From the NCBI GenBank assembly GCA_017627955.1, contig JAGAFU010000042.1, positions 1-41,637 on the forward strand: DNA of 41,637 nt. The letters run 5' to 3'. The stretch comes from Bacteroidales bacterium (lineage in GTDB: Bacteria; Bacteroidota; Bacteroidia; Bacteroidales; UBA932). A program made the position numbers and the translations under genes. This document shows, piece after piece, positions 1-41,637 of the stretch. A model generated the notes under the pieces. The model ran no database searches. It had not been told where the DNA came from and saw only the letters and a program-made list of their open reading frames with translations. Every line of letters starts with the position of its first letter. Within the stretch, counting starts at the first letter, position 1.

Positions 1-307
1 GGACACGCAGCGAACGCTCCACCTCAACCGTGAAGTCAACGTGTCCGGGAGTGTCGATAAGGTTTATCTGGTACACCTTGCCGCCATAGTGCCAAAAAGC
101 GGTCGTCGCGGCGGAAGTGATGGTGATACCCCTCTCCTGCTCCTGGACCATCCAGTCCATCGTCGCCGCGCCGTCATGCACCTCACCGATCTTGTGAGTC
201 TTACCGGTGTAGAACAAGATACGCTCGGACGTGGTCGTCTTACCGGCATCGATGTGAGCCATGATACCGATATTCCTGGTGAAAGTCAGATCCCTGCCAG
301 TTGCCAT
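1..307 (-). CDS. fusA: Elongation factor G, N-terminal part (cut by window edge)
   Basis: This is the first 102 codons of the translocation GTPase EF-G; the rest lies beyond position 1. On the minus strand an ATG at 307 opens a frame with the G1 P-loop AHIDAGKTT at residues 17-25, the switch I segment RGITIT at 59-64 and the G3 motif DTPGH at 85-89, all diagnostic for EF-G. It follows rpsG by 12 bases on the same strand, giving the classical str operon order rpsL-rpsG-fusA. In the cytoplasm EF-G drives tRNA and mRNA movement on the ribosome and, with RRF, ribosome recycling. Bacteroidetes often carry two EF-G paralogues; the position next to rpsG argues for the canonical one. No anomaly is visible in the part present. 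Confidence 0.96.
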
Positions 308-319
308 CCGTAGAATGAA

Positions 320-796
320 TTAGAAACGGAAGTGGGCGAACGCCTTGTTGGCCTCCGCCATCTTGTGCATATCCTCTTTCCTCTTGAAAGCGCCACCCTC
401 ATTGTTGTAGGCGGCCACTATCTCAGCACAAAGTTTTTCTGCCATAGAGTGGCCGGAACGTTTACGAGCATAGCCGATCATGTTCTTCATGGAGAGCGAT
501 ACTTTCCTTTCCGGACGCAACTCTGTAGGCACCTGGAAGTTGGCACCTCCGACGCGACGTGACTTGACCTCGATCTGAGGGGTCACGTTCTCGAGAGCCT
601 TCCTCCAAATATCTAGAGGAGCCTTGTCAGAATCTTTCATCTTCTCGCCTACCATGTCGATGGCATCGTAAAAAATAGAATACGCGATACTCTTCTTCCC
701 CTGCAGCATAAGATTGTTCACGAAGCGAGTGACCTCGACATCATGAAACTTAGGATCAGGAAGTAGAATTCTCTTCTTAGGCTTCGATTTTCTCAT
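320..796 (-). CDS. rpsG: 30S ribosomal protein S7
   Basis: S7 is a primary 16S rRNA binding protein that nucleates the 30S head and lines the E-site mRNA exit. The 158-residue product has the usual bacterial length and the basic N-terminus MRKSKPKKR. Family-typical segments include [17 protein letters not shown] near residue 23, [17 protein letters not shown] near residue 70 and the C-terminal stretch ending in AHFRF. It sits 36 bases after rpsL and 12 bases before fusA in the str operon, so the three are expected to be co-transcribed from the promoter upstream of rpsL. In E. coli S7 represses its own operon; no equivalent site could be recognised here. Confidence 0.97.
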
Positions 797-832
797 TTTG
801 AGTAAAAATTAAAGGTGATAAAAAAACACGAA

Positions 833-1216
833 CTACTTCTTGGACTTCTTCGGCCTCTTGGCGCCGTAGAGGGAACGGGACTGGGTCCTTCCTTCCACGC
901 CAGCGGTATCCAAAGCTCCACGAAGGATGTGGTAACGCACACCAGGGAGGTCCTTCACACGACCGCCGCGCACCAGCACGATGCTGTGCTCCTGCAGGTT
1001 GTGACCTTCGCCCGGAATGTAGGCATTGACCTCTTTGGAGTTGGTAAGGCGTACCCTGGCGACCTTTCTCATCGCTGAGTTAGGTTTCTTGGGAGTCGTC
1101 GTGTAGACACGCAGACATACGCCCCTCTTCTGAGGGCAAGCGTCCAGCGCGCGAGACTTGCTTTGAGAGACAAGACTCTCGCGTCCTTTGCGAACTAACT
1201 GTTGAATTGTTGGCAT
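833..1216 (-). CDS. rpsL: 30S ribosomal protein S12
   Basis: S12 lies at the decoding centre of the small subunit. The 127-residue product starts [12 protein letters not shown] and carries the conserved loops PKKPNSA near residue 42 and [13 protein letters not shown] near residue 88. The lysines in both loops, where substitutions confer streptomycin resistance in other bacteria, are present, so the sequence is of the sensitive type. It is the first gene of the str operon (rpsL-rpsG-fusA). A strong Bacteroidetes-type promoter lies about 50 bases upstream on the same strand, and a small palindrome falls at the predicted 5' end of the transcript. Confidence 0.98.
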
Positions 1217-1248
1217 AAACGATTGTAAATCTTTTATTTATGTTTTTT

Positions 1249-1263
1249 CCCAAATAATTTGGG
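1249..1263 (-). other. Palindrome at the predicted 5' end of the rpsL mRNA
   Basis: CCCAAA, a three-base loop and TTTGGG form a perfect 6-bp stem. The predicted transcription start (about 1262-1264) falls at its edge, so the mRNA would begin with this hairpin. It could protect the 5' end or take part in control; this is inference, as the stem is AT-rich and short. Confidence 0.4.
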
Positions 1264-1267
1264 GCTG

Positions 1268-1299
1268 CAAATTTACAGAATAATCTTCAATTCACCAAA
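1268..1299 (-). promoter_or_regulatory. Promoter of the str operon
   Basis: On the minus strand TTTG (1299-1296) is followed after 20 bases by TAAATTTG (1275-1268). This is a full match to the Bacteroidetes primary sigma factor consensus of TTTG and TAnnTTTG with about 19-21 bases between. The expected start site leaves a leader of roughly 46 bases before rpsL. Confidence 0.8.
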
Positions 1300-1330
1300 G
1301 TTTTACACCGATTTGATAATACTAAGGAGA

Positions 1331-1360
1331 TTTGCAATTGACGGAATTTCATTATATTTG
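1331..1360 (+). promoter_or_regulatory. Promoter of the GH2 gene, abutting the start codon
   Basis: TTTG (1331-1334), 18 bases, then TATATTTG (1353-1360) match the Bacteroidetes promoter consensus. Only three bases separate the -7 box from the ATG at 1364, so the expected transcription start falls at or next to the start codon, suggesting a leaderless or nearly leaderless message. Confidence 0.65.
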
Positions 1361-1363
1361 AAT

Positions 1364-3919
1364 ATGTTTAATTACCGCTCAAAGATAATCATCGCCGCCT
1401 TGCTGGCGGCCATATCGCTCCCCGCGCCCGCCCAACAGGCCTCGAGGGTATCATTCAATGAAGGTTGGACGTTCTGTAAGGATGGTGTCACCAAGCAGGT
1501 GGATCTGCCCCACGATTGGGGTGTGGACGGCCCGTTCAACATCCAATATCCCGGTGAGACCGGCAAACTTGAGTGGTGGGGAAAGGCTGAATATACCAAG
1601 ACCCTGGTGGTTGACGAGAGATCCTTCGCTTCGCTCAGGATGACAACCGACCCGTCATCCCCGGCAGCGATCGGGGATCTCTACCTTTTGGACATCGATG
1701 GAGCGATGTCTTGGGCGAAGGTCTTCTGCAACGGGAATCTCGTGACCGAATGGCCTTACGGATACGCCTCTTTCAGGGCAGACCTCACTCCTTATATAAA
1801 AGAAGGAGAGAACGAGATAAAAATAACGCTCAACAATCCCGAAGAGTCAAGCCGTTGGTATCCTGGTGGAGGAATATACCGCGACGTCTGGCTGACAGTG
1901 GCCCCATCCGTCGGAGTAGCCCACTGGGGAACCTACATGACCACAAAGGGCGACAAAGCCACGCTTGCGATATCCTTGAGGAACAGCGGACCTTCAACAA
2001 GCTCAGGGGCCGGAATCGCCGGCACTGTCCGGACGGAAATATTTGAATATGACGGGAATACGGTTATCGCATCCGCAGAAACAGCTGTCGAATCCATAAC
2101 CGACTCCACCGTCATCACCCAAGAATTCGATCTCGCCGGTGCCGCCCGCTGGAGCCCCGACCATCCCACTCTCTACAAAGCGATCACGACCGTCATCCCC
2201 ATGGAAGCCGGAGCGGCTGCCGGGCATCGGCCGTACTCAGCCGCAGCGAAGCGAGGATGGACGCGGCCGAGCCCGGACAGCCGTCCGGCAGACGAGGCAT
2301 ACATCACCGTTTTCGGGCTGAGGGATATCGAATACAAAGAAGACGGGATATTCATCGACGGAGTCAAGACATTCCTCAAGGGAGTCTGCCTCCACCACGA
2401 CGCCGGAGCCCTCGGAGCCGTCTGGAACACGACAGCCTGGGAGCGCCGCCTGAAGATGCTCAAGGAGATGGGCTGCAACGCCATCCGCACCTCCCACAAT
2501 CCACCGGCCCCTGAGCTTCTTGACCTCTGTGACAGGATGGGCTTCCTCGTCATGGACGAGCTGACGGACACCTGGACCGTCCCGAAGAAGCCCAACGGCT
2601 ACGCCCTCCTGTTCAACGACTGGGCGGAGAAAGACCTCAAGGCCCTTATCCACAGGGACCGCAACCACCCTTCTGTGATCCTCTGGAGCATAGGCAATGA
2701 GACCGGAGAGCAGGGCTACCCGAACCTCTATCATATTCCCGCCCGCTTGACGGAGATATGCCACCAGGAAGATCCCACGAGGCTCACCACCTTCGGTTCC
2801 GACAACCCCTGGGCCTCGGAGCAGGAATTCCGCAACACGATGGACATCTATGGCTTCAATTACAAGCCCCACCTTTACGCCAAGTTCCATGCGGCCAATC
2901 CCGGCAAGCTTTATCTCGGCAGCGAGACCGCCTCGACGATCAGCACAAGGGGCGTGTATTTCTTCCCCATAGAGGAAGATCCCAGAGGCAAGGAATTCTG
3001 CGAGAAGGACTTCCAGGTCAGTTCCTACGACCTCCACACAGTGCCGTGGGGACAGACACCGGAGCAGGAATGGAAAGATGAGGACGATAATCCTTCCTGC
3101 CTTGGAGAGTTCGTCTGGACCGGTTACGACTATCTCGGGGAACCAACTCCCTACAACAAGGACATAACTATCCTGACCAACTTCCATGATCCGGAGGCGA
3201 AGGCGAGGGCAGAGAAGGAAATTGCCGAAAAGGGCGCCGTCTCTACCCCTTCCAGAAGCTCGTATTTCGGGATCATCGACCTGGCCGGATTCCCGAAGGA
3301 CCGTTACTGGCTGTACCAGGCGAGATGGTCAGAAAAGACTGTGCTTCACGTGCTTCCGCATTGGAACTGGCCTGGCCGCGAGGGAGAGGTGACCCCTGTC
3401 CATGTCTACACCAACTGCGACAAGGTGGAGCTCTTCGTCAACGGAGTCTCCCAAGGAATACGTGAAAGGGCCGACAAACAGTACAGGCTGAGATGGGACA
3501 ATGTGGTTTACAGTCCCGGAAAGGTCAAGGCGGTCGGCTGGAAAGACGGGTCGAAGGTAATCGTACAGACGGTCAAGACCGCCGGAGAGACCCGCAAGAT
3601 AAAACTTGAGCAGGAAAAAGGCTTCGGGGAAGGCGATCTGTATTACATTGACGCCGTCTTGACCGACAAGAAAGGAGTGTTCGCTCCGACTGCCTGCGAT
3701 GAGTTGAAATTCAGCATCAAAGGCCCCGGAGAAATCCTGGCCGTGGACGCTGGCGACCCGACCTGCCTTACACCCTTCCATTCAGACTCAATTAAGGCAT
3801 TTAACGGACTCGCGTCAGTCATAATCAAGGTCAAGCCCGGCGCAAGAGGCAAAATCGTGGTCACTTGCACTTCCGACGGCCTGAAAAAAGGTAAAACAAA
3901 ATTTAATATTAATAAATAA
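1364..3919 (+). CDS. Glycoside hydrolase family 2 protein (beta-galactosidase-like), exported
   Basis: A GH2 retaining glycosidase of 851 residues, probably acting on beta-galactosides or related plant or host glycans in the periplasm or on the surface. The start at 1364 gives a signal peptide (IIIAALLAAISLPAPAQ); an in-frame start further upstream at 1259 would overlap the promoter and add an unlikely extension. The N-terminal jelly-roll domain has the typical WYPGGGIYRDVWL. The TIM barrel carries the acid/base in SIGNE (Glu446) and the nucleophile in GSETAS (Glu521). The C-terminus has a DUF4982-like Ig domain (HVYTNCDKVELFVNG). Three segments without counterpart in the usual family pattern coincide with palindromic DNA: residues about 85-106 (RSFASLRMT...), 210-216 (PSTSSG) and 281-313. 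They lie where loops are expected and leave catalytic motifs intact. The S9 peptidase gene follows after four bases. Exact substrate unknown. Confidence 0.88.
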   Translation: MFNYRSKIIIAALLAAISLPAPAQQASRVSFNEGWTFCKDGVTKQVDLPHDWGVDGPFNIQYPGETGKLEWWGKAEYTKTLVVDERSFASLRMTTDPSSPAAIGDLYLLDIDGAMSWAKVFCNGNLVTEWPYGYASFRADLTPYIKEGENEIKITLNNPEESSRWYPGGGIYRDVWLTVAPSVGVAHWGTYMTTKGDKATLAISLRNSGPSTSSGAGIAGTVRTEIFEYDGNTVIASAETAVESITDSTVITQEFDLAGAARWSPDHPTLYKAITTVIPMEAGAAAGHRPYSAAAKRGWTRPSPDSRPADEAYITVFGLRDIEYKEDGIFIDGVKTFLKGVCLHHDAGALGAVWNTTAWERRLKMLKEMGCNAIRTSHNPPAPELLDLCDRMGFLVMDELTDTWTVPKKPNGYALLFNDWAEKDLKALIHRDRNHPSVILWSIGNETGEQGYPNLYHIPARLTEICHQEDPTRLTTFGSDNPWASEQEFRNTMDIYGFNYKPHLYAKFHAANPGKLYLGSETASTISTRGVYFFPIEEDPRGKEFCEKDFQVSSYDLHTVPWGQTPEQEWKDEDDNPSCLGEFVWTGYDYLGEPTPYNKDITILTNFHDPEAKARAEKEIAEKGAVSTPSRSSYFGIIDLAGFPKDRYWLYQARWSEKTVLHVLPHWNWPGREGEVTPVHVYTNCDKVELFVNGVSQGIRERADKQYRLRWDNVVYSPGKVKAVGWKDGSKVIVQTVKTAGETRKIKLEQEKGFGEGDLYYIDAVLTDKKGVFAPTACDELKFSIKGPGEILAVDAGDPTCLTPFHSDSIKAFNGLASVIIKVKPGARGKIVVTCTSDGLKKGKTKFNINK
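1621..1641. repeat. In-frame palindromic element, CTGAG/CGAAG type (GH2 copy 1)
   Basis: The strand opposite the gene reads CCTGAGCGAAGCGAAGG flanked by AT on both sides, giving a stem ATCCT/AGGAT, a tandem G.A mismatch and the GCGAAGC mini-hairpin. It is translated as part of RSFASLRMT. The same 21-base unit occurs at 6470 outside any gene, and with one change at 10180. Confidence 0.85.
1657..1678. repeat. Second palindrome directly after GH2 copy 1
   Basis: ATCCCCG (1657-1663) and CGGGGAT (1672-1678) form a perfect 7-bp stem with an 8-base loop. It lies 15 bases after the first element, in the same protein loop (translated SSPAAIGD). Its sequence differs from the CTGAG/CGAAG type, so it is probably another repeat family. 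Confidence 0.6.
1991..2007. repeat. In-frame palindromic element (GH2 copy 2)
   Basis: CCTTCAACAAGCTCAGG, reading on the opposite strand CCTGAGCTTGTTGAAGG. It has the CTGAG and GAAG ends of the family with a longer loop. It is translated as PSTSSG; the S9 peptidase has PSTNSG at its own element. Confidence 0.65.
2220..2276. repeat. Longer in-frame hairpin with a GCGAAGC core (GH2 copy 3)
   Basis: CCGGGCATCGGCCG (2220-2233) pairs with CGGCCGAGCCCGG (2264-2276) apart from one bulged A. The 30-base loop contains GCAGCGAAGCGAGG, including the GCGAAGC hairpin. A further stem CCGGAC/GTCCGG lies at 2273-2288. The encoded 30-residue stretch interrupts the usual link between the second and third GH2 domains. 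Confidence 0.55.
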
Positions 3920-3923
3920 CGGT

Positions 3924-6461
3924 ATGAAACGAACTTTATTGATCGGAGCGACATTGCTGCTCAGCCTCGCCGCCCTCGGACAGGACCCTTCCACAAACTC
4001 CGGGTCCAGAAAAGTGACCAAAGCCAATTATGCCCTGGCAGAGAGGTTTTCCGCCAAAAGGGTGAACAGCATGGTTTTCTCCACCAGGGTAACGCCCCGT
4101 TGGTTCAAGGAAGGAGACCGGTTCTGGTACGAGTGGCAATCGCCGAAAGGGACGAACTACTACATAGTAGACCCTGTCAAAGGGACCAAGACCGAGGTTT
4201 TCGATCTTGAGAGACTTGCCATGGAACTAACTGAAATAGTGAAAGATCCGTATGATGCCCAGCATATTCCCATAACCAACCTAAAGCTGAAGGACGACAA
4301 AGTCTTCACCTTCGACATCCGCGGCACCCAGGACAAGCCCGCCAAGCCGGACACCTCCAAGGATAACAAGGGGAAGAGAGAAGGAGGACCAAGAGGAGCT
4401 GCCGCCCCGGGCAGACCCGAGAAGATGGTATTCCATTTTGAATATGATTTCGCCTCCAAGACACTCAAGGACGTGACTGAGGAGAAGGAAAAGGAAGACG
4501 AGAACAAGAAGTATCCCACGTGGGCATCCGTCTCCCCGGACGGCACTGTCGGCGTCTTCGCCAGGAACAATAACCTCTGGATCATGGATTCCACCAGTAT
4601 GAGAAAGGCCGCGAAGGATCCCAAAGACAGCACGATCGTGGAATTCCAGCTGACCAAGGATGGAATCAAGGATTTCGGATTCGGTTACAGCTTTTCCAGC
4701 GGTGATGACACGGACACGACCAGGCGGACAAACGCCGGAATAGTCTGGTCGCCTGATTCGAAGCATTTCGCAGCAAGCCGGTCTGATGACCGCGAGATCA
4801 AAGACTTATGGGTCATTAATTCAGTCTCTGGCAAGAGGCCGAGACTCGAGACCTACAAGTACCAGATGCCTGGGGAGCCAAGCCCGGTAGAATATCTGTA
4901 TGTGTTCACTTTCAATGGAATCCCAGCTCAAGCCGGGGATGACAACGTGGCGACCAGGAAGCAGATAAAAATCAGCGCTTTCAAGGACCAGGACTTCAGC
5001 ATCCTTCGTTCCCGTAGGCTGGCGAAAGACAGTTACGATGAATATTTCTCAAGCAAGTGGCTCGGAGACAATGACGGTTTCTATATGCTGCGCCGTAGCC
5101 GCGACCTCAAGAGGGCGGATCTCTGTCGGGTCAACGTGGCTTCCGACTCCGCGATAGTGATCATCCCCGAGCGTTCCAACACCTACATCGAGACCAAGAC
5201 CCCGTTCTTCATCAAGGACGGCAAGCAGCTGATCTGGTGGTCCGAGCGCAACGGATGGGCCAACCTCTACCTTTACGACAGCGACGGCACTCTGGTCAGG
5301 AAAATAACCGACGGGGCATTCCACGTCGACAACGTGCTAGGTGTCAATGAGAAAGAAGGTTATGTCCTACTCAGCGCATGCGGAGTGCAGAAGGATGAGA
5401 ACCCTTACCAGATGCACACCTACAGGGTCCCCCTAACCGGTGGCGCTCTCCAGAAGCTGGACATGGATGACATGGACGTGCTCTCCACCGCCAGCGATGA
5501 CGCCAAGTATTTCGTAGCCAACTATTCAAGAGTCGACTACACTCCGGGAGTCGCCCTCTACGGGGCTTCAGGCAAGAAGGTCCTCGACCTTGAGACCGCC
5601 GACCTGAGCCTCCTGTTCGAGGCCGGCTACAAGTTCCCCGAGCGCTTCAAGGTCAAAGCCGCTGACGGCGTGACCGACCTCTACGGAGCCATGTACAAGC
5701 CCTACGACTTCGACTCCACCAAGGTCTATCCGATCTGCGACTATGTCTATCCCGGACCGCAGGTCGAGGCCAACAATATCTCCTGGAGCAAGGGATTCAC
5801 GAGGACAGACCGTCTTGCCCAGCTTGGAATAATCGTGATCACCGTTGGCAACCGAGGCGGCCACCCTAACCGCTCGAAATGGTACCACAACTACGGCTAC
5901 GGCAACCTTCGTGACTATGGTCTTGAGGATCAGAAATACGCCATCCAGCAGATCGGCGCCCGCTGCCCCTTCGTCGATCTTGAGCGTGTCGGAATACACG
6001 GCCACTCCGGCGGCGGATTCATGAGCACCGCGGCGATCCTGAAATATCCCGACTTCTTCAAGGCGGCCGTCTCCTGCGCCGGCAACCACGACAACAGCAT
6101 CTACAACCGCTGGTGGAGCGAGCAGCACCACGGAATTCTGGAGAAGATCGACAAGGGCGACACCACCTTCGTCTACCACATCGACACCAACCAGGAGCTG
6201 GCCAAGAACCTCAAGGGCCACCTGATGCTGGTCCACGGAGATGTGGACAACAACGTCCACCCGGCCAACACGATCCGCGTCGTCAACGCCCTCATCAAGG
6301 CTAACAAGCGCTTCGACATGCTCCTCCTTCCGGGCCAGAGGCACGGTTTCGGCGACATGAATGAATATTTCTTCTGGAGGATGGCCGACTACTACTCTGA
6401 ATGGCTCATCGGAGACTCAGAGCGAGCCCGAGTGGACATAGTCCAGCTCAATAACGACTGA
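3924..6461 (+). CDS. S9 family prolyl oligopeptidase (dipeptidyl peptidase IV-like), exported
   Basis: A serine peptidase of 845 residues that probably removes dipeptides or short peptides from proline-containing substrates in the periplasm. A signal peptide (LLIGATLLLSLAALGQ) is followed by a beta-propeller domain (about residues 60-570; for example TWASVSPDGTVGVFARNN and VWSPDSKHFAASR) and an alpha/beta hydrolase domain. The catalytic triad is visible: Ser695 in GHSGGG, Asp775 in HGDVDNNV and His807 in GQRHGF. A palindromic repeat encoding DPSTNSGS sits immediately after the predicted signal cleavage site. An extra low-complexity stretch rich in Lys, Gly and Pro (around residue 145) lies in a propeller loop. 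It begins four bases after the GH2 gene, so the two are probably one transcript. It ends 29 bases before the convergent MGMT-like gene. Confidence 0.92.
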   Translation: MKRTLLIGATLLLSLAALGQDPSTNSGSRKVTKANYALAERFSAKRVNSMVFSTRVTPRWFKEGDRFWYEWQSPKGTNYYIVDPVKGTKTEVFDLERLAMELTEIVKDPYDAQHIPITNLKLKDDKVFTFDIRGTQDKPAKPDTSKDNKGKREGGPRGAAAPGRPEKMVFHFEYDFASKTLKDVTEEKEKEDENKKYPTWASVSPDGTVGVFARNNNLWIMDSTSMRKAAKDPKDSTIVEFQLTKDGIKDFGFGYSFSSGDDTDTTRRTNAGIVWSPDSKHFAASRSDDREIKDLWVINSVSGKRPRLETYKYQMPGEPSPVEYLYVFTFNGIPAQAGDDNVATRKQIKISAFKDQDFSILRSRRLAKDSYDEYFSSKWLGDNDGFYMLRRSRDLKRADLCRVNVASDSAIVIIPERSNTYIETKTPFFIKDGKQLIWWSERNGWANLYLYDSDGTLVRKITDGAFHVDNVLGVNEKEGYVLLSACGVQKDENPYQMHTYRVPLTGGALQKLDMDDMDVLSTASDDAKYFVANYSRVDYTPGVALYGASGKKVLDLETADLSLLFEAGYKFPERFKVKAADGVTDLYGAMYKPYDFDSTKVYPICDYVYPGPQVEANNISWSKGFTRTDRLAQLGIIVITVGNRGGHPNRSKWYHNYGYGNLRDYGLEDQKYAIQQIGARCPFVDLERVGIHGHSGGGFMSTAAILKYPDFFKAAVSCAGNHDNSIYNRWWSEQHHGILEKIDKGDTTFVYHIDTNQELAKNLKGHLMLVHGDVDNNVHPANTIRVVNALIKANKRFDMLLLPGQRHGFGDMNEYFFWRMADYYSEWLIGDSERARVDIVQLNND
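3983..4007. repeat. Palindromic element after the S9 signal peptide
   Basis: GGACCC (3983-3988) and GGGTCC (4002-4007) form a perfect 6-bp stem around TTCCACAAACTCC. The middle resembles the GH2 copy 2 unit (CTTCAACAAGCTC), so I take it as a diverged family member. It encodes DPSTNSGS just after the signal peptide. Confidence 0.55.
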
Positions 6462-6469
6462 CCTTTGTC

Positions 6470-6490
6470 ATCCTGAGCGAAGCGAAGGAT
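6470..6490. repeat. Palindromic element in the gap between convergent genes
   Basis: CCTGAGCGAAGCGAAGG flanked by AT/AT, identical in all 21 bases to the copy inside the GH2 gene but here non-coding. It fills most of the 29-base gap between the S9 peptidase stop and the MGMT-like stop, where a hairpin could also act on the 3' ends of both messages. No T-run follows on either strand. Confidence 0.8.
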
Positions 6491-7075
6491 CTAGCGGCCG
6501 TAGAGCTGGCGCTCGATAAGGCGGCGCTTAAGGACGCTACCATATTCATATTCACCGACTTCTATCGAATCAAGTAGATAGAGGTCGGTTCCTTTAAATA
6601 TGGTGGACTGTGCGACGGTACGGATGGCGAGGATCTTGTCGATCGCTTCTTTCGGGACGATCAGGTGGCAAGGGATTATGTAGGCGACAGGATTGCAGGC
6701 GACGGCATGGGCAACAGCCCGTACACCCTTGGGGTTGCCGCACAAGTCTGCCAGTTGACTATAACTCAACAATTTAATCCCTTCATCCGGCAAGATCGGA
6801 GTTCCGTCCTCATGATGAGTCAGAAGATAAAGTTGATGCCAGACATTCACCTGGAAAGGAGATCCGGACAACCTCATGTCCTCCCACTTTGTCGCGGCGG
6901 ACAGCTCAGCCAACTCTGAAGTACTTATTTTGCTGACAGTTATCTCGGAGACACTGTCCACCGGCTGCTTACCGACCTGCTGGGCCACCTTGGACAGGCC
7001 CCTGAAATCGGCGCTGACGGAAGCCACCTTCCCGTCAATGCGGGTCACCACCCATTTTTGATCCTTAGCTTTCAT
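6491..7075 (-). CDS. Methylated-DNA--protein cysteine methyltransferase-like protein
   Basis: A 194-residue protein with the active-site domain of O6-alkylguanine-DNA alkyltransferases. It has SPFQVNVWHQL near residue 72, LLSYSQLADL near 102, the arginine-finger helix GNPKGVRAVAHAVACNP at 113-129 and the acceptor cysteine in IPCH (Cys136). The family normally reads PCHRV followed by a Gly-rich G(G/L) segment; here it reads PCHLIVPKEAIDKI, and the C-terminal tail is unlike the standard one. An insertion (HHEDGTPILPDEGI) precedes the DNA-binding helix. The family transfers alkyl groups from O6-alkylguanine to itself irreversibly; alkyltransferase-like relatives only bind the lesion, but they lack the Cys that is present here. 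It is transcribed divergently from the sigma factor gene across a 94-base region. Confidence 0.75.
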   Translation of the reverse strand: MKAKDQKWVVTRIDGKVASVSADFRGLSKVAQQVGKQPVDSVSEITVSKISTSELAELSAATKWEDMRLSGSPFQVNVWHQLYLLTHHEDGTPILPDEGIKLLSYSQLADLCGNPKGVRAVAHAVACNPVAYIIPCHLIVPKEAIDKILAIRTVAQSTIFKGTDLYLLDSIEVGEYEYGSVLKRRLIERQLYGR

Positions 7076-7169
7076 GACGTAAAACCTTGACCCTTAAATA
7101 TAAGCAATTTATGAAAAAATCCGTTAACTTTATTAAGGGTTTTGCGGCTTATAGATAGAGACGCCGTTT

Positions 7170-7667
7170 ATGACAAAGGAAGAGTTCGGGCATATTTGTG
7201 AAAAGTCAAAAGGAGAGTTGATCAGGCTCGCCCGGAGATTCATCAAGGCGACTGGCGGACCGGAGGAGGCGGAAGACATCGTCCAGGAGGCTACGATTGT
7301 CCTCTGGCAGCTGTACGAGAGAAACTATCCGATCCAGAATCCCAAGGCTCTTGCCATAAGAATCACCAAGAACATTTGCGTCTCCCTTTACAGGAAAAGA
7401 AAGCTGGAGACTATTCCGCTTGAAGGGCTTCCGATAATCGGAGACGAAAGGGCGGATGAGAGAGTGGAAAACTCTGACAACCAGATAGTAAAGAAACATC
7501 TATATGGCCACCTGAGCTCTAGTGAGAGAGATTTGATGGCGATGAGAAACGATCAGGACCTCTCTCTCGACGAGATTGCCAAGAAGACGGGAAGAAGCAA
7601 GGCCAGCATTAAAGTCACATTATCAAACGCCCGCAGGAAATTACGGGAGAACATGGGGGAAAAGTGA
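7170..7667 (+). CDS. ECF-type RNA polymerase sigma factor
   Basis: A 165-residue group 4 sigma factor. Region 2 (about residues 15-80) includes EEAEDIVQEATIVLWQ, matching the D-x-x-Q-E core-binding helix, and LAIRITKNICVSLYRKRK, the -10 recognition helix. Region 4 (about 105-160) has SERDLMAMRNDQDLSLDEIAKK and the recognition helix SKASIKVTLSNARRKLRE. Region 3 is absent, as usual for ECF factors. The stop overlaps the start of the next gene (TGATG), which encodes a small single-span membrane protein and is therefore a candidate anti-sigma factor. ECF factors commonly control their own operon; no convincing ECF promoter could be identified in the 94-base upstream region. Confidence 0.93.
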   Translation: MTKEEFGHICEKSKGELIRLARRFIKATGGPEEAEDIVQEATIVLWQLYERNYPIQNPKALAIRITKNICVSLYRKRKLETIPLEGLPIIGDERADERVENSDNQIVKKHLYGHLSSSERDLMAMRNDQDLSLDEIAKKTGRSKASIKVTLSNARRKLRENMGEK

Positions 7668-8053
7668 TGGAACTTGAGGAAAAATACTTGTCCGAATCGG
7701 CCGCGGAAGAGTTCGACCGCATTGTCCGGGAATACGAAAGACCGCTCAAAAGACGGAGAATCTTCCGCTGGGTCAGCGGCATCGCCGCCACGGCAGCCGC
7801 TGTGGTACTTGCCGTGTTCATTTTCCGAACCCCTGCTGAGGAAACACCGTTAAGCGCTGTGACCATCGCCGAGACTATCGGAGAACTCATGAACCTTGAC
7901 GAGGGTAACATCATTTCAATTGAGGCCAAACCTCAAGGATCAAAAGCGATTCTGACCGTCAACATGAAGAATGGCGGCACTAGAACATACATTATGACAA
8001 TGGAAGAGGAAACCGGCGCCACACTCCTCACCCAATTATCTTCAACGAATTAA
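7667..8053 (+). CDS. Single-span membrane protein, candidate anti-sigma factor
   Basis: A 128-residue protein of no family I recognise. About 45 charged residues rich in Glu and Arg (ELEEKYLSESAAEEFDRIVREYERP) precede one transmembrane segment (WVSGIAATAAAVVLAVFIF, about residues 40-60). A periplasmic part of about 70 residues follows. The size, topology and one-base overlap with the sigma gene are those of a membrane anti-sigma factor, but there is no zinc-binding HxxxCxxC motif and no FecR domain. I chose the ATG at 7667 over a GTG one codon earlier because it gives the compact TGATG coupling. The function is inferred from position and topology only. Confidence 0.6.
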   Translation: MELEEKYLSESAAEEFDRIVREYERPLKRRRIFRWVSGIAATAAAVVLAVFIFRTPAEETPLSAVTIAETIGELMNLDEGNIISIEAKPQGSKAILTVNMKNGGTRTYIMTMEEETGATLLTQLSSTN

Positions 8054-8059
8054 AAATCA

Positions 8060-8521
8060 ATGATTATGGTAACAGTTTTTCTTTCAGCTATAATAGCGGC
8101 AAGCCTCACTTTCACCCCGGCTAAGGCACCCTCCGACACCACCAACAGGTACTACATAAATGACGAGCTGGTGGAGAATTTCGATGGTTCACAAATAGTC
8201 GGGCACAAGATCACGGCTTATAAAATCGATGACATCAAAGCCCGGAAGCAAGTCGTGAGGATTCACCGCATTTCCACGGAAATAGTGGAGCCCCGGTATA
8301 TTCTTAACAATATAGGAGTCTCTAAAGCTGTGGCCGACAGCGTGATGCGCTCAGGCAATGTGAGTAGCGTCAAGGTTTTCAAGGGAGTGGAAACCGGCAG
8401 CCTGATCGTTATCAAAACAAAAGACGAGGTCGAAAAGGAGGAAGAATTCATTCGGTCTTTTCAAGCTAAGACCAAAGAATACATAAGAAAAGTAGAAGAG
8501 GGGGCAGGGCGACGGAATTGA
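8060..8521 (+). CDS. Small exported protein, third gene of the sigma operon
   Basis: A 153-residue protein with a hydrophobic N-terminus (VTVFLSAIIAASLTFTPA) consistent with a signal peptide or anchor. The mature part begins YYINDELVENFDGSQI, and later has VSSVKVFKGVETGSLIVIKTK. The latter recalls the short plug-like motif of TonB-dependent receptors and related Bacteroidetes proteins (SVEVLKG...GVIIITTK), but the similarity is weak and judged by eye. The C-terminal 35 residues are highly charged and probably helical. It follows the membrane protein by six bases, so it is likely part of the sensing or output arm of the sigma operon. It converges on the AAA ATPase gene with a five-base gap. 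Confidence 0.55.
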   Translation: MIMVTVFLSAIIAASLTFTPAKAPSDTTNRYYINDELVENFDGSQIVGHKITAYKIDDIKARKQVVRIHRISTEIVEPRYILNNIGVSKAVADSVMRSGNVSSVKVFKGVETGSLIVIKTKDEVEKEEEFIRSFQAKTKEYIRKVEEGAGRRN

Positions 8522-8526
8522 CGGAG

Positions 8527-9594
8527 TCACATGTTTTCCCTTAGGATCCATTCACGGAAAAATGGATCCTCAATCTCATAACGGTCCGAGTATATCACGT
8601 AACCATCTTTTTGCATACGCTTCAAAGCGCTGTAGATAGTGCTCGTCCGGTATTCTCCTGTTTGCAATGGCCTCCCGGAAGACAGTCTCTGAAGAATCCA
8701 TCTGTTGGTCTTTTTAAAATTCATCCATAGTCTTTCATAATCCAGACCATGCGTGGTGACTATATGATCGATAGCCACCTTCACCGGATCGGCAGTGCCG
8801 GGCCGTAAAACTCCGACCTGCCACACATTTGCCGCCAACTGTTGCGAATAATACGGGTGGCACCCTGTGTAATCCAAAATACCATTGGCCAACGCATCGT
8901 AATCTTTTGGATAACACCCGACAAGACGGTCAGAGAGATAACGGTGGAAGTCATCTCGCGGCAATTTTCCAAGACGCATCATCTCACCGAAGTGGTAAAA
9001 TGGTGACTTTTTATTCTCAAAAATGTCCGTCATCATACTTTCCTGACTGCCCAACAGAATGTAGTTTACATGCTTCTGCTCCTGCATAATCGAACGAAGT
9101 TTTTTGTCCAACTTGGGAGCCAGGTCGCAAATTTCTTGGAATTCATCCAATACGACAATGATACGATCCTGACCTGAATGCGCCTGATCAATCAAAGTCA
9201 TGACATCCTCTATGAGAACACCGTCATCAACGCCAGGTTGGAAAGACACATCTATTGACCCGGTTACGGGATTTGTAGAAACAGTAGGTATTATACGGAA
9301 GTGAGTGATTAAGTGGCGGACACGTTCCAGTGGATGCACTTTAAAGAACTCTCGCAACAGTTTCGCGGACATGTCGGAAACCGATGTCGCCTGCTGCAGA
9401 TTTACGGTAATATGCTTCCTGCCAGTCTGCTTTACAGCTTTTGCCACTACGCTGCTCTTGCCGAATCGACGCGGGCTGATAATCACGAGATGGTTCGCAC
9501 TATTGACAAATTCCATAATATAGGCTACTTCTTTCACTCTGTCAGTGAAATACTCTTCCTCTACGATAGTACCGAACTTGAATGGATTTTCCAT
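8527..9594 (-). CDS. AAA family ATPase of the archaeal-ATPase type, with C-terminal winged helix
   Basis: A 355-residue ATP-binding protein of a group common in Bacteroidales. The N-terminus MENPFKFGTIVEEEYFTDR is typical of the group and supports the start at 9594; an ATG further upstream (9633) lies inside the promoter. The Walker A motif is SPRRFGKSS (residues 40-48), Walker B is IIVVLDEF near residue 155, and a sensor-like LLGSQESM follows. The last 70 residues (RWILQRLSSGRPLQTGEYRT...) look like a winged helix domain. Members are thought to be STAND-like or MoxR-distant ATPases of unknown role; some travel with mobile DNA. It has its own promoter and no obvious functional partner nearby. 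Confidence 0.8.
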   Translation of the reverse strand: MENPFKFGTIVEEEYFTDRVKEVAYIMEFVNSANHLVIISPRRFGKSSVVAKAVKQTGRKHITVNLQQATSVSDMSAKLLREFFKVHPLERVRHLITHFRIIPTVSTNPVTGSIDVSFQPGVDDGVLIEDVMTLIDQAHSGQDRIIVVLDEFQEICDLAPKLDKKLRSIMQEQKHVNYILLGSQESMMTDIFENKKSPFYHFGEMMRLGKLPRDDFHRYLSDRLVGCYPKDYDALANGILDYTGCHPYYSQQLAANVWQVGVLRPGTADPVKVAIDHIVTTHGLDYERLWMNFKKTNRWILQRLSSGRPLQTGEYRTSTIYSALKRMQKDGYVIYSDRYEIEDPFFREWILRENM

Positions 9595-9630
9595 ATTACG
9601 AATATTTTCGTTACAACTTTTTTCGTAATG

Positions 9631-9660
9631 CAAATATACGAATTTTTCTTACTCCTCAAC
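9631..9660 (-). promoter_or_regulatory. Promoter of the AAA ATPase gene
   Basis: On the minus strand GTTG (9660-9657), 18 bases, then TATATTTG (9638-9631). The -7 box is perfect and the -33 box has one mismatch. The expected start near 9626 leaves a leader of about 30 bases to the ATG at 9594. Confidence 0.65.
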
Positions 9661-9732
9661 TCAATTTCAGGCAATTTACAAGGTCACAAGGAAAAAGAAA
9701 AGTAGACGCGGGTTCTTCTCATATTCGACACT

Positions 9733-11385
9733 TTAATTATCAAGGCAACGGAGGAAAAAGTCTTTTAGTTCGGAGGAAGAATTGGATATTCTGCCCTTAA
9801 GTCTCCAGACGCGGTTATAGATCACGCTTTTCTCTTTCTCCATAAGGGCGGAGATGGTGGTGCTGGAAAAACCGGCCGCCGTGAAAGCATAGAGCTGGAA
9901 ATCCTCTTCCTTCCACGAAGGGAAGTCCGAGCGGAGCTTTGTCATGACCCCTCCCATGCGCCTGTCCAGCATATCTTCCAGGTTCTTCCGAACCTTCTTG
10001 TCACTTCGAAGGCCTTCCACGATGGATTTAACTTCCTTAAGAATCCTGGGCTGAAGGTTTCCGGTGCCCTCGTAGATGTAGTACTGCTCGCAAAGCCGCT
10101 CCAAAGCCTCGAATCCCGGTCCATCCGTGGGGTGGGATTGGGATGGCCGATCAGGTCGGCCATGACCAGAAATACTGTCATCCTGAGCGGAGCGAAGGAT
10201 CTCCTCCGCCTTCCCCAGACGGCCCTTCAGATCCTCCGCGATCGACATGTACCTATCCCGCTCGGCAATCTCCTCAGCCAGAAGCCTTTCCTGCTTCGAA
10301 CGATAGAAAAAGTACACCCCGAGAAGCGCCCCGGCGGCCAAAAGAGCCGTCAGCGCCAACAACAATAGCCGGAGTCTCGCGGCCCGGAGTTTCTCCGCCT
10401 GGATGTCCGCCTGACCTTGAATATACTCCCGTTGGCTAGCCGAGACGGCCTCCTGAAGCGACGAGGCTTGAGACTTGTTGCCATATTCAGTGACCCTCTC
10501 AAGGGCATTGAGAGCTTTGACGGCATCCCCCGAGCGGGAAGCGATCTGATACTCCCGGAAGTCCGCATCGGCCGCATCCTCGTCACTCTCGACCGAAGCC
10601 TTGGCATCTGAAAGCCACCTGAGCGCCTCTTTCTGGTTTCCAGCAAGGGAATATGAATAGGCCAATATTCCTTTATCTTCAGGAGTCAGGGGATAATGGA
10701 GCTCATTCGCCGCCCGGCCGAGCATGTCGATCGCAAGCGACGGGTCCGGATCATCCTTACTGACCGCAAGGGCCGCGTAAGACTCAAGACATCTTGCCTC
10801 CAAAAGCGTGTCCCTGGACTCATGAGAATCATATAGGACGCTCTTGAATATATCCTCCGCGGCTTCAGCATTTCCCGCCGCGGCATGAGCCCTTCCAATC
10901 TCAAGAAGAGACCTCTGGCTCTCACCCTCCTCGCCAGCGGCTTTGAATGCTTCCGAAGCCCTGGCAAGATAGAGTATCTCATCGGCGGAATTACCTGACA
11001 CTCCGTTCGTTCTGGCCATATCGCGGCAGATGAGTCCTTCGCGGAGAGTGTCACCCGTTTTCTCGGCATATTCCAGAGCCCTGGTGTAAGAAACAATGGC
11101 GGCGGAATAACTCCGCTCGTTGAACTGCGCCCTGCCAAGGCAATACATCGCCCTGGTTTTCTGCCCATCGTCTCCCCTTCTGACAAACCAGTCGGCCACC
11201 TTGGCGACGTCCGCGGAACTGACGGTGTTGACATAGCCCATTTCATCCTCCATCTTGTCCAGCAGGGCTTCCATCTGGGCATCCAGCCCGGTCGAGCAAC
11301 CCGTCAACACAAGGAAGGACAAAAACAACAGCAACGCTACTAACGCCGTGTTTTGTAACCTATTAACCGCTAAGCATTTAAGCAT
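9733..11385 (-). CDS. Lipoprotein-type TPR regulator with transmembrane segment and C-terminal HTH
   Basis: A 550-residue protein that seems to join an outside sensor to a DNA-binding domain. The N-terminus ends in the lipobox LTGC (about residue 30). Five or more TPR-like helical pairs cover residues 60-310 (for example AMYCLGRAQFNERSYSAAIVSYTRALEYA, written here in parts: AMYCLGRAQFNERSY and SAAIVSYTRALEYA). A transmembrane helix (LLLLALTALLAAGALLGVYFF) is near 335-357, then a charged coiled coil. The C-terminal 80 residues (SWKEEDFQLYAFTAAGFSS, TISALMEKEKSVIYNRVWRLK) resemble a LuxR or sigma-region-4 helix-turn-helix. Two adjacent palindromes are translated at residues about 396-415. It follows the ThiL-like gene by 45 bases, with GGAAGG before the ATG. 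Confidence 0.78.
   Translation of the reverse strand: MLKCLAVNRLQNTALVALLLFLSFLVLTGCSTGLDAQMEALLDKMEDEMGYVNTVSSADVAKVADWFVRRGDDGQKTRAMYCLGRAQFNERSYSAAIVSYTRALEYAEKTGDTLREGLICRDMARTNGVSGNSADEILYLARASEAFKAAGEEGESQRSLLEIGRAHAAAGNAEAAEDIFKSVLYDSHESRDTLLEARCLESYAALAVSKDDPDPSLAIDMLGRAANELHYPLTPEDKGILAYSYSLAGNQKEALRWLSDAKASVESDEDAADADFREYQIASRSGDAVKALNALERVTEYGNKSQASSLQEAVSASQREYIQGQADIQAEKLRAARLRLLLLALTALLAAGALLGVYFFYRSKQERLLAEEIAERDRYMSIAEDLKGRLGKAEEILRSAQDDSISGHGRPDRPSQSHPTDGPGFEALERLCEQYYIYEGTGNLQPRILKEVKSIVEGLRSDKKVRKNLEDMLDRRMGGVMTKLRSDFPSWKEEDFQLYAFTAAGFSSTTISALMEKEKSVIYNRVWRLKGRISNSSSELKDFFLRCLDN
10143..10163. repeat. Perfect 8-bp palindrome inside the TPR regulator gene
   Basis: ATGGCCGA (10143-10150), loop TCAGG, TCGGCCAT (10156-10163). 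It is not of the CTGAG/CGAAG type, but lies 16 bases from such an element and inside the same poorly conserved, Ser/Pro-rich protein linker (SGHGRPDRPSQSHP). Confidence 0.65.
10180..10200. repeat. In-frame palindromic element, CTGAG/CGAAG type (TPR regulator)
   Basis: CCTGAGCGGAGCGAAGG flanked by AT/AT, differing from the 6470 copy by one base in the loop. It is translated from the opposite strand as EILRSAQDD. The U32 protein contains EILRSAQND from its own copy at 21975. Confidence 0.8.
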
Positions 11386-11430
11386 ATTCCTTCCTTCGTT
11401 TTTAGGACTTGGCTTCCCCGTTTTTCCTTG

Positions 11431-12462
11431 TTAATCAACGACTTCCAAATCACGGCTTCCGCTCCAGCCCTGGGCTTTGACCGGGAGCTCCACTCCGTCG
11501 GGGGTGACAAGGACAGCGCCGACCTCAGGCTGGGCCAGATGGCCGATGATGTCAAAGGTCTGGAAATCCCTGCGGAACTTCTCTAACGAAAGGATCGGGA
11601 TAGTGAAGAGAAGCCTGTAATCATCACCCCCGTTCATCGCCGCTGAGACCGGGTCGATGTCCATCTCTTTTCCGAAAGCGAAACTGTTGCCTTCGAAAGG
11701 AATTTTGTCAGCATAGACCTTCACCCCGAGACCGGAATCCCTCACAAGCCTCTTCAAAGAATCCGACAGACCGCGGGAAACCAGGTAGCCATGGGATGGA
11801 TATATTCCGGAATCCTCCAGACGGGAAACCACTCCCGCCGGGATCTCCGGCTTCAGATAGCTCCCTATCAGCATCTTGTATTTTTCAAGATCTGGCTGAG
11901 CGGAATCATCCTTCGTTTTGTCAAAGTTTCTTTTCTCTCGCTCGAGAATCTGCTGGCCGAGATAAGCGGCGCCAAGACTCCCGGACACACAGACCAGATC
12001 CTTGCTCCTGGCCTTGACCGTACGCCCCTTCGTCAATTTCGCCTTCTCACCGGCGGCTGACACACTGATAGTCAACCCATTGGGCGAAGGGAGCAAATCA
12101 AGGTCAACAGCCTTGAAACCATGTTCTTTCGCCGCGGCCATCGCTCCGGACCACAGGTCCTTGATGTGGCTGAAATCCAATTTGGCGGAAATCCCGAGCC
12201 TCAAGGCCAGGGTCCTGGGGTGGGCCATGGACGCGTAAATCTCCCCAGCCACCGCACAGACACATTTATACCCCAGGTGCTTGAGCGGGAAATATGTGAG
12301 GTCAAAGTCTATTCCTTCCACAAAGAGTCCCGCCGCGCTGACAACCGTGTTGCCTGCGGCTGGCTCAAATGAAGGATTCTCCGCTTTCCCGAAGCCGGTA
12401 CCCTCGAACAAAAGGGCCAGCGCTTCCTCTTTACCGTATTCCTTGAAAGATTCTTCAGACAT
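11431..12462 (-). CDS. ThiL-like protein (AIR synthase-related fold) lacking the metal-binding aspartates
   Basis: A 343-residue homologue of thiamine-monophosphate kinase. The overall framework is that of Bacteroidetes ThiL: FVEGIDFDLTYFPLKHLGYK near residue 48, DLVCVSGSLGAAYLGQQILEREK near 153 and NGGDDYRLLFT near 285. Every acidic motif that binds Mg2+ and ATP in ThiL is altered, however. The GVGDDAA segment reads AAGNTVVSAAG; the TTDLLVEG Asp is replaced (SAAGLFVEG); SDIYAMG reads AGEIYASMA; GGDTT reads AVDLDLL; and DISDGL reads LVSRGL. Thiamine-diphosphate synthesis from TMP is therefore unlikely; a pseudoenzyme with a binding or structural role is the better reading. The frame is intact, so it is not a decaying pseudogene. 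It is first in a two-gene unit with the TPR regulator and divergent from the EEP hydrolase. Confidence 0.78.
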   Translation of the reverse strand: MSEESFKEYGKEEALALLFEGTGFGKAENPSFEPAAGNTVVSAAGLFVEGIDFDLTYFPLKHLGYKCVCAVAGEIYASMAHPRTLALRLGISAKLDFSHIKDLWSGAMAAAKEHGFKAVDLDLLPSPNGLTISVSAAGEKAKLTKGRTVKARSKDLVCVSGSLGAAYLGQQILEREKRNFDKTKDDSAQPDLEKYKMLIGSYLKPEIPAGVVSRLEDSGIYPSHGYLVSRGLSDSLKRLVRDSGLGVKVYADKIPFEGNSFAFGKEMDIDPVSAAMNGGDDYRLLFTIPILSLEKFRRDFQTFDIIGHLAQPEVGAVLVTPDGVELPVKAQGWSGSRDLEVVD

Positions 12463-12490
12463 CGAGATTGTTTTTTGTGGATAATCATCA

Positions 12491-12498
12491 CAAAATTA
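12491..12498 (-). promoter_or_regulatory. -7 box of the ThiL-like gene
   Basis: TAATTTTG on the minus strand is a perfect TAnnTTTG match, 28 bases before the ATG at 12462. No good TTTG lies at the expected distance upstream. Confidence 0.5.
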
Positions 12499-12509
12499 GC
12501 ACAAATTGT

Positions 12510-12517
12510 TAAATTTG
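12510..12517 (+). promoter_or_regulatory. -7 box of the EEP hydrolase gene
   Basis: TAAATTTG matches TAnnTTTG and lies 24 bases before the ATG at 12542. No clear -33 TTTG is seen. It faces the ThiL-like -7 box only 11 bases away, so the two promoters overlap. Confidence 0.5.
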
Positions 12518-12541
12518 TGGTAATTGATAACACCACCTGTC

Positions 12542-13384
12542 ATGAAAAGATTTTTCCTTGTCGCGATGGCAGCACTTATGATACTGCCACTGAGCGTGTC
12601 CGCCAAGAAAAAGACAGCGGACGTAAAAGTCATATCCTACAACATCCGCCTCGGAGTCGCCAAGGACGGAACGAACTCCTGGGAATACAGGTATCCAGCC
12701 TCGGCCATGATGATCAACGATCAGAAACCTGACATCTTCGGACTCCAGGAAGCTTATGATTTCCAGGTGAAATACCTTGAGGAATATTGCGAGAACTACA
12801 AGAGCGTCGGTGTCGGCCGCGAGGACGGCAAGCACGAGGGTGAGCACATGTCGATCTTCTACAACACGAAGACAACCAAGCTCCTCAAGTGGGGAACCTT
12901 CTGGTTATCAGAGACTCCCGAGAAGCCTTCAATGGGTTGGGACGCCGCTTGCTTCCGCACCGCGACCTGGGCTCTCCTGAAGGACAAGGCCAGCGGCAAG
13001 AAGTATTACTATGTCAACACCCATCTGGACCATGTCGGCTGGCAGGCCCGCAAGAACGGAATGAAGCTTATCGTGGACAGGATCGACAACATAAACCCAA
13101 AGGGACTGCCGATGATCGTTACCGGAGACTTCAACATGAAGATTGACCGCCCTGAGTTCGATGACATGAAGAAGATGATGAGCAATGCCCGCGAGGTCGC
13201 CGTCAAGACTGACCACCACGCCACATTCAACGGCTGGGGCAAAGCCGGTCCCGATTCCATAATCGACTACATCTGGTTCAAGGGTTTCAGCTCATGCCCG
13301 GTGTACGAGACGATCACCAAGCCGTACATGGAGCGTAACTTCATCTCCGACCACTTCCCGATCACGGCCACACTGGTCTTCTGA
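12542..13384 (+). CDS. Exported endonuclease/exonuclease/phosphatase (EEP) family protein
   Basis: A 280-residue protein with a signal peptide (FFLVAMAALMILPLSVSA) and one EEP domain, the fold of DNase I, exonuclease III and inositol phosphatases. Visible motifs in order: VISYNIRLG near residue 30, the metal-binding Glu in LQEAYD near 68, NTHLDHVG near 158, GDFNM near 194 and SDHFPI near the end. Exported Bacteroidetes members of this set hydrolyse phosphodiester or phosphomonoester bonds on sugars, lipids or nucleic acids; the substrate cannot be told here. The start at 12542 is preferred over one six codons upstream, which lies inside the leader and breaks the signal peptide. Its stop overlaps the next ATG (TGATG). 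Confidence 0.88.
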   Translation: MKRFFLVAMAALMILPLSVSAKKKTADVKVISYNIRLGVAKDGTNSWEYRYPASAMMINDQKPDIFGLQEAYDFQVKYLEEYCENYKSVGVGREDGKHEGEHMSIFYNTKTTKLLKWGTFWLSETPEKPSMGWDAACFRTATWALLKDKASGKKYYYVNTHLDHVGWQARKNGMKLIVDRIDNINPKGLPMIVTGDFNMKIDRPEFDDMKKMMSNAREVAVKTDHHATFNGWGKAGPDSIIDYIWFKGFSSCPVYETITKPYMERNFISDHFPITATLVF

Positions 13385-14631
13385 TGAGAAAGTTATCTTT
13401 AATATGGGCCGCTTTTTTAGCGGCCTTTTTCGCCTCCGCCCAGACATCCCTTCGTCAAGTGACTCCCGGAGAATGTGGGATGGATGAGACAAGACTGGAG
13501 CGTCTGGACAGTGTCATCGACAGTGCGATTTCGGACGGGACCATCCCCGGCGCTGTTGTGTCCGTTGTTAGGGGGGATAAAATCGCTTACTTGAAAGCCT
13601 ACAGCAACAAGTCTCTGGTACCTGAGGTTGAGCCGATGAGTGTGGAGACGGTTTTTGATCTCGCCTCCCTCAGCAAATGCGTCGGGACGACACTTTCTTT
13701 CTTGCAACTTATTGAGAATGGGTTCGTCAGGTTGACGGACAAAGTCAACATGTATATTCCCGGATTCAAACCTTGGGTAGATCCAGACAGCGAGGAAACA
13801 GTCGACATCATCATTCGGGACTTGCTGACCCATTCCTCAGGTCTGGACGCTTATGCCAATGTGGATGACTACGTGGCTGAATTCGGGGAACGCTCCCCGG
13901 AAGAGTTCGAGACTTATATCGCTACCCGTGCCGGACGGAACTTCCGCCCCGGAACCCAGTGCCTCTACAGTTGCCTTAATTTCGTGACCCTCCAAAGGAT
14001 CCTCGAGAGGGTAACCGGCGAAAGGCTTTGCGACTACGCCCAGGAGCACATATTCAATCCCCTGGGGCTTAAGCACACCGGCTATCTGCCTTATCCGGGT
14101 AAACGGTCGGCAGTCAGGACCATCCCCGCCTTGACGGAATTATGCGCTCCGACTGAGGTGCAAGCGGACGGAAAACCACTTGTCGGCATCGTGCATGACC
14201 CCATCGCCCGAAGAATCATGGGCGGTAACTCCGGCAACGCCGGCGTGTTCTCAAACGCCGAGGATCTGTCGGTAATATGCGCCGCGATCATGAACGGCGG
14301 AGCCCTCCCCGGAGCAGCTCCAGAAGCCCGTATCCTGGGTCCCCTGACAGTCGATCTGATGTGCAAGGTCCCTGTCCAGAACGACCCGGCTGTCGGCCGG
14401 GCCCTCGGCTGGGACAAGGACGGATGGAACCCCGGTACCAGGGGCGACATATTCGACCCCGAGACCAGCATCTGGCACACCGGCTACACCGGGACATCAA
14501 TCGTGATCGACATGAAGACCAAGACGGCCCTTATCATTCTGACCAACAGGGTCCACCCCGAAGACAAAGGCAGCCTGGCACGCTTCCGCGCCCAGGCCGC
14601 CAACATCGTCGCCGGAGCAATCGTCAGATAA
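13384..14631 (+). CDS. Exported serine hydrolase of the beta-lactamase/DD-peptidase family
   Basis: A 415-residue protein with a signal peptide (LIWAAFLAAFFASAQ) and a class C beta-lactamase-like domain. The nucleophile motif S-x-x-K is Ser95-Leu-Ser-Lys98 (LASLSKCVG). The Tyr motif appears as YSCLNF near residue 197 and the KTG-type motif as HTGYTGTS near 367. The Lys-to-His change in the last motif is common in esterase and aminopeptidase branches of this family, so the protein is more likely an esterase or peptidoglycan or D-amino acid hydrolase than an antibiotic-resistance enzyme. It is coupled to the EEP gene by a one-base overlap, and its 3' end overlaps the convergent hemW gene by eight bases. 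Confidence 0.88.
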   Translation: MRKLSLIWAAFLAAFFASAQTSLRQVTPGECGMDETRLERLDSVIDSAISDGTIPGAVVSVVRGDKIAYLKAYSNKSLVPEVEPMSVETVFDLASLSKCVGTTLSFLQLIENGFVRLTDKVNMYIPGFKPWVDPDSEETVDIIIRDLLTHSSGLDAYANVDDYVAEFGERSPEEFETYIATRAGRNFRPGTQCLYSCLNFVTLQRILERVTGERLCDYAQEHIFNPLGLKHTGYLPYPGKRSAVRTIPALTELCAPTEVQADGKPLVGIVHDPIARRIMGGNSGNAGVFSNAEDLSVICAAIMNGGALPGAAPEARILGPLTVDLMCKVPVQNDPAVGRALGWDKDGWNPGTRGDIFDPETSIWHTGYTGTSIVIDMKTKTALIILTNRVHPEDKGSLARFRAQAANIVAGAIVR

Positions 14632-15754
14632 GGTCGCTGATGATGTCGTCAGAGGTGAAGAAGTGATCCTCGGGGATGCGGATCCTTCGACTCCGCTCAG
14701 GAGCCGGTTGGTGAGCGGAGTCGAACCACAAGGCTCCCTCTGAAAGGAGCCGGTCAACCGGAGCGTCACCGGCGAGGGAACGTAGCTCATCTTCAGGAAG
14801 GCCAGCATCGGTCCTCAAAGGTAACATGATCCGCTCGACTCGGATGTCTTCCGGAGTGAGGACTTCTTCTTCCCGGGAATATTCCCCAAGGCTCTCGCTA
14901 TTCCAAGACCTGACGGAACTCGCTGACAATGAGTGGACTCCTGGGCCGAGGCCCACATAGGGGACCCGCCTCCAATAGGCGCTGTTGTGGACAGCTTCAT
15001 AACCGGGAAGGGAAAAATTGGAGACTTCGTAGTGATGGTAGCCAGCCTCACCAAGTCTGGCGCAAAGCAGGTCGTATTGCTCCCTACATCGCTCGTCAGT
15101 AGCCTCGGTAAAGCCGCCTTTGGCAATCAGTTTCTCAATGGCGCTACCCTCTTCTATGGACAATTGGTATGCGGAAATATGCTCGGGCTTAAGATCCATG
15201 GCCCTTTCAATGGTGTCGGCCCAAACTTTTTCGGAGAGTTGCGGCAGGCCGAATATCAAGTCTATACTGATATTCATGACTCCGCAACGGCGCAGGATCT
15301 TGAAAGCCTCAACGGCCTCAGCTGAATCATGCCGGCGGTTCATCCATCGTAGAATCCCGTCATCGAAGGATTGGACACCCATGCTGATCCGGTTCACCCC
15401 CAAGGCCAAAAGCCCTTTGACATATTCCTCACCTTTCTGGACTATGTCTTCGGGATTAACCTCTATCGTGAACTCTGACCAGGGGGAGATGACCGGCCCT
15501 TCGGCTCCGCTCAGGGACCGGACAATCTTGGAGAGCACATCAAGCGGAAGCACTGATGGGGTGCCTCCGCCAATATATAAGGTATTTACTTCGAGCGTTT
15601 GGGTTATCTCTTCGCGACGGGCGGCGATTTCTTTGCGCACCGCATCGGCGTAGGACTCGAAGCAACGATTCTTTGATTCGCTCTGAATGACATTGGAGTA
15701 GAAGCCGCAGTAGGTACAGCGGCTCTCACAAAAGGGAACGTGGAGATAGATCAC
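14624..15754 (-). CDS. hemW: Radical SAM protein HemW (heme chaperone, coproporphyrinogen oxidase-like)
   Basis: A 376-residue cytoplasmic radical SAM protein. The iron-sulfur motif is C-E-S-R-C-T-Y-C (Cys9, Cys13, Cys16), the SAM-binding GGGTPS is near residue 68, and the HemW hallmark HNSAYW is near 262. The family binds heme and delivers it to target proteins; it is not the HemN oxidase, which has an extra N-terminal segment. The start codon is GTG at 15754. Two palindromic repeats are translated: one gives SLSGAEGPVIS near residue 83, the other FDSAHQPAPERSRRIRI near the C-terminus. Both fall outside the conserved motifs. The gene starts three bases after the coiled-coil protein stop, so the two are probably co-transcribed. 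Confidence 0.92.
   Translation of the reverse strand: MIYLHVPFCESRCTYCGFYSNVIQSESKNRCFESYADAVRKEIAARREEITQTLEVNTLYIGGGTPSVLPLDVLSKIVRSLSGAEGPVISPWSEFTIEVNPEDIVQKGEEYVKGLLALGVNRISMGVQSFDDGILRWMNRRHDSAEAVEAFKILRRCGVMNISIDLIFGLPQLSEKVWADTIERAMDLKPEHISAYQLSIEEGSAIEKLIAKGGFTEATDERCREQYDLLCARLGEAGYHHYEVSNFSLPGYEAVHNSAYWRRVPYVGLGPGVHSLSASSVRSWNSESLGEYSREEEVLTPEDIRVERIMLPLRTDAGLPEDELRSLAGDAPVDRLLSEGALWFDSAHQPAPERSRRIRIPEDHFFTSDDIISDLI
14686..14725. repeat. 14-bp inverted repeat made of two opposed family cores (HemW C-terminus)
   Basis: TTCGACTCCGCTCA (14686-14699) and TGAGCGGAGTCGAA (14712-14725) are perfect complements with a 12-base spacer. Each arm is a CTGAG/CGAAG-type core, so this is two copies head to head. 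A further short stem, GGCTCC/GGAGCC, follows at 14732-14751. Confidence 0.85.
15497..15516. repeat. In-frame palindromic element (HemW N-terminal half)
   Basis: The coding strand reads CCCTGAGCGGAGCCGAAGGG, a CCCT/AGGG stem with G.A pairs and a G-C closed loop. It is translated as SLSGAEGPV between the GGGTPS motif and the conserved EVNPE. Confidence 0.8.
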
Positions 15755-15757
15755 GCT

Positions 15758-16672
15758 CTAACGGAGCAGGAGCTCGGTCTTGCCGAGGAAAGCCTGCGCC
15801 GTGTAAGCCTCGATCGTATAGATACCAGCCTGGTATGAAGGGATATCGTTGAGATAGATGCTGAGATCAACCTCCTTGCCCTGATAATCCACCTCACGGG
15901 AAGCGGAAGCGACCATCGTCTGGCCGTTATAGGTAAAGGAAGTCTGGTTACTGTTCGTCAGGAGAATACCCTCGGGATCCTTGACCCTGATGTACACCCT
16001 GACAGGTCCCTTCGGCGCCAATTCATTCTCGACAAGACTCAAGGTCGCAAGAAGCCTCACAACCCTGCTGCTTCGGTCAGTAACTTTATCGGAGCTGTTG
16101 TAAGCGGCGATAGACAGTCCCCTTGACTTGATCACGGAGCCGGCGGCCACCTGGCCGGTAAGGCTCTCAACCTGTCCCTTCAGCTCGGCGTTCTCCGCCC
16201 TGCTGGAAGCAGCCTCCTTACGCGCGGCCGCGGCATCGGCGGTCAGCTTATGGTTCAGGGTGTTGAGGGAGTCGATCTGGACAATGTAGTTACGCATGAT
16301 GCTCCTCAGGGTTCCGAGCTCTTTCTCGTACTGGCGCATCTTGGCACGGTTGGTAGCCTCAGTCTTCTGGATCCTTTCGATCAACTGGTTGACTTCCTCT
16401 CTTGAGGAATCCAACTGGCTGTTGACGGACTCATATTCAGAGGAAAGGCTGTCATAGTCTCCCTTCAGGGCTATCATCTGCTGGGTAAGGTCTTCCTTCT
16501 CGGCGTTCAGATCCTTGACAAGGGATGACTTGCTGGTCCACACATAGGCCAGGCCGGCCGCCATCAATGCGGCGACAGCCACGAGAGCCCACATGACGTT
16601 CTTCAAACTCTTGTTCTTCTGTTCCTGTTCCTCGCGCTGGCGACGCTCCAGGATAGGGTCGATTTCTGCCAT
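15758..16672 (-). CDS. Membrane-anchored coiled-coil protein
   Basis: A 304-residue protein of unknown function. A charged cytoplasmic N-terminus (RRQREEQEQKNKSLKN) is followed by one transmembrane helix (VMWALVAVAALMAAGLAYVW, residues about 26-45). A coiled coil follows from about 50 to 180, rich in Glu, Lys, Ser and Leu. A C-terminal beta-rich domain of about 110 residues (PVRVYIRVKDPEGILLTNSN, EVDLSIYLNDIPSYQAG) may be Ig-like. Similar proteins are common in Bacteroidales as uncharacterised membrane proteins; a link to the cell envelope is plausible but not shown. It is the first gene of a unit with hemW and is divergent from a small membrane protein. Confidence 0.75.
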   Translation of the reverse strand: MAEIDPILERRQREEQEQKNKSLKNVMWALVAVAALMAAGLAYVWTSKSSLVKDLNAEKEDLTQQMIALKGDYDSLSSEYESVNSQLDSSREEVNQLIERIQKTEATNRAKMRQYEKELGTLRSIMRNYIVQIDSLNTLNHKLTADAAAARKEAASSRAENAELKGQVESLTGQVAAGSVIKSRGLSIAAYNSSDKVTDRSSRVVRLLATLSLVENELAPKGPVRVYIRVKDPEGILLTNSNQTSFTYNGQTMVASASREVDYQGKEVDLSIYLNDIPSYQAGIYTIEAYTAQAFLGKTELLLR

Positions 16673-16698
16673 AATCTTCGAATTCTTGTTTCAATCCA

Positions 16699-16706
16699 CA
16701 AAAGTA
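16699..16706 (-). promoter_or_regulatory. -7 box of the coiled-coil/hemW unit
   Basis: TACTTTTG on the minus strand fits TAnnTTTG and lies 26 bases before the ATG at 16672. No TTTG at the expected -33 distance. Confidence 0.5.
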
Positions 16707-16726
16707 CGAAAAGTATTTCTTTTTCG

Positions 16727-16734
16727 TATATTTG
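16727..16734 (+). promoter_or_regulatory. -7 box of the small membrane protein gene
   Basis: TATATTTG is a perfect TAnnTTTG match, 26 bases before the ATG at 16761. It lies 20 bases from the divergent -7 box. The -33 element is not clear. Confidence 0.55.
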
Positions 16735-16760
16735 TGCTAACAGCAAAAAACGGGCAACTA

Positions 16761-17225
16761 ATGAAATACATTGTCAGGGCGGTCAAATATTTTATATGGT
16801 TCATCTTGATTCTGACCATCGTCATGCTCATCATGGCAGTCCTTGGACTTGTGGAACCGGATCCGGACCTAATGTTCCGGGAGGGATGGAAATCAATATG
16901 GCAGATAGCGATTCTTTTCGGAATAGTCGCGGCTTTATACCCTATGTTTGGGTTCCGCAAGCAGGAGGCTATTGTCCCCGGAGAGTACCCGCAAGTTAGG
17001 GACGAGGTCGTCAGTTACATGGAATCAAGAGGTTACGAGCTGGAGACAGAAGAGAACCAGATAATGACCTTCAGACTTCACTCGAAAGTCAGCCGGATCG
17101 CGAAAATGCTGGAGGACCGGGTGACTTTCATCAAGGTGCCGGAAGGCTTCGAGGTAGAGGGCCTCAGAAAAGACATAATCCGCTTGATCAGCGGACTCGA
17201 ATACAAGCTCAACAACGAGCGATAA
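16761..17225 (+). CDS. Small membrane protein with two transmembrane segments
   Basis: A 154-residue protein of unknown function. Two hydrophobic helices (YFIWFILILTIVMLIMAVLG near residues 10-29 and IWQIAILFGIVAALYPMFG near 46-64) are followed by a soluble domain of about 90 residues. That domain begins VPGEYPQVRDEVVSYMESRGYELE and has alternating strands and helices. An ATG 168 bases upstream is in frame but lies before the promoter and inside the divergent gene, so 16761 is the start. The DUF2007 gene follows after 28 bases on the same strand, and the two are likely co-transcribed. Confidence 0.8.
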   Translation: MKYIVRAVKYFIWFILILTIVMLIMAVLGLVEPDPDLMFREGWKSIWQIAILFGIVAALYPMFGFRKQEAIVPGEYPQVRDEVVSYMESRGYELETEENQIMTFRLHSKVSRIAKMLEDRVTFIKVPEGFEVEGLRKDIIRLISGLEYKLNNER

Positions 17226-17253
17226 CCACTAATAACCCTAAATTCTGAATATT

Positions 17254-17502
17254 ATGAAAAGAGAAGAGGAATTCAAGACCGTCATCACACTGAATGATGC
17301 CATCAGCGCCCAGATGGTTGCTGGGATGCTGAACGAGAACGGGATTCCGGCGGCAGTGTTCGGAGCTGACTCCACGGCTATGCTCAATGGGGTCGGCAAC
17401 ATTGACGTAAAGGTCAATGCCAGCGACTATGAAGCCGCCATGGAACTGATCAACACCCCGGGAGACACTCCTGAAGAAGAGGAAGAAGAGACTGAAGCCT
17501 AA
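17254..17502 (+). CDS. DUF2007-type small protein (putative signal transducing protein)
   Basis: An 82-residue protein whose first 65 residues match the DUF2007 pattern: a beta strand (FKTVITLND), a helix with the A-x-x-x-x-x-x-L pattern (AQMVAGMLNENGIPA), a second strand pair (VGNIDVKVNASDYE) and a helix (AAMELI). The domain resembles a half ferredoxin fold and is called a signal-transducing domain without direct evidence. The tail is a run of Glu residues. The last four bases overlap the 3' end of the convergent DUF3109 gene. Confidence 0.8.
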   Translation: MKREEEFKTVITLNDAISAQMVAGMLNENGIPAAVFGADSTAMLNGVGNIDVKVNASDYEAAMELINTPGDTPEEEEEETEA

Positions 17503-18107
17503 CCCAAGACCACCTTGGCGGCAGCCTCAAGAGCCTCATAGAAGTCTTTACCGTAGACACTAATGAGCGGATCGCGGAGGAATTCGTACACACGGATTCC
17601 TTCGCGTTTCCCTTTCTGGAAGGCGGCCTCGCAAAGATGCCAACGGTGGAGGTTCAGGGCCTGCCCCCCGTTGGAAAGCTTCTTGACCCGGATCGGGTAG
17701 AGCCAACAGGAACGAGGCTTGCGGAAAGAGCAGGATCCAGTGAAAAAGCATCTCTCAATTGAGCAGAAACAACTTCCGTCTTCTCCGAAAGTGGTGAAAG
17801 CGCATTCGCCTGTACCATCAACTACAGGGGTGACTATGTCCCCATCCCTGTCAATTATGAAAAAGCCGTCCTTGTCCACCTGGGAGCGTCCCTGCGGACG
17901 CATAAGTGACGAATAGACAGGATATTCCCTCTCAAGATCGTCGAGCTCTTCCTCCTCAAGTGGAGCGCCGCTGTCACCTATCACACAGCATATTCCTTTG
18001 CAGACAGGATAGTCGCAGGCGAAAAACTCTGTGACCACTTCCTCAGAGACCAGGATGTCCCCGATCTGGATTATTGTCCCGAAATCATTCCTGCGGTTTG
18101 ACGACAT
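17499..18107 (-). CDS. DUF3109 family cysteine-rich protein
   Basis: A 202-residue protein of a family conserved in Bacteroidetes. Its N-terminus has FFACDYPVCKGICCVIGDSGAPLE (in parts: FFACDYPVCKG and ICCVIGDSGAPLE), the Cys pattern that recalls YkgJ-type metal-cluster proteins. More cysteines follow in GECAFTTF, SCFCSIERCFF and CSFRKPRSCWLYPI. The cluster of at least ten cysteines suggests a bound metal or Fe-S cluster; the function is unknown. Its start lies inside the 3' end of the M16-like gene (23-base overlap), so it is likely translated by coupling with that gene. Confidence 0.85.
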   Translation of the reverse strand: MSSNRRNDFGTIIQIGDILVSEEVVTEFFACDYPVCKGICCVIGDSGAPLEEEELDDLEREYPVYSSLMRPQGRSQVDKDGFFIIDRDGDIVTPVVDGTGECAFTTFGEDGSCFCSIERCFFTGSCSFRKPRSCWLYPIRVKKLSNGGQALNLHRWHLCEAAFQKGKREGIRVYEFLRDPLISVYGKDFYEALEAAAKVVLG

Positions 18108-20619
18108 ATTCCACTCTCATTCCGCCCGCCAGGGCATTGAAAACTTCTTTGACCTTGTCGGCGGTCACACCGTTGATCTTCTCGTTATAACCTGTCAGGA
18201 CATCCTTCCCGGAAGAATACCGCATCAGCACGGCATCGGCGTAACCAGACGGATCCGCGAGGTTCATTGAATACTGGTTGGCCAGAAGAGCCTTGCTGGA
18301 GGATAGCTCAGCCGCCCCGACCGGCCCGGAGAGGACCTCGTCGATTGTCTTCCTGGCGACCATCAGCGCCTCGTCCACATTCAGCTCACCTCCTTCAACA
18401 CCTTCCGGAAGACCATATTCCGGAACTGGCGTCAAAGTGAAACGCATATCAGCTATCTCTTTGGGGAAGGTGGAGAACTTGTCTTCCAAGCTCACCGAGA
18501 AACCCAATTCAGCCATGACACCGGAAAGACGTCTCTCCAGGGAGAGACCGGCGGCCTTGAACGCCATGTAGGTCTCTGTTGAGAAAGGATGAGAGGCCGC
18601 AAGGCCAATCTCTATCCGGGCAGGATCCCCTACTTCGGAATATGTAGTGGAACCAACTTTGAGGTTGAGGTTGGCTAATGATCTTGGAGAGACCGATTTG
18701 CTAACCCTGAAACCACCCAGGACTTTGGCGAAATATTTCTGAAGGTCCGCCGAAGGAAGTTCCCCGACCAGGACAATCACCCCGTCGCCGCACCTTAGGA
18801 ATTCCCTGGAGAAAAAGGCCTCGGCATCCGACAAAGTGGTCTCTACCAAGCCGGAAGGAGTCTTGATCTCAGTGTAATTGTTGTCCGGGAACATCAGACT
18901 GTCAAGAGTGGCGGTCTTGAGGGTGGAAATACCAGCAAGGCGGTAAGGGTCAAACAGCGAATAATCAGCCTTTCTCTCATTCGCGACAGAAAGGAGGGCC
19001 TTGAACACCAACGCATAGCGTGATGAGGGTGCCGATCCGGAAATCCTCAGGTCAGAGGCGGAAACTGTGGTCTTGATGTCTACTCCATTGGCATTCAAGA
19101 CCTTCTCGAAATCACCAGCCTGAAGGCCAGCTATCTTGTGGAGACCCATCATGTCGGAGAAGAAAGCCCCCTCGCCACGGTCGAGATCCTTCACAGTAGA
19201 GAAGCCTCCCTTTATCATCATTGAATATGCGAATCGCCCTCCGGACGGCATCTTCTTGTAAATTACCCTCAAGCCATTGGCGAAAGTCCACATCTCACCG
19301 CCAGAGGCGGGATCACTCGAGACGGATTTCAACTTTGTCTTGCCTCTCTCGATGCCAAATTCGACAGTGTCTTTGGCCGAAACCCTCCAGACCATGGTGG
19401 GTTTCTCCAACATAGCGACGCTGTTCCAGGTGGCGGTAAACATCATCGGATATATCCACTCGTCATATTCTTCCTCACTGCCGGTCCACTTGACCGAGGC
19501 ATCGAGAGTGTCCCCTAAAAGAGCGGAAGTGTAGTTGTTGAATATCGAGGCCTCGGCATCTATCGACATGTTCCTGGAGGTGAAATACCTGGCCTTGGTC
19601 GGCGAGGTCGCCAGATCCGCTCCGACCAGATAGTTGGAAACACATTGGCGGACCATCTCGTCGTTGGACCGCGGCTGGGAGAGAAGCCTTAAGGAAGATT
19701 CCCTGTAGGTCTTGTATTCATCTTTTCCAACTCCCTTGGCTCCTATTTCCGACAAGGTGGAAGAAAGTGCCAGTGTCGCGGGAATCAGCTGATCTTCAGA
19801 AGTTTCCAATTTAACAACGAAGCGCTCATCACCAGCGGAATCATCACTTCCGAAAGTATTGACAAGCATATTCCGAACAGGGATATTCCTTGAGACGAGA
19901 GACGTGGTGAGTCTGTCTTTCACTATTTCCGCAAGCTCCATGGAGAACAGCTTGGAGATGAACGGTTGAATCGTGTTCATCTGTTCAGCAGGGGTCCTGG
20001 GGGCTCTGAACTGGACCTCTACAGATGCTTTGTCCGAAGGCTCGAAAGACCATTTCGTGTCTTCACTCGGCACCCAGGAATATTCCGGAGCGGTGTAAGA
20101 GGTCGTCCTGGAGGGAACCATGAGGGAGAAAACCTTCATTTTCTCGATTATCTCAGCCGGTTTTATGTCTCCGGAGACGATCACCGCATGAGGACGGGGT
20201 TGTGTCCCGATGATGTCGAACATCATCAGCAGGGTCGTGTCCGCCGCGGCGACATCGAACATCGGAACATTGTCAAAGCGGAAAAGAGTGGCATTGTCCT
20301 GATAGGATATATACCCTTCCGGACGGCAGCCTATTCCCTTGCGAGACAAGAACTTATAAGGAATTGTCTTGTTGAAATGAGGCAGCGAGGCGAGCTCCGC
20401 CCTGGCCGCTAGAGTGTCCGTCATCCCTTTGCGTACCAAAGCGAAATCGGCCACCCCTTTCATTGTCGTGTTAGTGACAAGATAGTAGGATATCCCATTT
20501 GAAAGTTCGCCTTTGGTGATTGACGCGTCTTTTTGCAACGGGGGCAGGTTCTGCGCTGGCATGTTTATTGAAAAACCAAGCAAGACAGAACAAAAGACAT
20601 ATGTGAAAAAACGCCGCAT
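18085..20619 (-). CDS. M16 peptidase-like protein without zinc ligands, exported
   Basis: An 844-residue protein with a signal peptide (FFTYVFCSVLLGFSINMPAQ) and two M16 (pitrilysin-like) halves. The halves begin GELSNGISYYLV near residue 36 and FANGLRVIYKK near 440. Active M16 enzymes carry HxxEH early in the first half. Here the corresponding stretch reads LAARAELA, keeping the Glu but replacing both His, and the second half reads GEGAFFSDM with all ligands gone. I therefore expect a catalytically dead subunit, perhaps a partner of an active M16 protein encoded elsewhere. The start at 20619 is set by an AGGAGG eight bases upstream; an ATG seven codons earlier lacks one. The frame is complete. 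Confidence 0.82.
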   Translation of the reverse strand: MRRFFTYVFCSVLLGFSINMPAQNLPPLQKDASITKGELSNGISYYLVTNTTMKGVADFALVRKGMTDTLAARAELASLPHFNKTIPYKFLSRKGIGCRPEGYISYQDNATLFRFDNVPMFDVAAADTTLLMMFDIIGTQPRPHAVIVSGDIKPAEIIEKMKVFSLMVPSRTTSYTAPEYSWVPSEDTKWSFEPSDKASVEVQFRAPRTPAEQMNTIQPFISKLFSMELAEIVKDRLTTSLVSRNIPVRNMLVNTFGSDDSAGDERFVVKLETSEDQLIPATLALSSTLSEIGAKGVGKDEYKTYRESSLRLLSQPRSNDEMVRQCVSNYLVGADLATSPTKARYFTSRNMSIDAEASIFNNYTSALLGDTLDASVKWTGSEEEYDEWIYPMMFTATWNSVAMLEKPTMVWRVSAKDTVEFGIERGKTKLKSVSSDPASGGEMWTFANGLRVIYKKMPSGGRFAYSMMIKGGFSTVKDLDRGEGAFFSDMMGLHKIAGLQAGDFEKVLNANGVDIKTTVSASDLRISGSAPSSRYALVFKALLSVANERKADYSLFDPYRLAGISTLKTATLDSLMFPDNNYTEIKTPSGLVETTLSDAEAFFSREFLRCGDGVIVLVGELPSADLQKYFAKVLGGFRVSKSVSPRSLANLNLKVGSTTYSEVGDPARIEIGLAASHPFSTETYMAFKAAGLSLERRLSGVMAELGFSVSLEDKFSTFPKEIADMRFTLTPVPEYGLPEGVEGGELNVDEALMVARKTIDEVLSGPVGAAELSSSKALLANQYSMNLADPSGYADAVLMRYSSGKDVLTGYNEKINGVTADKVKEVFNALAGGMRVEYVVKPQE

Positions 20620-20627
20620 TTTAAGAG

Positions 20628-20633
20628 CCTCCT
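20628..20633 (-). promoter_or_regulatory. Strong Shine-Dalgarno site of the M16-like gene
   Basis: AGGAGG on the minus strand, eight bases before the ATG at 20619. Such a full match is unusual in this window, where most starts have no clear site, and it decides between two candidate starts. Confidence 0.7.
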
Positions 20634-20637
20634 TTCG

Positions 20638-20670
20638 CAAAATTAATCAATAATGTGCGATTGACACAAT
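20638..20670 (-). promoter_or_regulatory. Promoter of the M16-like/DUF3109 unit
   Basis: On the minus strand ATTG (20670-20667), 21 bases, then TAATTTTG (20645-20638). The -7 box is perfect and the -33 box has three of four bases. It overlaps the divergent promoter of the TPR gene. Confidence 0.6.
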
Positions 20671-20686
20671 TTTTTTATTACATTTG
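20660..20686 (+). promoter_or_regulatory. Promoter of the exported TPR protein gene
   Basis: TACATTTG at 20679-20686 is a perfect -7 box. The nearest -33 candidate is ATTG at 20660-20663, with a short spacer of 15 bases. The ATG at 20734 lies 47 bases downstream. Confidence 0.5.
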
Positions 20687-20733
20687 TCTCCGTTCGCCGT
20701 GTATAAAAGTTGAACTTAAATACATTAAAGAAG

Positions 20734-21672
20734 ATGAAAAAAATTGTTCTCGTTATCGCTTCTTTGGTCATGGCTGCCGGAATCGCTTCCGCTCAGGACA
20801 TGGCTCAGGCTACTGAACTCTACAACAATGGAGCCACAGCTATTACTATGAAAAACTGGACCGAAGCTTTGGATTATTTCCAGAAAGCTCTCGCGATGGG
20901 AACCGAAATTGGTGAAGAGGCCAATGAGCTTGTTGAGAATTGCAAGACCGCTATTCCTGGAGTCGCTCTTGAGATCGCAAAAGACTTTATCAAAGATAAT
21001 AAATTCGACGAGGCTTTCGCCAAAGTCGAGGAAGTCGCCAAGCTTGCCGCCGAGTATGGCAATGAAGAAGTTGAGCTACAAGCGAATAATCTTAAGCCCG
21101 ACATTCTGATCAGGAAGGGTAGCTTCGCTGAGGAAGGGGCCGACAAGGACTACGCCACAGCTGTAGACTGCTACTCCAAGGCTTACGCCATGGACACGAC
21201 AGCCAGCAAGACCGCCCTTCGCCTTGGCGCCGCTCTGAAGAAGCTCGGCAAGGACGATGAGGCTATCAAGGCTTTCCAGCATGCGGCTTGGAATGGTGAC
21301 GAGGAGATCGCCAACAAGCAGATTTCCACCATCTACCTGCAAAATGCCCAGGTCGCTCTTAAAGGACAGAAGTATGCTGATGCCATCAAGGCCGCTGAGA
21401 AGGCCAATGACATCGCCGAGAATGCCAACGCTTATCTGATCGCTGGTCAGGCGTCCCAGAAGTTGAAGAAGAACTCTGACGCGATCAAGAACTTCGAGAA
21501 GTATCTTGAGCTCAAGCCCACAGCATCCAACGCCAATGGCATCGCGTTCACCGTCGCTGCCCTTTACCAGCAGTCTGGCAACAAGGCCAAGGCTCTCGAG
21601 TTCTACAAGAAGGTCGAGAACGACGCCAAGTTCGGTGCCCAGGCCAAGCAGCAGATCGCTGCCCTCAAATAA
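20734..21672 (+). CDS. Exported tetratricopeptide repeat protein
   Basis: A 312-residue protein with a signal peptide (IVLVIASLVMAAGIASAQ) and at least four TPR-like units. Examples are ATELYNNGATAITMKNWTEA near residue 25, AVDCYSKAYAMDTTASKTA near 145 and AIKNFEKYLELKPTASNAN near 255. TPR domains build a superhelical scaffold for protein binding, here in the periplasm; no enzyme motif is present. The start at 20734 gives the signal peptide directly after the Met-Lys-Lys. The stop overlaps the ATG of the U32 gene by one base (TAATG), so they are translationally coupled, but a functional link is not obvious. Codon usage is biased to frequent codons, suggesting high expression. Confidence 0.87.
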   Translation: MKKIVLVIASLVMAAGIASAQDMAQATELYNNGATAITMKNWTEALDYFQKALAMGTEIGEEANELVENCKTAIPGVALEIAKDFIKDNKFDEAFAKVEEVAKLAAEYGNEEVELQANNLKPDILIRKGSFAEEGADKDYATAVDCYSKAYAMDTTASKTALRLGAALKKLGKDDEAIKAFQHAAWNGDEEIANKQISTIYLQNAQVALKGQKYADAIKAAEKANDIAENANAYLIAGQASQKLKKNSDAIKNFEKYLELKPTASNANGIAFTVAALYQQSGNKAKALEFYKKVENDAKFGAQAKQQIAALK

Positions 21673-23732
21673 TGACTGATCTCGAACTTCTCGCTCCTGC
21701 GAGAAACGCTGACATCGGCATCGCGGCCATCGACTGCGGTGCCGATGCGGTATATATCGCGGGGCCAGCGTTCGGGGCACGGCAGGATGCCGGCAACTCG
21801 ATGGAGGACATCCGCCGGCTTTGCGAATATGCCCATAAGTTCGGAGTAAGGATATTCCTGACTCTCAACACAATACTTTACGATTCGGAAATTCCTGACG
21901 CTAAGCGCATTCTCCATGAAGCCGCCGAGGCTGGGGTGGATGCTGTGATCGCACAGGACCTGGCCGTGTTCGAGATTCTTCGCTCCGCTCAGAATGACAT
22001 GGAGGCGCACGCCTCCACCCAGTGCGCCATCCGCACACCGGAGCAAGCTCGCTTTTACGAGAGTCTCGGGGCAAGCCGGATTGTCCTTGAGAGGCAGCTT
22101 TCCCTTGATCAAATCAGGGCTATACGGGAAGCGGTCAGTTGCGAGATCGAGTTCTTCGTCCATGGAGCGCTCTGCGTGTGCTATAGCGGACAGTGCTACA
22201 TGTCGGAGGCGGTGGCCGGGAGAAGCGCCAACCGGGGAGCCTGTGTCCAGGCCTGCAGGTCGCTTTACAATCTGGAAGACAGTTCAGGAAAGGTCCTCGT
22301 CAAAGACAAGGCGCTGCTTTCACTCAAAGATTTCAACCTGATCGAACGGCTTTCAGACCTCGCCGAGGCCGGGGTATGCTCCTTTAAGATTGAGGGACGC
22401 CTTAAGAATATCTCCTATGTGAGGAATACTGTCAGGGCATATTCACTTGCCTTGGACGAGTTGATTGCAAGGCATCCGGACAAATACCGCAGGGCCTCGT
22501 TCGGCAAGGTCGAGGGGGGCTTCACGCCTGACTTGAGGAAGACATTCAACCGTGGTTACACGGAGTTGTTCCTCGATGGTAAGCGCGGCAAATGGTCCTC
22601 AATGGACGCTCCGAAATCCGCCGGCGAGCTGATCGGCACAGTTACACACATTAGCGCCGGAGTAACTGTTCGACTGGACAATCCGGCGACGATGCTGCGC
22701 AACGGGGACGGATTCACTTTCACGCCTAAAGGCGGAGGCGAGATCAGAGGCTTCAGGGGAGATGTCTGTGAAGGTAACCGGATTATTTGCAAGGAGGTGC
22801 CGGGACTCTACGTCGGGGCGAGGCTCCGGAGAAATCTCAGCGTCGCCTTCGAGAAAGAGATCGAAGCCAATCTCCCGGTCCGCCGCGTCCTTGTCTCTGT
22901 GACATTGCGTATCAGCAGTGTCACGGCGGCGGCAAGCGCATCCTCTGGCTCGCTGCGCTTCGCGCCCTATCCGGGAAAATGCTCGCCAGAGGATACCTTG
23001 CCGCCTGCCGGCACTGAAGCAGCCGCATCTTATCGGTTGAAGGTGAAGGCGGAAAGTGAGGATGGGAAGATCGTGGAGTTCGAGATGGATGCTGGGGACC
23101 AGGAAGCGAATAATGTCGAAAGGATGGAGGCGATGTTCAAGACTCAGATTGAGAAGATCTCGGGGATATATTCATTCACTCTATCTGATTTAGACTCAAG
23201 TGGTTCTGGTGGGAAACTGCCCTTCATGCCGACTTCGGCGATCAATGGCATCAGAAGAGAGATCGCTCAGAGGTTGGATCAGTCGTCACGCACGAATAGA
23301 CCCTTCGCTTCGCTCAGGGTGACAGACTCTGTCATTCTGAGGGCCTGCCCTGAGCCTGCCGAAGGGCCGAAGGCCGAAGAATCTACCCCCGTACCAGAAA
23401 CAATTGATTATAAATCCAATATATCCAACAGTGTCGCCAGTGAGACACTCCGTCGTCTTGGTGCCAAGGACATTGAGGAAGCTTTCGAACTGACCCACCG
23501 GGATGGAGCCGAACTGATGCGGACAAAGTACTGCGTCAGGCATGAGCTGGGGCTGTGCCCGAAAGATTCTTCGGCCTCCGGCCTCAGAATGACAAATGGT
23601 ACCTCAGGCAACAAAATGACAGGAGATGGCAACAGGGTAACGCCCGGGCCGCTGTTTCTCATCAATAACGGAAAGCGCTACCGCCTCGGCTTCGACTGCG
23701 TCCGCTGCGAAATGACAGTTTCCCTGGCATAG
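21672..23732 (+). CDS. U32 peptidase-family protein (possible RNA hydroxylation factor), rich in inserted repeats
   Basis: A 686-residue member of the U32 family. The N-terminal TIM-barrel-like part starts DLELLAPARNADIGIAAIDCGADAVYI. The family signature region is EFFVHGALCVCYSGQCYMSE near residue 159-178, with SANRGACVQACR after it. Relatives (RlhA, TrhP) are required for hydroxylation of rRNA or tRNA and use conserved Cys residues; others were described as collagenases. I cannot tell which applies. Relatives are usually nearer 610-620 residues, and the excess here matches five palindromic DNA elements translated in frame: EILRSAQND near 101, a 33-residue segment near 415-447, RPFASLRVT near 542, VILRACPEPAEGPKAEES near 554 and DSSASGLRMT near 632. 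The signature motifs are untouched. It is coupled to the TPR gene by a one-base overlap. Confidence 0.85.
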   Translation: MTDLELLAPARNADIGIAAIDCGADAVYIAGPAFGARQDAGNSMEDIRRLCEYAHKFGVRIFLTLNTILYDSEIPDAKRILHEAAEAGVDAVIAQDLAVFEILRSAQNDMEAHASTQCAIRTPEQARFYESLGASRIVLERQLSLDQIRAIREAVSCEIEFFVHGALCVCYSGQCYMSEAVAGRSANRGACVQACRSLYNLEDSSGKVLVKDKALLSLKDFNLIERLSDLAEAGVCSFKIEGRLKNISYVRNTVRAYSLALDELIARHPDKYRRASFGKVEGGFTPDLRKTFNRGYTELFLDGKRGKWSSMDAPKSAGELIGTVTHISAGVTVRLDNPATMLRNGDGFTFTPKGGGEIRGFRGDVCEGNRIICKEVPGLYVGARLRRNLSVAFEKEIEANLPVRRVLVSVTLRISSVTAAASASSGSLRFAPYPGKCSPEDTLPPAGTEAAASYRLKVKAESEDGKIVEFEMDAGDQEANNVERMEAMFKTQIEKISGIYSFTLSDLDSSGSGGKLPFMPTSAINGIRREIAQRLDQSSRTNRPFASLRVTDSVILRACPEPAEGPKAEESTPVPETIDYKSNISNSVASETLRRLGAKDIEEAFELTHRDGAELMRTKYCVRHELGLCPKDSSASGLRMTNGTSGNKMTGDGNRVTPGPLFLINNGKRYRLGFDCVRCEMTVSLA
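21975..21995. repeat. In-frame palindromic element (U32 copy 1)
   Basis: The strand opposite the gene reads TTCTGAGCGGAGCGAAGAA flanked by A and T. Stem ATTCT/AGAAT, tandem G.A, then a GC-closed loop. It is translated EILRSAQND, as in the TPR regulator but with the stem base pairs changed together from ATCCT/AGGAT to ATTCT/AGAAT. Confidence 0.85.
22917..23015. repeat. Long in-frame inverted repeat, about 99 bp (U32 copy 2)
   Basis: GGCGGCAAG then ATCCTCTGG on the left (within 22917-22948) pair with CCAGAGGAT and CTTGCCGCC on the right (22986-23008); the outer bases AGTG and CACT also pair. The loop contains TGCGCTTCGCG, the complement of the GCGAAGC hairpin. The encoded segment is Ala/Ser/Pro-rich and breaks the expected domain. 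Confidence 0.75.
23300..23320. repeat. In-frame palindromic element (U32 copy 3)
   Basis: The strand opposite the gene reads CCCTGAGCGAAGCGAAGGG flanked by A and T. Stem ACCCT/AGGGT, tandem G.A, GCGAAGC core. Translated RPFASLRVT, close to RSFASLRMT in the GH2 protein. Confidence 0.85.
23334..23382. repeat. Nested palindromic elements (U32 copy 4)
   Basis: The outer unit has ATTCTGAGG at the left end and AGGCCGAAGAAT at the right end. In its middle lies a complete second unit, CCCTGAGCCTGCCGAAGGG (23348-23366). The intact form of the outer unit is present 184 bases downstream at 23566-23590. Confidence 0.75.
23566..23590. repeat. In-frame palindromic element (U32 copy 5)
   Basis: The strand opposite the gene reads CTGAGGCCGGAGGCCGAAG inside flanks ATT and AAT. 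Stem ATTCT/AGAAT, tandem G.A, then GGCC/GGCC closing a GGA loop. Translated DSSASGLRMT. Confidence 0.85.
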
Positions 23733-23814
23733 CGCTCAAAGTCCCAATTTCAAAAGAAATCCGTTTTCGAATAGATCTCGCCAAGCGCGCCAGAAATCAG
23801 GCTTAAATCGTGTC

Positions 23815-24105
23815 TTAAACTGAGACTTCGATTTTAATAGTCCCTCCGAGTCCGACCTCGACTATATCTCGTAAAGTTTTAATAGTCAGATTACTTCCAT
23901 CATTTTCAATTCTCGATATAAACTCCCTCTTTTTGCCAATTCGCTCAGCTAGAGCCTGCTGGGTCAGGTCTAATTTCAGTCTTGAGTTACGAATCTGATA
24001 TCCGATCATCAGATCAGACAACTCCTTCTCATATTGTTCTCGTGTCTTTGATCCCCTTGGACCGATGTATTTGTCCTCAATCTCAGAGAGTGTTTTTATG
24101 TTCAT
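23815..24105 (-). CDS. XRE-family antitoxin (HigA-type)
   Basis: A 96-residue protein. The N-terminal 40 residues are charged; residues about 48-90 hold an XRE/Cro helix-turn-helix (LDLTQQALAERIGKKREFISRIENDGSNLTI). It begins three bases after the stop of the RelE/HigB-like toxin gene on the same strand. Toxin first, antitoxin second with a DNA-binding domain is the HigBA arrangement. The antitoxin should neutralise the toxin and repress the shared promoter. The first residues (MNIKTLSEIEDKYIG) and the tandem placement support the start at 24105. Confidence 0.88.
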   Translation of the reverse strand: MNIKTLSEIEDKYIGPRGSKTREQYEKELSDLMIGYQIRNSRLKLDLTQQALAERIGKKREFISRIENDGSNLTIKTLRDIVEVGLGGTIKIEVSV

Positions 24106-24108
24106 GGT

Positions 24109-24462
24109 TTATATCTCCTTATTATTCTTGTCTTTGTAATAGTCTCTCATTAGTTTTGAGTTCTTTCGTATCATCGCTATTGGCGTCTTTTCAGTTTTTT
24201 TCTGGAAACCACTCAAAAGGACGACAACTTTCAAGGCATCAAAAAAGCAAAACATACGGTATATGTTTCCTCCGAATATGACCCTGATCTCATACAAGCC
24301 TTCCGTACCCTCAATATGCTTTAGGTGGTTGGAGGGAATAACCTCAACATCCTCGATCACTCTCAATATTTGTAAGATCTTTCTCTGCACTTTCGAGGGC
24401 TGGGTATTAAGGAAGTTTTCAAAATAGTCTTTATAGACTATAATGGTCCTGTATCTTCCCAT
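24109..24462 (-). CDS. RelE/HigB-type toxin (phage Gp49-like)
   Basis: A 117-residue protein matching the phage-derived Gp49-like/HigB branch of the RelE superfamily. Typical segments are FENFLNTQPSKVQRKILQIL near residue 15, HLKHIEGTEGLYEIRVIFGG near 46 and YRMFCFFDALKVVVLLSGFQKKTEKTP near 68 (in parts: YRMFCFFDALKVVVLL, SGFQKKTEKTP). These toxins cleave mRNA on the ribosome; the basic C-terminal patch fits that role. It is first in a two-gene unit with the XRE antitoxin. Its promoter's -7 box lies only four bases before the ATG, so the message may be leaderless. Confidence 0.9.
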   Translation of the reverse strand: MGRYRTIIVYKDYFENFLNTQPSKVQRKILQILRVIEDVEVIPSNHLKHIEGTEGLYEIRVIFGGNIYRMFCFFDALKVVVLLSGFQKKTEKTPIAMIRKNSKLMRDYYKDKNNKEI

Positions 24463-24466
24463 TGCA

Positions 24467-24498
24467 CAAATGTAATTTAAAAGTTCCGTATTCGCAAG
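24467..24498 (-). promoter_or_regulatory. Promoter of the toxin-antitoxin pair
   Basis: On the minus strand CTTG (24498-24495), 20 bases, then TACATTTG (24474-24467). The -7 box is perfect. Only four bases separate it from the toxin ATG, so transcription should start at or just inside the start codon. Confidence 0.65.
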
Positions 24499-24569
24499 AT
24501 CACATCATCATATTGTGATTAACAAACGGTTCAAATTAAAACATACGATCCAGCAAAAACTTTTGCCAA

Positions 24570-24595
24570 GAGGCTGGCCAGTAAAGGCCAGCCTC
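24570..24595 (-). terminator. Terminator-like hairpin after the lipoprotein gene
   Basis: GAGGCTGGCC and GGCCAGCCTC form a perfect 10-bp GC-rich stem with a 6-base loop, 18 bases past the stop. On the minus strand it is followed by TTGGCAAAAGTTTTTGC, a T-run a little further away than ideal. Confidence 0.7.
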
Positions 24596-24613
24596 AATGG
24601 AAACGGCTGACTA

Positions 24614-25789
24614 TCAATTGAAGACAAAGGTAATGGAGACATCCCCATAGCGGTTGGCGATCCCATTGTTCTTCTCGAAATAAGAAGAAGATAGTTTGCC
24701 ACGCCAGACTATGTCGTCATTGCGATGGTAAGGCAACTCAACAGAGAACCCATAGGCCTTGGACTTGATCTTGACTTCCCCGTTAGCCTTCCAAGTGGTG
24801 GACTTGCCTCCGTCATCCTCATGGATGAGGAATACGCACTCGGAGAGTTGGTTGGACCATTCTGGCACAAGAACCGTGTTGTACCTCAACGACGTACCTA
24901 CCTGCTTGCGCTTTACTTTGATCATCAGGTCTGTGATCTCGGGAGTGTACTTCGTCAAGTCGGACGCCACCGTAGCCGTAAAGGCCTTAAGAGAGCCACA
25001 TTTTACAAAGAATTCCGCACCGCCAGAATACCATGGGTCGTATTGGATATGGGCCTTGAATTCTTTGAGCTTCAAGGTCTTAAAGTCAGTGGCCGCACGT
25101 GTCCCGATGGATTCAGGATGGAGTCTATCCAACATCTGCGGCGTCATCGCCAAAGCATCCTCGTTCCATCCAATGACCCAGACCGGATGCTCCCTTGCAT
25201 AAGCCTCATCAACCACAATCTCTTTCACAATCCATTGGCCTCCAGGAAGTTCCTCACGTTGATAGGCAACATTGGACTCAAGCGCGATTTCGGGGCAGAA
25301 AGTGATCACAGGCATGGATATTTTGTCCCAATCCTCAGAATATGGCCAGTAAATCTGAAGTCCGGAAGAGAAGAGATCATCACTGAATCCGGAGGACCTG
25401 GTGGCAGGATATCCCGAGAAATGAGCGGATATCAGATCACGGAACGGCTCAGGATACTCTGTCATAGACCGGGTGCCGAGAGCTTTGTCACCCACTCCTT
25501 GCCCCGGAGAAGAGAACATGTCGGCGAAAGTATACTCCTCGTCATAGCCATTGGCGCAGGAGGCGTTGACACCGTCCCAGACCTCACGGACCTGGTCGAG
25601 GGTAAAGGGAATACCAGAAAGAGCCTTGGCGACAGAAGCCGGAGTGATCTCCGACTCAACAGAAGGAACCTCTTGAGAAATAAGAGGTTGGGAAGTCTCT
25701 TCACAAGCCTGGAAAGACAGGATGGCTGCGGACAGAAGCGCCAGCGGCAATGGCAGAGGCGACTTTTTCTTTGAAATGAAATTTTTCAT
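24614..25789 (-). CDS. Putative surface lipoprotein of unknown function
   Basis: A 391-residue protein. A Lys-rich start and a hydrophobic stretch (LPLALLSAAILSFQAC) end in a likely lipidation Cys at about residue 29. It is followed by Glu-Glu, which resembles the acidic export signal of Bacteroidetes surface lipoproteins. Residues 40-130 contain a helical region (ITPASVAKALSGIPFTLDQV), the middle has EELPGGQWIVKEIVVDEAYA, and the C-terminal 150 residues are beta-rich (LVPEWSNQLSECVFLIHEDDGG) and end in ITFVFN. I recognise no named family. It stands alone between the HigBA pair and the prmC operon with hairpins on both sides. A long open frame on the other strand exists but lacks any protein-like features. 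Confidence 0.72.
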   Translation of the reverse strand: MKNFISKKKSPLPLPLALLSAAILSFQACEETSQPLISQEVPSVESEITPASVAKALSGIPFTLDQVREVWDGVNASCANGYDEEYTFADMFSSPGQGVGDKALGTRSMTEYPEPFRDLISAHFSGYPATRSSGFSDDLFSSGLQIYWPYSEDWDKISMPVITFCPEIALESNVAYQREELPGGQWIVKEIVVDEAYAREHPVWVIGWNEDALAMTPQMLDRLHPESIGTRAATDFKTLKLKEFKAHIQYDPWYSGGAEFFVKCGSLKAFTATVASDLTKYTPEITDLMIKVKRKQVGTSLRYNTVLVPEWSNQLSECVFLIHEDDGGKSTTWKANGEVKIKSKAYGFSVELPYHRNDDIVWRGKLSSSYFEKNNGIANRYGDVSITFVFN

Positions 25790-25817
25790 TTTGAATAGGT
25801 TTTAAAAGTTAATAATA

Positions 25818-25832
25818 CACTTCCGCGAAGTG
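25818..25832. other. Small hairpin in the leader of the lipoprotein gene
   Basis: CACTTC-CGC-GAAGTG, a perfect 6-bp stem with a 3-base loop, about 30 bases before the lipoprotein ATG. No T-run follows on the minus strand; it may be a leader structure. Its function is unknown. Confidence 0.35.
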
Positions 25833-25842
25833 ACAAAAAAAG

Positions 25843-25869
25843 ATCCGTAGAACAAACTGTTCAACGGAT
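25843..25869 (-). terminator. Terminator of the PBP1A-ddl-prmC operon
   Basis: On the minus strand ATCCGT, then GAAC, a 5-base loop, GTTC and ACGGAT form a 10-bp stem with one A.A mismatch. CTTTTTTTG follows, the arrangement of a Rho-independent terminator. It lies about 39 bases after the prmC stop. Confidence 0.75.
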
Positions 25870-25907
25870 AAAATCAAAAAAAGGCATTTCAAGCCACTGG
25901 AAGGCCG

Positions 25908-26816
25908 TTAGGAGAAGAAAACAAAGCGATCTTTCGCGGCAAAATCTTTAATAATACGCGCCTTCTCAAAGCCGGAATCCAGAAAAAGATCATGAATCCG
26001 CGGACCCAACAACTCGTTTATCTCAACTATTCCCATTCCACCTGGAGCCATAAGGCTTCCAGCCCACCTGGCCACGGCGCGATAGAACAGCAGAGGATCC
26101 TCATCCGGTACAAAAAGAGCGATAGATGGCTCATAGTCCAACACATTGGTGCGCATGTCCTTCTTTTGGGATTCCATTATATAAGGAGGGTTGGACAGGA
26201 TGAGGTCGAATGTCTCGCAGGGGAAATGAGGCGGATCCTGAAGAATGTCGGCTTGATGGAAGACCGGCCTTCGACTCCGCTCAGGGACCGGCGCTTCGGC
26301 TTCGGACTGGCGAATATCTTGCCCGGAGGCTACCGCAAGGGCTTTTTCAGAGATGTCAACGGCGTAAACCTGGGCACCTGGAATCTCAAGGGCAATTGTC
26401 CAGGCGATGCAACCTGACCCGGTGCAAAGATCCAGGACCCGTAAAGGGGTGCTATTCCCAAGCGCCTTCCTTTCTGACAATATTCCTGAGGCCAACCTCA
26501 ATGCCTCGTCGCAAAGAATCTCGGTTTCCGGGCGGGGAATTAGCACATCAGGTGTGACTTTGAACCGGCGCCCGAAAAACTCCGCGTAACCCAGAACATA
26601 TTGCAACGGCTCCCCCGTTTCCAGCCTTGCCAAATCATGCGAAAGAATATTCACAGATTCTTCATTGAGGCTGTAATCGGGGTCTGTCGCATAGACATAT
26701 CTCCCTGTCCCAAGACGGGACTCCGCCAATGTGAGCATAATGTCCCTCGCCTCCGAAGGAGGATAGAGGGAACCGAGTCGAGATATTCCCTCCTTAAGGA
26801 AATCCCTCAGGAGCAT
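25908..26816 (-). CDS. prmC: Peptide chain release factor N5-glutamine methyltransferase
   Basis: PrmC methylates the Gln of the GGQ motif in release factors RF1 and RF2 using SAM. The 302-residue product has the N-terminal helical domain (residues 1-80), a SAM-binding motif (VLDLCTGSGCIAWTIAL near residue 120) and the catalytic NPPY (LILSNPPYIM near 210). A palindromic repeat is translated as EAPVPERSRRPVF near residue 178, in the loop between two Rossmann strands; the motifs on both sides are intact. It starts where ddl stops (TGATG overlap) and is the last gene of the PBP1A-ddl-prmC unit, followed by a terminator. Confidence 0.92.
   Translation of the reverse strand: MLLRDFLKEGISRLGSLYPPSEARDIMLTLAESRLGTGRYVYATDPDYSLNEESVNILSHDLARLETGEPLQYVLGYAEFFGRRFKVTPDVLIPRPETEILCDEALRLASGILSERKALGNSTPLRVLDLCTGSGCIAWTIALEIPGAQVYAVDISEKALAVASGQDIRQSEAEAPVPERSRRPVFHQADILQDPPHFPCETFDLILSNPPYIMESQKKDMRTNVLDYEPSIALFVPDEDPLLFYRAVARWAGSLMAPGGMGIVEINELLGPRIHDLFLDSGFEKARIIKDFAAKDRFVFFS
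26264..26291. repeat. In-frame palindromic element (PrmC)
   Basis: The coding strand reads CCTGAGCGGAGTCGAAGG with CCGG near each end (26264-26267 and 26288-26291). It is translated PVPERSRRPV; the C-terminal part of HemW has PAPERSRRI from the same unit in the same frame. Confidence 0.85.
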
Positions 26817-27832
26817 CAGGAATTCTCTATTATCCCGGATAGGAAGTCGGTTATGTCGATTCCGGCCGTTCTAACCATCTTGGGAACCAGCGAGGCGCTG
26901 GTCATCCCCGGAATGGTGTTCACCTCCAGGAAGTACAGGCCGTCCTCGCCATTGATGTAGTCCATCCTGACAACTCCCTTACAACCAAGATGGGTATATA
27001 TCCGCTTGGTAACCTCTTGGATATGAGCGCTGAAGGACTCCTCGACCGGTGCGGGGCAAATCTCCTGGCTGTTGCCGTTGTATTTGGCATCGTAGTCGAA
27101 ATAGTCATTGTCGGTGACTATCTCGATGATGGGGAGGGCCTTGACACCCTCGGCGTCGGAATATGCGGCGCAAGTAAACTCCCTTCCTTTTATCCCCTGC
27201 TCGATGATCACTGTGGGACCCTCGGAGAATGCGAAGCTGACGGCCTCTTTAAGATCCTCAGGACGCATGACTTTCGTGATGCCGAAGCTGGAGCCGGCAT
27301 CTGTCGGTTTCACAAAGACCGGGAACTTCAACGTGGACTCAGCTTTACGGACAACCTCGTCGAGATCCATTCCGGAACGGACGAATATGTCCGGAGAGCA
27401 TTTGACGAAATCAGCGTCACGAAGATAGCTCTTGCAAGCGAACTTGTCGAACGCTATAGCCGAGACAAAAGCTCCGCAGCTGCTGAAAGGAATACCCAAC
27501 ATCTCAAGGTAGCCTTGCATAAGGCCGTTCTCCCCCGGTGTCCCATGCTGGACTATGTAGGCATAGTCGAAATTGATCTTCTCTCCATAGACCTTTATGG
27601 AGAAATCAGACTTGTCCACCTCCGGCCTGGATCCTTCCGGGAACGGAACCCTCATCGCGTCACGCTTCTTCATGGCGACAAGCTGCCACTTCCCGAAGCG
27701 GGCGAATATCTCATAAACATCGTATCGGGTCCCGTCTATCCGGGAAGCAACGAACTCACCGCTGCGGCAGGAGACCTCCCACTCGGAAGAGTCACTCCCG
27801 TAGATCACCGCAATCTTGCTGTACTTGCCCAT
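26816..27832 (-). CDS. ddl: D-alanine--D-alanine ligase
   Basis: Ddl joins two D-Ala molecules with ATP to make the dipeptide end of the peptidoglycan precursor. The 338-residue product has an N-terminal domain (IAVIYGSDSSEWEVSCRSG), the Gly-rich substrate loop (GTPGENGLMQGYLEMLGIPFS near residue 105, written in parts: GTPGENGLMQGYLE, MLGIPFS), an ATP-grasp domain (FPVFVKPTDAGSSFGITKV) and the metal-binding end EVNTIPGMTSASLVP. I chose the ATG at 27832, four bases after the PBP1A stop; a TTG four codons earlier would overlap that gene. It sits between PBP1A and prmC in a tightly packed operon. Confidence 0.95.
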   Translation of the reverse strand: MGKYSKIAVIYGSDSSEWEVSCRSGEFVASRIDGTRYDVYEIFARFGKWQLVAMKKRDAMRVPFPEGSRPEVDKSDFSIKVYGEKINFDYAYIVQHGTPGENGLMQGYLEMLGIPFSSCGAFVSAIAFDKFACKSYLRDADFVKCSPDIFVRSGMDLDEVVRKAESTLKFPVFVKPTDAGSSFGITKVMRPEDLKEAVSFAFSEGPTVIIEQGIKGREFTCAAYSDAEGVKALPIIEIVTDNDYFDYDAKYNGNSQEICPAPVEESFSAHIQEVTKRIYTHLGCKGVVRMDYINGEDGLYFLEVNTIPGMTSASLVPKMVRTAGIDITDFLSGIIENS

Positions 27833-27836
27833 ATCG

Positions 27837-30188
27837 TTATTCAAAATAATAGTCTTCTATCTTGTCCTGCTGCTCTGAGACCTCGTCATCACTTCCTGTG
27901 CACCCAAGGCCGTCAACCACCCCCGCGGGGGCGATGAAACGATCATTCGCGGTGACGCCAAGTGTCCCGTCAGCAAGGACTTTCTTCATGAATATTCCCC
28001 AAGTAGGAAGGGACATGTTGGCTCCCTGGCCCAAGGCACCGGACTGGAAATGGATCTGCCTGTCCTCGGCACCGGTCCAAACCCCGGCTACGAGGGTAGG
28101 AGTGTAACCGATGAACCAGCCGTCCGAGTTGTCGTTGGTCGTACCTGTCTTGCCGGCTATCTCGCCCATGAGGTTGTAGCGATAACGGAGCCTGCTGGCG
28201 GTTCCACCCTGAACGACGCCCTCCATAAGGTTGACCATAAGATAGGCCGTGTTCTCACCGATGGCCTCGCGCTTGCGTCCGGAGAACTCGCTGAGAACAT
28301 TGCCCTGGCTGTCCTCGATCCTGGTCACGAACAGCGGACTCACGTACACGCCCTTGGAAGGGAATGTGTTGTAAGCCGCGACCATCTCCCAAAGAGTGAT
28401 GTCGGCAGGGCCCACGCAAAGAGCCGGGACTTCATCAATGTGGCTCTGGATACCCATCCTCCGCATCATGTCGGCCATGGCTTCCGGGCCGAACTGTTTC
28501 ATAAGGTAAGCGGATATGTTATTCGAGCTGTTGGTCAGTCCCCATTTCAATGTCACTGTCTTGCCGATCCATTTCTCACTGTCGGTGCTTCGGGGTGTCC
28601 AGGTGGTGCCGCCCGGAACCTCGAATGTCTGGGGAAGGTCGACCACCTTGTCACAAGGAGTCATTCCCTCCTGCATGGCCAAGGTGTAGAGGAAAGGCTT
28701 TATGGTCGATCCGACCTGGCGTTTTCCCTGACGGACGTTGTCGTATTTGAAATATCTGTAATTTGGTCCTCCGACATAGGCCTTGACATGCCCTGTGCCA
28801 GGTTCCATTGCCACGAACGCGGTCCTGAGCATGGACTTGTAGTAACGGATCGAGTCGTCCGGGGTCATGGTCGTGTCGATATACCCTTTCTTGTTGTAGG
28901 CGAAGACCCTCATCTTGACAGGCTGTGAGAATGTCTTCAGGATCTGGGAGTCTGTCTTGCCTTCTTTCTTGAGCAGACGCCAGCGGTCGCTCCAGCGGCG
29001 GGCCTGATTCATAAGGCGGTTGCGGGTGGCCTCATCTATGTCGTTGGAGAAAGGAGCGTTGGTCTTGCGCTTGAGGTCCTTCATGAAATCGGCCTGAAGG
29101 GACTTTATGTGCTCCGCGACAGCTTCCTCCGCATATTTCTGCATCTTGTAGTTGATGGTCGTGTAGATCCTCAGGCCATCCCTGTCCAGATCATAATGTG
29201 TACCGTCCGTCTTGGTGTTCTTCTCAAGCCAGCCGTACAACTGGTCATTATTCCAGGCAAGAGAATCGGCGGTGTAATCCTCGCGGATCTTGTAGTCCGA
29301 ACGGCGGGGCTTCTTGGCCGACATGACACGCCTGATCATATCCCTGAAATATGGTGCCCTTCCGGAATTGTGGTCTTGCACCTCATAATCGAGGGTGATC
29401 GGAATTGCCCTGATGGAATCCCTTTGGGCCTTGTTGATGTAGCCGGCCTTTTCCATCTGCCCTATGACGAAATTTCTTCTGACAAGGGCCTTGTCGGGAT
29501 TGAGGGCGGGGTTGTAACGCGTTGGCTTGTTGGCCATTCCAACCAACATGGCGCTCTCCTCGACAGTCAGGTCGGAGGGAAGCTTTCCGAAGAATGTGCT
29601 GGCCGCGGACCGGATGCCGAACGCGTTGCTGCCGAAAAAGATGGAGTTGAGATACATGGTCATGATCTCGTCCTTGGTGTAGTCCCTCTCAAGCTTCACG
29701 GCCGTGATCCACTCCTTGAGTTTGATCCAGACCATCCTCATGTGGTAGATTCCAGGGATCTTCTTTCCGATCTCTTTTCTCGGGTAGAGAGTCTTGGCAA
29801 GCTGCTGGGTGATGGTACTTCCTCCTCCCTGGCTGGAATCACGCAGGAGGAGCGTCTTGAACAGAACCCTGGCCAAACCTTTAAAATCTATTCCGGAATG
29901 CCTGTAGAAGCGGGCGTCTTCAGTCGCTACCGCGGCATGGACCACATTCGGGGACAGTTCCTCGTAGGTAACGAAGGTCCTGTTCTCAATGTGGAAAGTG
30001 GAAAGGATCTCACCGTCCTGCGCTATGATCTGCGTGGCAAGATTGCTCTCAGGATTCTCCAGTTCCCTGAAAGACGGGATGTCGGCGAACATCCACACCA
30101 ACAGGATCATGAACGCCACGAACAACACGGGAAGGGTTATCAGGATCCAAAACCACTTGGCTATTTTCTTTCTTGTCTCCTTGGTCAT
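27837..30188 (-). CDS. Penicillin-binding protein 1A (bifunctional transglycosylase/transpeptidase)
   Basis: A 783-residue class A PBP that polymerises and cross-links peptidoglycan on the outer face of the inner membrane. A transmembrane helix (WFWILITLPVLFVAFMILLV, about residues 12-31) is followed by a GT51 domain with the catalytic Glu90 in ATEDARFYRHSG and GGSTITQQLAKTL. The transpeptidase domain has the nucleophile in GSTIKPF (Ser494), SSNN and KTGT near residue 678. The length and order are those of PBP1A/PonA. It is the first gene of the PBP1A-ddl-prmC operon. Its -7 box lies only nine bases from the ATG. No inserted repeats are seen. Confidence 0.94.
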   Translation of the reverse strand: MTKETRKKIAKWFWILITLPVLFVAFMILLVWMFADIPSFRELENPESNLATQIIAQDGEILSTFHIENRTFVTYEELSPNVVHAAVATEDARFYRHSGIDFKGLARVLFKTLLLRDSSQGGGSTITQQLAKTLYPRKEIGKKIPGIYHMRMVWIKLKEWITAVKLERDYTKDEIMTMYLNSIFFGSNAFGIRSAASTFFGKLPSDLTVEESAMLVGMANKPTRYNPALNPDKALVRRNFVIGQMEKAGYINKAQRDSIRAIPITLDYEVQDHNSGRAPYFRDMIRRVMSAKKPRRSDYKIREDYTADSLAWNNDQLYGWLEKNTKTDGTHYDLDRDGLRIYTTINYKMQKYAEEAVAEHIKSLQADFMKDLKRKTNAPFSNDIDEATRNRLMNQARRWSDRWRLLKKEGKTDSQILKTFSQPVKMRVFAYNKKGYIDTTMTPDDSIRYYKSMLRTAFVAMEPGTGHVKAYVGGPNYRYFKYDNVRQGKRQVGSTIKPFLYTLAMQEGMTPCDKVVDLPQTFEVPGGTTWTPRSTDSEKWIGKTVTLKWGLTNSSNNISAYLMKQFGPEAMADMMRRMGIQSHIDEVPALCVGPADITLWEMVAAYNTFPSKGVYVSPLFVTRIEDSQGNVLSEFSGRKREAIGENTAYLMVNLMEGVVQGGTASRLRYRYNLMGEIAGKTGTTNDNSDGWFIGYTPTLVAGVWTGAEDRQIHFQSGALGQGANMSLPTWGIFMKKVLADGTLGVTANDRFIAPAGVVDGLGCTGSDDEVSEQQDKIEDYYFE

Positions 30189-30196
30189 AATAAAGA

Positions 30197-30204
30197 CAAA
30201 TTTA
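30197..30204 (-). promoter_or_regulatory. -7 box of the PBP1A operon
   Basis: TAAATTTG on the minus strand is a perfect TAnnTTTG match and lies eight bases before the ATG at 30188, predicting a leader of only a few bases. A TTTG at the -33 distance is not seen. Confidence 0.55.
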
Positions 30205-30212
30205 TAACAAAA

Positions 30213-30245
30213 TTTGGAAAATTGCCCGGTTTGTGCTTTACTTTG
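30213..30245 (+). promoter_or_regulatory. Promoter of topA
   Basis: TTTG (30213-30216), 21 bases, then TTACTTTG (30238-30245), seven of eight bases of the -7 consensus. The ATG at 30295 lies 49 bases downstream. Confidence 0.55.
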
Positions 30246-30294
30246 CGGAACGAAACTACAAACATTCTATGAACAACTTACAAAATAAATCATT

Positions 30295-32613
30295 ATGGCA
30301 GACAATCTAGTTATCGTGGAGTCTCCGACCAAGGCGGAAACAATCCAGAAATACCTTGGAAAAGGCGACTACCTGGTGAAATCCAGTTTTGGTCACATCA
30401 GGGACCTGCAGGAGAACAAATTGAGTGTGGATGTGGAGCACGGGTTCTCTCCCGAATATGTAATTCCAGCTGACAAGAGAAGGGTGGTGTCGGAGTTGAA
30501 GAAAGCGGCGGCGGCCGCCTCCACCGTATGGCTCGCATCTGATGAGGATCGCGAGGGAGAAGCTATATCATGGCACCTTTTCGAGACTCTCGGACTAAAG
30601 AAAGAGAGCACAAAGCGAATAGTTTTCCACGAGATCACCAAAGACGCCATCACCAATGCCGTCAAGAATCCAAGAGACATTGACATGAATCTTGTGAACG
30701 CGCAGCAGGCGCGCAGGGTTCTGGACAGGCTTGTGGGTTTTGAATTATCACCTATCCTTTGGAGAAAGATACAGCCGAAGCTGTCGGCAGGCCGCGTCCA
30801 ATCCGTCGCGTTGAGGCTGGTCGTGGACAGGGAGAAAGAGATAATGGCCTTTGAGAATGAGCCTTTCTACAGGGTCGAGGCCGTGTTCCATCCCCAGGGA
30901 CATCCCGCTTCCGTAAAGGTCAAAGCTCCCCTTGACACAAGATTCAAGAATATTGAGGAAGCCGAGGCTTTCCTTAAGGACTGCATAGACGCCGAGTTCA
31001 GGATCTCCAGCGTGGAGAAGAAAGAAGCCGCAAGATTCCCCGCTCCTCCATTCACGACTTCCACCCTCCAGCAGGAAGCCGGAAGGAAACTTCATTTCCC
31101 CGTCAGCGTGACAATGAGAGTAGCCCAGGCGCTTTATGAGAGGGGTCTTATCACCTACATGAGGACTGACTCGACCAACCTTTCAACCCTGGCACTCGGA
31201 ACTTCAAAAAAATACATCACCGAGCATTTCGGAGCCGAATACCATAAGACCAGGCAGTTCAAAACCAAGTCTTTAGGCGCCCAGGAAGCTCACGAGGCCA
31301 TCCGCCCCACTTTCATAGAGAACACCACGATAGAGGGATCTCCCCAGGAGAAGAAACTCTATGACTTGATCTGGAAACGTACCGTCGCCTCACAGATGGC
31401 CGATGCCAAGGTACTCAACACGCTGATGAAGGTGTCTTCAGACAAGAGGCCGGAGAAATTCAGCGTCCAGGCCACCCAGGTACTTTTCGAAGGTTTCCTC
31501 AAACTCTACATGGAAGGTACTGATGATCAGGAAGATCCGGAAGGTGAGACCATCCTTCCCGATCTCAATGAAGGCGCTGTCATGGAAAGGTGCGAGATAA
31601 AGGCCGAGTGCAAATACACCGCCGCTCCTCCGAGGTTCTCCGAACCGACGCTAGTGAAGAAACTTGAGGAACTCGGGATCGGACGTCCTTCCACCTACCA
31701 GTCAACAATCGGCACCCTCATCTCCGGAAGAGGCTATATTGTCAAGGGTGACAAGGAAGGCCGCAAGATCCCTGTCAAAGACCTGTCTCTAAAGGGCAAT
31801 ACCATCACCGAGACTTCCAAGACAGAAACAGTAGGCGCTGAGAGGGGCAAACTCCTGCCTCAGGAGATCGGAATGATCGTGGCTGAATACCTCGAGAAGA
31901 ACTTCACTGAAATAATGGACTACGACTTCACCGCCAACGTGGAGAAAGATTTCGACCAAATCGCCAACGGCGAGCAGGAGTGGAACAAAGTCATCAGCGA
32001 GTTCTACGCTCCTTTCCACAAGAAGGTGGAAGAGGTGCTTCATGACGGGAACTACAGCAAGGTCTCACGCGAGATCGGCATCGATCCGGAAGGGAACAAA
32101 CTGACTGCCAAATTCGGAAAATACGGACCCTTTATCCAAAAAGGCGAGGGCGAGAACGCGCAGTTCGCTTCTCTCGCCAAAGGTCAGCTCATCGAGAATA
32201 TCACCCTTGCCGAAGCTCTGAAGCTTTTCGAGCTTCCCAGGACCGTGGGAGAGTATAACGGCATCAGCGTGATCGCGATGAAGGGCCGCTACGGACCCTA
32301 CATAAAATATGGAGACAAAAATGTCTCCCTGCCAAAAGGAAAGGATCCACTCAAAGTGAGCCTGGAGGAATGCGTGTCCTTGATCACGGCAGCCTCGGAA
32401 AAGACTCCCGAAACTTCTGTGATCGCTGATTTCAAAGAGGCCGGGATCCAGGTCATCAACGGGAGATATGGCCCCTACATCAAATCCGGAGATTCGAATT
32501 ACAGGATCCCCAAAGGGACCGACGCTTCCACTCTTTCGGAGGAGGATTGCAAGGAGATCATTGAAAAATCAAAACCTACCGCCAAAGCTCACAGACGCTT
32601 CAAAAAGTCTTGA
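30295..32613 (+). CDS. topA: DNA topoisomerase I
   Basis: TopA relaxes negative supercoils through a 5'-phosphotyrosine link. The 772-residue product starts with a Toprim domain (LVIVESPTKAETIQKYLG, and the metal-binding SDEDREGEAISWH near residue 81). The active-site tyrosine is Tyr288 in LITYMRTDST. The C-terminal third holds repeated small domains with the pattern GRYGPYIKYGD...LPKG (three units: near 610, 660 and 725), as in other Bacteroidetes topoisomerases, in place of Cys4 zinc fingers. The tail KPTAKAHRRFKKS is basic. The gene is single, between the divergent PBP1A operon and an Lrp-type regulator. Confidence 0.96.
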   Translation: MADNLVIVESPTKAETIQKYLGKGDYLVKSSFGHIRDLQENKLSVDVEHGFSPEYVIPADKRRVVSELKKAAAAASTVWLASDEDREGEAISWHLFETLGLKKESTKRIVFHEITKDAITNAVKNPRDIDMNLVNAQQARRVLDRLVGFELSPILWRKIQPKLSAGRVQSVALRLVVDREKEIMAFENEPFYRVEAVFHPQGHPASVKVKAPLDTRFKNIEEAEAFLKDCIDAEFRISSVEKKEAARFPAPPFTTSTLQQEAGRKLHFPVSVTMRVAQALYERGLITYMRTDSTNLSTLALGTSKKYITEHFGAEYHKTRQFKTKSLGAQEAHEAIRPTFIENTTIEGSPQEKKLYDLIWKRTVASQMADAKVLNTLMKVSSDKRPEKFSVQATQVLFEGFLKLYMEGTDDQEDPEGETILPDLNEGAVMERCEIKAECKYTAAPPRFSEPTLVKKLEELGIGRPSTYQSTIGTLISGRGYIVKGDKEGRKIPVKDLSLKGNTITETSKTETVGAERGKLLPQEIGMIVAEYLEKNFTEIMDYDFTANVEKDFDQIANGEQEWNKVISEFYAPFHKKVEEVLHDGNYSKVSREIGIDPEGNKLTAKFGKYGPFIQKGEGENAQFASLAKGQLIENITLAEALKLFELPRTVGEYNGISVIAMKGRYGPYIKYGDKNVSLPKGKDPLKVSLEECVSLITAASEKTPETSVIADFKEAGIQVINGRYGPYIKSGDSNYRIPKGTDASTLSEEDCKEIIEKSKPTAKAHRRFKKS

Positions 32614-32639
32614 TTTTTTAAAATATTTGGTTAAATTTG
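32609..32639 (+). promoter_or_regulatory. Promoter of the Lrp-type regulator gene
   Basis: CTTG (32609-32612), 19 bases, then TAAATTTG (32632-32639). The -7 box is perfect. It overlaps the last codons of topA, and the ATG lies 28 bases downstream. Confidence 0.6.
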
Positions 32640-32666
32640 CCATGTTTAAGTTATAAACTGAAAGCA

Positions 32667-33173
32667 ATGGCAACTTATCACATCGACCAGATCGACCAGA
32701 AAATCCTGTCATTCCTGGTGAAAAACGCCCGGATGCCCTTTTTGGAAATCGCTCGTGAATGCGGAGTCTCCGGAGCCGCCATCCATCAGAGAGTCAAAAG
32801 ATTAGAAGCCAACGGGGTCATTACCGGCTCCCGCCTTCTCGTTAAACCTCAAGCCCTCGGGCTCAATGTCTGCGCATTCATCAGCGTGACTCTCTCCGAG
32901 GCCAACAAGTACCCCGAGGTCGTGGCGAGCCTTAAGAAAATTCCCGAGATCGTGGAGTGCCATTTCGTGACTGGCAGCGCGGCATTGCTCGTCAAAGTAT
33001 ATTGCTTTGACAACGATCACCTTATGGAGGTGCTTCTGAACACGATGCAGAATATTCCTTTCGTCCAGTCAACCGACACGATGATCTCCCTCGACCAAGC
33101 TATCGAGCGCCAGGTTTGGGTGAAAGACTATAAGAGCACCAGCTACCAGACTACTGGCGAGAATAAGAAATAA
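32667..33173 (+). CDS. Lrp/AsnC family transcriptional regulator
   Basis: A 168-residue regulator. The N-terminal helix-turn-helix (IDQKILSFLVKNARMPFLEIA and VSGAAIHQRVKRLEANGVI) occupies residues 5-60, and the RAM ligand-binding domain (CAFISVTLSEANKYPEVVASL, then ECHFVTGSAALLVKVYCFDND) occupies 70-150. Lrp-type proteins form dimers to octamers around DNA and respond to amino acids or similar small ligands. An ATG ten codons upstream lies directly after the promoter; 32667 aligns with the usual Lrp start (MATYHIDQIDQKIL). Its last 23 bases overlap the convergent ispD gene. Confidence 0.92.
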   Translation: MATYHIDQIDQKILSFLVKNARMPFLEIARECGVSGAAIHQRVKRLEANGVITGSRLLVKPQALGLNVCAFISVTLSEANKYPEVVASLKKIPEIVECHFVTGSAALLVKVYCFDNDHLMEVLLNTMQNIPFVQSTDTMISLDQAIERQVWVKDYKSTSYQTTGENKK

Positions 33174-33873
33174 TCATTCTCGCCATCTCAAGATCCTCTG
33201 GCGAGGTCAGTTTGAAATTGTACCTCTCTCCCGGATGAAAGGAGAGGGGTATTCCCTTTTTGGCGGCGACTGAGGCGTCGTCGGTGAAAGAAGTGTCAAA
33301 AGCCTGCGTGTAGGCCTCCTTGATGTCCTCAGACAAGAACATCTGCGGGGTCTGGACACGATAGACCCGGCTCCTGTCGATCTTCTCTCCGGATTCGGCC
33401 AGCCTTTCATTTCCGGAGGCGTCCGTCTCCGTATCAAGAAGCCTCAACGTGTCCACGGAAGGAAGGACCGGGATCAATGCCCTGAATTTCCCGGTGGACA
33501 TCTTCGAGAACATCTCCTTGACCAGATTCCCGGACACGAGCGGCCTCACCCCATCATGAATGGCGACGATGGTCCTGGAAGGGACGCGCTCCAAGGCATT
33601 CTTCACCGAATGGAACCGTGTGAAACCTCCCGGGACAAGCAGCTGCGGACAGGTGAAATCCGCCCCGAGGCAATATTCCTTCCAAAAGGCGATGTGCTCT
33701 TTAGGGAGAACCGTTATCACCCGAAGGTCAGGCACCGCGGCAGTGAAAACCTCGATAGTCCGCCGCAGGACAGGTTTTCCTCCAAGGTCAAGGAACTGTT
33801 TCGGCACCTGTGACCTCATCCTCGAGCCGCTTCCGGCGGCCATAACGATTAATATTTTATCACCGACGTTCAT
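33151..33873 (-). CDS. ispD: 2-C-methyl-D-erythritol 4-phosphate cytidylyltransferase
   Basis: IspD attaches CMP to MEP in the non-mevalonate isoprenoid pathway. The 240-residue product has the nucleotide-binding start MAAGSGSRMRSQVPKQFLDLGG (in parts: MAAGSGSRM, PKQFLDLGGKPVL), the conserved AIHDGVRPLV near residue 103, and YRVQTPQMF near 169. Length and motif order are standard. Its 3' end overlaps that of the convergent Lrp-type gene by 23 bases, and it is divergent from mreB across 66 bases. Confidence 0.94.
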   Translation of the reverse strand: MNVGDKILIVMAAGSGSRMRSQVPKQFLDLGGKPVLRRTIEVFTAAVPDLRVITVLPKEHIAFWKEYCLGADFTCPQLLVPGGFTRFHSVKNALERVPSRTIVAIHDGVRPLVSGNLVKEMFSKMSTGKFRALIPVLPSVDTLRLLDTETDASGNERLAESGEKIDRSRVYRVQTPQMFLSEDIKEAYTQAFDTSFTDDASVAAKKGIPLSFHPGERYNFKLTSPEDLEMARMIISYSRQ

Positions 33874-33902
33874 AAATATCCTCGCGAATATAACTTTTTT
33901 TG

Positions 33903-33910
33903 TATATTTA
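33903..33910 (+). promoter_or_regulatory. Possible -7 box of the mre operon
   Basis: TATATTTA, seven of eight bases of TAnnTTTG, 29 bases before the mreB ATG. The -33 element is not clear, so this is weak. Confidence 0.35.
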
Positions 33911-33939
33911 CAAGTTGTAATAAAGACTTGGATTTTAAT

Positions 33940-34962
33940 ATGGCATTTTCATTTCTCACACAAGAGATAGCAATGGATCTTGGCACCGCCAACACCGTCA
34001 TCTTCCGCAACGACCAGAAGGTGCTTGACGAGCCGAGCATTGTCGCTATAGACAACAATACCCAGAAATGCATCGCGATCGGCCAGCAGGCCAAGCTGAT
34101 GCATGAGCATACCAATCCCGGAATCAAGACGATCCGTCCTCTGCGCAACGGTGTGATCGCCGATTTCAACGCCGCCGAGATGATGATCAAAGGCTTCATC
34201 AAGCAGGTCAACAACAAGAAGAAATCACTCTTCTCCCCCAACCTCAAGATCGTGGTCGGAATCCCGTCGGGAAGTACACAGGTAGAGATCAGGGCCGTCC
34301 GTGACTCTTGCGAGCACGCCGGAGGAAGGGATGTGTACCTTATCTACGAGCCCATGGCTGCCGCTCTCGGAATCGGTCTCGACGTGGAGGCACCTAAAGG
34401 CAACATGGTGGTTGACATCGGTGGAGGTACCGCCGAGATCGCCGTGATTTCACTTGGAGGTATCGTCGAGCAGGAGAGCATCCAGACGGCTGGAGACGTG
34501 TTCAACACTGACATCCAGTACTATATGCGTCAGCAGCACAACATCAAGATCGGCGAGACTACAGCCGAGAAGATCAAGATAGCTGTCGGCGCTGTCATTC
34601 CTGACCTTGATGAGGAACCCGAGCCTTTCGTGGTGAACGGTCCTAACCTGATGACGGCCCACCCGGTCGAGGCGACCATCACTTACCAGGAGATCGCCCA
34701 CTGTCTGGACAAGAGTGTGGCCAAGCTGGAAGCGTCCATCCTGCATGTGCTGGAGCTGACTCCTCCTGAGCTCTATTCCGACATCGTCGAGAATGGAATA
34801 TTCCTCTCTGGTGGTGGTGCCCTTCTCCGTGGACTCGCGAAGAGGTTCACCGAGAAAGTCAACATCCAGTTCCATGTGGCGGAGGATCCGTTGAGAGCCG
34901 TCGCCAGGGGTACTTGCATCGCTCTTAAAAAGACTTCGAACTACTCATTCCTTATGAGATAA
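33940..34962 (+). CDS. mreB: Rod shape-determining protein MreB
   Basis: MreB is the bacterial actin that guides the elongasome. The 340-residue product has the actin-type phosphate 1 motif MDLGTANTVI, the phosphate 2 motif MVVDIGGGTAEIAVIS near residue 156 and the adenosine motif LSGGGALLRGL near 287. The start at 33940 gives MAFSFLTQEIAMDLG, like other Bacteroidetes MreB. It leads a five-gene unit, mreB-mreC-mreD-mrdA-rodA, in which each junction overlaps or is separated by under ten bases. Its stop overlaps the mreC ATG by one base. Confidence 0.97.
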   Translation: MAFSFLTQEIAMDLGTANTVIFRNDQKVLDEPSIVAIDNNTQKCIAIGQQAKLMHEHTNPGIKTIRPLRNGVIADFNAAEMMIKGFIKQVNNKKKSLFSPNLKIVVGIPSGSTQVEIRAVRDSCEHAGGRDVYLIYEPMAAALGIGLDVEAPKGNMVVDIGGGTAEIAVISLGGIVEQESIQTAGDVFNTDIQYYMRQQHNIKIGETTAEKIKIAVGAVIPDLDEEPEPFVVNGPNLMTAHPVEATITYQEIAHCLDKSVAKLEASILHVLELTPPELYSDIVENGIFLSGGGALLRGLAKRFTEKVNIQFHVAEDPLRAVARGTCIALKKTSNYSFLMR

Positions 34963-35804
34963 TGCCTAAGGAGAGACCACTGGCAAGCAGAATTATCAAC
35001 CTTGCGGTTTTCATCCTGCTGGAAACCGCCGCTTTGCTGACACTCTCCAACAACAACGCCCTTCAGAGACTTTGGCTTTCAAGGGTCTCTCATGGGGTGA
35101 TGGCAAAGACCTGGGGCACGTCCCAGGCCATAGGGAACTATTTCCACCTCAAAAGGCAGAACGACGAGCTCGCTCTTGAGAACGAACATCTCAGGGCGAT
35201 TGTCAGGAGGTACGAGGAGACGGCCCGGGAATCCGATCCAGCGTTCCAGCCTTCCCTGAGGGGTGACGGTTTCAAATATATTCCGGCGACAATCATCAAA
35301 TCCGGCACTTCCTCGCAGCACAACTACCTCATTCTTGACAAGGGTAGTGATGACGGAGTCGTCGAGAATTCAGGTATCATAACCTCAAAAGGAGTTATCG
35401 GGATTGTCGACGCTGTCAGCAAGCACTACTCTTTCGCGATCTCTTTCCTCAACAAGGAGCTCAACATCAGCGCCAGGATCGACACTTCCGGAGCCGTGGG
35501 ACCTCTCGCATGGGACGGGTTGAGAACGGATGAGGCTGTGCTGAAGGAAATCCCTCTCCAGTTCAAATACAACCCCGGAGACACAGTCTACACCAGCGGC
35601 TACTCCGCGATCTTCCCTCCGGACATCCCGCTTGGGATAACGGGAGAGGCGAAGGTGATCAATGGAGCCACCAATGAGATCAGGGTCAAGTTGTTCCAGG
35701 ACCACAGCGCCTTGAAATACGTCACCATTATCGAGAACACGAGGATACACGAGATCGAGCAGATCGAAAACTCTGACAAACAAACAACGGAGGGCGGAAG
35801 ATGA
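34962..35804 (+). CDS. mreC: Rod shape-determining protein MreC
   Basis: MreC is the periplasmic scaffold that links MreB and MreD to PBP2 and RodA. The 280-residue product has one N-terminal transmembrane segment (IINLAVFILLETAALLTLS), a helical region (about 60-95; NDELALENEHLRAIVRRYEE), and the beta-barrel domain (about 105-265; HNYLILDKGSDDGVVENSGII, in parts: HNYLILDKGSDDGVV, ENSGII; FLNKELNISARIDTSGAVG). The end is charged and rich in Glu. It overlaps mreB by one base and mreD by four (ATGA). Confidence 0.93.
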   Translation: MPKERPLASRIINLAVFILLETAALLTLSNNNALQRLWLSRVSHGVMAKTWGTSQAIGNYFHLKRQNDELALENEHLRAIVRRYEETARESDPAFQPSLRGDGFKYIPATIIKSGTSSQHNYLILDKGSDDGVVENSGIITSKGVIGIVDAVSKHYSFAISFLNKELNISARIDTSGAVGPLAWDGLRTDEAVLKEIPLQFKYNPGDTVYTSGYSAIFPPDIPLGITGEAKVINGATNEIRVKLFQDHSALKYVTIIENTRIHEIEQIENSDKQTTEGGR

Positions 35805-36310
35805 GAAAGACATTCATCGTGACATATCTCCTGATGGCGGTGGGGCAGATGCTTTTCACCAACTACCTCCACTTCTCGCCATTGTGCATGGTCAGCATCC
35901 TACCGTTGATGGTTCTCTGCATCCCGACCAAGGTTGACACGGTCTGGGCCATGGTCATAGCTTTCGCCACCGGCCTGATGGTCGACTTGTTCGCCGAGGG
36001 AGCGATCGGGATAAACGCACTCTCCCTGGTGCCGGTAGCGTTCACGAGAAAAGGCTTGATCAACATGATTTTCGGTTCGGAACCATTTGACCATAAGGAG
36101 AATATATCGATCCGAAAATATGGTTTCGCCAGAATTTCCTTCGCGATAATCCTCGTGACTGCCCTGTTCCTTGCCATCTACATCGCGGCAGACTGCGCCG
36201 GGACCAGGCCTTTATGGTTCATGGCGACAAAACTCGTGATTTCCCTTCTGGCAAGCTATCTTGTTTCCATCACCCTCGTAAACATGCTTAGCTATGACGA
36301 CAGAAGGTAA
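35801..36310 (+). CDS. mreD: Rod shape-determining protein MreD
   Basis: A 169-residue polytopic membrane protein between mreC and the PBP2 gene. Four to five hydrophobic helices are visible (TYLLMAVGQMLFTNYLHFS, MVSILPLMVLCIP, AMVIAFATGLMVDLF, ISFAIILVTALFLAIYIA, LVISLLASYLVSITLVNML). MreD proteins are poorly conserved; the call rests on size, topology, the GLMVDLF motif and the operon position. It overlaps mreC by four bases and the next gene by 17. Confidence 0.87.
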   Translation: MRKTFIVTYLLMAVGQMLFTNYLHFSPLCMVSILPLMVLCIPTKVDTVWAMVIAFATGLMVDLFAEGAIGINALSLVPVAFTRKGLINMIFGSEPFDHKENISIRKYGFARISFAIILVTALFLAIYIAADCAGTRPLWFMATKLVISLLASYLVSITLVNMLSYDDRR

Positions 36311-38141
36311 CAACCGGAGCCGTGTACTTCTGATCGGACTTCTGATAGTGGCCGCGGTCCTGTTGGGGAAGCTGTTCTACATCCAGATCGTGGACGACAA
36401 GTACAAGATCAACGCCTCCAACAACTCGATGGTCTACGACATCATCTACCCGACAAGGGGGATAATATATGACCGTAAAGGGGAGATAATAGTCAGTAAT
36501 AAAGTGACTTACGACATCCTCGTCACCCCGAGGGAAGTCACCCCGTTCGACACGCTGCTGCTTGCCTCCGTTCTTGAGACCACTCCCGAGTTCATCAAGG
36601 AGAAGATGGCAGAATATTCCAGGAACAAGAAGAAAATAGGCTACCAGAGCATGGTCATGCTCAAGCAGATTAAGCCAGAGACTTACATGAAGTTCGCGGA
36701 GATCCAATATAATTTCCCCGGTTTCAGGGGGCAAGTAAGAAGCATCCGCGACTACCCGGTCAATGCCGGAGGCAACCTCCTCGGCTATGTCTCGGAGGTG
36801 GACCAGAAGTACATAGAGGATCATCCCGGGGAATACAGGCCAGGAGACTATGCTGGCAAGACCGGAATCGAGGCCGCAAGGGAGAAAGACCTGAGGGGAG
36901 AGAAAGGCTACCACATCTACCTTCGTAACTCACGGAACCAGATCGAGAAGCGCTACAAAGAGGGCGAGATGGACAAAGAGGCCATTCCTGGACACGACAT
37001 CGTCACGACCATTGACGCCGAGCTCCAGCAATATGGCCAGGAACTGATGAAGAACAAGGTCGGAAGCCTTGTCGCGATCGAGCCTAAAACCGGGGAGATC
37101 CTGTCCCTGGTATCCAGCCCTGGAGTCGATGTCAGCATGCTCGCGGACATAAGCCAGCATTACAACGAAATCATCAAGGATCCCCACAAGCCAATGTTCA
37201 ACAGGGCTGTCCAGGCTCCGTATCCCCCGGGATCCGTGTTCAAGCTTGTCAACGGGCTCATCGGCCTGCAGGAGGGTGTGCTGAACATGGACATGGCTTA
37301 TCCCTGCTACCAAGGCTACCATTTCGGAAGCCACAAGCTCGGATGCCACAACCACTGGTCTCCCCTGAGGCTTGAAGAGGCCATAATGATGTCCTGCAAC
37401 GGCTTCTTTTGTTATGTCCTGAAGAATATTCTCGAGAACAAGAAGTACAAAAACATCGACGAGGCCCTGGACAAATGGAACGAGTATGTCCAGAGCTTCG
37501 GTTTCGGACACAAGCTGGGAAGCGATTTTCCGGCCGAGCTCGGAGGAACCCTCCCGACCTCGAAGCTGTACAACAAGCGGTACGGCAAAGGTGGCTGGAA
37601 ATTCACTACGATCATCTCGATCTCCATCGGGCAAGGCGAGGTCGGAGTGACTCCCCTCCAGATCGCCAACCTCGCGGCCATCATGGCTAACCGGGGCTGG
37701 TACAAGATCCCTCACATCGTCAAAGCTTCCGAAGGTGTCGAGATTGACCCCAAATACAATGAGCGCCAGTACACCATGGTCGACACGACCAATTTCCAAA
37801 AAGTCATAAACGGCATGTGGAGGGCCGTGAACAATGGTCCAGGGACCGGCTGTACGGCATGGGTAGCGGAGGTCCCTGGGCTGGACATCTGCGGAAAGAC
37901 CGGGACGGCACAAAACCCGAGGGGAGCTGACAACTCGGTGTTCATCTGCTTCGCACCTAAAGACGACCCGAAAATCGCCGTCGCCGCCTATGTGGAAAAC
38001 GCCGGCTTCGGCGCGACGTGGGCCGCCCCTATAGCCTCCCTCCTGATAGAGAAATACCTGAACGGGGAGACTTCCAGACCTGATCTTGAAAAGAGAGTGA
38101 TGGAAGGCGACCTGATGTCCAGGGTTAAGACATATAATTAA
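36294..38141 (+). CDS. mrdA: Penicillin-binding protein 2 (elongasome transpeptidase)
   Basis: A 615-residue class B PBP that cross-links new peptidoglycan during side-wall growth with RodA. An N-terminal transmembrane helix (VLLIGLLIVAAVLLGKLFYI) is followed by a dimerisation domain (about 50-230; GIIYDRKGEIIVSN) and a transpeptidase domain. The nucleophile is in PPGSVFKL (Ser314), the SxN motif is SCNGFF near residue 367, and the KTG motif is GKTGTAQN near 537. The start overlaps the mreD 3' end by 17 bases. rodA follows after eight bases. Confidence 0.95.
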   Translation: MTTEGNNRSRVLLIGLLIVAAVLLGKLFYIQIVDDKYKINASNNSMVYDIIYPTRGIIYDRKGEIIVSNKVTYDILVTPREVTPFDTLLLASVLETTPEFIKEKMAEYSRNKKKIGYQSMVMLKQIKPETYMKFAEIQYNFPGFRGQVRSIRDYPVNAGGNLLGYVSEVDQKYIEDHPGEYRPGDYAGKTGIEAAREKDLRGEKGYHIYLRNSRNQIEKRYKEGEMDKEAIPGHDIVTTIDAELQQYGQELMKNKVGSLVAIEPKTGEILSLVSSPGVDVSMLADISQHYNEIIKDPHKPMFNRAVQAPYPPGSVFKLVNGLIGLQEGVLNMDMAYPCYQGYHFGSHKLGCHNHWSPLRLEEAIMMSCNGFFCYVLKNILENKKYKNIDEALDKWNEYVQSFGFGHKLGSDFPAELGGTLPTSKLYNKRYGKGGWKFTTIISISIGQGEVGVTPLQIANLAAIMANRGWYKIPHIVKASEGVEIDPKYNERQYTMVDTTNFQKVINGMWRAVNNGPGTGCTAWVAEVPGLDICGKTGTAQNPRGADNSVFICFAPKDDPKIAVAAYVENAGFGATWAAPIASLLIEKYLNGETSRPDLEKRVMEGDLMSRVKTYN

Positions 38142-38149
38142 GGCGAGCG

Positions 38150-39595
38150 ATGGGAAACTTCTCTGACAGAGGCGTTAAGCAGTCAATAGACTGGAAGCTG
38201 GTGATCTCTTACCTGCTTCTCATCCTTATTGGATGGGTCAACATCTACGCTTCAATCCACTCGTCTGAGCCTTCAAGCATATTCGACTTCAGCGTCCGCA
38301 GCGGCAAGCAGTTCGTATGGATCCTTACGGCCATCGGGCTGGCTCTGGTGATCCTATTCGCCGTCAATCCAAGGTTTTGGCAAAGCTCCGCGCTCCCATT
38401 GTACCTATTCGTCCTGGTCTTGCTGGTGGTGGTTATATTCGTGTCAAAAGACGTCAAGGGATCACACTCGTGGTTCGAGTTCGGGCCTGTTAAATTCCAG
38501 CCTGCCGAGATCTCGAAGATCACCACTTCCCTGCTCCTGGCCACTCTGATGAGCCAGACCAACTACCGCATCACTCGCCTCAAGGACTTCATGATGACCG
38601 CTCTGATCATCGGAGTTCCGATGCTTGTGATACTTGCCGAAAGCGAGACCGGTTCCGCCCTGGTGTACGTGGGATTCTTGTTCGTCATGTACCGTGAGGG
38701 ATTCTCCGGATGGTGGATATTCAGTCTCATAATGGCGGTTGCCTTGTTCATCCTCACTCTCACCGCATCCGCCTATGTGTCCCTGCTTGTACTGGTCGGG
38801 GTGATTCTAGCCACATCAATAATTATCCAAGGGAACGTGGGTGTCTTCGGGTGGATCAACATCGGAATCCTCGCTGTTCTTTGCGCCTTGCCCTGGGCTC
38901 TTGGCAAAGCGCCCGAAGGGTCATTCCTCGCCGGGATAAAGCCGATGTACATCCTAATCGGGATCTGCGTCATCATGGTGGCCGCAATGATCGTGAAGGG
39001 CTACCGGGAACGCAAGCGTCACCTCTCAATCGGGGCGCTCGGGCTGCTGGCCGGGATTGCCTTGGTGTTCTCTACCGAGTTCATATTCAACAACATCCTT
39101 CAAGACCACCAGCGCAAGAGAATAGAAGTGCTCCTGGGAATGAAAGAAGATCCTTCAGGAGTAGGCTATAACGTCAACCAGAGCATGATAGCCATAGGAT
39201 CCGGAGGTTTGACAGGGAAAGGCTTCCTTAACGGCACCCAGACCACTTTCGGATTCGTTCCGGAGCAGAGCACCGACTTCATCTTCTGCACGGTCGGCGA
39301 GGAATGGGGATTCATCGGATGCCTGATCGTGATATTCCTGTACGTGTTCATGATTTGGAGGATAATCGTCGACGCCGAGAAAAGCAGGGAGAGTTTCACT
39401 CGGATTTATGGGTACTGCGTGGCGGCGTGCATATTCATGCACTTGTTCATCAATATCGGCATGACCATCGGACTGATGCCGGTGATCGGAATCCCGTTGC
39501 CGCTGCTGAGCTACGGCGGATCTTCACTGTGGGCTTTCACTATATTGATATTCATCTTCATAGCCCTGTACCGGCAAGAAAAGAAATACTATTAA
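38150..39595 (+). CDS. rodA: Rod shape-determining SEDS glycosyltransferase RodA
   Basis: RodA polymerises glycan strands from lipid II as partner of PBP2. The 481-residue product has about ten transmembrane helices. Family motifs are QPAEISKI near residue 124, ESETGSALVYVGF near 163, STDFIFCTVGEEWGFIG near 373 and IPLPLLSYGGSSL near 449. It is longer than E. coli RodA because of an extra region with hydrophobic helices around residues 215-285, as seen in Bacteroidetes RodA. It is the last gene of the mre operon; the GH51 gene begins 12 bases later on the same strand, so read-through is possible. Confidence 0.95.
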   Translation: MGNFSDRGVKQSIDWKLVISYLLLILIGWVNIYASIHSSEPSSIFDFSVRSGKQFVWILTAIGLALVILFAVNPRFWQSSALPLYLFVLVLLVVVIFVSKDVKGSHSWFEFGPVKFQPAEISKITTSLLLATLMSQTNYRITRLKDFMMTALIIGVPMLVILAESETGSALVYVGFLFVMYREGFSGWWIFSLIMAVALFILTLTASAYVSLLVLVGVILATSIIIQGNVGVFGWINIGILAVLCALPWALGKAPEGSFLAGIKPMYILIGICVIMVAAMIVKGYRERKRHLSIGALGLLAGIALVFSTEFIFNNILQDHQRKRIEVLLGMKEDPSGVGYNVNQSMIAIGSGGLTGKGFLNGTQTTFGFVPEQSTDFIFCTVGEEWGFIGCLIVIFLYVFMIWRIIVDAEKSRESFTRIYGYCVAACIFMHLFINIGMTIGLMPVIGIPLPLLSYGGSSLWAFTILIFIFIALYRQEKKYY

Positions 39596-39607
39596 CCAAT
39601 CACGAAT

Positions 39608-41146
39608 ATGAGAAGAGCTCTAACCACACTACTCGTCGCGATAGCGAGCGCATCGCTCTACGGACAGGTCAAAATATCCGTTCATGAGAACGCCACCGAC
39701 CAGCCTGTGATCCCGAAGGAGATTTACGGCCAGTTCGCTGAGCACCTTGGCAGATGCATCTACGATGGCATCTGGGTCGGTGAGGACTCCCCCATCCCGA
39801 ACATCAACGGCTACAGGAAAGATCTCGTCGAGGCAATCAGGGAGCTGAAGGTTCCGGTGCTGCGCTGGCCCGGCGGCTGCTTCGCCGACGAGTATCACTG
39901 GAGGGACGGAATCGGCCCTAAGGCCGACAGGCCCAAGATGATCAACTCCAACTGGGGCGGTACTGTCGAGGACAACTCCTTTGGCACCCATGAGTTCCTC
40001 AACTTCTGCGAGATGCTCGGCATCGAGCCCTACATCTCCGGAAATGTCGGATCCGGAACCGTCGAGGAGCTGGCGAAGTGGGTTGAATATATGACCGCTA
40101 AAGGCGGTACAATGGCTGAGTTAAGGGCCAAGAATGGCAGAAAGGAGCCCTGGAAGGTGAAATATCTCGGGGTCGGAAATGAGAGTTGGGGCTGCGGTGG
40201 AAACATGACCCCGGAGTTCTATTCAGACCAGTACAAGAGGTACGCCATCTACTGCCGGAACTACGACGGCAACCGCCTGTACAAGGTCGCCAGCGGAGCT
40301 TCCGATTACGACTACAATTGGACTAAAGTGCTGATGCAGAAGGTCCGTGGAGACATCTCGGGACTATCCCTCCACTACTACACCGTCGATTGGGGCAAGA
40401 AGGGATCGGCCACCGAGTTCACCGACGAGGACTACTACAACGTCATCGCCAAGGCCGTCGAGATCGACGAGGTCATCAAGAACCACGAGGCGATCATGGA
40501 TCTCTATGATCCCAACCACAGGATAGACCTGCTCCTGGATGAGTGGGGCACATGGTACGATGTGGAGCCTGGGACCAATCCCGGCCATCTTTTCCAGCAG
40601 AATTCCATGAGGGACGCTATCGTCGCCGCCCTGACACTGAATATATTCAACAAGCACACCGACCGCCTCAAGATGGCCAATATCGCCCAGATGGTAAACG
40701 TCCTGCAAGCCATGATCCTCACAAAGGGATCAGAGATCGTGCTTACCCCTACCTACCACGTGTTCAGGATGTTCAATGTCCACCAGGATGCTGCCAGCGT
40801 GCCTGTCAGCTTCCAGACTGATTCCCTGGCCTCAACATCCGGCCGACTGTACCCGACCATGAGCGTAAGCGCCTCAAAGTCAGAAGCCATACACGTTTCC
40901 CTGGCGAACCCGTCCGTCAATGAGTCCAAGACTGTCGAACTTGAGTTTGACGAGTTGAAGCCGTCAAAGGTCTCCGGAGAGGTCCTTGTCGGAAAAGGTA
41001 AAGGAATCGAGGCTGTGAAATCCTACAACGACTTCGAGGGGAAAAGCTTAGTGGCTCCCACCAAGTTCAAGGATTTCAAGACATCCGGCAAGACCGTCAA
41101 GGTCACCCTGCCCCCCGCCTCCGTCGTGGTTCTTGAGGTGAAATAA
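39608..41146 (+). CDS. Exported alpha-L-arabinofuranosidase, GH51
   Basis: A 512-residue retaining glycosidase that releases L-arabinofuranose from arabinan or arabinoxylan. A signal peptide ([16 protein letters not shown]) is followed by a TIM barrel with [13 protein letters not shown] near residue 90, the acid/base in [10 protein letters not shown] (Glu192) and the nucleophile in [10 protein letters not shown] (Glu312). The C-terminal 130 residues form the usual beta-sandwich domain ([21 protein letters not shown], in parts). It starts 12 bases after rodA; the functional link is probably none, only shared orientation. With the GH2 gene it suggests use of plant cell wall glycans. Confidence 0.94.
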
Positions 41147-41153
41147 CTAAGGA

Positions 41154-41453
41154 TTAAAGTCGCTTCAGCGCCCTGGAGAGCTGGTCGGGGCAACTTGTGC
41201 CACGACCTTTACAATCAATGCCATCGAGCAGGGCGATCACGTCCTGAACCTTGCGGCCTTCGCACAAGGCCGCCACGCCCTTTGTGTTGCCGTTACATCC
41301 TTTGGTGTACTGGACTTTGCGGATGATGTCCCCTTCAGTCTCTATGTATATCGCTTCCGAGCAGACAACGGGGCAGGTGCGGAAAAAGGTCTTCCTGATC
41401 CCGCCTTCCGTGGTATCTTCCAAGAGCGTCACATCGTAAGTGATTCTTTCCAT
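41154..41453 (-). CDS. TSCPD domain protein
   Basis: A 99-residue protein that matches the TSCPD/TIGR03905 family: FFRTCPVVCSEAIYIETEGD near the N-terminus, VQYTKGCNGNTKGVAALCEG in the middle, and GIDCKGRGTSCPDQLSRAL at the end, which contains the name-giving Thr-Ser-Cys-Pro-Asp. The domain also occurs at the C-terminus of vitamin B12-dependent ribonucleotide reductases. Stand-alone members have no settled function; the Cys residues may bind metal. The start is probably the ATG at 41453 (MERITYDV), though one three codons earlier at 41462 is possible. It converges on the GH51 gene. Confidence 0.83.
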   Translation of the reverse strand: MERITYDVTLLEDTTEGGIRKTFFRTCPVVCSEAIYIETEGDIIRKVQYTKGCNGNTKGVAALCEGRKVQDVIALLDGIDCKGRGTSCPDQLSRALKRL

Positions 41454-41501
41454 GTCGGTCATATTTTCCGCAATATAGTAAAATTTTTATCGAATTAATG
41501 A

Positions 41502-41637
41502 TTACGCAATGTTATACCTAAAGTCATTCTTGTAAGCCAGGGCCGCAACCATGAGCCTGTCGAACAGCCTGTCGCCGAAGTACCGTCGGTTGAACTTGTA
41601 GCAGAACTCGTTCAAGTAGTTCTGGAGATAGTCCGGA
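41502..41637 (-). mobile_element. 3' end of an IS1595-type (ISXO2-like) transposase gene, cut by the window edge
   Basis: The last 44 codons of a minus-strand frame that enters the window at 41637 and stops with TAA at 41504-41502. The peptide includes DYLQNYLNEFCYKFNRRYFG and DRLFDRLMVAALAY, the typical C-terminal motif (YLNEF.Y.FNRR) of ISXO2-like DDE transposases of IS1595 elements. This end is intact in frame, but the rest of the element and its terminal inverted repeats cannot be judged because the start lies outside. The right end of the element probably lies between 41463 and 41501. Confidence 0.82.

Follow-up and report, generated by a model that had tools for sequence, protein, structure and literature searches.

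Tagged hairpin repeats of more than one family within and between genes of a Bacteroidales genome

The 41,637-nucleotide contig analysed here in full (the window) comes from a Bacteroidales bacterium whose named relatives are uncultured Bacteroidales, and carries short palindromic repeats inside GH2, TPR, HemW, U32 and PrmC genes and in one intergenic space (Table 1). It contains 11 cores of the form CTGAG-N-CGAAG compared to 1.57 expected by chance, a number that was reached in none of 100 shuffles. The first-pass annotation had listed 11 such cores as a single palindrome family and had placed all but one, at 6470, within six host genes. Ten of the 11 are exact; the one at 14712 has a GGT/ACC stem and counts as a related form. 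An unlisted core was found at 17147-17167. Nine of the ten exact cores are genic, the exception lying at 6473-6487, and they are spread over five genes; in the S9 gene there is just the diverged form at 3983, near a 9-aa insertion. The peptides reported as common to unrelated proteins are indeed present: PERSRR in HemW and PrmC, LRSAQ(D/N)D in the TPR protein and U32, and FASLR(M/V)T in GH2 and U32.

Table 1. Repeat units and associated features in the window (L numbers are our handles for the loci compared; "own" marks loci of the host genome)
Feature	Position	Strand	Basis or comparison
Family A unit, 27 bp, GH2 gene, peptide FASLRMT	1619..1645	-	13-aa insertion vs L045, sole relative compared
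Inverted partner, fully paired CGTC hairpin ATCCCCGG..TCGGGGAT	1653..1680	+	hairpin scans
Diverged form, GH2, PSTSSG	1985..1999	+	5-aa insertion vs L045
Repeat family C TCAGCCGCAGCGAAGCGAGGATGGACGCGG, GH2	2240..2293	+	18-aa insertion vs L045; recurs in own L066, L067 and in U32 of L038/L039
Insertion adjoining diverged form, S9 peptidase gene	3993..4019	+	9-aa insertion vs L042
Family A unit, intergenic	6466..6492	+	in window, L037, L039, L043; none in L042
Inverted partner hairpin GTCATGGCCGAC..GGCCAT, TPR gene	10143..10166	-	hairpin scan
Family A unit, TPR gene, peptide LRSAQDD	10176..10202	+	also in L039; half unit only in L037, L038
Family B unit, HemW C-terminal region, PERSRR	14684..14707	-	sequence
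Family B' unit, GGT/ACC stem (GGTGAGCGGAGTCGAACC), HemW C-terminal region	14703..14728	+	sequence
Family B unit, HemW, RSLSGAEGP	15493..15521	-	sequence
Family A unit, U32, EILRSAQND	21973..21999	-	common to L037, L038, L039; diverged or larger in L043, L041
Another repeat, U32, SGSLRFAPYPGKCSP	22920..22994	+	DNA motif again upstream of A unit, own L061 position 13513
Family A unit, U32, FASLRVT	23298..23324	-	none in L043
Family A unit, U32, split by nested B-like unit	23330..23384	+	comparison with relatives
24-bp B-like stretch inside A hairpin	23343..23366	+	L038 without it; ends uncertain by a few bases
Family A unit, long loop (GGCC GGA GGCC), U32 C-terminus	23564..23594	-	present in L039, partial in L038, degenerate in L043, none in L037
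Family B unit, PrmC, PERSRR	26264..26291	-	B units in L177, L178; none in L180-L187

The repeats are real, but the core belongs to more than one family, A and B, and at least two further repeats lie in presumed coding loops; the single family proposed at first is a mixture. The family A unit, TGTC-AT(Y)CT-GA-G(loop)C-GA-AG(R)AT-CT, spans 27 bp and is made up of a TGTC tag, a 5-bp stem in which a pair covaries, a tandem G-A/G-A mismatch, a short G-C stem, a tiny loop and a CT tail. The family B unit, GGTCCCTGAGCGGAGTCGAAGGGC, measures about 24 bp, mostly has a CCGG flank and also occurs in tandem copies. The window holds A units at seven places and B units at five, the GGT/ACC form and the nested B-like stretch included. 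Other forms that had been called diverged or related, at 1991, 2220, 3983 and 22917, do lie at or beside insertion loci, those at 2220 and 22917 resembling other repeats and not decayed A units. The first-pass count of five open frames out of six holds for the 15-bp core, compared to four of six for the full 27-bp unit.

With stem letters left free in the search, pair 1 was AT and pair 2 was TA, each in 56 of 57 A units of the host genome, while pair 3 was TA, CG or GC in 56 of 57 and, in units from other genomes, TA, CG, GC or AT in 66 of 67. Tagged hairpins sought with the inner letters left free numbered 50, compared to a mean of 1.25 and a maximum of 5 in 20 triplet-shuffled controls. GA/GA follows the 5-bp stem in 46 of these 50, in 14 of 15 in near relatives, and in 85 of 97 in other genomes, at loci picked because the core was present. 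TGTCA is correctly placed in 44 of the 67 core matches in the sampled DNA, and the tail, when left free, is CT in 38, CC in 5 and CG in 1 of 44 tagged units. The loop is GNA in 82 of 92 instances of CTGAGCNNNGCGAAG; AAA loops are common in genomes G081 and G013 and, among the matches listed, in G169. Single changes from a GAA loop fall on the middle letter 15 times, on the first twice and on the third once (binomial 1.9e-5, for copies that are perhaps not independent). A GNA loop on at least two G-C pairs forms an extraordinarily stable DNA mini-hairpin, GCGAAGC melting at 78 C, according to PMC4686876. A folding program found two A units not unusual as DNA, with 82 and 147 of 200 shuffles folding equally well; its parameters may lack bonuses for GNA loops and tandem G-A pairs.

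Units often have partners. An inverted partner lies within 80 bases upstream of 16 of 60 units in the host genome and downstream of 3, and dimers with the tags outside occur in several copies in G021, G161, G169, G024 and G145. Direct 5' half units, matching in at least 9 of 12 letters, were found upstream of 19 of the 60 units and downstream of 4, compared to a mean of 1.3 and a maximum of 5 in 200 shuffles. The period, measurable for upstream half units at 14 of the 60, is 17-22 and includes flanking letters in several cases; 8 of these 14 arrays end near the hairpin apex.

That the core would recur outside the window was borne out: the 2.58-Mb host genome has 82 strict copies spread over many of its 60 contigs, compared to none of the reversed control. 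Twelve near genomes have 52, 59, 77, 13, 34, 7 and 8 strict cores, then 0 in five. Some of these gut bacteria, which are akin to rumen species, have dozens of the inserts, each 24 to 27 letters long. An Rfam scan of the window gave no match at gathering scores. Among the literature matches listed, none that we saw describes these units in Bacteroidales, though such a report may still exist; the exact string CTGAGCGAAGCGAAG occurs in one unrelated paper.

Comparison with orthologues revealed differences in presence at most comparable sites. Six of the 20 insertion loci in the window carry a unit, compared to 1.03 expected and a maximum of 5 in 2000 random placements. For example, the PrmC site has B units in some species, a different TGTC hairpin in one, and is empty in others. 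L043 has a degenerate form at the U32 C-terminal site, so the empty state in L037 may reflect loss. Exact insertion ends are unreadable at most sites, where the sequences are too diverged. In-frame insertion in unrelated coding genes was observed, as in Rickettsia palindromic elements (RPEs), and the resemblance to these elements that had been pointed out earlier is further supported by the tag, within the limits of mixed families, of sampled A units about half of which are intergenic, of a U32 copy at 21973 with no empty orthologue among the four compared, and of 52 Y1 loci none of which has units on both sides. Among sampled A units, 22 of 44 lie inside genes compared to a coding share of 0.92 (p 2.7e-13), whereas non-A cores, mostly B, are genic at chance level (22 of 23); both counts rest on gene calls from a simple codon model and on stretches mostly picked for holding the core. 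In the folded proteins the inserts would lie in loops.

The repeat families, the stem covariation, the presence/absence differences, the nested 24-bp difference and the in-frame location were all observed directly, and we interpret the units as small non-autonomous mobile hairpins of the REP/RPE kind, with a probability of roughly 60%. A folded single-stranded DNA form of the unit would probably be recognised and moved by an enzyme acting in trans, an intermediate and an enzyme that we infer. Insertions that break genes would be purged by selection, and in-frame ones at tolerant places would persist and then decay. We propose that a length of about 24 bp and five open frames out of six let family B units last especially well in genes. 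That the segments are protein loops of ancestral origin, or low-complexity matches due to chance, is scarcely credible. The U32 segment at 21973, common to the window and L037, L038 and L039, would fit that idea, but the same DNA occurs in many unrelated genes, in several frames, on both strands and between genes, with a covarying stem; gene contexts, covariation and presence/absence refute it for most copies. Enzyme-free spread, in which hairpins provoke replication slippage and template switching that copy and multiply the units, is unlikely. The upstream half units with their period of 17-22 and the tandem B units speak for it, but it explains local arrays and not near-identical 27-bp units in unrelated genes over many contigs, nor the complete unit at 6466 where L042 is empty.

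Mobilisation in trans by the genome's own Y1 transposase (RAYT or IS200-like), with TGTC as the guide just 5' of the hairpin foot, seems doubtful to us. The first-pass annotation had suggested looking for target-site duplications and for such an enzyme; the host genome has six Y1 matches, and no duplication is visible by eye. All six of the 12 near genomes with at least 8 units have two to three matches, three of the five unit-free ones have none and the other two have one weak match each, and the tag sits where the guide tetranucleotide described in PMC6006769 does. However, TGTC units lie near only 3 of 36 Y1 loci (6 from the host and 30 of 71 matches) and 4 of 16 near-relative loci (all 16 matches), never on both sides; G269 with 7 units and G013 with 3 have no match, the one match in G145, with 18 units, has an internal stop, and a 38-percent identical relative of the Y1 in own L031 is found in G241, which has no strict core. 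With 0 of 52 loci flanked on both sides by units, Y1/RAYT as a mobiliser encoded next to its units is unsupported. It is quite improbable that the units belong to MITEs moved by a DDE transposase, whether as their remnants or as their cargo. TGTC dimers do lie, in G024, within an element of 121 bp whose terminal repeats (GAGGCTGTATCAAAAGC) are 17 bp long and, in G145, within a similar element with GAGGCTGTCTCAAA-like ends. Terminal repeats were not seen by eye in 45-60 bases around the host's own units, though, target duplication is absent around five G024 copies, and a search of plasmids for the G024 MITE gave no match. PF13751, which we take to be the IS1182-type transposase, has no match in the host genome; the four genomes searched gave one match, in G024, which lacks the MITE ends. 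A mobilising gene turned up neither at the 52 Y1 loci nor with PF13751, the only other transposase family tried.

Returning to mobile hairpins of the REP/RPE kind, we infer that their insertion produces no regular target duplication. What moves CGTC-type repeats is left open in PMC3733652. Tentatively, and more speculatively than the general reading, TGTC/CGTC hairpins, for which no transposase of their own is known, might move here by an undescribed single-strand DNA enzyme acting in trans; TGTC would be its guide, the GNA loop and tandem G-A a shape code, the half-unit arrays footprints of a nick a few bases 5' of the tag followed by aborted copying, and in-frame units would remodel proteins of the clade. 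This clade, in which strict copies range from 0 to 82 and syntenic relatives differ in readable ways, is a testing ground for the mobility of CGTC-type repeats. It also lets one ask, in hosts other than Rickettsia, how often new protein segments come from parasitic DNA.

Short hairpins, dimers, tens of copies and RAYT-like genes in the genome recall REPIN/RAYT systems, yet the tag is TGTC or CCGG and not GTAG, none of the 52 Y1 loci is flanked on both sides by units, and the Y1 genes in own L032, L034 and L035 are flanked by different repeats of their own. The hallmarks of DDE MITEs, terminal inverted repeats and target duplication, were not seen by eye at the host's units, and terminal repeats appear only in G024 and G145. 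The units resemble RPEs, by description only, in lying in frame in many unrelated genes, and RPE-4 and RPE-6 share the CGTC tag (PMC3733652); RPEs of about 150 bp (PMC10969869) are much longer, and the host here is a member of the Bacteroidales. The closest likeness described is to the CGTC-tagged REPs of Di Nocera, De Gregorio and Rocco (2013), which in PMC3733652 are reported in five phyla, Bacteroidetes among them, have TGTC as the tag in many repeats, and include R. conorii RPE-4 and RPE-6. Judged by described features and not by consensus sequences, both have CGTC or TGTC just outside a hairpin, a stem starting with AT, a short unpaired tail, dimers, intragenic copies and no flanking transposase gene, as judged here from the 52 Y1 loci and PF13751. 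The differences are a 5-bp stem with tandem G-A mismatch and short G-C stem instead of an 8-9-bp stem with a 4-5-nt loop, a CT instead of a mostly CCA tail, half-unit arrays, a second CCGG-flanked family sharing the core, and inverted partners that in the host genome are mostly on the tag side. Dimers of the superfamily mostly have their tags outside (HH), an arrangement seen here in several copies from other genomes. Since the stem is 5 bp followed by GA/GA and not 8-9 bp, the units would be a variant related to that superfamily and outside its four families. They are best classed as a variant akin to CGTC/TGTC-tagged REPs that acts like intragenic RPEs.

The window holds 11 matches to the core CTGAG-N3..12-CGAAG against 1.57 expected, and the maximum among 100 shuffles was 6. 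Ten of the eleven core positions listed in the first-pass annotation are exact; the one at 14712 is a close relative with no exact core. The strict form of the core, CTGAGCGNAGCGAAG, occurs 82 times in the window's own assembly, compared to zero occurrences of the reversed pattern. The repeats are real, but what had been described as one palindrome family separates into two once copies are read in register. Family A, 27 bp long, reads TGTC-AT(Y)CT-GA-G(loop)C-GA-AG(R)AT-CT. Family B reads GGTCCCTGAGCGGAGTCGAAGGGC or, where it has another stem, GGTTGGTGAGCGGAGTCGAACCA; it is usually adjoined by CCGG and sometimes tandem with a period of about 24 bp.

The family A stem shows covariation. With the stem letters left free, the third pair was TA in 31, CG in 24 and GC in 1 of 57 units in the own genome; among 67 units of other genomes, 66 had TA, CG, GC or AT there. 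A scan whose sole requirements were GTCAT, a 5-bp stem without mismatches and CT returned 50 matches, compared to a mean of 1.25 and a maximum of 5 in 20 triplet-shuffled controls. GA lies opposite GA in 46 of these 50 hairpins, and the same holds for 14 of 15 hairpins from near relatives and 85 of 97 from other genomes. The tail, when left out of the search criteria, was CT in 38 of 44 tagged units. The loop is GNA in 82 of 92 CTGAGCNNNGCGAAG in the own genome (GAA 67, GGA 9, GTA 4, GCA 2), with one-letter departures from GAA falling at the middle position in 15 cases, the first in 2 and the third in 1. GNA loops on G-C stems are described in PMC4686876 as extraordinarily stable DNA mini-hairpins. 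Two observations count against this reading of the loop: AAA loops are common in three other genomes (G081, G013 and, among the matches listed, G169), and the hairpin is not unusual by a folding program.

Placement relative to genes was assessed in the window and 20 further stretches, together 441,637 bases in which a codon model called 368 genes and a coding fraction of 0.92; most of the stretches had been picked for holding matches without regard to coding status. Of the family A units, 22 fall inside genes, 20 between them and two at an edge, a strong depletion from genes (p 2.7e-13). Of the other 23 cores, which are mostly family B and probably include some chance matches, 22 are in genes and one is between genes, with no depletion from genes (p 1.0); a broader B pattern placed 39 of 43 in genes. 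The 24-bp B units are open in five of six frames, and the 27-bp unit of family A in four.

Comparison with relatives suggests gain and loss at individual sites. Set against a relative (for GH2, one relative only), the window proteins have insertions of 4 or more residues at 20 loci; six of these loci hold a unit, compared to 1.03 by random placement and a maximum of 5 in 2000. The window and three syntenic stretches (L037, L039, L043) share the intergenic unit at 6466, which is missing from L042; L037 and L039 differ from L042 by 33 bp, the window reads as L037 does, and no target duplication is visible. In the U32 gene, the pair at 23298-23384 is missing from L043; its second hairpin is found in L038 minus the window's 24 bp at 23343-23366 and is reduced to its last letters in L037, and L039 has different sequence at that place. 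The window and L039 have the C-terminal U32 unit, L038 has part of it and L043 a degenerate form; L037 lacks it and may therefore have lost it. The U32 unit at 21973 is common to the window, L037, L038 and L039, with a diverged form in L043 and a longer insert containing a dimer in L041; an empty form was not seen among the relatives compared. The TPR unit is whole in the window and L039 and half in L037 and L038. At the PrmC site, the window has a B unit, the relatives' loci L177 and L178 at least two in tandem, L179 a fully paired TGTC hairpin and L188 B-like units beside an N run, and L180-L187 have no unit. Inserts in the HemW loops differ across the six species compared. A palindromic element of about 130 bp, with ends near CCGGAAGGGG, occupies the same HemW loop in four relatives, its orientation in L037 and L043 being opposite to that in L038 and L039.

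Locations of the longer repeats and arrays
Feature	Stretch	Position
HemW-loop palindrome, ~130 bp	L037	12090-12344
HemW-loop palindrome, ~130 bp	L038	11994-12236
HemW-loop palindrome, ~130 bp	L039	11991-12233
HemW-loop palindrome, ~130 bp	L043	12216-12440
Short tandem array before hairpin	L058	2917
Short tandem array before hairpin	L065	10806
Short tandem array before hairpin	L004	768
Short tandem array before hairpin	L173	1953-1995
Repeat family C	window	2240-2293
Repeat family C	L038	near 19400
Repeat family C	L039	near 19400
Repeat family C	L066	15228
Repeat family C	L067	9125

Partial units accompany complete ones. A 5' half unit lies at most 45 bases upstream of 19 of 60 own-genome units, compared to 4 downstream and to 1.3 (maximum 5) in shuffles; 3' half units lie downstream of 8 and upstream of 2. 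A half-unit period of 17-22 was measurable in 14 of the 60, where the match stops at letter 8 to 20, and at 13-18 in 8 of the 14. Short tandem arrays of 17-21-bp units starting TGTCATTC also occur immediately before a complete hairpin.

Hairpins are found within longer elements as well. In G024 the hairpin sits in an element that measures 121 bp in five copies and has GAGGCTGTATCAAAAGC as terminal repeats; in G145 it sits in one with GAGGCTGTCTCAAA-like ends. These MITE-like elements (L150-L154 and L130-L139, respectively) have GAGGCTGT terminal repeats around a TGTC hairpin dimer; a transposase with such ends was not found in the single family searched (PF13751). In G065 (L140-L149) the hairpin is part of a longer conserved repeat, CCAGTAACCCCACTCC..TGTCATTCTGAG..CAAACATTTTAACCGGACAACA. 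Repeat family C (TCAGCCGCAGC..GCGAGGATGGACGCGGCC) carries a B-like unit mid-repeat in the U32 genes of L038 and L039 and at two own-genome loci. Several hairpin copies in G021, G161 and G169 are dimers with their tags outside.

The strict core was found in 18 of 148 genomes of the window's order and 15 of 119 of its family, the own genome counted in each, and in none of eight other sampled genomes of the same genus. Genomes of the 12 syntenic relatives hold 52, 59, 77, 13, 34, 7 and 8 strict cores, followed by five with none. The relatives retrieved are all uncultured, belong to Bacteroidales or Bacteroidia, and are 53-81 percent identical to the own genome in the query protein; one originates from goat omasum, and several bear RUG names, which stand for rumen uncultured genomes.

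Y1 transposases (RAYT or IS200-like) are candidate movers of these units. Of six Y1_Tnp matches in the own genome, four exceed the cut-off. Consistent with this role, all six near genomes with at least 8 units have Y1 matches above or near cut-off, and three of five unit-free near genomes have no match. Against it, units occur without an intact match: G013 has 3 units and G269 has 7 with no match, and G145 has 18 with one broken match. An A or B unit lies within about 1.5 kb of 4 of 36 Y1 loci (the six own and 30 from a set of 71 matches), with A in L033, L034 and L070 and B in L034 and L035; in near relatives, an A-type unit is near 4 of 16. The first-pass annotation had proposed looking for such a transposase in the same genome, and none of these 36 and 16 loci has units on both sides. 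Own loci L032, L034 and L035 have repeats of their own on their flanks; the RAYT-like genes of L034 and L035 are flanked by the palindromes GCCATGTGTGCCAAG..CTTGGCACACATGGC and GGTAGAGGTCC..GGCACCTCTACC. This agrees with PMC3733652, which describes CGTC repeats as having no dedicated transposase.

We class the units as a new variant related to the CGTC superfamily, working like the intragenic Rickettsia palindromic elements. The resemblance to the latter proposed earlier is one of intragenic working mode. The units agree with the CGTC superfamily as PMC3733652 presents it in their tag, in starting with AT, in occurring inside genes and in having no Y1 gene on their flanks, but their stem and tail depart from that description; we therefore file them as a related variant and not as a plain member.
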